Source: Cafeteria roenbergensis (taxonomy: Eukaryota; Sar; Bigyra; Bicosoecida; Cafeteriaceae). From it: DNA of 64,000 bases. The stretch lies in NCBI GenBank assembly GCA_008330645.1, contig VLTN01000011.1:434001-498000 (forward strand), given 5' to 3'. The notes under the pieces were generated by a model. The model ran no database searches, was not told where the DNA came from, and saw only the letters and a list, made by a program, of their open reading frames with translations. Made by a program: the position numbers and the translations under genes. Shown here one piece after another: positions 1-64,000 of the stretch. The stretch's first letter is position 1. Every line of letters starts with the position of its first letter.

Positions 1-295
1 CAAGCAGTCGAACCAAAGCCTCATCACCTCCACCACCCAGAGACACACAGAATGCCAGCAGCTCCTTCTCCGCAGCGACTCAGAATGCGTGATCCAGTCC
101 TGCCAGTTCCGTTCCGCCGTCCCAATGCCGGACTAGCACCACGAGTCGAGGAGAAGCCGACACGAAGCCACCCCTGCACAGCCAACCACGCCAACTGCTG
201 CTACAGGCTGGACTGGTGCCCCGTGCTCGTCGAAGGCGTGCGCTGCAAGCTCACACGACCGGGCGTTCACCAGATGATCGTCAAAGCCTGCTCGG
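1..295. other. window edge, no gene seen
   Basis: Downstream flank of the minus-strand VWA/U-box/E2 gene, whose stop lies at 298-296. It should hold that gene's 3' untranslated region. Short open frames exist on both strands but none shows a family motif or a plausible splice structure. Confidence 0.4.
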
Positions 296-3200
296 TCAGC
301 CGTCCCCCTGCAGGTGTTTGCGCCAGTCCCCAAGGCTGCGTTCCTGAGCAAACTTCACAGTGTGGTCGTACACGAGGGCAGTGAAGCCAACGCGATCGCG
401 ATTGTACTGGGTCGCGAGCACCGTGTCCACCGGAGTGTCCATCTCCGGCGTGAGCAGCATCCCGTACACCGCGTCCAGGAGAGTGCGCAGCGGGATGTCG
501 GCCGACCACCCTGACGCAAGGACCGAGTGACACACTCTGCCCGCAGGCGAGACGTTCATGTGCTTGATCGGGGTCTTAAACGTCACGGCAGGTGGTCTGC
601 GCGGGAAATCGTCAGGCATGACGAAGTACGCGAGCCAGGTTCCCGAGGCGTACGGGCTGCCCTCGGGCCCGCGAACAAGGAGCTTCCAAAACCCCGGGTC
701 GGTGGCACTCGGGAACACCTCGACAAAGGGGTGCGGGCGCTGCTTGATCTTCTTGAGGTCCGCTTGCAGGCGGCGAAGTCGCTGCATTGCCCGAGCTCCT
801 GCGCATGCCTGCGTGGCCACTGCGCGAATGGCCGCCTTGCGGCGATCTCCGCCGGACTTGTCTTTGAATGCCGTGAACGAGGCTTCGGCTACAGCGGCCA
901 TGGCGGCGTCGAGCACGAGCTGGCTGGCCTTGCCTTGCATGACGTCCATGGTGGCTGCGACGGTCTCCGCGGCAGCCTCTGCGGCGGCGGTGAGCTCCAC
1001 TGCTGCATCGACGCCAGTGGACGCCTCCGACAGCAGCGGGTGGTGTCGCATCGCGGGCAGGCGCCCCTCCAGTGCGGAGTCACGCTCGTACGCATGCCCG
1101 GGTTTGAACTGCTCCAATGATGCCCGGGTGGTGACTCGAGGCGGCGTGGGCGGCGATTCACGTGGAATTGTGGTCAGGAACACTTCCAGCTCCACGAGTC
1201 GCTGGCTCTCCTCCAGCGACTCGGGGTGGAAGAACAAGCCCCCCGAGCACTTGCAAAGCGCGAACAAGTCGTCGTTGGACTCTGTCCCAATGGCTACCGC
1301 GTCAAGGGTCACCTTCTCCTTTTGCAAGGCCTTGGCCACATCCAAAGCTGTGCTTCGCTTCGAGCAAGTGTCACGGCCGTCCGAAAGCACGAGAATGCGC
1401 AAATTGGGCTTGGCCTCAGCGTGCTTGTCGTTGCGTCGGGCAACCAGACGCGTGATGGACTCGCTGATTCCATCCAACAGCGCGGTGTCGCCGTCCGAGG
1501 CCACCTCATCGACCTTGCTCCGAAACTCCTCGAAGAGCGGCGTGAAGGCGCAAGTCTCCTCGACGCTCGTCCCAAAGGCCGTGAGCGACAGCTCGATGGG
1601 TGAATCATACGCAACGAGGCGGTTCGTGAAGGCGTGAAAGAGCTCCTTGACCGTGAGGAGGCGAGGAATTCGGTCAGGCGCGTCATGCGGAGTGTAGTGC
1701 TCACGTGGGACCAGCACCCCGTGGGGACCCTGGCTGCGCCCGTGCTCCGACCCCCAGTTGCAACCGGGCTCATCAAGCTCTGCAAATGATCCTGCTGGCT
1801 GAAGGTGTGCTGCGACCGAGCTCATCGCTCTCAGGACTGTCCAGGAGGGCGACGCGAGAGTTCCTCGAAGCCAGCCATCTCCAATGCCAGACATGTCATA
1901 CCACATTGACGATCGTGACGGCATCTTGTCGCCTGCGAAGCCAGTTTGAGTCCAGTGCAGAAGTGTGGCCGCAAAAACCGACGTTGAGTTGGGCACCCAC
2001 AGAAGCTGGCAGTTGTGTTGCTTGTCCCCCCCGGATGGCCACACTCGGATCGGCACCATAGCGAAGCCACCAGGCGCGCTTGGAATGCGCGGGCTGCAAC
2101 CATGCGGGTTGGATTCCAGGAATCGCTTCAGCCCCGCGAGCGCCTCCTCGTTCACGGTAAAGGATCGCGCCTTGTCGGCTGACACTGCCGCGTGTGTCGC
2201 TGGCGACCTGAGCGCAGAAGCAGCGGAGCCGTGCACATGCTTGTGGATTGCCTGGCGCTGGTAGGTTCGCCCGTCGCCCGCCCACTTGACGGGCATCGTC
2301 ATCAACTCGCCAGAGATGGGGCACTTGAGACTGGCTGGAGCACCGCGGCCAATGGCCGGCCGGGCCTGGAGAAAGGCGCTCACAGCGTCGCAGTCCTTCC
2401 CACGAAGCTCGAAGGCTCGCTCTGCTTGCCGCCCCGTGATGTCCGGCTTGGGAGCCGATGCAGCGGCGGCGGCGCTGCTGCCTCCGCTCCCTTGGGCTGA
2501 CCGGCTCAGCGTGAAAATGCCGGCGGGGTCCGCACACAGTACGGCCACCGCAAAGTGTACCCACCTGCCGATGCTGGACTTGAACAAGTGCAGGAACCGC
2601 GGACGGAGATTGAACCGCTCGTGCTCGTCCATGAGAGCGTAGGGCAAGACCTCCCCGAGGAACGCCTGGATGTTCGCCCGCCCGCTTGCGGTGTCGCGTT
2701 GAAGCAGCAGCTGTCGGAACACAAGCCGCAGCATGTTCAGATCCTCATGCTTGCACAGCAGCACTTGTGCTTGGTCGTCGAAGCGCTTGTTTGCGTCCCT
2801 AGCTGCTTGCGACTCGGCCCGCTCGGCCGGGATGGCAACGGATGCGATGGTGGTTCCGCTCCACGCCCTGCCGGTTTCTGAGATACGGAGCAGGCGGGCA
2901 GCAGCCAACGGCGCGGCGAGGTTGTCAGAGAGCTCCTCGGAGGCAGCGCAGGCGATGCTGGCCCGAGCGGCAGTCATGCAGTCTCTCAACTCCGCAGTGG
3001 CGCTCTTGATGCGGGCGTCAGCGAGTTCCGAAGCGCGGCGCCGGTCCGCAGCTCCCACTGGGTCTTCCTCCTCTGGAAAGCCTCGGTCACGCATCGACTG
3101 CGACCGATCCAAAAGCACCGCACATAGCTCCTTAATGTCTCTGTCTGCCACGGATGACCTCACCTCAATGCGGGCAAGTTCGGCCTTGACCAAGGGCAGC

Positions 3201-5747
3201 GCGTTCACTCGCGCCCCCAGCTCGGCGTGGCCCTCTGGCGTCGTCTTCCCAGCAACGGCATCATAGATAAGCACGTTGGTGCTGCACTCCTGGAAGCCAA
3301 GGAATGCGGCCATGTGCCCGGCCGCGCAGAACGTCAGCGACGGGTTGGGAGCTCGTGCCAGGCTGTGCGGCGCGATGGCATGCAGACGCATGCTCGAGGC
3401 GGCCTTGCTGGCATACATGGCCGCCTCGAGAACCTCGGAGTCCTCCTGCCGAGGGCTCTGCAAAGTGGCCGCAGCTGCAGCGAAGGCGGGACCGAATGCG
3501 TGGCCCACTCCTTGGTGGAAGTCTCCGCACGCGGTGAGCACTCCCGCCGACAGCTGGTGGGCGCACACCAGGGCCCGGTCATCGCTGCTGTGTAGCACAG
3601 GCTCGCCGGTGCAAGTGCTCAGCCTGGCCCCTGCACCCGACGCCGCTGCCCCTGTGCGAGCGCGAGTCTGAGCAGCTTGCAGCGACTCCAGCTGGGCGGC
3701 TGACATCGCGGGAGGCATCCACGCAAACACTGTGCTGCCTGCTGCAGCGGGAGTCCCGCGAAGGAGCGTTGCCACAGTCAGGTCTGGCTTCAGCATTCCC
3801 GGCCGCGCGCAGCCCCATGCTGACCCCGCGTCGTGGTTCTCGCCTCCTGGCATGAGCTTGAGGGCGTGCTTTCTGCTGAATACGCGCGACTTGAAGAAGG
3901 CGCGAGCCCCTGCTGTGACCCCAGGCACGCCGGGCATGGCGTCAAGGTCCACGCGCACAGGGTCGTCCATCCGCTCGTGGTCGTCCGCGTTTCCGCTGGC
4001 ACACGTGAGCTGCACACGGCGGTAGGCGTCCCCGCCGTCGGTGGCACTCGGGGGAAGCAGAAGCACCGCCGCGGGGTCGTTGGCGCGCCGCTGGCCAGGA
4101 TCGCCAGCAGCAACGGAGTCGTCCAGCCCCGCCTCTGCCACGGTGCTTGTGCCGACGACGCAGACCGAGGGCCGACCCAAGAGGTGCCAAAGCACGGCAC
4201 GCGGCCGCTCAAGCGGGTCCACCACCCCCACAACCCGTCCGGCCGTCCAGAGCGCCGTGGCGATGGCGCAGCGCTCTGCTTCCGACACTGGCAGCTGCTC
4301 TCTCAAGCGGGCCAGGGCCAAGCACGCCGGCGAGAAGCCCGAAGTCATCCGTAGCCGAGCCAACAGCCCAGCGAAGGCGGCGTCGGGCACTGCGTCGGCG
4401 CTGGCGATGGTCCGCAGAGTCGCCCCCAGGTCGGCCCGCGCGCCAGTGCTGAGGTGCACAGTGAGGTCCTTGGCCAGGGCGGGTTCGGGCTCGGGCTCGG
4501 CAGCGCCAGCAGCGGCTGCGGCTCCTCGCAAGGCGGCAGCGGCAGGCCTGCGACGCTCGAGGGGGCGGTCGATCTCCAACGGCATCCAGCCGGGCGTCCC
4601 AGTGTGGAAGTTCACGTCGCCGCTTTCCGCATCGTCCGCCCTGCTGTCCCCCGCGAAGGCCGGGCTGTTGGTGGCACGAGCCACAGCAAAGAGATCCAGC
4701 CGCCCTTCCCGAGCGAGGGCAGCGAGGCCGCATTCCACGAGGGTCGACTTGTCCAGCGCTTCGGTGCTGTGGAGGGGCGCCGTCGCAGTGAAGAGGTCGA
4801 TGCTGATGCGCATGCCTGACGGGTCGGTGTCCGCGTTGCGAACCGGCGGCGCGCTCATGCCAACCACCCTGGCGGCCGTCACGGTGTCGCTGGCCGCGAT
4901 CCCCAACGCGCGCAGGGTCCGCGACTCGCCGCGGGCGATCGATGCATCCTTGTGCCTGATGGAAAACGCTGTGGGAGCAACGCCCATGGCCTTGGCCGCC
5001 GCCTCAAACAGCTCGACTGGCTTGGCAGACAGCGGCACAGTCAGCTTGACCTTGGCGCCGTCAATCTTGACCAGAAACAACGAGACTCCAACATCCCCTC
5101 CTGGCGCTGGCGGGAGGACCGGGCCCGGTCTGCCTGAGTCAGGCACATAGGCGAACCCCATTGCCTTGGCAAGCTCGCGCTTGAGTCGCTGTACCGTCGC
5201 CGAGCGCGGCACGCGAACCTGTGCAACTCGCGCCGAGCCCGCAAACGCGCACTGCACCAAGACGGTTGGCTCCCCTCCTGGTGGCTGGGGCGGGGCAGCA
5301 GAGCACGGAGCCACCCCTCGGCAAGTATCTGCAGAGGCCGCCGCCCCCATCACTGCAACAATCGGGGTCTGCGCCAGCCCGACGTCCACCAGGTCCGCGA
5401 GAGTGTCGGTCACACAGGCCAGCCCGCCGTCGATCCGCAACGTGCAGCCGAGCCCGCCTGGCAGCCGCAGCTGCTGAGCCGCACGCCTGCGCGCGACCAG
5501 GAGAGGGGGCGGGGAGCGGGGGGCGGGTGAGCAGGGCTGGGGCGGCACCGGGCGTTGTGTGCGCGCGGCTGTGGGGCTTGTGCTGCGCAGCTTGCTCAAC
5601 ACTCCCTCGAGGAACATCGCGAAGAAAGCGTTGCGCGCGCGCGCCGCGCAGGCTTCATGCCGCCGTGGCGGGCCATGGCCAGTCTCCTCTTTGAGGCCGG
5701 CCTCACCTTGCAACCTCGGCCGCGAAGGCCTGCACGGTGGAGCCCAT
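296..5747 (-). CDS. Ubiquitin-like/VWA/U-box/E2 fusion protein (1743 aa)
   Basis: Two exons: 5747-5707 and 5486-296. The intron 5706-5487 has a GTGAGG donor and a pyrimidine-rich acceptor, and phase 2 is kept across it. The start ATG (MGSTVQAFAAEVA) is chosen because it opens exon 1; the long frame above it has only a TTG. Order of parts: two beta-grasp, ubiquitin-like stretches (about 89-126 and 147-219); a MIDAS-type VWA start LLDRSQSM with D807; a U-box at about 1067-1140 (KCPISGELMTMPVKW, DGRTYQ); the rest of the VWA at about 1285-1450 (SDGRDTCS); an alanine-rich helical stretch; and a UBC/E2 domain at 1581-1736 with the presumed thiolester Cys1666 in GRVCHSVL. The usual E2 HPN motif reads HMN. 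U-box proteins are E3 ligases and UBC domains are E2s, so both steps may sit in one chain. The fusion is seen; activity is inferred. Confidence 0.86.
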
Positions 5748-6132
5748 ATCTGTCGGGACAACAAGAACCTCTAGCCCCTTGCCTGCCACTTGCACAGCCA
5801 CGCGCAGCCGCTGTCGGGAGCTTGCTGCAGCCATGGATCCTAGAAGCGCGCCTCAGCGGCACCGAAGGCCGGCTTGGTGGCACCGGGGACTGGTCGATGC
5901 AGCAGGGCGCCCGGGATGCGCCGCGTGAGTGCAAGTCGCCAGGGCAGCAGCCGGTTGAGCAACTCGGATTTGCGCGTTTGGCAGAGCCGCGCCGCAGCTT
6001 GCAGGATTGTTTAGCTGTGCTGCGACTGCCGGGCTTGCGGGGTTAGACGCGGGAACGGAGCGGCCAGGAATCCCCGGTTGGGGGCGAGCTGGAGGAGGGA
6101 AAAGTGTTGCTGCGTCCGAGAGCGCGCTGGCG
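5748..6132. other. intergenic, 385 bp
   Basis: Lies between two minus-strand genes, so it should contain the promoter of the VWA/U-box/E2 gene and the 3' end of the DOT1-like gene. No coding pattern, repeat or recognisable promoter motif is visible. Confidence 0.4.
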
Positions 6133-7176
6133 CTATCTGCGCAGCACGCCTGCCAGCCAGCGTCCGCCACGGGCCCGCCTCGAGAAGTAGACGGTTGACG
6201 CGCCCCATGGCATGGCGCGCCTGCACTCGCCAGCGTCCTCAAGCAGCGGCGACACCACGCGCTGCCCTGTGGAGACCACGACAGCTCCTGGCTTGAGCCG
6301 CTCGCACGCCCGAGCCAGGGCCGCCATGAGCGCGGGCGGGAACGTTGTCGCAGTGACGAAGACGACCCCGGCGTCGCCCAAGGCTGCGGATTGGCGAAAG
6401 TCGCCGAGCAACAGCTCCACCGCGCTCCACCCGCAGCCGGCGGGGAAGCTGGCCTTGGCCGCAACAGACGCCTCGACGCTGGCCTCGGCAGCTGAAGGCA
6501 GACCACCGCCGGCCTCACGCGAAGCGGCAACAGCCTCCAGCGCCGCACACGCTGCTTCGTGCAGGAGCTTGTCCACTTCAATGCCTCTGCACGAGTCGAA
6601 CGCTCCTAGAGCAGCCGCGGCGGCCACTGCGCGCCCCGCGCCTGACCCGATGTCCACGAACGCGCCTTGCACGGGCGGCAGGGCACCGCCTGCAGGCAGA
6701 GACGGCTCAGCAGCAGCAGCAGCAGCAGCGACCGCTGCCCCCTCGTTCGAGGGGCCTGAGCTCCGGGCGGCCGCGCGGGCACGCGCTGCAGCCATCCCGC
6801 TGTCCGCGACTGGCAAGTCAGCGCTCTTTCGGTCGCGCCAAAGCGCCGCGGCCCGGGCTAGGAGGTCCCACAGCACGCGAGGGTCTGCCTCTCCGTACAC
6901 CATGGCCACGTCCCATTCGCCGCTGGCACCCCGAGAGCTCACAGTGCCATGGTCGTGCAGCGCGGTGCGCCTGAGCACGAGCGCCTTGCGCCAGAGCTCC
7001 GCCTCACGCGCTGTCGCGCCTCCCTTGCCGCTGGAAGGACGCGCGCCTTCCACAGCAGCGTCGTCCTCGGCGTGCATGGCCGGCCACAGGCCCTCGACCG
7101 GGCGCCATCGGCGCTCCGCTGCCTCGCTGCTCCAGCGATCAATTCCCTCCACGTCTGCGGCTGCTGCTGCCGCCAT
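6133..7176 (-). CDS. DOT1-like class I SAM methyltransferase (347 aa)
   Basis: Single open frame, stop TAG at 6135-6133. The frame stays open upstream, but the first ATG followed by protein-like sequence is at 7176. The glycine-rich SAM loop FVDIGSGAGRAV is at residues 173-184, followed by an acidic ribose-binding position in GIEVDK. GDF at about 257 and the strand VVFVTATTFPP, then LKPGAVVVSTGQRV, follow the DOT1 (KMT4) order: VDLGSGVGQ, GDF, VFVNNF-type, LK-G-IVS. The DOT1 NN pair is replaced (TA in this protein), so histone H3 K79 specificity is not assured; another protein or nucleic-acid methyltransferase of this fold is possible. Poly-Ala runs sit between the N-terminal helices and the catalytic core. 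Confidence 0.7.
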   Translation of the reverse strand: MAAAAAADVEGIDRWSSEAAERRWRPVEGLWPAMHAEDDAAVEGARPSSGKGGATAREAELWRKALVLRRTALHDHGTVSSRGASGEWDVAMVYGEADPRVLWDLLARAAALWRDRKSADLPVADSGMAAARARAAARSSGPSNEGAAVAAAAAAAEPSLPAGGALPPVQGAFVDIGSGAGRAVAAAAALGAFDSCRGIEVDKLLHEAACAALEAVAASREAGGGLPSAAEASVEASVAAKASFPAGCGWSAVELLLGDFRQSAALGDAGVVFVTATTFPPALMAALARACERLKPGAVVVSTGQRVVSPLLEDAGECRRAMPWGASTVYFSRRARGGRWLAGVLRR

Positions 7177-7402
7177 CCTGAGTGCCTTCACGCGAGAGCG
7201 ACCAGGCGCGGCAAAAATCACCAGGCTTTTGTGCCGTGCCGAGCGTGAGCTGGCGCTGTGGGCGCGAGGACAGCGGCTGACGCGTCGACTGGAGACGAAC
7301 AAGCAGAGCGGTCGCGATTCAAGCAGGACACGCGCGGACTGACGCGCCCCGCTCGCGGAAACAGACACGCCATCAACAAACAACCCGACCGGAACCGCGC
7401 GA

Positions 7403-9271
7403 TCATGGCGCGCCAGCGAGGCGCAGGAAGCTGGCAAATTCCTCGCGAATGGGTCCGTACGCCTCGAGCGTGATTCCCGCGCGCCGCACAGCCTCCTCTT
7501 GCGCAATGACTCCGTCGTTAAAGTCCGAAAGGACGGCCATGAGCTGCTCCAGGTCCGTCCTGCTCAGGAGCAGCTGCAGCTTTGCGAAGAACGACGCAGC
7601 GTCCTCGGACGGAGCGGCCTCCTCCTCGCCGGCCACGGCAGACGCGGCGGCGGGGTGGCGGGCCCGAGCCCCGGCTGGGTCCTGCCCGCGCCCGCCAGCC
7701 GACTGGCTCGGGCCGAGCACATCGCTCGCGTCGTCGTCCGAGTCCTGGCTCCGCCCCGCCGCCGACCCCCGCCTCTGCCGTGAGGAGGACGACCTCGGGT
7801 TGCCCGGCGGCGAGAGGGCTGAGAGCCACCCGTCGCCGCCCTGACCTCGGCCCGCGGTACTCCGGAGAGGCCCCGCCCCCTCGGCACGCTCTCCGCTCTT
7901 GCCGAGCTGCGATCGCCTCAGCTCCCCCGCCGGCTCGCTCCCAGCGCCAGCGCCAGCGCCAGCGCCAGCGCCAGCGCCCGCAGCGCGGTGCCCGCCTCCG
8001 CCCGGGGCATGGCCAGCCCGGCGGCCCGCGGGCCGATCCAGTGCCGCAAGCGACGAGAACAGCGGCGCCCCGCCGGCCCGCCCCACCACGCTGCGCCACT
8101 CGCCGCCCCCTCTGGCGCTCTCCCCCCGGCCGCCAGCGCCGTCGCTCTCCTCGTCCGCCTCCGCTCCGTCGCCGTCCCGGCCACGCTCGCTGCCAAGCGG
8201 AGGGTGCTCCTCGAACCGACGGCGGTCTTCCTCCGGGCGGCGGACAGGCTGCCTGTAGGCTGGGCCGCCGGCTCCGTCGTCCGGGCGGCCGGCTGAGCCC
8301 GGCCCCCCCCAGCGCGGCCCCCGTGCCCCAGCCTCGGCCTGGAGCGAGTGGGCGGTCGCCCGGCCCTGCTCCGCGACGCTTGCGATGGAGCGGTCAATCT
8401 CGCCCAGCAGACGGGAGTGCGGAGACATGACGGCGCCGCGCGCGCCGGCGCCAGATCGGGCAGCTGCTGCCGGTGAATCTGCTGCGGGGTTGCCATCGCC
8501 CCGCCATTGCGGAGTCGGCTTGGCTGCAGGAGGCGCGGCGTGCTGCCCGAGCGCGGGCGCGGACGGGCTTCCAGGGAGGCCGTGGCCCCCAGCGGGCCTG
8601 ACGCCGCTGCCCCAGGCGCCGCTCGCGCCCATCCCGGACTCCCCCCCAAAGGCCGACCCGCCCCCCGCGGTCGCGCGCCCGTCGAGCACCGTGCGACTCT
8701 CGGCCCCGTCGTTGCCGGAGCCCCTGAGAATGCGCTCGTTGTCCAGGCGGGTGAGCTGGGCGAGCTGCAGCTGCAGGCGGGCGGCTTGCTCGGCCACTGC
8801 CTGGTGCTTCTTCAAAAGCGACGCGTTCTGCGCCCGCAGCGCCTCCCTTGCCTCTGCGGCAGCCTGGCTGTCCGACTCGAATCGAGCCTTGCTCATTCGA
8901 AGCTCATCCGACAGGGAGCGGACGCTCTGCTGCAGCCTGTGGTTGGCCTCGCGCAGCTCGCGGTTTTCGCCCACCTGCAAACGGCGTCGCAAGGGGCACA
9001 CACCGCGCCGCGCGTTGCTGGCTGGGGCGCAAGGCCAGCGACGAAGCGCCGAGCCAAACAGAGTGCACGCACCAAGCGCGTGTCTTTCCCCCATAGTTCC
9101 GCCAAGCGGGCCGCGGCGTTGGCGCGGCCCGCGGCCCTTGCGCAGCGAGGGCACAGCTGTTTGTGGGTGCGTGCGCCTCGCGCGACTTTGCCCGGCCGGC
9201 CTCACGACTCGGTCGTACTCTTCTTGCGCTTGCCTGAACAGGGGCGCAAGCGCATTGTCCGCGCCGTCCAT
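7403..9271 (-). CDS. coiled-coil protein, possibly At4g15545-like (545 aa)
   Basis: Two exons, 9271-9206 (22 codons, MDGADNALAPLF onward) and 8974-7403. The 231-nt intron has a GTGAGG donor and a TTTGCAG acceptor, phase 0. Residues 23 to about 105 form a heptad-rich coiled coil (ENRELREANHRLQQSVRSL). A long Gly/Ala/Ser/Arg-rich, probably disordered middle contains an AG repeat. A compact C-terminal helical domain occupies about 475-545 (FFAKLQLLLSR, LSDFNDG, FASFLRLAG). The coiled coil plus an FF...LS...EE...F-L C-terminal domain recalls the plant At4g15545-like family. That is a resemblance from memory, not a proven assignment, and no enzymatic motif is present. Confidence 0.72.
   Translation of the reverse strand: MDGADNALAPLFRQAQEEYDRVVRPAGQSRARRTHPQTAVPSLRKGRGPRQRRGPLGGTMGERHALGACTLFGSALRRWPCAPASNARRGVCPLRRRLQVGENRELREANHRLQQSVRSLSDELRMSKARFESDSQAAAEAREALRAQNASLLKKHQAVAEQAARLQLQLAQLTRLDNERILRGSGNDGAESRTVLDGRATAGGGSAFGGESGMGASGAWGSGVRPAGGHGLPGSPSAPALGQHAAPPAAKPTPQWRGDGNPAADSPAAAARSGAGARGAVMSPHSRLLGEIDRSIASVAEQGRATAHSLQAEAGARGPRWGGPGSAGRPDDGAGGPAYRQPVRRPEEDRRRFEEHPPLGSERGRDGDGAEADEESDGAGGRGESARGGGEWRSVVGRAGGAPLFSSLAALDRPAGRRAGHAPGGGGHRAAGAGAGAGAGAGAGSEPAGELRRSQLGKSGERAEGAGPLRSTAGRGQGGDGWLSALSPPGNPRSSSSRQRRGSAAGRSQDSDDDASDVLGPSQSAGGRGQDPAGARARHPAAASAVAGEEEAAPSEDAASFFAKLQLLLSRTDLEQLMAVLSDFNDGVIAQEEAVRRAGITLEAYGPIREEFASFLRLAGAP
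7942..7978. repeat. 6-bp tandem repeat (CAGCGC)n
   Basis: About six perfect copies of a hexanucleotide lie inside the coding region of the coiled-coil gene and encode an alternating Ala-Gly tract on the minus strand. It is likely to vary in length between strains. Confidence 0.85.
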
Positions 9272-9498
9272 TCGGCACGCACGTCGCTGCCGCGAGACGT
9301 GCGGGGCTGTGCCGCGCGTTGCGCGCCGAGAGGGCTCCGATCTTCAATCCGCCAAGTAATTCCAGCCCGCGGCTGGTCGCGAAGGCGGGCACGTGCACTG
9401 ATGGGCACCACGAGCAGACCAGGCAGCCCGGGGCCATCGGCCTTGCCGAACGGCCCCGAGTCGCGCTCGTCGCGCGGGGCACGCAAGTCGAAACCGTT

Positions 9499-11294
9499 TC
9501 AAGCTGCTTGCTCTCCCAGCGCGGCAAGTTTCGCGCGCGCGTCCGCTGCAGCCATTGCCATGGCATCGCGCGCTTTGGTGCCGCAGCACCTCGTCACCTC
9601 GGCCACGGCTTCGTCGTCGTCGGCAAACCGCAGCCACTGCCTGAGCACCGCAACGTTGTCGGGCCCCGCCTCCAGGGCGCTCCGAAATTCTGCCTCGGCA
9701 TCGGGGCCTTCGCGGACCTTCCACCACAAGAAGCTGGCATAGTCAGCCCGCATAAGCGCGTCAGTAGGGCTGCAAACCGTCGCCAGCGCGTAGTTCTGCG
9801 GGCTCGAGCAGCGCACAGAGGCAAGCCACACTGTCGAGCGCACGCGCGGGGGCAAGAACGGCATCGGGCCCCACGCGAAGCCTCTGCCACGGCACTGAAC
9901 CCGGGTCCGGCTCACCGTGCGCGCGCCCTCCAAGTCGCCCTCCTCCTCCAGTCCGACTGCCAGGTTAAACAGCGCGAAGGCGTGGTCGGGCTGCGCCTCT
10001 ACCGCTCGCCGGTACAGCTCCATTGCCTCTTGGTGACCGTCTTCGCCGTGCTCGCCGAGCAGCGCGCCCAGGTTGTACAGCGCGGGCGCGTTTGCGGGGT
10101 CGACGGCCACTGCGCGCCTGTGGAGCTTTTCCGCGTCCCTCGGTCGGCGAAGCACATCCGCCGTGAACAGTCCCAGGTTGGTCAGCGCCACCGCGTTGAA
10201 CGGATGCACTCTGCGAGGCGAGGGGTTGGCGTCAGCGTCGCGGGAGCGCGAGAAGACAGCCTGTCGGGCACACATCTCGTTGGGCGCGACTACAAGGAGG
10301 CGTACCGAACGAGGCAATCTGGCAGCCCCCCGTCCCCCCTCCCCCAAATGGCAGAACGCGGCGCCCACCAACACAGCGCGGCCCGGACAAGCAAAGCACG
10401 ATCTTCTTCCTCCACTGCCAACCACACGCCATGCGCGCCACGCAGCCCTCCAACTCACGACAGGCTATGCTTGTACAGTCGCTCTGCATCGGCCTGGCAG
10501 AGGACGCCGCCGGAAGGACCCGAGCTGCTGCCGCTGCCGCCGCTGCCGCTGCCGCTGCTGCCAGTATGGGCTACAAGCGCCAGCTGCGCGAGGGCCTCCC
10601 CAAGCACCACGGCCAGCGGATGGTCGCGGTCGCTTGGGCAGCCGTGGGGGGCCCAGCCGCGCCAGCCGGTTCCCGCGCAGGCAGCCACAGCGGCCTCCAG
10701 CACGCGCTCAGCATCGCCCCGCTCCCCGCATCGGACCCTCAGGAACGTGCCCGCCTCCAGGAGGAGGGACGCTGGGGCCTCGGCCTCCCCGCCAAAGGCG
10801 TCGACAGCCTTGGCGAACGCGTCGCGGCCCTCCGACGCGGTGGCGCGGCCCTCGGCAGCTAGCTGGGCCGTGCAGCTGGCAAGGACCCATTGCGCAGGCG
10901 CGTAGGATGGCCGGGCCTCCAGCGCGTCCAGAGCCATGCTTTCGGCCTTGGCCGCGTCTCGCACTGACGTGTCGAGGGCGGTTGCTCTGAGCGAAGCCTC
11001 GGTCAGGCGCCCGAGCACCCCGCGCCCTCGGAGGTGGGCCCCGTCGCGCATCGCCAAGACGGCGTCCTCTTCCCTGCGGGAGGCATCCCACGAGGCCTTG
11101 TCTGGGCGCGACATGCTCACTGCGCTCCCAGCTTCAAGTAGGACGGCCGCAACCAGCGACGCAGGGCCCTCGGCGCGAGCCCGAGCAATCAGCGCCGCCA
11201 GCGACTCAGCGCTGTCCTCTTTCGTCTCTTCGCCCTTGCCTGTTGCAGCGGCCGCGGCGTCGAGCGCCGCGGCGCGCGAGCGCAAGCCGGACAT
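9499..11294 (-). CDS. TPR-repeat protein (475 aa)
   Basis: Three exons: 11294-10459, 10210-9916 and 9795-9499. Introns are 248 nt (phase 2) and 120 nt (phase 0), with GTGAGT/GTGAGC donors and CGCAG acceptors. Start is the ATG of MSGLRSRAAAL at 11294; the open frame above it has no ATG. The first 278 residues are helical and alanine-rich with some degenerate repeats. Exons 2 and 3 encode three to four TPRs from residue 280 (NAVALTNLGLF, APALYNLGALLGEHG, AFALFNLAVGLEEEG, ALMRADYASFLW), each followed by an A-x-x-x-Y/F-R-A-L/V-pattern helix. TPRs are protein-binding scaffolds. No catalytic domain is present, so the partner is unknown. The family-typical 34-residue spacing supports the splice model. 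Confidence 0.85.
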
Positions 11295-11789
11295 TGCCGT
11301 CGGGCCCAGACTCCAGCAGGCTTCGAGTCCGCTGCGCGGAGCCAACCTCGGCGCCCAGCCGCGCTTCCCTCCTCCCGGCGCTGCCCGTCAGTCCTGTGTG
11401 TGTGAGCGGCCTTTGCGTGCGTGGATGCGTGCCGAGGCGTGCTGCCTCCAAGCTCTGCCGTTACTGGCCAAGGCGTTTCTGGCGACCGCGCGGCATCCAG
11501 CGATTGCTCTGGAGCGGGCCTCGCTTGCTGCGTGCTGCGCTTCAGGTGTGTGTCATACCGCCGTGTGGGCCAGGCTCCCAGTTGCTGGCTTGGGCAATCA
11601 CGCGGATGGGTGAAGGCAAGCTCGGCAACCGTGGCTGCGAGCGGCTGACTCGCCAAGCCGCAGCGTCGCGTTCCCCCCCCGGCACTGGGCTGCCCAAAGG
11701 CAGCCCAGGCGGGGCACCACGCTGCGGGCATAGCGGGCGCCGCCCGGAAACAGCCGAGTGCGCAGCGGCCGTGCGCACACGAGAGAGCC
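11295..11789. other. intergenic, 495 bp
   Basis: Between the stop of the giant gene and the start of the TPR gene, both minus strand. It should hold the giant gene's 3' end and the TPR promoter. The frame of the giant gene stays open across it by chance, but that translation looks non-protein-like (Cys/Arg/Pro/His-rich, no motif), so I leave it unannotated. Confidence 0.5.
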
Positions 11790-14700
11790 TCAGAAGAAGT
11801 CAGCCTGCGCGCGAAACAAGGGACGAGGAGACCAGCAGAGGCAGTGGGGCGCGGGCGACCATGCGATGGGATTCGGCGCAAGCACAGCGCACTCTCCTCC
11901 GCGGCTTGCCGGCATGGCGCGGCCAAGAGGCTCGCGGCGCTCACCATGAGAGTGCTCTTGATGTCCTCGGACACGGCCTTCACGAACTCGTCCACGTCGG
12001 CAGTGGGGTCAGAGTGCAGCTTGAGGCGAGTCAGCTTGAAGGCCCCGGGAGCGGACGTGTCCTTGTCGTTGTACGCGCCCTCGAACTCCGTCATCATCTT
12101 TGACAGGTCGGAGCTGAGGTCGGTGATCATCACGCGCACGTTGTCCTTCTTGAACTGCCTCAGCTGCTCGCGAGGGTCGTCGCCTCCGGGGTCGCCGTCG
12201 GGGTGGCTGCGGGACACGCACGGAGGGAGGGAGGGGGGCACGGCGCAGTTCGGGAGGGCTGGCGATCGGCGCGATGCTCGCGCCTGGCGACGATGCTCGC
12301 GGAAAAGTCGATGCTCGCGGAAAAGTCGCGTGGGGCAAGCGTCACCGCAAGCACCGCGCGGGGACACGTGCAAGCGGCGCGGGCAGCGCAAACTCACCTG
12401 TCGCTCCAGCTGTGGAAGTCGCGGCCGTGGCAAGGCGCATCGAGAATGAGGATGAGGAACTTCGCCTTGGCCTGCCAGTTGAGGCGGAAGGACTGGCGGA
12501 AGGCGCCGCAGATGTCCTCGGGCCCGTCGCCACCACCAGAGGCGTGCTGGGCGTTCACCTTGGAGCACACCGCCTCGGTGTTCTCCGTGAAGTCGATGAA
12601 GTCGATCTGGTCCGGCGTGGTGCCGCCAGACGAGTCGTAATCCTGCGAGCACCACGATGGCGCCGGGGGGGGGGAACAGAGGAGGAAGAACGGGAGGAGG
12701 AGCAGGGGGGGCAAAGATAGGTGGATGCGGGAGCGGCGGGCCTTGCAACAAAGGGATAAGGGCAGCGGGAGCACAACGAGCGGCAGGGCATCGGCGCGGC
12801 GGCGGGAGCTGGGGTTGGCGCAGCACAGGCGCCACGGCGGGCAACAGCGGGACCAGCAAGCAGCGCCGCGCAGGCAGCGAGAGGCCGCTGTGCTCGGCAC
12901 GGCGCGTGCCTATGAAGCGCGGGCCACGCGGCCACCTCACCTTGTACGAGATGAACGCCGTGCGGAGCTTGGTGGACTTGGACTTTTTGGAGAGGAACTC
13001 CTTCACGGCCGCGGTGATTCGCGTGATGTGCTCCTGGCCAGCGCGGATCCAGCTGCCCATGGAGCCGGTCGTGTCCATCACAAAGAGGAGGTCCACGGCC
13101 ATGGACCCGCCGCCGCTCTCGGAGGCGCCGTCGCCGGTCTTGACGAACATGGACGTGTCGCCGTCGAGCTGCTCGGCGAGGTTGGTGAACAGGTCGCTGC
13201 GACGGTCGAAGACGTCGTCCATGGTAGTGGACGCCTCGCCAGCCTTGACGGCGGCGGCGGCCTCCACCATCAGGGCGGCCTCCATGCTGGCGCCTCGGCG
13301 GTCCTCGGCGACGCCAGAGCCCTCCCCGGCGCCGGAGGCGCCACCGGAGCGGCCGCTGGCCCAGGCGAGGAGGGCCTGTGGCATGAGGTTGGGCTGGTCC
13401 ACGGCGAGCCAGTTCTGGAAGGCCGTGGGCAGGCCGGAGCCGGCCGTGCCGGTGCCCACACCCATGGCGATCACGTCGACGCCGGAGTCGGCGGCCGCCT
13501 GCAGCGTGAAGGGCAGGCGCGAGGGGCGGGCGGTGTAGCCGTCGGTGAAGACGAACATCTTGGAGGGGCCGCGCGCGGAGGAGGCCTGGAGCAAGCCCAT
13601 GCCGACGGCGATGGCGTCCGCGTCGAGCGACGCGGACTCGGAGAAGCCCTTCTTCGGCTGGCAGGCAAGCAGCAGGCGGTAGACGGCGCGCGCGTCGAGC
13701 GGCAGCCCGTCGGGCTTGACCAGCTCCACGCTGTCGCCAAAGGCCAGGATGGTGGTGTTGGTGTCCAGGCCGACGTTCTTGATGGCCGCCAGGAACGCAA
13801 ACACGGCGTAGGCGGACATGCGCGCGGCGCCGCCCATCATGGAGGCGGAGCGGTCGAAGGCCACGCAGAGCTTGTACTCGCGGCGCGGGCCGGCGAGGGG
13901 CCGCTGGTAGATCTTCTTGTAGGAGCCGTTGGTGAGCAGGAAGCGGATGAGGCCGCGCATGGAGAGGCTCGAGCCGCGCACGTCGGGCTTGCGCCGCGTA
14001 AAGCGGTTCACGGAGAACATGCCTTCGGACAGCGCGTCGGTCAGCAGAGGCACGAGGCGGAGGCCGCCGCTGCCAATGTCGCGGGACTCGAACCGAGCCC
14101 ACTCGGCGGCGGCGGCGTGCACCAGCCGCTCCTCGCGCGCCTCGTCGGGCGTGCCGGCGCCGCCCAGGCGGCCCAGGCGGTCGAACTCCGAGACGGCCTC
14201 CTGCTTCCAGCGCAGCAGGGCGTCGGAGGCGTACTCCACGGGCGGTAGAGACACGCCGGCCTTGGTGAGCTCCTCCAGCTTGGGAATGGACGCGTCGGCG
14301 CGCGCAAAGTCAAAGGCGCGCGGGGCGGACACGCCCGAGGCGGGGTCGTCGCGGATGATGACCGGGGCGGGGGCGCGCATGCTGCGCGGAGCGCGAGCTG
14401 CGCCCTCGCCCTCCGCCTCGTCGCCCTCGGGGCCGTCGTCGCGGTCCTCCTCCGGCCCGGCCATGTCGTCAAAGTCGAGCGACCCGCCGCCGGCCGAGGC
14501 GGCCGAAGCGGCAGCGGCTGCGCCCGCGCCAGAGGCCGCCGACCGGGCGGAGCGACCGCCCACGCGACGGCGGGCGCTGCGGCGCGCGCTGGAGTCTCCC
14601 CCAGCGCCCGACGCAGCAGCGGCGCCGGCGCCGCCCACGACGTCGTCGTCGGGAACTTCGCGGCGGGCGGGCTGAAGCCGGGCGACGAAGTCGCCGTGCG

Positions 14701-17700
14701 CGGACACGCGGAGGGCCTCGGCCTCCGAGGCGGCCTCCGAAGCCGCGGTGCCTGCTGCCGCCGCGATGGCGCCGGCAGTGGCCTTGCGCTCCGAGCTGGC
14801 GGCGTCCTTGACCATGAGCTCGAACTGGCGGCCGACGAGCTTGCACACGCGGGGCACAATGTCGCGCTCCTTTCCGGGCTCGATGGTGGTGATGCTCTTG
14901 TTCTCGCGCGCCTTGCCCGTGGTGCCGCCGGTGAGGAAGTTCATGCCCTCCATGATCTCGTCCCGGTTCTTCTCCGCGAAGCGCTCGAGCAGGGCGAGGA
15001 AGCACATGCGCACGGTGCCGCGCAGGCTCTCGCGCGCCTCGCGCAGCAGCGCCTCGTACTTGGTGCGCTCGTCGCCGCCGGTCTCCACGAAGCCGTCGGA
15101 CAGGATGACGATGGAGCGGGAGACGACCACGCCCGCGGGGAGCGGCCGGGAGCGGTGGAAGCCGTGCTGCACCGCGGCCTGCACGCCGGAGCGCAGGTGC
15201 GTGCCCTCGTCAAAGGTGAAGGCCTCCACGATGAACTCGCCGCGCAGCGGGGTGAGCGGGTCGTCGAGCTGCTTGAGGCGGCGCTGGCTCTTGCCGAAGC
15301 GGATCACGCTGAAGTCAATCTCCAGCCGGCGGAAGACCTCCATGAGCAGGGTGAGCGTCATGCGCACCTGGCGGCCGGCGGCGCCGTCCATCGACCCGGA
15401 GTTGTCCACGAGCAGGCAGAACTCGAAGACGCGGCGGCGGCCAGAAGCGGCGAGCGTCATCATGCGGGCGCGCAGGTCCGCCAGGAGCTGGTTCCGCACC
15501 CGCAGGAAGGAGGGCAGGCGCGTCAGCAGCGCGTACGTGGTCTTGGTAAGCTTGACGTCCGGCTTGAGGCCGAGGCGCGACCACTCCACGTCCGGCCGCA
15601 TCGTCACGGTGGCGTCGCCCGCGGAGCTCTTGAGCTTGCGCATGAAGTCGTCGATCATCTTGGTCTTGGCCGTGGCGTCGCGCATCGCGCGGCGTTCCTC
15701 GGAGCTGATGTCGGCCTTGACCTCGTGGACCACGCCCTCGCCGTCGTCCTTGCTCTCGCCCGGGCGCTCCATCACGAGGTCGCTGAGGCCCTCGCGCTTG
15801 CCCGCGAAGAACCGGGAGAGCAGCCCACCGCCGGCCATGCGGCCCGGCCCGCGGCCGCCAAAGCCCTCGAGACCCTCGAGCCCGTCGTCGCCGCCGTCGC
15901 CGCCGGGGCCACCCTCGGGCTTCTTGGCGCCGCGCTTGGCACCACCGTCGCCGCTCTCGACCACGCGGATGGCCGCGTCGAGCAGGCCTGACGACGCGCC
16001 GATGCCGCCCATTCCCGCGAAGCCGCCCAGTCCGCCGGACAGCAGCGACGGGTCGAAGAACCCTCCGCCGCCGGCCGCGCCACGGTCCTCGGCGTCGTCG
16101 TCGGCGCCCACGTCGTCGATGTCGCCCTCGCCCACGCCGGCAGCGCGGCCGCCGCGGCGCCGTCCGTCGCCGTCGGGGTCGTCGGGACCCTCGAGCCTGT
16201 CGAACTCGTCGTCGTCGTCGCCCCCGCCGCCGTCGCGGCGCCCTGCCACGCCCGTGGCCAGGATTTCCATGTCGTCGTCATCGTCGTCGTCGTCAAAGTC
16301 GTCGCCCATTCCCGGCGCGCGCGCAGCGCGGGATGACTCGTCGGTGACGATGCGGAAGTTGAGGTCGGGGCCCTTGGAGCGCGCGGCAGCGTGGCGCGCA
16401 ACACGCAGCTCCTTGAGCTCGCGCCGCAGGCCGCCCGGGAAGTGCTTGAGCGGCACGCAGGTGAGCGCCTGCGACACGTCGCGAATCTTCTCGTCGAGCC
16501 ACGCCTCCACCGCCACGTACAGGTGCGTGCGCTTGTCGTGCTTGCGCCCACCAGCGCGGAGAACGTCCGCCCAGGCGGTGGCGGGACCGGGCAGCGTGAG
16601 CTCGTGGCTGGGCGCCCGCACGAAGGCCTTGAGGCCGTGCAGGAGGCGCAGCAGCTCCACGGCAGTCATGAGCGCGTGATCGAGACGCAGGGGCCAGCGG
16701 TCCTCCTCCGGCACCCCGGCCGACGGGGCAGCCGCCTCCTCGGGCTCGGGGGCGGGTTCAGCGGCCTCAGGCTCCTCGCGGGCAGCATCGCTGGCCTCGC
16801 CGTCGTCGCCGCCGGTGCCGGCCTCGTCACGAGCAGCGAGCTCGCGGGAGAGGCGGTCACGCAGGGCGATGAGGTGCACAAGCATTTCGTCGCCGCGACG
16901 CAGCGCCTCGAGCTCGCTTCCTGGAGCGCCGTCGCCGTCGCCGTCCGCCGCCACGAAGGACCCGGAGTCACTGTGAGAGTCGGAGTCGGAGTCGTCATCG
17001 TCGGCGTCATCGTCGTCATCGTCACGCACGGCGCCGTCGGCAGGAGCGGGCGCGGGAGCGGGCGCGGTTGCCGGCTCCGGAGCGGGCGATTCCGTCGATG
17101 AGGCAGCGGTGGTCGAGGCGAGGGTGCCCAGCGCACCGCGGATCATGCCGGCGATGGACGAGGTCGCCGAGGGTCCCGACGACGGGACGTCGCCAGCCGC
17201 CGTCACACCGGACGCCGCCTCGCCGGCCCCGCCGGCCTCACCGGCCTCGCCGTCCCCAGTGAGAGCCGGCACGTCTGCGTCCGCAGCGTCACCGTCGGCT
17301 GTGGCACCAGTCGCAGCGAAGGGGTCGGCGGGCAAATCTGCCTCGGGCACCCCGCGGGCGCGCGCCGCTGCCACGATGCGCAAGCGGCTGCGGTGGGCGC
17401 TGGCCAGGTCCTCCTCCGCGCGGGCAAGCATGGCACGGGCGCGGTCAGTAGAGCTGCTGACGAGCGTGCTGATTCCGCTCAGGGCGAGCTCGCGCTCCTC
17501 GGGAGAGCTGCGGGCGAGGAAGGCTGCCATGCTGGCGAGGCCGGAGGAGTCGGCACCGGCCCCAGGTCCAGCTCCTCCGGCTCCGCCGGCCGCGCCGGGT
17601 TCGTCGTCGGGGTCGCCCAGCGAAGGCTCCACCACGAGAAGGCGGCTGGCTGGGTCCGCGAGGGAGTCCTTGTGCCGGTAGTGCTTCTCGGAGCGCCACT

Positions 17701-18275
17701 CAGGAGGGCGCGCCGCCGAAGCGGCGTCCGGGTCCCAGGCAGGGTCGGCGTCCTCGTCGAGCGCCACGTCGCCATGGCACAGGGCCACGGCCTCCAGCAT
17801 GGCCACCGCGTCGGCCGCTGCCAGCGCGATCGCGCCCTCGACCTGGAGCAGGTGCTGCACCTCGAAAGCCTCCAGCGGGGCCCGGCCGCGCGCGTGGCGG
17901 CGAGGCCGACCGGTGGAGCGAAGCAGGCCGAGGCGCAGCAGCTCGCGCCTGGCCGCGTTCTGGGCGCGCGCGCACCGCTGCATCGCCCGCTTGGCAGCGA
18001 GAACGCTCATGCGGCGCTCGTCGGCGTCCACAGAAGTGTCCTTGGCCTCGGCTGCGGCCACGTCGTCGGCGCCGGCTGCTCCACCGTCGGCATCATCGTC
18101 AATGTCGGCATCGTCGTCGTCGCCCCCTGGTGCGGCAAGGCCGTTCGGCGCGTCCGGGCTGAACTTGAACCACGACTCCCACTCGGGCGGGCCAGCCGGC
18201 TCGGCAGCTGCCTCGTCAGCGGCATCGCCGCCGGCTTCGCCCGTGGCGCCGACTGCACCGTCAGCGCGGGCGGCA

Positions 18276-18313
<38 letters not shown>

Positions 18314-21300
18314 ACCACCACCACCACCAGCTGCACTCGTTGCAGTGGCAGCGTCCGCGCCAGCTGCGCGCCGCTCCGCCGTGGCCGCGGCCTCCTCGGC
18401 TGACTCGGCGCGCATCACGATGGGCTCGCCGTCGTCGCCCACCTCCTCGGTGGCCGCCCAGCGCGCTGCCTCGGCCTGCACTTCGGACCGACGGGAAAGC
18501 CCCTCCGACGTCGCCAGCACGGCCACGGCGCCAGACCAGTGGGCGAGCGCGACCTTGCGGGCGGCGCGAGCGGCCACGCCTGCAGCCTCAGTCTCGCAGA
18601 CCACGCCGGACGAGAGGGCCAGCACGCCAGCGGCCTCGATGACAGAGGAGGCGGCACGCATGGTCACGGCCAGGCGGGGAGCGTGAGGCATGCCGTTGGT
18701 CAGCGCGGCCTCGATGGAGCCCACGGCGTTGCGCCACCAGAGAGGGGCGCCGTCCACGGACGACGACGCGTGCGCCACGCTGGCCTCGGCAGCAGAGACG
18801 ATGGCCTGCGGCGCCTTGGAGGCCTTGCCCATGCCCGACAGCTCCAGGCTGTTGGACAGCAGCGCCGCGGCAACGCCCAGGCCGCCCGTTGCGATGCCCG
18901 TGCCCAGCCGCGCTGACCCCAGCAGCACTCCCTGCAGCCGCTTCACGACAGCCAGGACCGCGCTGCTCCGGGCCTCTGCCTCGAGGTCGCTGCGAGACTT
19001 GACCGCGCGGGCGCGGCCACGGCGGCGGGCGCCTCCAGCAGCATCGCCTCCGGCCCCCGCCTCGTCGGCTGCCTCCTCCTCGTCATCGGCGGCTGCGGGC
19101 TCGTCCACAAAGTCGTCTCCCGACACGGGGCGGCTGAGCGCGCGCTCCAGACGCTCGCGCAGTGCCGCTGGCGAAAGCCTGGCTCCGGCGGGGCCAGGCG
19201 CAGGGGCAGGAGCAGACGAGCCATCAGCGGCGGCGGCCGCGGCGGCTGCGGCCCGCTCGGCGGCCTTGCGCTCCTCCGCCGCGATGACGTCCTCGATGGC
19301 GGCCGCCTCGGCCATGAGCTTGGGCGACGGGAAGGAGGACCCGGTGCCTGCAATGTCGAGCGGCACGCGCGCGATCTCGGCGCAGGCCGACGCCATGAGG
19401 GCGGCGTTCTCCACGACGCCGGCGTCGCCGATGCGGCCAGTCAGACCGCCGCGGGCAGTCAGGCCCATGATGCGGTTGAGCAGGCCGAGGACGCTGGGGG
19501 CAGACTCGTGGGCGCCGGCGGAGAAGACAGCGGGCTCCTCCTTGGCGTCGGGGTCGGCCGCCGCACCAGGCTCCGGCACCGCCTTGGGCGGCGGCGGGAG
19601 CACGAGGGCCGAGAGCGTCTTCACAGAGGCCTCGATGGCGGGCATGCGCCGCGCGGACGGCTTCTCGCAGAAGGCCACGATGGCGTCGCAGACAGGCATG
19701 TCGCGCGTGCCGGCCGCGAGGCGGGCCATGGCGGCGGCGTTCTTGAGCACCCACATGGCGGGGTAGTAGTAGGTGGTGGTCATGCTGACACCGCGGCGGG
19801 TGAACTTGCTGTCGGCGGCGGCGCCCATGTAGAAGAGGCCGGTGACTGAGCTGCTGAGGCGCTTGCGCGCGATTTCGAAGCGGGAGCGGCGCTCGGCGGC
19901 GGAAATGCCGGCCGCAGCGGCGCGCTCCTCGTTCTTGGCCTCGAAGCGACGCACCATGAGCTCGTCCAGCAGCGCGTAGGTCGCCACGGTGACGGCCACG
20001 CGCTTCTCCAGCGGCTTGTAGCTGCTCTTGTAGGCCTCGAACATCTCCGTCAGCAGGCTCAGCGCGCGGTCCGTCTCGATGCCGTAGCCGTCGAACAGCG
20101 CCTGCAGGTGGCCCTCGCGGGACAGAGCGACGGTGGCGGCACGCGAGGGGGTGCCGCGCCACTCGTACCCGTCGAGGCTGCCCAGGGCAGGCATGAGCAC
20201 GCCCATGTCGAACACGTGGTCGATCACGTCGCGCACGGACTCGCCCGCAAGCGACTCGAACGTGTACGCTGTGATGTTCACGGTCTGCTTGCAGAGGAGC
20301 GCGAAGCGGTTGCCGGACGTCAGGATGGACTCGTTCATGCGGGGCACGCGGCGGGGGCCGTCGATGGTGTCGACCAGCGCCTTCTCGGGCGCGAGCACCG
20401 TGGCGAGAGCTTCGCCCACGTACCACAGCGGGGACTCCTCAAGCCACGGCACGGTGCCACCGCCCGCGGTTCCGGCCATGGCCTCCCGGCAGGCCCCGAG
20501 CAGCTCGTTGGCGGACGCGAGGGCCACGGAGCCGCTGACGCTGGGCATGCCGGACAGGGGCACGAGCGCCTCGATGAGGGAGTCGGCCAGGCCGTCCGAG
20601 GCGACGCCGCTGGCAGACGCGTCGGCGCCCATGGACAGGGCGGCAAGGTGGCCCGAGCGGAGCAGCAGCTGCTCCAGCAGAGGCATGCGCTCGCGAGCGG
20701 ACACCGCCACGGCGTGCTTCGCGCGAGCCACCATCGCCGCGGTCACCGTGGGGCCGGCCGGGCGGCGGGCGGCGGCCGTGGGGCCGCCTGCAGCGGGCGC
20801 AGGCGCCGGAGAGCCATCCGCAAGAAGCGTCACTGCAGGCTCGGTGGGGGCCGGAGCCGGCGCGGGCGCGGGCGCGGCCTCCGGCTCCGGCTCGTCCGCG
20901 ACCTCTGGGAGGGGGGCGGGAGCAGGCTTGGCCATCTCAGCGCGCAGCCGCTGCACGGCGAGCAGCACAGGGAAGGCGGCCAGGGCGCCCGCCGGCACAT
21001 CCAGCAGGGTGGGGGACACGAACGCGTCCTCGAGGCGCTCAGCGCGGGGCGCGGGGCCAGAGGCCGGGGCCGGGGCAGCGGCCTCCTCGCTGCCCTCTGC
21101 GCCGGCGGCGGCAGCGGGCGTGCCCTCACCAGCCCCCTCTTCGGCGCTGGCCGCAGCGGCAGCGGCGGGAGCCGGTGGCGCAGCGCGGCGGGACGCGGAC
21201 GACACCTGGGCTCGCACGGAGGCGGGGACGCGGCCCTCGAGAAGGCGGCAAGCGCCACGCACGAGCGCTCGGGCCTCGGAGCGGAGCAAGAGCTCGCGGC

Positions 21301-24300
21301 CGACGTCGTCGAGGGCCGCGTCAGAGGCGGGCGCCCCGGCAGCAGTGGCGGCAGAGGACGCAGCGGAAGCGGCGGCTGCGCCGCCTGGCGCAGGGCGCTC
21401 GAGGCCGTCGGGCGTCTCCACGGGCGCGGATGCGACCATGATGTGCACCAGGCGGGCGAGGCTGCGCACGGAGCCCACGGACGCGCGCGACGAGTCGGCG
21501 ACGACGCGCAGCATGGCGCGCAGTGCCTCGGACGCCTCGCCGCGGCCCGGGAGCAGGCGCATGACCAGGCGGGCCGCGGACGTGGAGTCCGACGCTTGCG
21601 CGCTGGAGAGGTCGCCGTCGAGAGCCGCGATGGCGCGGAGCACCAGCGACCGGCCCTCCTTGGAGAGGCGGCGGCCCTCGGCGTCGGCGCTAGCGGCGGC
21701 GGCATCACCTTCGAGCAGCAGCTGGAGGCCGGCCTGGGCCACAGGCGCCGCCTCGGAAGGCGAGGCCAGAAGCGGCAGAGCAGCAGCGTAGAGCTGGGAG
21801 CCGGCGTGCGCCTGGGCTGCGGTCGAGCAGGAGAGAATCACCATGTCCACGGCGCGGGCCATGGCTTCGGAGACTGCGTCCTCGGCGCTCGGAGCTTCCA
21901 GCGCAGCCGCAGCGAGGCAAGGCGCCAGGTCAGGGCCGCCGCTGGGGTTGCCAAGGGCCGCGGCCACGAGGTCGGTGATGTCGCTCCGGCCGACAGCGGG
22001 AGAGCCCTTCGGCCGGGTCATGGCGCCGAACACCTCGCGCATGATCGCCATGCGGTCCCCGGAGGCGCCCATCGTCGACGCCTTGCGGATCGCCGCGATG
22101 GCCAGGGCGCCACCGCCCACAAGCGCCGCAGCAGAGGCGGCGGCGGCAGCCACGGCGCCGTTCATGAGGGCCTCGTGGCTGGTGCCGGCAGCGTCGAACA
22201 GCGCGAGGGCCAGCATCTCAGCCTCGCGCGGCGCGGGCAGCGAGGGGCAGAAGGTCGAGAGCTGGGGCAGCGGGGGCAGCGGCGCCCTCGGCACGAGGCC
22301 GGGGCCCGAGCGTCCCAGCACGAACGTGCGCTTGGTCTCGTAGTAGCGGAAGAAGGTCGCCCCGGCGGCGAAGGCCATGCGGTCCTCGTTGCTGAGCAGA
22401 GGCACGGCCGCCACCACGGCGCAAGGCTCCTCGTCGTCGTAGGCCGCGCCAGGGTCGGCCCCAGGGTCATCGTCGTCGGCGTCGGCTGCAGCAGCAGCAG
22501 CAGCGCGGCTGCTTGCGGCTGCGGCGGCACCGGCGGAGGACGCAGACGAATCCAAGAGGGCACGCGTCTCGTCGCGGGCCAGCGCCGAGGGCTCGGCAAC
22601 GCGCGCCGCGACCTTGAGGGCGAAGGCGCCCCGGACGCCCTTGGCGACCTCCAGGTGCAGGCCCACGTTGGCGAAGGAGCCGACGGGCACATCCAGGGCG
22701 TCCTCCTCGGACACGGCCCGCGTGAGCAGCGCGCGGCGCACCACACGGCCCGCGGCTCCAAGCGCCTCGGCAGACTCGACGTCGAGCGAGAACACGCTCA
22801 CGGACTCCACTGCCCCGCCGCCGCTGACCTCCTCGCCGCTGATGATGGACCAGCGGGGGGGTGCGCTGGCGGAGATGTCGAGGCTCAGCGGCTCCTTGCC
22901 CACGGTGCCGTCGCGCGCCTGGTCGCGCGTGAGGAGGCAGATGCCCGGGACCGCAACGTCCGGCGCCAGCACTTCGACCTCGAGGTCGGTCTCGAGCGCC
23001 GCGAGGCCGGACAGGTCAGTGTAGAGCACGACCTTGCCGCGGATGGCCCCGAGGTCCGAAGGCGTGATGCGCAGCGGGATGCGGGTGAAGTCGGCAGTGC
23101 GCCTTGCCAGAGGGGCCACCACGAAGGGGCCCTCGGGCACGTGCACGTCGGGGTGGTCGCACTCGATGCGGAGGATGCTGAAGGCCATGCGCCCTTCGTT
23201 GCCGATCGCCACGTTGACCCCTTCGAGCAGAGGCACGCCGTGGGGAGCGCGGAGGGCGCGGCCCTCCTCGGAGGCGGCGTCGAAGCCACGGGCGGCGGCG
23301 CGGTCCACAGTCTCGGCGACCACCGCGCCGCGAGTGACGCTGTCGAGCTTGGGGCGCGCGGTACCGCTGAAGTAGGTGAAGGCCACAATGGCCTCCCGGG
23401 CCTTCACGCCCACGCCGGAGGTGCCCGCCGCGGACGAGGACACGAAGAGGACGAGCTCCTTGGTGTGCTCGCCCTGCACCTTCGTCTCCAGCTTGGGAAG
23501 GCGCACCACGACGTCGGCGGCCTCTCCTGGCGAGAGGCCGAAGTTCTCCGGGGCGATCTCGGCCCCGCGCACCTCAAGGGCCGCGAAGCCGCGGCTGGGG
23601 TTGCGCACCAGGCCGTGGACGTGGCACGGCACGCGGCCGCTGTTGAGCACGCGGCAGCGGAAGGTGAAGGGCGTGCCGGTCTGCACGGAGCCGGCGGACA
23701 CGGCGTCGCGGGCGGGAACCGGCTCGCCGCGGAAGAGCACCTCCACCTCCGGGCGGAAGACCTCTCCGGAGAAGGGCACGGTCATGCGGTCGGTGGGGCT
23801 GAGGTACATGCGGAGCTCGCCCTCAAGCAGGCCGGGCTTGGAGCTGGCGGACATCTTGACGTCCACGACGGTGGCGGAGTGCGGCTTGAGCAGCCACTTG
23901 TAGGCGCCGTCCTTGTGGCGGCCGGTGATGTCCTGGTCGGCGCCCTCCACGCGCACGCCGTGCGACTTCCCCTTGCTGACCACGGGGTCGGCCTTGAGCA
24001 CGAGCTCGGCGCCCGTGCAGTTGTGCACCGTCAGGCTGGTCTCCGTCTCGCCGCCGGTGGCCACGTTGCCGAAGCTCAGGCTGCTGCGGCTCACGCGCAC
24101 GTCGAGGCGGTGCACCTCCGAGCGCACCACGACGTCAAGCGACTTGGCTCCCGCCCCCTTGCCGATATCCAGCCGGTACTTGCGCTCGAACTTGCCCGGC
24201 ACGTCGGCAGCGCACGTGAAGGTGGCGGTGTGGCGGCCGCGAACGTCCACGATGGCAAACGGCGCAGAGCAGCCGAACGGGTTGCGAGTGCGGCGCGCGC

Positions 24301-27300
24301 GCGCGCCGCCAGCGGCAGAGGCGGCCTCGGCGTCGTCCTCGTCGTCCTCCGCGGCGGTGTGGCCCACGGCTGCAGTCTCCCCCGTCTCCACGTCGATGAA
24401 GCGCACCTGCAAGGGAGTGGTGGTGTTGTTCACGATCTGCAGCTCGCGCTCCTGGGCATCGCGCTGAACTGCGTTGTCCGGGACGATGACCGCCAGCGCG
24501 CGGCGCGAGCAGCGGAGGGCGCCGGACTCGGTGTCCTCGGCGATGAACAGCGCATCCGTCCCGGAAGCGGCGGCCTTGGCAAAGGCCTTGCGCGCAGCGT
24601 CGTGGGTCAGGAGCAGGCCGACCGGGGTGGTGAGGCGCGCTGCCTCGACGATGCGGCTGGCGCGGGCGCGCCTGTTGGCGATCTCGAACTGCGCAATGTC
24701 CACGGTGGAGCGTGCCAGGTCCCGGGCGCAGTCCACGATGGCCGCCCCGCGGGCAGACACGGTGCAGGACCGCGTCAAGCCAGAGATGGACTCGGGCTCG
24801 AAGCCGGCCAGGAGAGACAAGCGCTTGCGCGCGGCCTTGATGCCGGCCTCGGAGGTAGCCACGGTGGCGCGGGCCCAGGCCGCCTGCGCCTGCAGCAGAA
24901 GGCTCACGCCGGCGCAGGCCATCATCTGCGACGCCATGGCAGCCCAGGCGCGCTCCACCTCCGCGAACGCTGCTCCCAGGCCCGGCACCGTGTGGCTGAG
25001 CGCCGAGGTGTCCGAGCGGATGCTGGAGTCGGGCGTCTCGGCAGTGAGCACCGGCAGCTCGTCGAGGAATGCGGAGGCCGGCTTGCCGTCGTTCTCCTCC
25101 TCAAAGAGCTCCAGCGGGTGGTCCACGAGCTCTGCCAGCTTGTGGCCGTTGCTGGACATGAACGCCAGCATTGCGGACGCGGCGCGCTCCAGCTGCGCCA
25201 CGGTGAACTTGCCGCTGGCGCCGGGCGGGATGCCGTCCTCGAGCGCCTCGAGCGGGTCGACGTCCTCGACGTCCTCCTCTGCGGCCTCGCGCTCGTCGCG
25301 CAGGCGGCGGGCCTCTGCGGCCTCGGCCAGTCTTGCAGCCGCGGGCGTGGGCGCAGGGGCGGGGCCGGGCGCAGGGGCGGGGCCGGGCGCAGGGGCGGGG
25401 GCGGGAGCGCCGGTCGTCGTCGCGCCTTCGCCGTCCGCAGGGGTGGTGGTGTCCTCGGCCGGCGTCTCACCATCGGCAGCCGTGGCCGCGTCCCCGGCAG
25501 TGGCTGCCTCGCCGGTCGCGTCGGCGTCCGCGGCCCGGGTCGGGTGCAGAACGTCGCGAAGGATCAGGAACAGCTTGTCCGTCATGGACCCCAGCATGCT
25601 GGCCGCGGCAAAGGGGCCCCAGCGCTCCATGTCCAGGCGGGCGCGGGCAGAGAGGCGGCGCGCCTCGTCTTCCGGGTCGCGCAGGCGGAACCGGCGGCGG
25701 CGGCGGGAGCGGCCCCCAACGCCAATCTCGCCCGCGCGGGCAATGACCTCGGCGTCGTCGTCGGCTCGGCCCATGAGCCCGAAGCCCTCAGGCTCCTCCG
25801 GCACCGTGCACACGGGGTCGGCTGCGACGCGGGCGAGCGCATCGAGGCTGTCGGCCAGGTCGGCCTCGCTGTCGGCGATGATGGCGGCTGCCTCCGCCGT
25901 GCGGCCCACCGGGGTCATGCCGCGGAGGCGGCGCACGGCAGAGCTGTCGGGCCGCACCTCGCGCACTCGCTCCCACGCGTCCACGGCCACAGAGAGCTGC
26001 AGGCGGACGCCGCTGTCGGTGCCGTCGGCCGAGTTGAGCCGCACGGTGAGGCGCGAGCGGTGGGTGCGGTTGGTGCCGGCGTCCTGGAGGGTGGCCGTCA
26101 GGTCCGACTCGGTGACGACAACGGGCAGCGCCGCGGCCCGGCCGTCGGCGCCCATGATGGCGACGGAGAGGCGCACACCCGCGGCCTCCCACCCGACGGG
26201 GAGGTCGACAGTGGAGGAGAACGCGGAGGCCCACTTGTGCTCGTGCGGCGGGCGGGCGCCAGACGCAGCCGACGGCTCGAGGTGAAGCACCCACTGGCCA
26301 CCCGACGACGGGTCCCACTCGGAGCCGCCGGTAGTGAGGGTTGCCCCGGCGAGGCGCAGGACCGGGTAGAAGGTCGGGTCGCACGAGGGATCCGCGGCAG
26401 AGCCGCCCGCCGGCCGGATACCGGCGGCCGACGCGGTGAGCAGGGTTCCGCCAGCCGCTGCCCTGGCCGCGTCGACTGCTGCGGCGGAGCACTTGAGCGT
26501 CTGGGCGGTGATGACCACGCGCACGGGGCGGCGAGTCTCGGCCGTGTCGGGCTCGCGGACCGCCTTGTCGTCCGCCTGCCTGTTGATGGTGCCGATTGCG
26601 GTGGAAAGCTCCTCCAGCTTGGCGGCCATGGTGTCGGCGGAAATGCCGTTGGCGGCCGCCACGTCAGGCGTCGTCTCCAAGACCGCCGAGAGACGGTAGA
26701 GGGCCGAGTTGGCGATCATGGCGTGGTTCTTGGCCGTCCCGATGAGGGTATCGTGCGCGTGCAGCTTGGCCTCGTAGTCGGCCTCCTCGCCGGCAGCGTC
26801 GCGACCCGCGTCCAGGAGCCGCCGGAACATGCCGCGGAGCATCGACTCGGTCTTCTGGCGGCGGAGCTCGAGGAGGTCGGCCGAGCGGGCGCGGAGGGTG
26901 TTGGACACCTTCTCGAACGACTCGAGCTGCGAAAGCAGGGTGTTGAAGCCGGCCTCGAACGCCGCGAGGAGGCGCTTGCGGGCCTCCAGAAGCCCCTCCA
27001 AGCGAGACTCGACGCCGGAGGCCATGCTCATATCGGCGCCAGCCAGGGCAAGGCGCGTATGCTCGCGCAGCTCGGCGCCCTCCTCGCCGCCCGAGGGACG
27101 CAGGTCGGCCCCGAGCCGCGATGCGAGCGACAGGACCATCTTTGTGGAGTCGGAAAGATCCGGCGCGCGGAAGCCCAGCGACTTGACAGTGGCCGCGGGG
27201 TCAAGCACCTTCAGCACCGCCTCCGCCTGGTTGTCGATGCGCAGCAGCGCGCCGTCGACAGCGTTGGTGCCCGAGAGCATCGCGCGGGCGCCGGTCGCGT

Positions 27301-30300
27301 CGAGGCTCGCGTCGCGCCGGGCGTGGAACAGCAGAGAGTTGAAGCCGCTGAGCACGTGCGAGGCCAGCATCGCGGGGGAGTTTGCCTCCGCCGCGAGCAT
27401 CGAGGAGACGGCGATGCCCCGGCCGGACACTGTGGCCAGGAACGAGCGAAGGTCCGTCAGCTGGGACAGCGTGGCCTTGTCAAAGTCGAGGCGCCCCGTG
27501 TCGCCGGGCTGCACCGCGTCCTCGAGGGCGGGCACGGGGAGCACGGACAGCGCCGAGCGCACGGACTCGGCCGAGGCGGTGAGAACCGCGGCCAGGACCT
27601 CGTTGTGCAGGCGCGCGTGGGCCGCAAGAAGCTGGGCGCTCGCGGGGCGCGCGGCCGGCCTCATGACCGAGAGAAGCCCGACCAGGTGGCGCACCGTCTT
27701 GTGCAGGTCCGTGAGCGCGTTGCGGTGGCGCACTTCCTCGGACAGGAGGCGGGGAAGCCACAGGGCGTCGGCGGCCTCGGCCTTGGCGTCCGCCTCGCGC
27801 GCGAGCGCAAGAGCGGCATCGCCGTCGTCGGGGGCCACCTTCCCGGCGTCGGGCCTGTGCTCGGGGCCAAGCTCGAGCGGCTGGGCGAGGGAGCCGACGG
27901 CCGCGTCGGCAGAGGCCACGTCGGACTGGCGGCCGTACACGAGCGACGTGCAGCGCTGCTGGGCCTGCCTGAGCAAGGTGCCGACGGGCACCTTGAGGGT
28001 GGCGATCCGCTGGAAGGCGACCCACGCATCCTCCAGCGCGGCGACCTCGGCGGGGGCGGGATCCTCCCCGAGGATGTTGTCCGTGAGCGAGGCAAGGTGG
28101 CGGCGGGTGACCCAGAGGAAGTACGAAATGCGAGAGTAGCGGCGCATGAGAAGCGTCTCGACGGCGCGCGCCTCCGAGGAGATGGCACCTACGTCGCTGA
28201 CGTAGCCGTGGGTCACGAGCTGGACGCGCTGGCCGAGCGCCGAGCGCACCGATGCCAGGGCACGCAGCGCGACGCCGCGCTCCACGTTGAGGTTGAAGTC
28301 GTCCAGCTCCTGCACGCGGGCGAGCACGTCGTCCGGGACCTGGCCGCGCAGCGCGTCCATCACGCCCCCCTCTTCGATAGCGCCCGAGCCGGCGCCCGTG
28401 GCCGCGTCGGCGTCCTTGCCGTCGGCGCGCGCGCCGATGGAGTGCATGGTATTGCGCATCTGCTTGGCCTCCACGGCCAGGAGGAGGCCGGCGGCCGCGC
28501 GGGCGTGCTGCAACAGCGATGCCACAGGGCCGCGAGGAACCATGCGCATGACGTCGTGGCAGGCGTCGGCAAGGCGCGACGTGTAGGTGCGCACCAGGCC
28601 GAGGCGTGCAGGACGCTCGGCGGCGCTGATCTCGGCCATGTTGCGACGGCCAGTGGCGGCCAGCACGTTGGCGATCTCCGACGTCACCTCCTCCATGCGC
28701 GCGGCGACGGCGGGCGGCAGTGCCGACACGGCGCCGGCCTCGGAGGCGCCTCCGGCGCCCGACGCAGCAACGAGGGTGGCTGCGGGGCCGGCGGTAGGCC
28801 CCGAGGCGGTGCCAGCAAGCAGCGAAGACGCCGTGACGGCCGCGTTGGCGGCCACAGCGGCGGTGAACTGCGTCGTCGCGAGGACGCGCTCCAGGCCGGT
28901 GCGGAACGGGTCGCCAACGGCGATGCCGTCCGCGAGGGTGCGGCGGGCGTGGCGCACCGCGGCCTGCACGGCCGCCATGTGGTCGCCCAGGCTGGCCATG
29001 CACTCGGCGAAAGCGGCCCCGCCGACGGCCTCGCGCTCCCGCCGCAAGAGGCGGCTGGCGCCGGGCGCGCCCGCGGAGCTCAGCAGGTCCACCCAGAGGC
29101 CGCTGGTCTGGCGCAGCATGGTCTCGAGCAGCACGTTCGGCTCGGTGGCCAGCGCGCCGTCGATCTCCTTCTCGCTGCGGGGCGCGGGGCTTCTGATGCT
29201 GTTGTTGCCGTTGTTGCCGTCTGCACCAGCTGCGGCGGCCGAGGCCACGACGCGGGAGCCGCCGGTGACGGTGGTCGGGTCGGCCGCGGAGCCGGCGAGG
29301 CGGGCCGGCAGGAGGGACAGCGCGGCGTCCAGCATGCGGGTGGCAAGGCGCACTCTGTCCAGGCAGGTGGAGACCACGGCGCGGCGGTAGTCGAGCATGC
29401 GCGCGCGGAAGGCGGAAAAGACCTCCGTGAGCTCGCCCTTGACAGCCTCGAGCTCCTTGGCCGTGGCGTCCGCGCGCGAGGACTTGCCAGCCTCGTTCAT
29501 GGCCCGGACCACCTCCGAGCGCTCGTCCTTGCGAGCGCTGATGAGGTCCGAAATGTGCGTGAGGCGGTCGTACAAGAAGGAGTCTCGGGCCTGCTGCTCC
29601 TCCGCCCGAAGGCTGACGAGGGCCTCGTCGATCTCGCCAAGGCGGAGCTTGTGCTCCGCCTGCGCCGCCTCGCGCTCCTCGCTAGAGTCGCGCAGCTCGC
29701 GGGACAGGCGCGAGTAGTCCGCGCGCAGCTCGCGCAGGCGGCCATTGAGAGCGGAGAAGCCGCGGGTGAGGGTGTTGCCGTCGTCATCCGAGCCCGACGG
29801 CTCGATGACGCCGCAGGCCATGATTCCGCCGGCGGCAAGGTGCTGCTCCGCGGCCGCCAGCTGGGCGGCCGTCAGCTCCCCATCGGGAAGGCGGCCCATC
29901 GCCAGCACGGTCCGGGCGAGATCCTCCGCCGCTGCCTCCTTCTTCATGGCCGCGCTTGCGGCAGCGCGGCTTCCCACCCGAGCGCGGGCAGAAGAGCGGC
30001 TGGTGAACTTGCGCGGCACCGACGCTGCCTTCTTCTCGGCGCCTCCCGCCTCCGCCTCGTCGTAAGTGGCGGCCAGGACAGCTCCCGAGTACCCCTTGGC
30101 GGAGAGGGCAATGACGGCAGCGTTGTAGGGCGCGTCGAGGACGGCGAAGATCCCACGGGTCGAGCGGGCCATGAGGGTTGCGAGGCCGAGCTGGAACTCG
30201 GGCACCTCCACGAAGCGCATGCCGGAGCGCACGAAGCGCTCCGAGGCGCTGCCCTCGGCCGCCATGAACTTGATGGAGCGATCCAGCGAGGTGAGGGCGC

Positions 30301-33300
30301 TGCGGGCCACGCCGACCAGCTTGTCGTCGTCCGCGCACACCACAGGCAAGCCGCTCTCGTAGGCGAGCGAGGCGATGCCACCCACGAAGGCGTCGCCGCC
30401 CAGCGCGCCGATGTCGTCGCCCTCGCGCGCCACATCCAGCACGGCCGGGATCTCGGGGGCGCTGCCGATGCCAGTGCCGCCGGAAGCGCGGTCGTAGACG
30501 GTCTCAGCAGCCCAGAGCTCGAGGCGCTGCGCGAGGGCGGCGGCGGAGAGGTCGCAAGTCGGATCCACAAGGTCCGGGAGGACGGCAAGCATCACGTCCG
30601 CTGGCCGAAGCGGGTTGCTGGTGACCACGCGGAGGTCGACGTCGTCCTCCCCGCCGCCGTCAGCGCGGGCCTCGTCGTCATCGTCGTCGTCGCCGCCGGC
30701 GCCCGCGCCGTCGCTGGCCATGGCGACGAGGCCACCGGCCGCCTCCTCGTCGTCCTCCTGGGCAAGCGACTCCTGGCCAGCGCGGGCTTCGAGGTGCTGG
30801 CGGATGGCGGTGCGGGCGGCGTCGGCGCGCGCCCCGACCACGGCGGTCAGCTGGTGCAAGTCCACAAGGGGCATCGTGTCCTCGGCGCCATCGGCACCTG
30901 CCATGGACGCGAGCACGGCGTTGAGCGGCGCGCATGCCAGCTTCATGGACCCGGTGGACGACACCGTGAAGGACCGGGCGGTTTCGGCGTCGGCCGCGTC
31001 GGCAGCTTCCGCGTCGGCCGCATCGGCCGCCAAGCGCACGGCCGCCTTGGCGGCAGTCTCGCCGGCGCCAGCCGCGGCGCCGGCGCCGACGTCAGCTCCG
31101 GCGCCCGGGGCATTGCCCACGTCGTTGTCGTCCTGCTCCTTGGTCTCTGCCTCGCCGATGGAGGCGATGGCTGCGCGGCGCTCGGCTGCGCGGCGGGCGC
31201 GGCGGCCCTCAGCTGCGTGAGAGGCGCGCAGGTCGGCGAAGGACTCCTCAAGCTGCTCGCGGCGCGAGCGGAGGAGGGCGCGCTCCACGCGGGGCAGCAG
31301 CGCAGCCGCAAGCGAGGGGTCGGTGGACCGCTTGGACTTGCGGAGGTCGCGAACCAGATCAAAGTCCACGAGCGACGAGGAGGCGAAGTATGCGTGCAGG
31401 CGGCCGAGCGCCGAGCGCATGGCGACGCTGTCCACCGTCCCGGAGGACATGCCCACGAGGGCAAAGCGCAGCTGGGACGCCGCGCCCTCGGCCTCGGCGA
31501 TGAGCTCGTTGCCCGACGCGTCAGCGAGCACGGCCTCCAGGGCGGCGTTGGACCGGCCAAGCGATGCCACGACAGGGTGGAGCTCGGACCCGGCCGACGC
31601 CGCAACCGTGCGCAGCCAGCCGAGGGTCGCCTCGCCGACGATCTTGAGCGCCGAGGGGTCCTCGGCCCCGGTCGGCACGACCATCACCGCGCGCTTGGGC
31701 GAGGGGAGCATGCCCGCCGTCACGAGCGCCCACACGGCGTCGTGGCCGCCGCCCTCGAACTCGATGCCCTTGTTGCGGGCCCAGTCCTCCTCGGCGAGCG
31801 GAGGCACCTCCTCGAGCTTGGGGTCGCGCACCTTGGAGAGCGCGGTCATGGAGCGCTCCGACGCGCGGTCGCGCAGCCGGTTGGCCGCGGCCTGCGCCAC
31901 CTCGAGGAATGCGACCATGCGGTCCGCGTCGCCCGTTGAGAGGAGGTGCCGGGGGTCGGCCTCCGCGCCGCGGCCCGTCTCGACCAGCGCCATGGCATCC
32001 TCGGAGCGAGCGCGCTTGCCGCGCGCCGCCATCAGGATGGTGTCAAGCTGCGACGTCAGCTTCTTGCTGCCTGCCAGCGCGGCCGCTTGCTCGCGCAGGC
32101 GGCTCATCTGCAGCAGCGAGGAGTTGAACAGGCGCGTGGCGCCCTCGCACACCATGACAGCCTCGCGGAGCTCGGCGGTCAGGCCGCTGAGCGCGCCGGT
32201 TCCAGCCGATTCTCCGACCCCGGCCTTGAGCGCATTGCCCAGCGCATGCTTGAAGGCGTCCACAAGCGACGTGGGAAGCACCTCCTCCCGGCCGAACAGG
32301 TGGCGCATTTCCGAAGGCGCCAGGCCCTGGAGCAGGCTGGCGAGGCGAGCGGCGTTGCTGCCGATGCTCTTGCACACGGCGGCCACGGCCTCCTCGCTCT
32401 CGGCAGAGTTGGCGTCCATGGCGGCGCGCAGCATCGGCATCCACTCGTCCACGCTCTGCCGGGCGCGCACGTACACGCGAAGACGCTCGGTGCGCTCCTC
32501 GTCCGTGGGCGCGGCGCTTCCACTCTCCGCGCCGACGTCTGCGGCGCGAGACGCCGCGACGCGGCAGATCTTGGCGATGAAGACGACCAGGACAGCCATG
32601 AGGTGCTTGACGAGCTCCTCAAACTTGAGCGCGCGCTCCACTGAGGGAGAGTCGCGGAGCTGGGCGAGGATGTCGCGCGCCACGAACAGCCCCGGATGCT
32701 TGTCAACCACGGAGCGCAGGTACGCGATGGCCTGGCGAACGGGGCGGGACACAGACACGGCCCGCGAGGTGTGCAGGCCAGGGGGCAGCAGAGCGCGTGT
32801 GCGCTCCTCGCGCTGCGACTCGATGTGAGCCGAGCTGCCCGCCACAGCGGCCTTGAGCCGCACCACCTCGGTGAGGTCCTCCTGCAGCCGGCGCTGCACC
32901 ACAGCGTGCCGGTGCCTGGCAGAGGCGGCGGTGCCCGTCGACCCGGCGCGGACCACGGCCGAGCTGCCGCGCGCGCCGCTGGCCCCAGCGCCGGCACCGC
33001 CCATTCTGGGCAGGCCGAGGGACACGCCGCCGTCCTCGTAGTCGTCCAGGGCCGCGGTGCCGGACACCTCGCCAAAGGCCTCGACGTCGCGGTCGGGGCC
33101 GTCGGTGGCGACGCCCGGCTCCTCAAAGTCGGTGCGCTCGGCGACGTGGTGAACAGCCTCCAGCAGCTGGGTGCACTGCGCATGCAGCTCGTCCACGCGC
33201 TGCTGGTCCTCCACGGTGAGGGCGCCAGCCGCGGTGGTGGACTCGCGCGCCTTGGCCCGCACCGTGGGGTCGCTCAGGGTGTCACGCACACCAGACACGC

Positions 33301-36300
33301 GGGCGCGGATGGCGGCACGGAAGGCCTCCAGCTCCGCAACGCCGATGGTCATGCGGTCGGGCTGCGGCACGCCCGGGGGGGTGGAAAAGACGGAGCGGAG
33401 CACCAGCAGCGTGGCGGCCGCCTGGGCTCCTTCCGCGTCCAGGACGGGCGAACGCACGTCGCCAAGCTTGAGCACGGCCCGCGCAAGGCCGAGGCCGCCA
33501 GAGGCGCCGAGCAGCCCAGCGCTGCCCTGGCCTGCCGCGGCGCCGGCGCTTGACATGGCGGACGCGTCAACGAGCTCGCCCAGGTCCAGGGTGTGCCGCG
33601 AGTGCAGCGACGACAGGTACGCGAGCGCCGCCAGCCGGTGGCCGCTGGCGATGGCAGGCGCGCCGTACAGCACCACGGAGGCGGTGGCCGAGTCAGAGCG
33701 GCCCGACACGCGGGCGGCGGAGCCGCTCACGGACGCCGAGCGCCTGTCGATCACGAGCGCGGAGAGGCAGCGGGTGCCCTCGGACGCGAACACGACCACG
33801 TGGATGCCGTTTCGGGCGGAGCCAGAGCGCAGCTGGAGGCCGGGCTCGCCGCCGCCGGAGACGCGGAAGGCCTTGGCGAGGGCGGCGTGCGCCGCCTCGG
33901 CGGCGGCCGAGTCGACAGCGCCTGCCGCAAGCGCCTCGTCGTCGAAGCTCGCCGCCGTGAGGCAGTGAGCGAGCTCAAACGACACGGCGTGGGTCCGAAG
34001 CGGGTCGGGGAAGCTGTCGGTGCGGGCGGCTGCGGCCACGGCCTTGGCAACCTGCGGCAGCGGCGGCATGAGCGCAAAGGCCAGCGCGCCAAAGGCAGGC
34101 TCGCCCCACACCGGAGAGTCGCGCATGCGTGCCAGCTCGTACAGCCAGTCGTCCGCCTGCTCCAAGGCCAGGCGGACAGGAGTGCGGGCGCGCACGTGGC
34201 CGCGGTTCCACTCCGTCACGAGCGACGAGAGGACGCCAAGCTCGGTGCGGGCAGCGAGCGCCTCGGTGCTGTCCTCGACGCGGCTGGCGCTCCCTGCCTT
34301 GGCGGCGGCAGCCTCGGCGCGAGCCTCGATGGCGCGGAGGGCCTTGCGGAGGTTGGCCCGGGCCTCTTCCAGGGCGTCACGAGCGCGCTCCACAGCCTCG
34401 CTCTCGTCTGCCTCGGCATCGGCGTCTGCCGCGTCCCCGCCCGACCTGGCACGGCCCAGCACCCGGCCCAGGCCGCCGAAGCGCTCCCCGCTTGAGGCGG
34501 CGTCGCCGCCGGCGTCGTCGCCTTCCTTGCCCTCGCCGTCGGGTCCGGTCTCGTCACCCTCCTTGCTCTCGCCGGCGTCCTCGCCCGAAGGGGCTCCGTC
34601 GGCAGGGCCCGGCTCCGGTGCGGCTACGGGCTTGGCACGCGCAGCCGCGCGCGCCTCGGCAGCCTCTGCCTCGGCGGTGCGGAGGGCGACGAGCGCCTCG
34701 TCCACGCCGCTCTCGAACACTGCCTCGGCAGCCTCGATCGCGGCGCGTGCGCTCTTGACGCTGGCGTGCATCCTCTCGAGCTTGCGAAGCGAGCGTAGGT
34801 TGAGAGCCGACAGGAACGTCTCGTCGTCAGCGGAGCTGCGCGCGGAGGCCGCCGCGCCGGCTCCCGAGGCGCCGCCTTCGGAGAGGCGGAACCACATGAG
34901 CTGCGCCTGGAAGAGCGCGTAGCGCACTTCCGCCTCCGCGGCGAACTGCATCAGGGCGCGCACAGCGGACGCCGAGCCCGCAAACTCGTTGATGACAAAC
35001 GCGAGGACGCGGCGCAGCAGGCCGGTGCCCTCCATCACGGGGCGGGTGAGCACCGACTGCACGATGGCGCCCGCGAACACGGCCTCGTCGCGCCCGGCGT
35101 TGGGGTCAGAGCTCGAAGAGGGGCCGCCCTCGGCGCCGGGCATGAAGGCGCCAGCAGCCAGCTTCTCGTAGGTGTCGCGCATGTCCTCGTCCATGAGCGC
35201 GTCGAGCTGCGACACCAGCTGGAAGGGCGTCCGCAGGCGGTTGGCGGCGCGGCGCACAGTCGTGGACGCAGCGCGGACGTCCTCTGCGGCGGAGCCCGCC
35301 CCTCCTGCGGCGGCCGCAGCGCGGGTGGCGTCGGTGCCTCCGCGGGCCTTGCGCTCGCGGACTGCCCCGCTGGCGCCGTCGAGCGCTGCCTGGACGACGT
35401 CGTCGAGCAGGGCGCTGGCGCACGCCTCGGCAGAGTTGCGAGCACGGGCCAGGAAGGCGCGGCGGTCGGCGGCGTCGACAAAGGAGGCAGCCTCGACCAT
35501 GCCCACCGTCGCGCGGCTGATGCTCTCAACGGTGCCGGCGATGGACAGCCCCATCTCCTGCACCACGACAAGGGCGTCCTTGCCGCGGCGCCGCAGCTCG
35601 GCAAGCTCGCCCGCACCAGCACCGGATGCGGTACCGGGGCGGCCCCCGGCGGCGAGGTGCGCCAGCTCGTCCTCCCTCTCGTCGTGGATACGCTTGGCCT
35701 CGAGGATGCGCGGGTCCACGCAGGCGGCCAGCGCCGCGGGGAGGAAGATGTGGAGGAACTCGCACGTCTGGCCCAGCAGCTCCAGCTTGGGCAGCTCGGA
35801 GCCCGGGCCGACGGCGGACTCCCACTGCGCCAGCAGCGCTGCGGCCTCGCGGGAGCGAGCGGCAGCCTGGGGCGTGACGTAGCGGCCCGAGGCCGACGAG
35901 CCGTCCGACTCCACCGCCTGCAGTGCGGGGCGGACGAAGGTATCGAGCAGCGTCCCGAGGAAGGCGCGCACGCCGCCGGCGGTGGTGGTGGCGGCCACGC
36001 CCGACGGCGCTGCGGCGACGGCGGCGGAGCCCGAGGCGGGCTCGACGGGCGCGACGGTGCCGCCAGCGCCCGAGGCAGCCGAGGCGGCGCCGGTTGCGGC
36101 CTCGGCGGCGTTGGCGGCCTCGTCCAGCCCGAGCGGTCCGGCGAACACGTTGGCCAGCACAACGATGCCCATGCCAAAGTGGAGCGTCTGCTCCTCCACC
36201 GAGGCCATGAGCCCGGAGAGGTGCGAGCGCTCGCGCTCGAGCTTCGCGGTGCCGCTCTGCGCGGCGGAGCCACCCGCTGGCATGATGAAGGGGCCGCGGC

Positions 36301-39300
36301 TCACGTTCACGAGGCGGGCCACGCGCGCAAGGCGGCGGTAGAGCTCCGCGCGCGTGGAAGGGCTGTCCTGCGAGGCGATGTACGCCCGGGCGATGCCCAC
36401 AGCCACGGCGGCCGGCGGCGTGACCCCCGTGCGGTACGCGTTGACGGCCGCCTTGGCCGCCTGCTGCATCGTGCGAATGTTCACTCGGCTCATGCGAACG
36501 GTGGCGCCGCCGCGCGAGCCTGCCCGAGACGCGCCAGAGGCCGCGAGGGCCTCGGCGTGGAATGCCATGAGGAAATTGGCCATCTGCCTCTGGCCCAGCA
36601 TGGAGCCGAGCAGCTCGCGCGCGATGGCGGCCATGTCGTGCGACTCGATGTTGGCGAGCACGAGGCCCTCGTCGAGGCGAGGCAGCCACAGCTGCAGCAT
36701 GCGGTTCAGGAAGGCGGACGAGAGCTTGTTTGCGCCAGGCCGGCGCGAGTTGTAGGTGGCAAACACGCGGAAGTCGTCGTGGATGAGGGAGCCGGCGCGG
36801 CCACCGTCCTCCTTGCGGCGCAGCGGCTCCTCCTCGCCCTTCTCCAGGAGCGCCAGGACGGGCGGGACCTCGAGAAGCGAGTTGAGGCGCTCCAGCACCT
36901 CGGGGGGCGCGTTGTTCACGTTGTCAAGCAGCACCCAGTGGCCCTCACGAATGGCCCGCAGGAACTCGGCCTCGACGAAGGCAAATGCCTCCCCTGAGGC
37001 GCGGGCGGCCTCGGCCTTCTTGGCGATGACGCGAATGACGCGGGCCACCTCGCGCCGCGCGATCTTGAGGCTGGCGTAGGACTCGAGGCGCACGCTGGTG
37101 CCGCGCATCATGCGGCGCATGCGGCGCATGACAGTCTCAATCTCCTCGAACACGCCCTCCGCCCACACCCTGAGCGCGTCGGCCGCGGTGCCGTCGGTGC
37201 TGGCAGGCGCGTCGTCGCCGCCGCCGTCGGCAAAGGGCACGTGGGCGGCCCCGGGCTCCTCGTCCTCCTGCGAGGTGGCCCGGCGCAGCGCCGAAGACTC
37301 GACGCCGTCGAGCACGCTCTGCAGCTTGCGGTTGAGGCGGGGGGGCGAGATGCGCGCGGCCATGCGGGCGAGCGCGTCCTTGTCCGCGTCGGACGAGACC
37401 TCGGGAACCGCCTGGATCAGCAGGAGAAGGAAGAACCCCTCCAGCGCCTGCATCAGCTCGCGGCGCTCGTGGGCCACCGACTGGGAGCTGGACACGAGCG
37501 TCCACTGGCCGATGAGGTCGGCCACGTCCGTGTCGTGGGTCATCTGCAGCGTGACGAGGCGCTGGTTGCACAGCCTGGCGAGCTCCTTGACCATGGCGGT
37601 CTTTCCAGAGGCCGTCTCGCCATCAATGAGCACGGGCAGCTGCGAATTCACGGCGGCGGCCATGTTCTCCAGCGTGCGGGTGGCAGCGGGCGTGTGAACG
37701 AGGCCTGCATCGGCAGGGCCTGCGCTGGACGCGTCGTCGTCGAGCTCCCCGGGCTCGCCGTCGTCGGCGGCGACCTCGGTAACCGCCGTGTTGCGCGGCA
37801 CGTACACCGAACCGATGCGGACGAAGGAGCGCAGCACGGAGATGGGCTTCTCCTCGCCGCCCACACCCCCTGCGGCCTCGGACTCGGTCTCCTTGCGCAC
37901 CGCCGCGATGGCCGCCTCGCGCGTCTCGCCCAGCAAGTGGTGGCGAATCGCGGCGCGCGCCTTGATCTGAAGGTCCGGGCTGCTCAGCCGCTGGGCGTAG
38001 ACGAGATCGGCAAACGCGGTGAGCGACGGGGAACGGCTGTCGGACGCCACGTCGCCGCCCTGCCGGTACCCGCCGGCCTTGGCCGCGGCGCCGCTTTCGC
38101 TGCCTGCGTCGCTGCCGTCGTCCTTGGACTCGTCGGCGGCCCCGGAAGCGGAGGCGGCCAGAGCCGCCTGCTTGCGCGCCTTGCGCGCCTTGCGCCGAGC
38201 ACTGTTGCCCACGCGGCGGGAGACGCGGCGGCCACCCTTGCCCTGCTCTGTGGCGGCATCGTCCTCGTCCGGCCCAGAGTCGTCGCTGTCGTCGTCCTTC
38301 TCCACGAGCTTGGTCAGCTTCTTGTCGCTGGCCATGATGCGGCGGTGGGCGTTCTGCGCGTAGGAGCTGCCCTCGATGACGTGGAGCAGCTGCTGGATCA
38401 CGCGGATGTTGACCTCCTCCTGGCCCGCGCCGCCCACGCCCTCGCTCTCCACGAGCTCCTTGATCTCGCAGTGCAGCGCGACCACGGCGGAGAGATGGGC
38501 GGGGCTCAAGTGGCGGAACTCAGTGTCCGCGCTCTCGCGGCCGGCCACAACCATGGCGCTCTCGTCGCTGGTGCTGTCGACCATGCCCTGGCGCTCCGCG
38601 AGGCCCTTGATGATGATGGCCTGCTCGTCCAGCGGGTACTCCTGCAGCTGCACGCGCGCGAAGTAGTTGACCAGCGAGCGGGGGAGGGCGTTGCGGCCGC
38701 CACCGATGGAGGCCGGGTTCATGGCGGCGAACACCATCACGTTGGGCGGGACACGGACGCGGCGGCCCTTGAGCTCCACGAAGAGCGTCTCGGCGCGGGA
38801 CGGGTCCTGGGACCGCTCGTAGATGGCGGAGAAGAGCTGCGCAAGCTGGTCGAGCACCTCGGGCGGGGCCAGGTTCACCTCGTCGAGAAGGAGCCAGCGG
38901 CCCTCCTCCAGCGCCTGAACGAGCCGGCCCGAGCGCCACTGGAAAGTGCGAACGCCGTCCACCACCATGGGCATGTAGCTGCCGACCAGGTCCTCCACAG
39001 TCGAGCTCGCGGAGAAGTTGAGGCGCTCGACGGACGGCTGGCAAAGGACCTGAGCGATGACCTTGACAACTGCCGTCTTGCCGATGCCCGGCGGGCCCTC
39101 GAGCAGCAGCGGGTACGACGCGTTGGTCGCAGCGAAGATGCGCGCGAGGTTGTCCAGCACGGTCGGGGTGGTGGCAAAGTCCCAGCGCGTCATTGGGTCG
39201 CGTGGGTCGCGCAGCATGCGCTCGCCGCTCTCGCGCTCCTTGGCCGGCAGAGCGGCGCCGGCCCCCGAGGGGCGGAAGAGCGGCACTGCAACGCCGAGGT

Positions 39301-42300
39301 GGGTGAGAGTGACGGACTTTTCGCCTCCGGGAGCGGGCGTGAACGGGGTCACCAGGCACTTGGCGAGCAGGGCTGCGCCCGCCTCGTCCAGCGCGCTGGC
39401 GGTGGCGCTGCTCGACGAGTCGGCGCCTGCGGCAGAGGCGGCGGCAGCCGCTCCCGCGGCAGGCTTGGACGCGGAGCTGCCCGCCTTGACGCCCAGCATC
39501 ATGGCGGGGCGCACGAGGCGCTCCCAGCGGTCCTGGGCCGCCTCGACGTCGCGCGCCGACGAGCCGGGGCGCGCCTTGGCCCAGCGGGCGACGGCCGCCA
39601 CGGTCTCCGTCGCTGCCTCCTCGCGGTCCTGCGGCGAGAGGCGGTCCAGCACGAGCAGCTGGGAGGCGAGGAGCACGGAGGCCGGGACGTCAAACGTTTC
39701 GGTGCCTGCGTCGTCGGCCCCGTTGGCCAGAAGCGCCGACACCAGGCCGCACATCTGAATGAGCCGGCGGACGTCCAGCCGCAGGTTGAAGCGCGTTGGG
39801 TCGGCCATCAGGTGAATGACGTTCATCATGCACGCCAGGGCGTCGGACGCCTGGGAGGCGTCCAGGCCGCGCCCGGGACTGCGCAGGTCCTGGTCGAGCA
39901 CCTCGCGAACCTCGGCCTCCTCGTACCCCGTGGACCAGACCTCGGTGAAGCGGGAGCGGGTCGCGGGGGACAGGCTGATGCGAGTGCGCTCGTCCGCGGC
40001 GTGGACCGTCGCAAAGACCGCAAAGCGGTTCACGAGCTCCACGTCGGTGCGGGGGCGGCTGCGGCGCGGGCCGGCCGCCGAGGCGGCACTTGCCGCCTCG
40101 CCCTCGTCCTCGTCGTCCTCGGACGGGGCGTCCTCCGTCACGGCGAACGTGCGCTCGGTCTCGAGCATGGAGTTGAGTCGCTCCGTCACGGCGGGCGACG
40201 GCAGGTCCAGGTTCTCAAGCAGCACCGGGTGGCCCAGCTTGGCGGCACGGGTGATGGCGCCGTCGTGGAACAAGAACATGGCGCCGGCCGCGGACGACAC
40301 GCCGGGGCCCTGCGACGCGAGGCCGCGGAGCTTGCGCGCGAGCGAGCGGGCCTTGCGCGCCGCCATCTTGAGCGAGTTGTCCACGCTCAGCCCCTTGGCC
40401 TCGAGGGAGGCCAGCACGCGGCCCTCCAGCGTCCGCATCGCCGCGAGCAGGCGCAGCAGCGCCGCCGCGTCGGCACCCTCGGACCAGAAGAGCTGGAGCA
40501 CCATGTCGTCGGGCCCCGCGGCGGCCGCCTTGGACCCGCCGCCCGCCGCCACCTTGGCGTCGAGCGCGGCCTTCTCCTCAGCACGGGCCTTGGCCTTTGC
40601 GGCCTCCTCCTCGGCACGGCGCTCCTTGGCCTGCTGCGCGCGTGCGCGGCGCTCGAGCTCGACCAGGCCGGACATGTCCGGGTCCTCGTCGTCGTCGTCC
40701 TCCTCCTTGTCCTGTGCAGCGGCAGACGGCTCGGATGGGGCGCTGGTGGCGCCCGCGGCAGATGCGGCCGACGCACCGCCTGTGGCCGACGAGGTCTCTG
40801 CGCCGGAGCCCCAGCCGGAGCCCCAGCCGCCGGCACCTGCGCCGCTTGCGGCAGGCGAGGGGGCGCTTCCCCAGCCGGAGGCCTGGGCGCCGGCCGCCCC
40901 GCCGTCGCCGAACCCAGTCGAGTCGCCAAAGCCGCCGCCGACCCACCCGCCTGCCTGCGCGCCTCCGCCGCCGCTTGCAGCGGCAGCGGCAGCTGCTGCA
41001 TCGTTTGTGGGCTGCGCGTTGGGCGCGCTCTGGGCGCCGGCAGAGGGCCTGGGCGCCTTGGTTGCCTTGGGCGCACTCGGGCGGGGGACCACGATGGCGG
41101 CGTCGTCGTCGTCCGCGTCTTCCTGCTCCTGGGCGTGGGCGGCCTCCTCCAGGGCGGCGAGCTGGCGCTTCTCCGCAAGGCGCGTCTTCTCAAGCTCCAC
41201 GCGCTCCTCGAGCTGGTCGCGGAAGGCCGCGAGCGCCTCGGTCAGGGTCTGGATGGGGTCGGCGGAGGCGCTGGTCGTGGCGAGCAGGCCGCCCGCCACG
41301 TCGCGGTCGAGCTGGGCCGCGCGGTCGCGCACCTCCGTCGCGCGGTCGCACAGCATGCGCGCGGCGTCCCGAGGCACCACGGGCATGATCTGGCCGATGA
41401 GGTCCGAGGACTCGGTAACCGTCGTGAGGTGCACCGTCTCCATGTCCGACACCACGAGGCCGTCCAGGGCGCGCTCCTCCGCGTCGCTGTCGGCGCCGCC
41501 CTTCTTGAGGTCGCGGCGGGCGCGCTGGGTCTGGAGCTCGACGACGTCCTCCGGGGTGGTGATCTCGAGGTAGGTCTGCACGAGGAGCGACTTGAAGGCG
41601 GTGGGGCCCACCAGCAGCACGCACTCGCCGTTGGCAACGCACTCGGCGAGCTGCATGAGGTTGCGCCGGAACGAGGGCGGGGCCTTGAGCTCGGCACCGC
41701 CGCGCCCCGCCGCCGCCTTGGCAGCGCGCGCACCCTGCGCCCGGCGGAAGAGCGAGGAGCGGGTGAGCTGGCCGCGGATGGCCAGCATGGTGGTGGCGCC
41801 GTCGGGCGTCACGAAGTGGACCTCCTCGCCGCGCTGCACGATGCGGTTGTCGCGGTCCAGGACCTCGCGGACGGCGCTGCCGGCCTCGCGCAGGGCCACG
41901 GCCTCCTTTGCGCCGGGGCTGATCTTGCCGAAGGCGGTGAGGATGATGCGGGCCAGCGTGGAGCGCTTGGCCTTCTCCCGCAGGCGCGGGCCCAGCAGCG
42001 CGATGCCGGCCGTGTGGTAGTCGTCGCCGCAGCCGTAGAGGCCGGGCATGGACTCGCGGCGGCGCAGCCACTTGATGATCTCGCGCAGGGTGATGCGCGG
42101 CAGCCCGCTGGCAGGCGCGTTGATGCCGACGTAGGCCTCGGCGAACTGAGAGGCGAGCTTGTCGGCCAGCTTGGGGTTGGAGTCCCCGCCAATGTACTTG
42201 GCGAAGGCGCGGCGGATGATGAGCTCAAGCTCCACGGCGGAGAAGTCCGTCACGGCGGCCTGCAGGAAGCGCGTGCGAAGCGACACTGGCAGCTGCTTCC

Positions 42301-45300
42301 TCCCGCCGTACGAGGCGTCGTTCTGCGCCGCGAAGAAGCGGAAGCCGGCCGCGGCCTCGATGACCACGTCGGTGCCCGGCAGGGTGATGGAGCGCCGGCC
42401 CTCGAGCAGCGGCGCCAGCATGTCCAGCACGGCCGGCTCCGCGAGGTTGAACTCGTCGGCGAAGAACCACAGGCCCTCCTCCATGGCGCGCCACAGCGGC
42501 CCCTTGAGCACGCCAAAGGTGGGCACCCCGGCGCCAGCCCCGCCAGTTGCGGCCTCCCCGTCCTCGGCGTCCGCGCCCCCGCCGCTGCTGGTGGGCACGT
42601 ACGTGCCGATGTAGTCCTGCACCGTGGTCGAGTCGGTGTTGATCACGCGCATGAGCTTGCGGCCCGTGCCGCTCGCAGCGTGCTTGTACAGGAACGCGAT
42701 GAGGGCGGTCTTCCCCGTGGCCGCGGGGCCCTCCAGCAGCACGGGGTAGCCGCAGAGGACGCCGAGGGCCGTCAGCTGCGCGAACTCGAAGCGCTCCGGG
42801 GCCTTGACCTTGTCAAGGACGTACTCCGCAGAGCCGACGTGCTTCCCGCCGGTGATGACGGAGATGAAGTCGCCGGTCGCGTCGAACTTGAGCCCCAGCG
42901 TGGACGCCAGCGCGGCGGCCAGGCGGTGACGGATGGAGAGGTCCGCCACGCCCTGCAGCACCACCGACTGGACGGCGGCCGTCAGCGCCCGGCCCGAAAT
43001 GTCCGAGAGCGACGCCGGCGTGCCCGAGGGCGGGTGCGCCAGCTCGAGCTGCGCGAGGCGGTAGAAGGCGTCCGCGGCGCGCACGGAGGTGCGCATGGTC
43101 ATCGACGACGTGGTCGAATCGGCGCCTGCGCTGCCGCCGCTGAGGCGCAGCAGCTCGCTGGAGCCGGGCTCGGCGATGCCGCGGCCAGTGACCAGGTTGC
43201 CGAACACGGCGCTTGCCGCATCGATCATGCCCGCAGCGGCCCCGCCGCTGCCGCGGAGGCCGAGACCAGCGGCCGCAGACATCACGAGGCGCGTCTCCGA
43301 GTTGACGCTGGCCTCGGTGGCCTCGCCGACGGGGTCGTCGCCGATCTCGCCCAGCCACACGATGGTGAAGCGGTTGTAGAGGGCGGGGGACAGCTCCTTC
43401 TCGCGCCGGGGGGTGGGGATTGCCTCGGCGCTCATCGTCGCGAAGAAGCGGTAGCCCTCCCCGGGGCCGCGGCCCACGTCGAGAACCTCGTTGTCGTCCT
43501 TCTCCGAGAGCTGCCACACTGGGTCAGACTCGAGCAGGGGGTTGAGGCGCTCGCTGACCTGGGCCTCGGCCTCCTGCAGGTTGTCGAGAAGCACCCAGTC
43601 GCCGTGGCGCACGCCGCGCGTGACGGGTCCGTCAGCCCACTGGAGCGTCTTGGGCGACACGCTGCCCACGAGGTCCGCAGACGCCGTCTCCCCGGTGACG
43701 CACGCCTGGTGCACCGTCTTGCCCATGAGCGTGGCGAGGGCGAGGATGGCAGCGCTCTTGCCGCAGCCCTCGGGGCCCACGACAAGCACGGGCTGGCCCA
43801 GCTGCACCGCGCGCACCATGAGCTGCATCGCGGCGAGGATGCGCGGCGTCAGGGCGATGGGCGCGGGGGGGAGCACGGAAGCCAGGGTCGAGGGCGTGGT
43901 TCCGGCGCCGAGGCGCGCAGGAGCGCCCAGCGTGGTGCCGAAGGTGCTGTCGAGCTGCTTGAACACGCGTCCCGCCCAGGCGTCGCGCTGGTCCCGCATC
44001 AGCACGCCCATGAGGTCGCGGCCGGCGCGCACCACCGACTCGGGCGTCGCCGCGCGGCAGTCGGCGGAGCCGGTGCCCGCGGCGATGAGGGCGCACCACC
44101 GGCGCACCAGGTCGGCGGGCGACCCGATCACGCTGAGGCCGTGCGCCGACGCGTTGGCAGGATCGGTGAGCATGTTGGCCACGCCCAGCGTCGCCGCTCC
44201 CATCGGCGCCCGGAGGCGCGGCGGCACTGCGTTGGAGGCCATGACTCGCGAAATCTCGGCCTCGTGGCCGCGGGAGCCGGCCGAGTAGCTGCCCACGCGC
44301 AGCTGCAGGACGCCGCCGCGACCCGAGGTGGCGTAGCCAGCGGGGACGAGCATCTCCGCCAGCTTGGGCACGGCGGCCTTGTCGGCCTCGATGGCGTCCA
44401 CCAAGGCGCGCATGACCGCCTCCGAGGGGCCGGCCTTGGCCGCCTCGGCCTCGGCCTTGGCGTGCGCGGCCTCGGCCGCCGCTGCTACCATGGGATCCGC
44501 AGCGACGGGGTCTGCCCCCGGGTTGTCGTCGTCCCCGTCCTCGTCGCCGTCGTCATCGCCGCCGCCGCCCACGACCACCACGGCGCCGTCGGCGGAGGCG
44601 GCTGCCGCCTTCTTGTGCGCCTTCTTGGAGGAGCGGAGGTGCCGCACGACCACGCCGCGCTTGATGATGGCCTTGGCGATGCCGGCCACGCGGGCGGTGC
44701 CTGCGTCCGTGAGCTCGTCGATCTTCGCGGCCACGGCCTTGCGGGAGTCGCGAGTGCGGAAGCGGCTGCCGTAGACGGCCCAGGCCTCGAGCTTGAGGAC
44801 GCGGGCAGCGCTGGCCGAGCCCAGGACTGGCGCGCCTGGGGTGGCGAGCACGCCGCCGAAGCCGTCCACCCACTTGAGAAGCTCGCGCACCGTGGTCTCC
44901 GTGTAGCCGCCGGACTCGGCAAAGTCCGCGCTCTCGGCGAGGGTCTGGAGGGCCTCTGCGATGGAGACCATGAGGTGGGCCTGGGCCGCGACGACCGCTG
45001 CGTGGGGCGCGACGGCGGTGGGGGACGACGGCGTGGACAGGATGCCGTACAGGCGGCGCCACACAATCAGCGAGAGGTCCTCCTTGGGCAGGGGCTTGAA
45101 GTCGATCTTGATGAACCGGGAGAGGAGGGACTCGGACAGCTTGGCGCGCTTGGCCGCGAAGAACCCGGTGGCGGGGTTCTGCGTGGAGAAGAGCCGGAAG
45201 TCCGGGTGCATGCTGAAGACGCGCTCGCGGGCCTCGGAGTTTGCGTCGTCTGCGACGATGAGGCGGCCAGTCTCGACGGCCGTCTCGATGCAGGTCAGCA

Positions 45301-48300
45301 CCTCCTCGGGGGCCAGGTTGAACTCGTCCACCAGGATCCAGTAGCCCTTGGTGAAGGCGGTGGTGAAGGGGCCCTTGACGAACTCGGTGGACACGGTGGC
45401 GGAGCCGCCAGTCTCGGCGCCCGAGGAGGTCTTGATGGAGATGCCGCCGAGGAAGTCCATGATGGTGACGCGCGAGCTCATGTTGAACCGGATGAGCGGG
45501 CGGTTCAGCAGGCGGGCAGTCTCGGTGACCATGGCGGACTTGCCGACGCCCGTCGCGCCCTCGAGCAGCATGGGGAGGCCAGCCATGACGTTGTCCAGGA
45601 TCTTGGAGATGTTCTGCTCCGTGGTGGGGGTGCGAATGATGCCCTGCGACGCGGGCTTGCGCCGCGGGATGAAGGAGCGCGCCTCGATGTCGTCGGCAGG
45701 GCCGTAGCGCCCGGCGGGCTTGAAGGCGAAGAGGCGGCTGCCGAGCTGCACCTCCGTGGCGGCGGCGTGCGCCATGCTCGCCGGGGCGGCCATGGCCGCG
45801 GCCTCGGCCGCGCCAGACACAAGCGGGGGCACCGCCGTGTGCGGCGACAGGCCGAGCGTGTCGGCCACGCTGACGGGGCCCTTGGGCGTGTCCTCGTCGT
45901 CCTCGGCCTCGTCGCCGCCGGCGCCTGCGGCCTTGTCCTCATCGGCGTCGTCTCCCGCGGCTGCCGGCTCGGCGTCCGCGTCGGCGTCGGCCTTTGCCGC
46001 CCTGGACCGGCGGGACTTGGAGCCGGCCTTGCGGGCCGCGCGCTTGGCCTCGCGCTCGGCCTTGCGCTCGGCAAGCTTGAGGGCGCGAGCCTGGCGGGCG
46101 GCGGAGCGCTTGGTGCGGCGCCCGACGTCGCGCGTCTTGGCAGTGCGCTCGCGCGAGGCGCCCGGGAGGCCCTCGGGGATGCGGATCCCCTTGCGGGTGC
46201 GGTGGTCGTGCATGAGGAACCCGGTGAGGACCGCGTCCTCCGTGGCAGCAAGCAGCGAGGCGGTGCCTGCCACGCCTCCGAAGCCCTCGCCCGAGCCCGA
46301 CGCCATGGCCGTGGCGTCGCAGCGCACCGCCAGCATGTTCATGTAGTCGAAGAGCCGGGAGAAGTCGGAGTTGGCGGGGCGCATCGAGTCGACTGAGGCG
46401 TTGCCCGGGGCGCCGGATCCGCTGCCGTCCGCGCCGCGCTGCACGAGGGAGAAGAGCTTCACGCTGTCCTGCATGCGCTCCATGGCCTCCGCTGCAGAGA
46501 GAGACTTGGCCGGGTCGAGTCCCGAGGCGGCGTCCAGCAGCGACTCGTCCGACTCGCCCCCGCGCGCGGTGAACAGCGCAACGGCCGCGGGGCAAAAGGT
46601 CTCGAGGAGCAGCGCCTGGTCCGAGCCCCGCATGCGCAGCAGGAGCGCGGTGAGGGCCGTGAGGGGCTGGCCCAGCTGGCGGGCGGCGAGCGACGAGGTC
46701 TTGGCCGCGGCGCGCGTGGCCGCCTCCCCGGCGCCCGGGGCGGCGGGCGCGAGCCCGATGGCCAGCGAGCGCAGGAGCAGCGGAAGGTAGCGGCCAAAGT
46801 ACTTGCCCAGCACGCGGCGCGCCGTCTTGCGCGAGATCATGAGGCGCGTGAGCTGCACCAGGCGGGAGGGGAGGAAGCGCGGGGACACGCGCGCCGTCCG
46901 CGCGGTGTCGGGCAGGTCAGTGGTGGAGTCCTGGCGGCCGAGGCCGGGGGGCGCGTCGAGCCCCTCAGAGGACGCCGCGCCGAGGCTGCGCTCCGCCGAC
47001 GCGGCGGCCGCGAGCGACGAGCGGGCCTCCTCCTCGTCCTCGGCGGAGGCGATGACGCCGTACACACGGGCCGTGGAGGCCGTGACCGAGTCGGCCACGA
47101 GGTTGAGGAGGCGCTTCGACAGCGCCGAAGGGGCGGCGCCGGCGCTCATGGCCTCGCCCAGGGCAGGCGGCACGCTGTCGCTGCGGGATGCGGCGAGCAC
47201 GATTGCGTCCTCCGCGTCAACGATGGACACAAGGTGCGAGCAGAGCAGCGCAAAGTCTCCCGAGAACACCTCGTAGCTCAGGCAGTTGCGCACCACTCCC
47301 TCCATCAGGTCGAAGCGAGAGGACAGCATCTGAGCGACGCGGTCGCGAGGCTCGATGGTGCCGCTCGCCGCCGCGGCGGAAGGGGCGTCGCCCCCGGCCG
47401 CCGCGGCCGCGCGTGCCTCGCGCACGCGCACGTGGACGTCCGGCGTGCGCGAGTTCAGGAGCCGGACCACGACCTTGGTCACGAAGCGCTCGGCCGTGGC
47501 GTCGGCGTCGGCGTGGCCGAAGACGTGCATGCCGGCGTTCGAGCCGTCCATGGCCGTGAGCTCCTCGCGCACCCCCGCTGAGAAGGAGCGGAAGAGGCCG
47601 GGCGCAGCGGACAGCGACTCTCCAGAGTCCTGCGCGGCCAGGCCCGTCTCTGCGGCGTCGGCGCCGGAGCTCGCGCGGGAGCGGCCAGCGCGGTGCACGG
47701 CGTCGAAGACGGGGTCGTCACGCAGGGTCGGCACCATCGCGACGAGGGCGGCGTCCGGGTCGAAGGCGCCGGGGGCGTTCTGGAGGCCGTGCACCAGCAG
47801 GGACATGACCGGGGCCTGGCAGCCCACGCGCCGGATGGCCTGGACCAGCACGCGCGACCGCGAGAGCGGGTCAGCGCGAGCCGCACGGCGCTCCGCGGCG
47901 CGCCGTGCCGTGTAGGCGGCGTCCGCGGAGTCCTCGCGCTGCAGGCCCGGGCCCAGCGCGAGGGACGTCGAGGCCGGGGCGTCGCTGCGGACGGCGCCGC
48001 TGCGTGCCTGGCCGATGGCCATGGCTGCCTCCTCGTCCTCGTCGGTGTCGTAGTCGAACTCGTCCTCGTCCTCGCTGTCCTCCTCGCTCTCGCTGTCGCT
48101 GTCGTCGGCGTCGCGATCGCCCACGCGCCCGCCAGCGCGGCGCTTCCCGACGTCGATGGTGCCCTCGAAGAGCAGCTGCTGCGCGTCGCCCAGCTCGTTC
48201 TGCAGGCCGGCAACCCAGATGGCCAGGGCGCGGCCGTCGTCGTCGCCGGCGGAGGAGCCGTCCGCCGAGGCCAGGGAGCCCAGCAGGTTGAGGCAGTCGG

Positions 48301-50481
48301 TCATCTCCTGGGGGGAGCGGGACGACGACAGCCTGGCGAGCGCCTGGTGCACGTAGTCCTGCCCGCAGGACGGGGTGCGCAGCGTCAGGCGCAGGAGCTG
48401 CATGCACGCGGCGGCGAACGTGCCTGGCAGCGGGGCCGACGCGGCCTTGATGGCGTGCGAGACGAGCAGGCCGGCGTCGAGCGTGCGGAGGAAGCGCACC
48501 GCAGCGGGGGCGTTGGGGCCGTCGGCCGATGCCGTGGTGACGTCGGCGACGGCCGCGCTGCTGCCGGAGAGGGCCGCGCGCACGATGCGGAGGACCAGGG
48601 CCGCGAAGGAGGCGCCCGGGCTGTCCGCCGCAGGCCCGCCTGCCGTCGCTCCTGCGGCGGGTGCCGGGCCTGCGGCAGCGATGGAGGCGGCGGGGCCCGC
48701 CTGGCCGGGCTCGCCGAAGGAGTCGGGGGCGCCGCCGGCACCGGCGGCGCCGGGGTGCCCGGCGAAGCGCGACGCGGTGTTGAACAGAAGCGAGAGCACG
48801 GCCGAGAGGCGCCGGGGGGGGTCGGGCTGATCGGCGCCCGCTGCCGCAGCGGCGATGGCGTCGACCGCCGCAGGGTCGCTGAGGAAGGCGGGGGCGCGAG
48901 GTGCCGCCGACCCTGCCGCGCTGGCGGCGCGGGCGGAGGTGGCGAGCGCCTCGAAGGCGATGTCCATGACAGTGACGGCGTCGTCCCCCGTGAGCAGGAA
49001 GGCGTACCCTCCCGCGGAGGCGGCAGCCGGCGCGAGGGCAGAGAAGAGGGCAGACGCGAGCGCGTCGTAGCCGAGGTGGGCGGCGCTGGAGGAGTCGGCG
49101 CCGGGGATGCGCACTGCTGCGGCGCGCGGCAGAGCGGCGAGGATGAAGTGGTTCCACTGCTCGCGCAGCGCGGCCACCTCGACGGGGGCGGTGAACCGGA
49201 GGGCGTGGCGGGCGAGGTTGGCGCGCAGGGCGCCGGACACCTGCTCGGCGATGCGCGCGGCGGTGGGGCGGCTGCACTTGGCGGCGAGCTCGCGCACGAG
49301 GAGGAAGGGGAAGCGCCAGGGCGCCGGGGCGGCCTCCCCCGGCAGGGCGTCGAGCTGCAGGCGGGGCAGGACGCGAGAGCCGGCGCGGACCGACTCGGAG
49401 CGGCCGTCGGACCAGCGCACCCCCACGGCGGCGAGGGACCCGGGGACGGACTCCACGGCCGTGGCGAAGGAGCCAGCCGAGGACTTGGTCGGGGAGATGA
49501 ACAAGGGCTGCGTGGCGAACTCCACCAGCCCCGCCAGCGCCGGAGACTGCGCCAGGGCCTCCGCCGCAAAGGCGGGGTTGCACTCCTCGGGGGACGAGGC
49601 CGTGCGGGACTCGCGGACCACGACCTGCAGGAACCGGAGGGCCAGCTCGGCGTCTGCGCGCGTCCGGGACCGCGACGCCAGCGCCGCGATGCGCGCCGGG
49701 GTGACCATGCCCGGGCGCGGGGCGCGGCGGAACTTGTCCGCGGACAAGGACACGCCGCCGCGCGGGGGGGAGGCGAGCCACTCGCTCCAGGTGGTGGGCT
49801 CAATCTCCACCGCCATGGAGCCCACGAGGAGCATCACGGCCCGGGAGCAAAGCTCGGGCCGCGCCTCCGCGTCCAGGTAGGCGAGGAAGAGGCGGAGGAA
49901 CTCGTTGCACGCCGATCTGCGGACGCGTCAGGATGACGTGGAGGCTCGGCGGGGGCTGGTTCTCGCTGGCGGACCGGAAATTGTCAGAGCTGGACTGTGC
50001 CTCGCACAGCCCGGGGCGCGTGCCGGCGCGCTTGCGCGGGGAGCCCCTCCCGGCCACCGCGCGCAAATGCAAGGCAGCGACCTGCTGGGGCAGTCTGCGC
50101 GCGCATGGCACGCCAAAAGGGGGCGGCAGGCGGCGGCAAGCGGCCGGGCAATGCCAAGGATCCGCCACGCCCGTCCCGCTGCCGCGCTCGCCGGCGCAGC
50201 GGCTGCGACGCAGCAGGCCCACGCCCGAAGCTCAGGCTTGTTGGCGGACCGCACCGCGCCGGGCGCACTCACCCAGCGAACAGAGTCGCGCCCTCGGTCA
50301 CGACGACCAGCCAAAAGACCTTGTCGAGAACAGGAATCCGCGCTGCACTTTCCGAGGTGAGCCCCTCGACGATTTCAGCGAGCTCTCGCAGGACTGGCAC
50401 CCACGCGTCGGGCCGTGCGGTGCGAGAGGCGCGGGCGGCCCCGATCGACTTGAGCGCCGCAATGGCGCGGTTCTCGTCCAT
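11790..50481 (-). CDS. giant midasin-like AAA+/Ig-like/VWA protein (12,568 aa)
   Basis: Five exons: 50481-50273, 49916-12941, 12642-12398, 12206-11945 and 11804-11790. Introns are 356, 298, 191 and 140 nt, all GT-AG with GTGAG donors. Phases are 2, 0, 2 and 0; every join keeps frame and the sum is a whole number of codons. Exon 1 starts MDENRAIAAL; the protein ends STLMADFF. Order: helical N-terminus (1-1490); six AAA+ modules (about 1490-4480); long linker; possible C2-like sandwich (about 7866-8052); Ig-like block (8560-9070); acidic belts (about 11,030-11,290); VWA domains with MIDAS Asp at 11574, 12091 and 12351. Midasin (MDN1/Rea1) has six AAA+, linker, D/E-rich stretch and one MIDAS in about 5000 residues and strips assembly factors from pre-60S ribosomes. 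The shared plan suggests an ATP-driven remodeller with VWA substrate hooks, but substrate and location are unknown. Stop-free introns inside the 37-kb exon cannot be excluded. Confidence 0.85.
11945..13095 (-). other. VWA domain 3 (vwkA-type), split by two introns
   Basis: VDLLFVMDTTGSMGSWI with D12351, then SYK | DYDSSGG across the 298-nt intron, FIDFTENTEAV, GGGDGPEDICGAF, FLILILDAPCHG, and WSD | SHPDGDPGGDDP across the 191-nt intron. The DTTGSM, DGPED, DAPCHG and HPxGDP motifs in this order are those of the VWA in Dictyostelium vwkA and related alpha-kinase proteins. No alpha-kinase domain follows; the protein ends after STLMADFF. Confidence 0.88.
12291..12326. repeat. 18-bp unit, two perfect copies, in an intron
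   Basis: Two identical 18-bp units (cgatgctcgcggaaaagt) lie head to tail inside the third intron of the giant gene. A partial copy of the first half sits just before them at about 12272. Confidence 0.85.
13340..13890 (-). other. VWA domain 2
   Basis: YKLCVAFDRSASMMGG with D12091 gives DxSxS. TTILAFGDSVELV and KMFVFTDGYTARPS supply the later strands. The usual DG loop is present and the metal site looks intact. Confidence 0.85.
14850..15430 (-). other. VWA domain 1 (midasin-type MIDAS)
   Basis: FEFCLLVDNSGSMDG gives a complete DxSxS MIDAS with D11574, followed by MTLTLLMEVFRRLEIDFSVI, FDEGTHLRSG (the T-position loop) and SIVILSDGFVETGG. This is the domain that corresponds in place to the single MIDAS domain of midasin, which binds Ubl-like domains of its substrates. 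Confidence 0.9.
16265..17040 (-). other. acidic low-complexity belt before the VWA domains
   Basis: Residues about 11,030-11,290 hold two Asp-rich tracts, one with alternating DSDSHSDS and one with eight consecutive Asp in DDFDDDDDDDDMEI. They sit between the linker and the first VWA, the same place as the D/E-rich region of midasin. Confidence 0.8.
18279..18329. repeat. glycine-codon triplet repeat
   Basis: A (GCC)n run passes into (ACC)n on the plus strand, encoding about seventeen consecutive glycines on the minus strand within the linker of the giant protein. The switch of third base part-way suggests it is an old run with two expansion phases. Confidence 0.85.
19600..20350 (-). other. 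folded helical region of unknown type in the giant protein
   Basis: Residues about 9926-10,176 stand out from the Ala/Gly-rich linker by rich, non-repetitive composition with many aromatic residues (CKQTVNITAYTFESLAG, YKSSYKPLEKRVAVTVATY, TTTYYYPAMWVLKNAAAMA). It is probably a globular helical domain. I do not recognise a family. Confidence 0.45.
22930..24450 (-). other. ASH/HYDIN-like Ig-fold block in the giant protein
   Basis: Residues about 8560-9070. At least three beta-sandwich repeats are visible: LQIVNNTTTPLQVRFIDV, then SSLSFGNVATGGETETS with LTVHNCTGAELVLKADP, then RCRVLNSGRVPCHV, then VAIGNEGRMAFSILRIE. The pattern S-L-x-F-G-x-V, an N-x-G/T turn and a later L-x-P-G/H strand is that of ASPM-SPD2-Hydin (ASH) and MSP-like Ig folds, which occur in ciliary and centrosomal proteins. 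None is a known part of midasin. Confidence 0.7.
25351..25404. repeat. 18-bp coding minisatellite, three copies
   Basis: Three near-identical 18-bp units (gcgcaggggcggggccgg, the last with one change) encode a Pro-Ala repeat (APAPGP) on the minus strand, in a disordered linker of the giant protein next to a charged helical segment. Confidence 0.85.
36688..45658 (-). other. six tandem AAA+ modules of the giant protein
   Basis: Walker A lysines fall at residues 1529 (GATGVGKS), 2123 (GPEGCGKS), 2472 (GPAATGKT), 2845 (GPTAFKS), 3683 (GPPGIGKT) and 4175 (GETASGKT). Walker B/sensor strands include VDEFNLAPEEVL (D1600), FADEFNLAEPAVL (D2557), LLDEVNLAPPEVLDQL (D3748) and LLDNVNNAPPEVLERL. The DE-N-LAP form and the following F-ATxN sensor strand are characteristic of the midasin/dynein AAA+ branch. 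Modules are 350-840 residues apart. The fourth has a shortened, probably inactive P-loop and an insertion of about 450 residues. Confidence 0.92.
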
Positions 50482-51122
50482 GGCGAGGCGGGGGCAGGCA
50501 AGCAAGCAGGGTTGAGGCTGCCGGAAAAGCCCTGGTCAGTTTCAGGCGCCGAAAGGCAGCCGGTCCTTGGGATGCTGCTGGGGGGCAGCGGGGAAGGTCT
50601 TGCACGCGCGCGCTTAGTTGCTCCGGGGGAAATCGGAACAGCCAACGGGCGGGGCAAGGGGTGCCTGGGACGCCGCCACCGGGGTCGCTGGGTCGCGGTC
50701 TCTGGCCGCCATTGCGCAGCAGCTTCTGCCACCAACTCGCGCTGCAAACCACGCTGCTCTGCCGCTGCTCAGCCGGCCGTGGGCCGCTTTGCCTTCGCGG
50801 CCGCAGCTCCGGCGGGGTGTGCGAGCTGACCGCGACGGAGCCTACTGCTCTCGGCGGTGCGTGTTGTGGTCGCGGAGGAGGAAATGCCATTTTGGAACTC
50901 GCTGTGGCGCGAATCGCTGTCACGCACACTCGCACACACATTTTGGTCGATCACGCTCCCATTGCGGGCCTTGGCGCGTGCGCGCGGGCTGCGGGCAGGA
51001 CGCCAAAGTCCTTGCACAGGCGCCGCGAATGAGGCTCCGTCGCGCATGCATGCGTGGGCGGCAATGCGCCCGATTCCGGAGGCATCGGTCGGTCGGTCGG
51101 TCGGTCAGTCGGTCGGGATCCA
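50482..51122. other. intergenic, 641 bp, upstream of the giant gene
   Basis: Largest gene-free gap in the window. It lies between the start of the giant gene and the stop of the uridine-phosphorylase-like gene, both minus strand, so it should contain the giant gene's promoter. A GGTC tetranucleotide repeat lies at its right edge. Small open frames on both strands show no motif. Confidence 0.45.
51085..51116. repeat. (GGTC)n tetranucleotide repeat
   Basis: Seven to eight copies of GGTC with one base change, starting a few bases beyond the stop codon of the uridine-phosphorylase-like gene, so probably within its 3' untranslated region. Confidence 0.9.
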
Positions 51123-52381
51123 TCAGTCCGCGCGGCGCAGCGCTGCCGTGGCCGCCAGTGCGGCGAGCGCCCCGAAGGCAGCGGCCCCAACCGCGATGAT
51201 CCCGATTGCGGGGGCGTGGCAGTGCCCGTGGTGGGGGCAGTGGCGCGTAGTGCTGGCCTTGGCGGCGCGGGGAGCCGCCAGCGGCACTGCAGCGGGCACC
51301 CTGTCCTCGACGCGCTTGGCAGCGCCGGCAGTCGCCGCCGTGACATCGTGGCGAATGACGACGCGGAGCGCGTCCACTGCCGCGCGGATCGCGCGCGTCT
51401 TGCCGGCGGCCGCCTCTTCGCTGTCCGTGAGGATGCTCGCGACTGCCTCGGCAGTGGACTCATCGGCAGCGCCGGGGCCCTTTTTGGTGACGCCCAGCAC
51501 AGCCAGGACCATGCCGGTGCGCATGTTGCGAGCGCCCCCGATCGCAAAGAGCGCCGCCCCCTCCATCTCCGTGGCCACGGCGCCACCGCCCACCCAGGCT
51601 GCCCAGCGGGCGTCGGCCGCAGCGGCGTCCGGCACGTAGCCCGGGACCTCCGAGTAGAAGCTGCCCTTGCAGTGGGTCACGCCCACCCAGGGGGGGCGGT
51701 CGCCCTCGGCGCCCATCGTGGCCAGCCGCAGTGCGGTGACGAGCTCGTGGCTGGCCACGGCGGGGAACTCCGCGGGGAGGTAAGCGCGAGTGGTGCCGTC
51801 ATCCCGGATGCACCCCGTGGACACCACGACGTCGCCCACGCGCATTCCCGCCTGGAGGGAGCCGCACGTGCCGACGCGGATCACTGCAGCGCGCGCGAGA
51901 GGGGAAAGGGGCAAGGCGCTAGGGGCGCACGACGCGCTCGCCGAGTCGCACGCGCTGGCATCAGGCTCCCCGCGGCGCGCAGCGGGTGCTGCCCAGGCGG
52001 GCGCGTCTCACGGGTGTGGCAGCCGAGGAGGGCCAACTCCTCAAAGACAATGGCGGCGCTGGCGCTGCCAATGCCGTGGGCGGCGGCGAAAACGTTGACG
52101 CCATCGAGCTGGCCTCTCCAAACAGTGAAGCCGCGGTTCGTCGCCACCTCCGCGGGGTCGTCAAAGAGGGCCGCGATCTTCGCAATGCGGCCCGGGTCGC
52201 CGGCGAGGATGCCATAGGCGCCCTTGATGCCGTTGGGGGAGGCCTTGACGTGCATCGGCTCGGCGTCGCCGCGCAAAAAATCCACGCCTGCGGGCAGCTG
52301 GACGCCGGCCGTCAGGACCGGCGCGCGCTTGGGGAATGGCGCGAGCATAGAAGCGGCGTCATCGATGCTGTGAGTGTCCAT
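51123..52381 (-). CDS. uridine phosphorylase-like enzyme with C-terminal membrane anchor (376 aa)
   Basis: Two exons, 52381-52012 and 51883-51123. The 128-nt intron has donor GTGAGA and acceptor CGCTGCAG, phase 1. Start ATG gives MDTHSIDDAASML. Nucleoside phosphorylase (NP-I) motifs are in order: GDPGR at 61-65 (the phosphate-binding G-D-P-x-R of uridine phosphorylase), HGIGSASAAI, IRVGTCGSL at 125-133 (phosphate Arg/Thr), HCKGSFYSEVPG, and EMEGAALF with M230/E231 (ribose binding). The reaction is phosphorolysis of a nucleoside, most likely uridine, to base and ribose-1-phosphate. The last 30 residues (347-376) form one hydrophobic helix ending RRAD, after a His-rich linker; ordinary family members are soluble and end before this. 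Tail anchoring to a membrane is inferred. Confidence 0.85.
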
Positions 52382-52699
52382 GCTCGCACGAGTCGGGCAG
52401 GGGCCGCGGAGTGGTCGGGCCGGAGCAAGCGCCGTTTTGCACGGAACGCTCCCTGTCGCTCTGCCAGCGTGTGTGGTTGGTTGAATGAAAAACATCGTGT
52501 GTGGTTGGTCGGGCTGCGCTGGAAAAAGCGAGAGTATTGTCGGCCCGCGGCGTTTGCGCGTCAGTGCGTGCACTATCCAGCGCCCCGCACGAGCCGACTG
52601 GTCTGGGGGGGTCGGCGCCGAGCGGGTTGCCTGCGCGCAACCCACGCTCCTGTGGTCCCGGCCAGCCAGTGGCTCCCGCCTTGCGGCTCTGGTGCGTCG
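52382..52699. other. intergenic, 318 bp
   Basis: Between two minus-strand genes. It should hold the promoter of the uridine-phosphorylase-like gene and the 3' end of the beta-helix gene. A short imperfect repeat, tgtgtggttggt, occurs twice near 52468-52508. Nothing else is apparent. Confidence 0.4.
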
Positions 52700-55137
52700 C
52701 TACCAGCACGGCGAGGTGTTGTTGGCGTACGTCTCCATCCACTGGGACTGGTGCTCTGGCGACACGTCGGTGAAGGTCGTGACGTTCTGGAAGCAGTTGT
52801 TCACGATGAGGTTGTACACCGGCACGCAAGGGTGGTCCTGCGTGATGTTGGCAAGCAGGGGGTACGCGGTTGACCAGGGGGGCTGCTGGTAGTGCAGGGC
52901 ATCCAGGGCAGCGACGAGCGATCCGTTGATCGGGTTGCAGCTGCTCTTTTGCCATGTCAGCCCGCGGTCGTCGATGTGCACCGCCAGGCCGGCATCGCGG
53001 AACGAGTTGCCGGACACAACGTGGCGACGCCCGCCGCCGATGAACATGGCCGCGTGCACGTTGACAAAGTCGTTGTCCAAGAACGAGTTGGCGCTGAGCT
53101 GGTCGTCGTTGTACACCGCCTGGATGCTGCTCGCCCCGAGCGCTGGCGCCTCCATCGTGACCACGTTGGCGATGGTGTTGTCGCGCAGAGTGTTGTTCCG
53201 GTGGGCCCACGACCGGCCACTGTACCAAGCGCCGCTGTCGCTCACTTCGAAGCAGAGAAGACTGGCCTGGTTCGCCTCAAAGACGTTGTTGTTGCCGCCG
53301 CCGAGCCAGGCGTTGTGCGGCGCGTGCCCGATGCTCGACGTCCTGTAGGTGTTTCCCACGCCGCCCCAGCTCATCCCCGGAGTGTACGTGCGCGTCAGTC
53401 GCCCGTACCCCACGGCAACCACGCCAGCGGCCGTGTTCCCGCCCGGCTGCAGCGTGGCCTCCACCCCGCCGCCCACGTGCGCGGCGGCACAGCCAGCCAG
53501 CGACACGTTGGCGCCGTCCACCACGTTGCCCGTTCCCTCGACTGCCAGCCCCACGTGCGTCATACCGGCCGAGTCGACGTCCTTCACAGTCACGCCCTGC
53601 GCGCCGCCCACGCTGATGCCTCGGAAGCCGTAGCGCAGCTGCAGCCCCTGGAACGCAACGAAGGCCAGAGGGACGGGCGCCCCCGCCGCCGCGCGCCGCG
53701 CCGCCGCGGCCTCCCCGAGCTGCTCCCAGCGGCTGCGCGCCGTCTCCAAGGCGTCGTCCCGGAAGTTGCGCGTGGCGGCCACTGAGGCGCCCGCCGCAGC
53801 GGCGTGGGAGCGCACGCCTTGGGCAGCTGCGCCCGTGGTGATGATGGCAGCCGCGGCCCCAACCGCCACCTCGTCCGTGGGCGCAGCGCCCTCGGGCGGC
53901 AGAATAAACGCCCGAAGCGACTGGCGATCGATGAAGTACTCCCCGGGCGCGTCCAGCTCGGACAGCAGGGACACGCCGTAGAATCGGGCCTTTGGCTCGA
54001 AGCCGTACACCGGCGGGGTGGCCTTGTCCGTGGCGATCAGCGACCCGCCCCCTGGCGCCGCAGCGACGGACGAGAGGCGCACGTAGCTGTCCGCCCAGTC
54101 GTACTTCCAGAAGCCGTGGAGCCAGCAGTCGCCGCCCTCCCCGCCGCACTCCGCCGCCCACGCCAGTGGACGAGTCGCCTCCGCCCGGAAGCTGGATGCT
54201 GAGCTGACGGCCTCGATGTGGGTCCAGTTGAACAGCGTCACGGTGGAGGGGAATGCCCCCGAAACCGCGCCACGGCGCCCTCGCCGCGGGTCCGGGACCG
54301 GCGCTGGGGGCGCCGCGGCCTGGAACGTGTTGGGCCAGCGCGCGAGGGTCAGCGGCCGCCCCGCCCACGACACCTCGCCGCGCTGCCAGGAGCACTGGCC
54401 CAGCCCTCCGGGGCCGAGGGGGCCTACCAGTGCCGCGGCGGCGCTGCGGTTGCCGCCCATGGCTGCCACGAGGTCGAGGCACAGCGCCCCGGCGGGGAGG
54501 CGCCACCCGGCCCGGGCGAGCGCGGCGGCGGCGCCTCCGGACCCGGGGCGAAGGCTCGGCGCCTCTCCCCCGCACGGCTGCAGGCGGGACATGGTGGTCA
54601 CCGGTCCCCCAAGCAGGCGGGGCCGGCCTTGCTCCGGGCTCGCAGCCGCCCACACCACGGGCGAGGCCTCGCTGTCGCCGCTGTCCAGAGCCGGGTCAAG
54701 CAGGAGGACGGGCGAGGCGCTGTCCGCGGGCGCGTTGGCATAGTCCCCTGCCCTGATCAGCACCCTGGCGCCTCCTGCGGGAAGCATTCCGGATGCTTGG
54801 TCCCGCAGGCCGCGGACGGCGTCCCGTGCGCGGGTCAGGGTGGCAAAGGGGGCCTCGGAGGTGCCCGGGTTGGAATCCTTGCCTGCGCCAGGGAGAGAGA
54901 GAGACTATAGGAACGTCTGCAGCGGTCGCGCGCGGCGAGTCGGCCCACCGACACAACGGGAGGCGACGCGCGCGCGCTTGGGCGAGGCCAGCAAGGGCAC
55001 GGTGGCGGTGCGGCCCGAGAGTTTGCTGTTTGCTGCAACTCACCGTCCGTGCTGCTGACGAAGAACATAGCAGGGCTGGCCCTCGCCATGACGGCAGCAG
55101 CCGCCAACGCCGCCGCAAGGCCGAGGAGTCTCGCCAT
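52700..55137 (-). CDS. secreted right-handed parallel beta-helix protein (758 aa)
   Basis: Two exons, 55137-55044 and 54882-52700. The 161-nt intron has a GTGAGT donor and a CT-rich acceptor ending GGCGCAG, phase 1. Exon 1 is mostly a signal peptide (MARLLGLAAALAAAAV). The join gives FFVSSTDGKDSNPGTSEAPF then ATLTRARDAVRGL, the classic entrance of bacterial-type right-handed beta-helix enzymes. LARWPNTF and a long array of N/G-rich coils follow (NNNVFEANQ, NNTLRDNTIANV, DNDFVNVHAAMFIGG, VSGNSFRDAGLAVHIDDRG). Several N-x-S/T sites are present. These features fit carbohydrate-active beta-helix families (GH141-like or GH120-like); the substrate cannot be read from sequence. Role is probably extracellular or phagosomal polysaccharide breakdown. 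It is head to head with the NSUN-like gene. Confidence 0.83.
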
Positions 55138-55274
55138 GGCAAGGACCGCGGCGCGCGCCCTCGCGTGCTGCGGCAAAGCAGGATCCGCTGCCTGCGAACA
55201 CAAAACTTGCGTGCAGCTCTGCCACGGCAACCGGCTCTGGTGCCGTCGGCGGCAGCCACGCACACGGCGGCGCG
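55138..55274. promoter_or_regulatory. 137-bp bidirectional promoter interval
   Basis: The start codons of the beta-helix gene (minus, 55137) and the NSUN-like gene (plus, 55275) face away from each other across only 137 bp, so both promoters and 5' leaders must lie here or overlap the coding starts. I see no clear TATA or initiator motif. Confidence 0.5.
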
Positions 55275-56888
55275 ATGGAGCCTGTCGTGCCCCCTGACTT
55301 TGTCGAGTTTTGCCGTGCGTGCGGGGTCCCGCAAGCGATTTTTTCAGCGCAGCCGGCCAAACTGAGGTTTGCGAGGCTCTGTCCGCACGCTGCGGCGTGG
55401 AGGGAAGCTGCCCCACCGGGCGCTGGCGCGCTCGACGCTGCGCAGCGAGCCGCACTGGAGTCGTTCGCCTCTGGGCGGGCCCCCAAGCGCGCCCTCGACG
55501 AGGGCCGGGGGGCAGGGGGCCCAGCGTCGAAGCGAGCGGCGCGCGCGCCGGCCGCCGTTCCGACGCCCTTGCCAGTGCGGGAGTGCAAGGCAGGGCAGCA
55601 GTCTGCACCCAAGGGCGACATCACGCCCAAGGATGGTCGCGCAAGCTGCGAGGGGGCATGCCTGCCCCTGGGGTGGCTTCCCGGCATGCTTCAGCTGCCG
55701 GCGAGCGTGTCCCTGCGGGGCAGCGCGCTCGAGGCCGTCGGGGCGCTGGCCGGCATCGACGCCGCGTCGGCCGCCGCTTGCTTTGCGCTTGATCCCCTTC
55801 CGGGCCAGCGCGTGCTGGACGCGTGCGCGGCCCCCGGCTCGAAGCTGTGCCTGCTGGCCGACCTGATGCACCGGCGAGGCGTGCTGGTGGGCCTGGACGT
55901 GTCGGCGCCGCGACTGCACACTGCCCGCGCCCTGGCCCGGCGGCAGCAGCTGCTGCGGGGGGGCTGGTGGCAGCCGGGGTTCCGCCTGGCGCTGGTCGAG
56001 GCGGACGCGGCTGCCGAGCTGCCCGCCGCAGCGGCCGCCGCGCCCCTGCCCGACCGCGACCCGGGGCCGGGCCGGGAGCGCTTCGCCTTGCTGTCCGGGC
56101 TGCGGGACGGGCTCCGGGGAGGGCTGCGCAGCGGGATGAGGGTGGTGGCCGACTCCGCGGCGGAGGCGCTGGGAAGGCCAGTGCCAGTGCGGGGCGGCGA
56201 CGGGACCACACCGCCGCCGCCCCTGCTGCGCCCAGCGTTTGACCTGCGCCCGGCGGAGGCCACTGCCTCGGGAAGCAGGGGGGGCGGCGCGGGAGCCGCA
56301 GCGGGGGAGAGCGGCTCCAGGGAGGGCACGGCGCCGGCATGCCGCGCCGTCGCAGCCGCCGGCGCAGCCGCAGCCGCAGACGCAGACGCAGACGCGGCCG
56401 CCGCTGCGGGGCCGGGGGCGCGGCATCTGCCGCCTGGGCGTGGCGCGGGCTCTGGACGCGAGGAGCCCGGCTGGGACCGCATTCTGGTTGACGCGCCGTG
56501 CACGCACGACGGCAGCCTGAAGCACATCCGAAAGCTGCTCGACGCGCCGGGGGGCGGCTGGGGCGCGCTGCGGCGAGAGACTGGCCTGTCGACCAGGGGC
56601 GTCGAGGCCGCGGCCGAGCTGCAGCTTCGGCTCGCAACTCGTGCCTTTGACGCGCTGCGCCCGGGCGGGCACCTCCTTTACGCCACTTGCAGCCTCACGG
56701 ACGCGCAGAACGGGGCTGTCATCGAAGCCCTGCTCCGCTCCAGGCCGGCGGCGTCGCTCATCCCAGTTGCCCGTGCGGGCGGCTGGCCCGTGGTCCCGGG
56801 GCGCCTGGAGCACACCCTCAGGTTCGACCCGCTGCGGGGCGACACGAGCGGGCTGTTTCTGGCCAAACTCCAGCGGGCGGCCGAGTGA
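55275..56888 (+). CDS. RsmB/NSUN-family RNA (cytosine-5) methyltransferase (537 aa)
   Basis: Intronless. Start ATG at 55275 (MEPVVPPDFVEFC). SAM-binding motif I VLDACAAPGSK is at 180-190, followed by GLDVSAPRL. Motif IV DAPCTHDGS is at 406-414 with Cys409, and motif VI ATCSLTDAQN holds Cys472. In this family the motif VI Cys attacks C6 of cytosine and the motif IV Cys helps release the product, so both catalytic cysteines are present. The sequence THDGSLKHIRK after motif IV, rather than SGTG, places it in a divergent eukaryotic branch. A Gly/Ala/Pro-rich insertion of about 150 residues (roughly 247-395) separates motifs I-III from IV. The RNA substrate (tRNA, rRNA or organellar) is not decidable here. 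Confidence 0.85.
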   Translation: MEPVVPPDFVEFCRACGVPQAIFSAQPAKLRFARLCPHAAAWREAAPPGAGALDAAQRAALESFASGRAPKRALDEGRGAGGPASKRAARAPAAVPTPLPVRECKAGQQSAPKGDITPKDGRASCEGACLPLGWLPGMLQLPASVSLRGSALEAVGALAGIDAASAAACFALDPLPGQRVLDACAAPGSKLCLLADLMHRRGVLVGLDVSAPRLHTARALARRQQLLRGGWWQPGFRLALVEADAAAELPAAAAAAPLPDRDPGPGRERFALLSGLRDGLRGGLRSGMRVVADSAAEALGRPVPVRGGDGTTPPPPLLRPAFDLRPAEATASGSRGGGAGAAAGESGSREGTAPACRAVAAAGAAAAADADADAAAAAGPGARHLPPGRGAGSGREEPGWDRILVDAPCTHDGSLKHIRKLLDAPGGGWGALRRETGLSTRGVEAAAELQLRLATRAFDALRPGGHLLYATCSLTDAQNGAVIEALLRSRPAASLIPVARAGGWPVVPGRLEHTLRFDPLRGDTSGLFLAKLQRAAE

Positions 56889-57152
56889 GCCGTTCGCGCG
56901 CTGCAGCACAGCCGGCCTTGCGGCCTTGCAGCTCCTTTCCGCGTGGGCGATCGCCGCACGCCGCAGCAAGCTGGGCGTGGCGCGCGGTCACGCATCGCCA
57001 ACACAATTACACACACATACACACAAACATAACCACGCATTCGAGCAGGCCAGCGAGCAGAGCCGTGAGCCTGCCCGCCCCGCTGTCCGGTCGCCTCGCG
57101 CCACACGCGGGCGCCCCGCTCCCTGCGCGCCGTGCGGGACAGGCTCGCGAGA
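56889..57152. other. intergenic with CA/ACA-rich tract
   Basis: 264 bp between the NSUN-like stop and the carboxylesterase start, both plus strand. It includes an A/C-rich stretch at about 56998-57035 (imperfect ACACAC/ACAT runs), which stands out against the GC-rich background and may lie in the promoter or 5' leader of the esterase. Confidence 0.5.
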
Positions 57153-60100
57153 ATGCGCGCTCTCGCCCTGGCTCTGGGGGCGGCCGTGGTTGCGGCGGCC
57201 TCCCCGGTCCTCACCGTGCCAGGGTTCGCCCGCATTCGGGGCTCGCTGGTTGACTCGGGGGTTCACGGAGACGACGGCAAGCCCATCATGGTCGCTGCGT
57301 TCCGCAACATCCCCTTCGCTGTTGCCGCTCGCTGGGCCCCCTCGGCTGAGGCGCTCTCGGTCCAGACAGGCGGGCACCCGAGCCCGCTCCGCGCGAAGGA
57401 CGGCTCCGAAGCCGACCTGGACGGGTCGGAGTTCGGGCCAGGCTGCAACATTGCGAGCGGCGCAGGCCTTGTGCCCCCGGAGGGAGACGAGCAGGAGAAC
57501 TGCCTCAGTGAGTCGCCCCACGGGGGCGCCCCGGCGCCTCGGTCTGCCTGCTGGTGTCGCGCGCGCTCAAGGTGCCGCGGATGGAGTCAGCCAAGCGACT
57601 CCTCGGTTTTTGGTCAGGGCCCGCGCGCGCCTGCGAACGCGAAAGGACGGCATCGCCCCCCACCACCCCCGGCGTGGCGCCACGGGGGTGCGCATGCATG
57701 CGACTCACAGCCAGCTTCGCGGTGCGCCACCGAACCTGCTTTGCCTTCGCAGCCCTGAGCGTATGGTGCGTTGCCAGCGCCGACGGCAGTGCCTGCGCCG
57801 ATTCTGGCCGCGCGGCACGCCCCGTGACCGTGTTCCTCCACGGCGGCGCCTTCATGCTCGGGTCGGCGAAGCACCCGTACGCTGCCCCGGACCCGGCGGC
57901 GTTTGTGGCCGCCACCGGCGCAGTCTATGTCAAGTCGCAGTACCGCCTCGGGGCGCTGGGCTTCATGGCCCACCCCGCCATGCCAGCTGAGGCGCCGGGG
58001 GGCACCTTTGGGCTGGGCGACCAGATTGTTGGCCTGCAGTGGGTCCAGCGGCACGCGGCCGCGTTCGGGGGCGACAAGGAGCGCGTTCTGGCGTCCGGCT
58101 CCAGCGCGGGCGCGATCTCGCTGTGCTTCCACATCACCGACCCTGCCAGCCGCGGGCTGTTCCGCACCGTGATGCTGCAGTCGCCCCAGTGCGCGTACCC
58201 CTTCCCGGGTCTCGGCGAGTCCCACGCCCGGGCCCGCCGGCTCGCACAGTCGCTGGGCTGCAGCGAGGGCGGCAAGCACGCCAAGGCCATTCGATCGGCC
58301 CTCCGCTCCGCCGCCACCGCCATTGGCAGCGACGTCGACCCCTGGGTCGTCACGCCGCGCCTGGCAGCCGGCGCCCTTCGCGCCCTCGCGCCTCCCCGCA
58401 CCGCCTCTGCCGCCTCAGCTCCGGCTTCCGCGTCTGCGCCCAGGGGCCACCCCGACGTGACCCCGCTGCCCGCCGCCTCCCCCGGAGGGGCCGCCGACTG
58501 GCTGTCGTCCGTCACCACAAGCGTGCCGTACGCCCCCGAGGCCGAGGGCCTTCCCTGGTCGGCTGACGGGGCCATCTCGCTCACCGGCGGGGGCAGCCGC
58601 GGCGTCTACCCGCTTCCGAACGGGTCGGTGCTGCTCCCGCGGCCCGCTCCCGCCGCGGCCCCGGAGCTGGCGGCAGAGCTGGTGTGCATGATGCGGCTCG
58701 ACGGACAGCGCGTCACGGACGGCCTGCCGCCCCGGCGCGCCTCCTTCTGGTTCGAGGGGGACCTGTTCTTCCCCGTGATCAACGGGGCCGACGTGAAGGA
58801 GACGCCCGGCCTCAGGCTGGCGCGGCGCGGCCTCGCGGACCCCGGGCTCACGCTCCTTGGCGGCGTGCAGCGCTCCGAGGGCACGCTATTCGCCGGGCTG
58901 GGGTTCCCCGTCGTGGCCTTCTCGGACCTGATCAAGCGCCACCTGGCGTCCGCGATGGGCGAGGCGCTGTTCCAGCGGGTGTGGCCGCAGTACTTTCCCC
59001 CGACCCGCGAGGAGATGCTCCTAGAGGGGCCGGCGGGAGCGGGGGGGGCGGGCCCGGCCGCCGTGGCCGAGGCCGCGCAGGCGCTGCTGGACGAGGCGAG
59101 GGAGGACGCCGAGGCGGTGGTTGAGGGCGCCGCTGCGGCCGTGGGGGTGGCGCCCTGGCGGTCGGCCGGCCGGCACACCACCCGCACCCCGCACCACGGC
59201 GCCGCCCCCGTGCCCGTGTCGGGGCCCGTTCAGTGGCTCAGCAACGCCCTGGGCGCGCGCGAGTGGTCGGCGGCCGCGCACGTCCTCACTGACGTGTGGC
59301 GCTGCGCCTTTGTCCAGCTGGCGAGGCGCGCCTCGGCCATCAGCGCTGGGGCGAGCCTGAGCCCCGCCGCCGTCGCGGAGCTCGCCGCTTCTGGCGCCGC
59401 TGCTGCCGGCGACGCGGTCGAGTCAACCGCGGAGGTCGCTGCGGCGTCGGGAGAGGCCCCCGTGACGGGCCGCGCCGATGCCGCCGGCAGCAGCGGCGGT
59501 GACGTCGTGGTTGAGCGCGCCGCGAGCGAGACGTGGGTTCGCAGCCGCTTCTACGCGTACCACATGCTGCACGCGCCCTCCACGCTGCAGTGGCCCATGC
59601 ACCGCATGGGAGCGTTCCACGGGTCGGAGGTGGGAATCTTCTACAACAGCACCTCGGTGCACTCGGACGACCGGGGCGTCGCCGGCTTCGTGCAGCCGCT
59701 GCTCAACCGCACGCTCTGGGAGGGCCGCCCCGACGCCCCTGGAGACTGCGACAGCCACGGGCGCCCCGTTGAGGGCCGGGGCCCTGTGTGGTGCCCCGTC
59801 ATGGTGCCGCCCGGGGCCGCGGCCAGCGCGGCGGCCAACGACGCCTCGGACCTCCCTGCCTTTGCGATGCACGCGCTGCACGTCACGGGCACCGACGAGG
59901 GCAGCGGCATGAGGCCGCTCCTGCACGAGCGCCGCGGCGGGCACTGGGTGTGCGAGGAGCTGCTCGCCGACGCGTTCGAGATGCCTGACATCCGCTTCAG
60001 AGTCCCCGAGCCCATGTTCGAGCCGGTTTACGCGCGTGTGCTCAACGTCCTCATCGTTCGCTCCGCGGTGGCGATCGTGCGGCGCCCCACGGTGCGCGCC

Positions 60101-60304
60101 ATTGCGCTGACCGCGCTCGCCGCCTGCCTGCTCGTGTCTGCGCTGGGCTGCTACTGCTCGCGCGCGTGCCGCCGCCGCTGCTGCTGCTGCTGCTGCTGCC
60201 CCTGCTACATGGGATGCAGGCACTACGCGTGCCTCAAGGCCGAAGATGCGGAGTCCGACTGTGCTGGCGGCGCGCCGGCGCCGGCCAGCGCACCACAGCG
60301 GTGA
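57153..60304 (+). CDS. membrane-anchored type-B carboxylesterase (968 aa)
   Basis: Two exons, 57153-57507 and 57753-60304. The 245-nt intron has donor GTGAGT and acceptor CTTCGCAG, phase 1. Joining gives ENCLTLSVW, the counterpart of the family's EDCLYLNVW. A signal peptide (MRALALALGAAVVAAASP) starts at the second in-frame initiation site, the first being GTG. The oxyanion loop is FLHGGAFMLGS. The catalytic triad appears complete: Ser236 in GSSAG, Glu494 in QRSEGTLF and His741 in FHGSEVG. An Ala/Glu-rich insertion (about 550-700) makes it longer than the usual 530-600 residues. A single transmembrane helix at about 901-925 is followed by a short Cys/Arg-rich cytoplasmic tail with seven consecutive cysteines. 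It is probably a type I surface or endomembrane esterase; its natural ester is unknown. Confidence 0.9.
60179..60199. repeat. (TGC)7 encoding seven cysteines
   Basis: A perfect triplet run in the last 40 codons of the carboxylesterase gene, just after the transmembrane helix. It encodes the Cys7 core of the tail (CRRRCCCCCCCPCYMGC). Confidence 0.95.
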
Positions 60305-60554
60305 GGAGCGAAACGGCTTCCTCGCCAGCACGGAGGCTTGCTCCGCTGCTCGCCAGGAAGCTGCTGTGGGAGTGCGTGTGCTGCGCCCTGGGAGTCGAAT
60401 TGCCTCCTCTGGGGCGCAAGGAGCAGCGCCGCCCGAGCCTGTGCGCAATTTTTCAAACGGCCGCCACGAATCCCGGCAACGCTGCAGAGCCGCAATCTGC
60501 TTGGCCGGGATGTTCCCGCGCCCCGCGAGGCGCGCTGCCACAACGTGCCCAAAC

Positions 60555-61796
60555 ATGGCAGATACGTCTGGCAGTGCGGCCAGGCCCCGGAAGCGGGTGC
60601 GGCTCACGCCGGCGCTGGTCCCCGCGGGAGCGGCGGCGGCTGCGTCGGCTCCGAACGCTTTTTCAAACCCCGAGGTCGGCGCCGCCCCCACGCCGGCCCG
60701 GGCAGCGGCCGCAGCCGCTCCGCTGGAACGCGACTTTGTTGCAGCGGCCATGGGTGTGGCCCGCAAGAAGCGGCCGCGGGACGGCGACAGCGACGAAGGG
60801 CTACCGTTTGCGCAGGCTGCCGCAGCCCACTCAGCCGCGGATGAAGTCGACCTCGAGGACGGCAACGGCTCCTCTGGCGAGGCCACACCGCAGCATGAGG
60901 GTGGAGAGCCTGGAGGCGCGGGGAGCGATGGCGAGGAGGACGTGGGCAACCCGGCCGGCTTTTCCGCGGATGAGCTCGAAATTCGCGCCGCCGTCCTGGA
61001 CGAACGACCCGAGTATGCCGTGCCCGCCCTCGCGGCTATCCGCCTCGCGTTCGGTGAGAACGCGGCTTTGCCCTGCGGCACCCCCTTTGGCCCCTGTGTG
61101 GCGCGCAGTCGCCCGGTCCGCTGGAGCCCCCTGCTGTCGCCGTTTGCAGCTGCCGCGCTTGCGACTGCGAGTGGCGCAAGCGGCCGCTGCCTGCCTTGCA
61201 TCACACCCGAGGCCGACCGACCCTGCGCGCGCGCTCCCCCGCACCCCTGCTGCCCGCCCCCTGCAGTGCGCTCGGCCAAGGAGCTGGACGCCGTGCTGGC
61301 GGCCTTCGGGGCCTACCCGGCAGCCACCAGGGAGAGCAGCGAGGACGGCGCCGCGCCGGCCTCGGCTGGCTCCCACCTCCTCCACGTGCCGCTGTTCGCG
61401 CACCAGCTCTTCGGCCACGAGGAGGCCGTGGTGGGCTACGAGGGCGTGAAGTGTCTGGTGTGCTTCGCCGAGCCATCGATGCGCTGCTTGGTGGTCACGC
61501 GCTTCAGCGGGCGCAGGCTCGACGACACCATGGTGGACGACCTTCCCCGCAGACTCGCAGCAGCCCTGCACCCCGGCGCGGCCACGGACAGCGAGGAGGT
61601 CTTCCGTGCCCACCTGACATCCCTGGCCTCTGCTGACCCCGTGAGCACCGAGCCCACGCACCCGGACAAGGCGCTCGAAGCCGCCCTTGTCCGGGCGCGG
61701 AAGCAGCTGGCGCAGGAGGCCGAGGCCGCCACGGAGGCCGATGGCGATGCGGCCACCGAAACAGACGCGGCCGAAGGCAGCGACGACGACGAGGAG

Positions 61797-61830
<34 letters not shown>

Positions 61831-63302
61831 CGGCGCGCGCTCTGCTGCCCCTGCCTACCAAGGCGGGCATGCAGCCCATGTCTTCGGCTGACCGCCCTGA
61901 CCTGATGGGCGTGCCCGTGGCCAGCTTCGGGCCCGACGATGGTGGCTTCGAGGTGCGGGTCTGGGGCGCGGACAGCGCAGCGGCGGGCGAGCTTCAGCGC
62001 CGCGTGGAGGCGCTGTGCATGTGGATGATCGAGTCAGCTGACGGGATCGCGCTGGACGCGCTGCCGTGGACGCTGCTAGGGGTCTTCCAGCGGGCGAGTC
62101 CGGGCAAGGCTGCGTCGCTGGCCGGCTACGCAAGCGTGACCCGGTTCGTGAACCCGTTCCGCGGGGACGGCGGCGTCGTGCTCCGGCTCGGCCAGCTGGT
62201 CACCGTTCCCGCCTTCCAGCGGCGAGGCGTGGCCTCGGCGCTGTACGCCGCCCTGCACGGCCTCGCGCGCGCAACTGGCGCAGCTGCCGTGACCATCGAG
62301 GGGCCGTCGGACGGGCTCAGCGCGGTGCGGGACCGCGTGGAGCTCGCGCTCGCGCTCCGCTGCCCCGCGCTGGTGGCGGCGACCCCCGAGGCGGCCCGGC
62401 GTGCTGCTTCGGCAGGGCGCGGCTCTGCGGCCTGGAGCATCGTGTCGGTGGCGCAGCAGGCGGCGGCGGTGGCGAGCAAGGCAGGCGGCGACTGGCTCGG
62501 GCCCGCCTTTGCGAAGCCCGTCCACGAGGCGACGGCAGCGGGCGACGAGGCGGTGGCCGCGCGCATGGCAAGCGACGGGGTGGCCGCGTGCGCCCGCATC
62601 GCTGCCGACGCGACCAGGCCCGCCTCCGATGCCGTGACCAAGCATGTCAGAGCGTGTTGCGCGGGCCGCGCTGCCGCTGCGTCGCGGCGCGCCGCGGCGC
62701 CGCTGGCCGCTGCCGCGGCCCGCGAAGCCGTTGAAAAGACCGTCGTTGCGGCGGGTGCGCCCAGCGCCGCGCTTGCGCGCGCCGTGGAGGCGGAGTGCCG
62801 CATTGCCAGGTTCATGGCCAGGCGCATGGTAGACGCTGCCGCGCTCCTGGAAGGCATGGCTGCGGGCAGCGCTCCCGAGCCCATCGCAAGCCTGCCTCCG
62901 CAGTCCAGCGCGTGGACGGTCGGGCTGCGGCGCGCTGTGAAGCGTCGCTGCCTGCGCCAGCTCAAGGAGGGGAGCATTGAGGACGCCGAGGCGCGCCACG
63001 GGTACCTGGAGTCGCGGTACCGCGCCGAGGTCGCCGCCTTCCTCAGGGCCGCTGCTGGGCTGGGGCTGGTGACGAAGGACGCCGTGGACGCTGCCGCGGC
63101 AGAGTCCGAGGCGGCGGAGGAGGCGTTTGAGCGGGCGGCGGAGCGGGCGCGCGCCCGCCAGCAGCAGCAGCGCACCCGCGACATGCTTCAAAAGGTCGTC
63201 AGCGGCGAGCTGGACACGGACGGGGACCCCGACCTCGCGGCTCTTGTGAAAATGGTCCAGGCTGCCGCCGGCGGCAAGGGCGCTGCCAACCCGTTTGCGT
63301 GA
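60555..63302 (+). CDS. HAT1: HAT1-like histone acetyltransferase (844 aa)
   Basis: Two exons, 60555-61053 and 61267-63302. The 213-nt intron has donor GTGAGA and a polypyrimidine acceptor ending CCCTGCAG, phase 1. Start is the ATG of MADTSGSAARPRKRVRL; the open frame above overlaps the esterase gene. The HAT1 N-terminal signature LFAHQLFGHEEAVVGYEGV starts at about 207. The GNAT core has RRVEALCMWMIESADGI, then LVTVPAFQRRGVASALYAAL (acetyl-CoA loop Q/R-x-x-G-x-A at about 480) and TIEGPSDGLSAVRDRVEL at about 510, matching HAT1's VEDPS-LRD. HAT1 acetylates newly made histone H4 at K5/K12. At 844 residues it is about twice the usual length: a basic, NLS-like N-terminus, an acidic run (about 339-355), and an alanine-rich helical C-terminus (PFA end). 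The identification is good; the extra regions are unexplained. Confidence 0.86.
61782..61830. repeat. (GACGAG)n acidic coding repeat
   Basis: Hexanucleotide repeat inside the HAT1-like gene, encoding alternating Asp and Glu. It forms the acidic belt between the HAT1 N-terminal domain and the GNAT core. Confidence 0.85.
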
Positions 63303-63591
63303 GCTCGGCAGTGCGCGCACGCTGCCTCGCGTCAACCATGCGCGCGCTGGGGCTGGGCGCGCCGCCCCGGAGCGCCACTCGGTCGCTTTCTCGAATGGGC
63401 GGGGGGAACGGCGGGAAACACTCTTTGCGTCGCGGGATGCGGTCGGCGGCGAGGTCAGCCAGAGAACGGGGTTAGGCGCAGGCGGGGAGGGGGCCGGAGC
63501 GGACCCGCAGTCACACACACACACACACACACGCACGCGGCCCTCGCGTGCCTGCGCAGCAGGGCAAGCACAGGCGGCTGCGCTCGCTCGC
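63303..63591. other. convergent intergenic, 289 bp
   Basis: Both flanking genes end here (HAT1-like on plus, the edge gene on minus), so it should carry two 3' ends. It holds a CA microsatellite and no coding pattern. Confidence 0.5.
63512..63532. repeat. (CA)n microsatellite
   Basis: About ten CA units, then CGCACGCG, in the gap between two convergent genes. Confidence 0.95.
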
Positions 63592-64000
63592 TCAGAGGCG
63601 CGCGGTGGCCTCGGCCTGGGCGAGGAGGGAGGCGTCGCCTGGGACGATGCTCTCCCACGCCAGGGGGCCATACCAGCTGTCAAAGCCGCCCAGGCGGAGG
63701 GCCAGCTCGCGCTCGATGCGGAGGCGGCGCCACTCCGGCACGGCCGAGAGGTCCTTGCCGACGCAGCTGAGCTCCCAGCGATCGGAGGTCGCGAGCGCGC
63801 CGAAGCCGGCGAGCTCGCACAGGCGGGCCATGTCCGCGGCCGAGGGGCCCTCCACGGCGGCGGCACCCTTGAGCGGCGCCGCGGCGGGCGCCGCGGGCTC
63901 CGCGGCCCCGGCGATGAAGGAGAAGGACTCGCCGGTGCCAGCCGCAAGGGCGGCGGAGTAGGAGCGGCCGTTCACGGCGGCGCGCACGCCGGCCAGGGCC
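63592..64000 (-). CDS. 3' part of an unrecognised protein (at least 136 aa)
   Basis: The minus-strand frame ends with TGA at 63594-63592 and runs off the right edge of the window, so the start is not seen. Upstream of the first internal ATG the frame is already open (ALAGVRAAVNGRSYS). The visible part has an Ala/Pro-rich segment, then a more complex C-terminal region with many charged and aromatic residues (CVGKDLSAVPEWRRLRIERE, GGFDSWYGPLAWESI). I do not recognise a family. Possible introns upstream cannot be judged. Confidence 0.6.
   Translation of the reverse strand, partial: ALAGVRAAVNGRSYSAALAAGTGESFSFIAGAAEPAAPAAAPLKGAAAVEGPSAADMARLCELAGFGALATSDRWELSCVGKDLSAVPEWRRLRIERELALRLGGFDSWYGPLAWESIVPGDASLLAQAEATARL

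Follow-up and report, generated by a model that had tools for sequence, protein, structure and literature searches.

A 12,568-residue protein of Cafeteria roenbergensis with six AAA+ modules and three VWA domains, probably a diverged relative of midasin

The 64,000-base stretch of Cafeteria roenbergensis DNA analysed here (the window; GC content 72%) carries on its minus strand a gene for a predicted protein of 12,568 residues. Its design recalls midasin, a motor that removes assembly factors from maturing ribosomes and takes UBL-domain factors off pre-60S particles. We asked whether this gene is genuine and, if so, whether its product is an ordinary midasin, a relative of midasin with another role or an assembly of similar parts that arose independently. 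Our analysis suggests that the protein, strongly diverged, probably belongs to the midasin side of the dynein-midasin AAA+ clade and is most likely an MDN1 paralogue with a ring-and-linker pulling mechanism. Given its length, over double that of midasin, and its divergent sequence, it is probably a motor in its own right with a different task.

The five-exon joining put forward in the original prediction, with its 12,568 residues, GT-AG introns and matched phases, was rebuilt exactly as claimed (Table 1). All four introns begin with GTGAG and end with CAG, and their phases match. Exon 2 lies within a single stop-free frame of the minus strand that runs from 49927 to 11192 (12,912 codons), and at the base composition of the window the chance of a given stretch that long being free of stops is about e^-210. 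Codon usage was then scored in overlapping fifty-codon windows, with the remaining two minus-strand frames as the reference and the score trained on this gene itself. None of the 1,252 windows of the coding sequence scored below zero, and the four introns were negative in all three frames. GC content at codon positions 1, 2 and 3 of the gene was 0.74, 0.55 and 0.91. The overall GC of 72% and the small number of short introns would fit Cafeteria, for which about 70% GC and 1.67-1.89 introns per gene are given (PMC6972860). The frame is thus no chance opening, as had been proposed, given the value of e^-210 and the unbroken coding signal. In introns 2, 3 and 4, at least one frame is free of stops, so the open frame alone does not exclude hidden introns; since no window fell below zero, however, nothing points to a hidden intron of roughly 150 nt or longer, although smaller ones are possible. 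The locus is one intact, continuous eukaryotic gene. Long stop-free antisense frames lie opposite it on the plus strand, at 20108-31939 (3,943 aa) and 37241-46396 (3,051 aa), and accompany the rarity of three codons in the gene (TTA 0, CTA 2 and TCA 13 of 12,000 codons).

Table 1. Features of the gene and of its predicted product. Positions are those of the window; residue numbers refer to the spliced protein of 12,568 residues.
Feature	Positions	Strand	Residues	Description
Whole gene	11790..50481	minus		five exons, 12,568 codons plus stop, 37,707 nt spliced
Exon 1	50273..50481	minus		ATG start at 50481
Intron 1	49917..50272	minus		356 nt, GTGAGT...CAG
Exon 2	12941..49916	minus		36,976 nt, stop-free; most of the N-terminal region, six AAA modules, linker, VWA1, VWA2 and start of VWA3
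Intron 2	12643..12940	minus		298 nt, within VWA3
Exon 3	12398..12642	minus		middle of VWA3
Intron 3	12207..12397	minus		191 nt
Exon 4	11945..12206	minus		end of VWA3
Intron 4	11805..11944	minus		140 nt
Exon 5	11790..11804	minus		final four residues ADFF plus stop
N-terminal region	45659..50481 (intron 1 included)	minus	1-1489	
A1	45053..45640	minus	1496-1691	Walker A GATGVGKS, Walker B WILVDEFN; followed by AAA_lid_7
A2	43334..43858	minus	2090-2264	Walker A GPEGCGKS, Walker B degenerate, WVLLDNLQ
A3	42203..42805	minus	2441-2641	Walker A GPAATGKT, Walker B WFFADEFN
A4	39896..41686	minus	2814-3410	both Walker motifs lost: A GPTAFKS, B PVLLENLD
A5	38588..39178	minus	3650-3846	Walker A GPPGIGKT, Walker B WLLLDEVN
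A6	36656..37702	minus	4142-4490	Walker A GETASGKT, Walker B WVLLDNVN
Possible Ig/ASH-like beta region	22736..24448	minus	8560-9130	weak evidence
Eight-aspartate run	16259..16294	minus	from 11278	acidic tract ahead of the VWAs
VWA1 core	14978..15439	minus	11563-11716	MIDAS motif DNSGS, midasin type
VWA2 and preceding segment	13352..14011	minus	12039-12258	MIDAS motif DRSAS, midasin type
VWA3	11793..13105 (introns 2-4 inside)	minus	12341-12568	DTTGS, PF25106 type

Could so long a gene nevertheless be an artefact of annotation or assembly, with at least two genes merged as one or an array grown by misassembly? The gene is known here from DNA alone and, as noted above, stops do not reveal its introns. 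Such an artefact would have to be squared with a coding signal in every window and with the unbroken frame of 36,976 nt. A repeat search gave 19 tandem repeats, the longest spanning 69 bases, and two families of direct repeats whose copies were 61-71% identical to the reference copy; no long, near-identical direct repeat was found in the DNA. Pairwise identity among the six AAA modules of the gene was 25-40%. Because the modules differ to this extent and no such repeat is present, we see no sign of the assembly-caused expansion that the original prediction had itself raised, and an artefact of either kind seems barely credible.

Other open frames of the window gave Pfam matches above cut-off. 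One minus-strand frame (299-5770) joins a U-box (24.3 bits), a VWA (29.0 bits) and a ubiquitin-conjugating domain (93.9 bits) in a single product, which would be an E2/E3 fusion of an unusual kind that also carries a VWA. The minus strand also encodes DOT1 (6136-7563), TPR (9502-10464) and nucleoside phosphorylase (PNP_UDP_1, 51126-52007) matches, and the plus strand carboxylesterase (57512-60301) and HAT1 N-terminus (60111-63299) matches. The 734 codons of a further minus-strand frame (52703-54904) gave beta-helix matches that were all sub-threshold (NosD 15.1 bits, cut-off 23.6).

We then examined the domains of the predicted protein. The profile search proposed along with the original claim of six AAA+ modules bore it out: all six module fragments matched Pfam AAA_5 above its cut-off of 22 (64.3, 68.3, 50.6, 32.4, 74.9 and 75.7 bits from A1 to A6). 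The midasin lid AAA_lid_7 (cut-off 22.7) was found after A1 with 29.2 bits, with sub-threshold matches after A3 (16.1) and A5 (15.4). Residues 1-458 had no Pfam match at E 0.1. A complete Walker A together with a DE-type Walker B occurs in A1, A3 and A5 only; the corresponding pair is DN in A2 and A6 and EN in A4. The Walker B of A6, WVLLDNVN, may be compared with the LDNAN of midasin A6. In A5, the midasin motif NRF reads NYF. The arginine aligned with that of NRF is kept in A1, A2, A3, A4 and A6 and replaced by tyrosine in A5; by its place in the alignment, we take it to be the R-finger for the preceding site. With that assignment, the fingers of A2, A4 and A6 would serve the sites of A1, A3 and A5, and the loss in A5 pairs with the dead site of A4. 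A closed ring in the midasin order would suit this pattern, because the losses at the A4 site hit both of its matching halves, the Walker motifs of A4 and the arginine of A5. In Rea1, the AAA4 site is described as receiving its R-finger from AAA5 (PMC6286127). The stretches between Walker A and Walker B span 73, 60, 87, 460, 67 and 228 residues from A1 to A6. The long ones thus fall in the even modules A4 and A6, as do H2-alpha inserts of Rea1, which are placed in AAA2, AAA4 and AAA6 (PMC6286127); the AAA2 insert of Rea1 has no counterpart in A2.

Comparison with solved structures pointed to midasin rather than dynein. For the first third of the protein, the match to yeast midasin reached 322.9 bits and that to S. 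pombe midasin 298.7 bits, over six stretches each, compared with 44.7 bits for NorQ, 33.9 for CbbQ and at most 32.6 for dynein. Half of A5 gave 269.5 bits with midasin and 38.5 with dynein. No dynein tail or stalk family was present among the Pfam matches listed (the best 25 of 29 in the first third and every match in the rest of the protein). These values (322.9 against 32.6 bits) uphold the assignment to the midasin type instead of the dynein type.

Similarity to midasin could also have come about by convergence, if a MoxR-type module array had been built independently and fused to VWAs. Indeed, the modules are about as distant from midasin as is a single-module protein encoded on a viral contig, which scored 287 against yeast A3 (42% identity); the best same-number score of the Cafeteria modules was 267 (38%). 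As this viral-contig protein outscores every one of them, closeness alone is no proof of midasin descent. The protein (L001, 9602-10972) is of the AAA_5 type, its 42% identity to yeast Mdn1 module 3 extending over 149 positions. Scans with yeast AAA3, alone or aligned with that of S. pombe, gave two viral-contig loci and further scans none; searching the viral contigs with A5 found no relative.

Midasin modules were taken from two fungi, yeast and S. pombe, and pieced together from PDB alignments, A1 being partial only. Each of the six modules was matched to both species, which are not independent of each other, giving 12 best matches. Odd or even parity was kept in all 12, and the best match carried the same number in seven (A3, A4 and A5 with either fungus, A6 with S. 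pombe); in the others, A1 matched A3 or A5, A2 matched A4 twice and A6 matched A2 in yeast. In the module tree against MDN1 that had been suggested as a check, the nine even modules stood on one side of a branch, with support of 78/74, or 84/84 with two viral-contig proteins added. This odd/even support is moderate and the branches of the Cafeteria modules are long. The two types are accordingly less firmly read from the sequence than are the gene, its six modules, its three VWAs and their motifs. Forcing the six Cafeteria modules into one clade was rejected (p-AU 0.00027, and 0.0026 with the two viral-contig proteins), as was forcing the twelve midasin modules into one (p-AU 0.0035, viral-contig proteins included). 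Of two wrong-parity controls, A2 with midasin A3 was rejected (0.0012) and A6 with midasin A5 was not (0.14). Since the module trees rule out a single Cafeteria clade, a separate six-fold amplification is rejected; shared descent of this array and midasin from one six-module array is the simplest reading. The tree result, the parity of the best matches, the midasin lid after A1 and the two midasin-type VWAs described below together make convergence quite improbable.

The original prediction of three VWA domains was correct, all three being present; of these, VWA1 and VWA2 are of midasin type and VWA3 is not. Two of the three exceeded a Pfam cut-off, VWA1 with 28.4 bits and VWA3 with 30.5 bits to PF25106 (cut-off 27), a type that we take to resemble the alpha-kinase VWA; VWA2 reached just 15.9 bits. 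Against the first 119 positions of a MIDAS profile made from three midasin sequences, the probabilities were 93.7% for VWA1, 93.1% for VWA2 and 0.2% for VWA3. A plain sequence search with VWA1 returned integrin alpha-M (E 0.086) and 8ql1 (E 0.096) as its top matches and was not clearly midasin-like. The best solved relative of VWA2 was also 8ql1 (22.7 bits, E 0.0007), with S. pombe midasin third (E 0.37), aligned over the segment preceding the MIDAS motif. The PDB names 8ql1 NDE1; its seven other matches with E no higher than 0.01 all bear the name midasin, and we take it to be human MDN1. NCBIfam matches of VWA1 and VWA2 lay far below cut-off and VWA3 had none. Judged by these profiles, VWA1 and VWA2 are of the midasin type, strongly diverged, and VWA3 is of another type. 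A MIDAS-type VWA near the C-terminus is thereby provided by both VWA1 and VWA2, neither of which is the last domain. A single-sequence model of VWA2 was too poor for use (pLDDT 36.6), and Foldseek with this model gave no match at E 0.001 or better among 267, the best 50 of which included a few integrin-type I-domains and a majority of unrelated folds. The 14 PDB matches of the C-terminal part were antibody fragments brought in by a glycine run and were discarded.

We next considered whether the protein is simply the only MDN1 orthologue of the organism, fast-evolving and expanded but with its role in 60S maturation kept, where its UBL clients would be of the Ytm1/Rsa4 type. The order of parts is that of midasin, with an N-terminal part, six AAA modules, a long linker, an acidic tract and a midasin-type VWA near the C-terminus. 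Moreover, none of the six clades joining same-number Cafeteria and midasin modules was rejected (p-AU 0.20-0.40), although none was present in the best tree. Conservation, on the other hand, fell short of the level of an MDN1 orthologue: same-number modules were 22-42% identical to yeast and S. pombe Mdn1, compared with 51-82% between yeast and S. pombe, a control of two fungi only that therefore overstates the likeness to be expected of a protist orthologue. Different modules within yeast midasin were 26-48% identical, a similar level to that of the same-number pairs of Cafeteria and midasin. The MIDAS domains gave a similar contrast, scoring 57-70 (VWA1) and 44-90 (VWA2) against three midasins, compared with 239 for 8ql1 against S. 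pombe and 225 against yeast (whole control range 225-270). The pattern of active sites also differs from that of Rea1, where AAA2-5 are reported to be functional and AAA1 and AAA6 to be without Walker B (PMC6286127), whereas full motifs are found here in A1, A3 and A5. Because divergence in the modules and in the MIDAS-type VWAs goes well beyond that of the controls, we infer that the protein is not an ordinary midasin orthologue, and the sole-orthologue explanation is rather unlikely.

Between the AAA modules and the VWAs, the distance from A6 to the acidic tract is about 6,500 residues; the linker of Rea1 is given as about 1,700 residues long and its D/E-rich region as about 600 (PMC11603028). 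Scanned as parts of large fragments, the linker showed no family of its own above the Pfam cut-off. The acidic belts of the original prediction are present as acidic stretches, though modest ones: only 3 of 125 hundred-residue windows contain at least 25 D+E. Residues 11001-11400 have 22-23% D+E plus the run of eight aspartates; the tract is acidic without being strongly D/E-rich over 600 residues. The Ig-like folds also predicted could not be established, as the Pfam matches were all sub-threshold (Cep192_D4 E 0.01, DUF4232 E 0.055, ASH E 0.094) and a single-sequence model of residues 8661-8930, nearly all beta, was too poor for use (mean pLDDT 39.6). Residues 8560-9130 may be Ig/ASH-like.

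For Mdn1/Rea1, the MIDAS domain is described as binding UBL domains via Mg and docking on the ring, with linker remodelling generating force (PMC8837202, PMC11603028). Since the same kinds of parts are present in the Cafeteria protein, a pulling machine is our best guess for its function. By analogy with Rea1/Mdn1, the six modules would close into a single ring within the chain, the sites of A1, A3 and A5 would hydrolyse ATP, and A2, A4 and A6 would be structural or bind nucleotide only. The motion of the ring would be passed on to the roughly 6,500-residue linker, and the two midasin-type VWAs, docking on the ring, would grip a client by way of a bound metal ion, such that the use of ATP would pull the client from a larger complex. 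VWA3 may bind a second client.

No such protein was found described among the titles and abstract openings listed from the open-licence literature on midasin, VWA domains and giant proteins, which included PMC7159879. Within the portions of the articles available, a paper on huge proteins names midasin three times (PMC11573180), midasin does not occur in PMC7203096, and a Blastocystis SNP table has a row for a 'midasin-like protein', given without length or domains (PMC9896827).

One further reading goes beyond a diverged paralogue and is offered tentatively, as a possibility that we do not favour: the protein could represent, alongside dynein and midasin, a third kind of AAA+ mechanoenzyme with six modules in a single chain. 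It would then be a paralogue taken out of ribosome assembly, with three alternating active sites, that pulls clients via two midasin-type VWAs and one unrelated VWA. To our knowledge, dynein and midasin are the known AAA+ motors with all six ring modules in one chain. If a third branch were confirmed, its alternating active and inactive ring would amount to a natural experiment on the sites that a ring of this kind requires, and the midasin design would prove adaptable to other clients.

Among known systems, midasin is the closest to the probable MDN1 paralogue described here. Both have six AAA_5 modules with odd/even types, a lid, a long linker, an acidic tract and a MIDAS-type VWA near the C-terminus; the Cafeteria protein departs from midasin in its large inserts in A4 and A6, with none in A2. 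As originally proposed, it is also far longer, with 12,568 residues and three VWAs, Rea1 being described as having nearly 5,000 residues and ending in one MIDAS domain (PMC6286127, PMC11603028, PMC8837202). The cytoplasmic dynein heavy chain shares six dynein-related AAA modules in a single chain, but the present protein carries VWAs and its closest relatives are not dyneins. The MoxR-type systems NorQ/NorD, CbbQ and RavA/ViaA resemble it in that an AAA_5-type ATPase works with a VWA, a mechanism described for NorQ and its VWA partner NorD (PMC9976466); these systems consist of separate small subunits that form hexamers, whereas the Cafeteria protein is one chain. VWA8 likewise combines AAA and VWA in a single chain and, by its description, is set apart by having two AAA+ domains and one VWA (PMC10743472), compared with six and three here.
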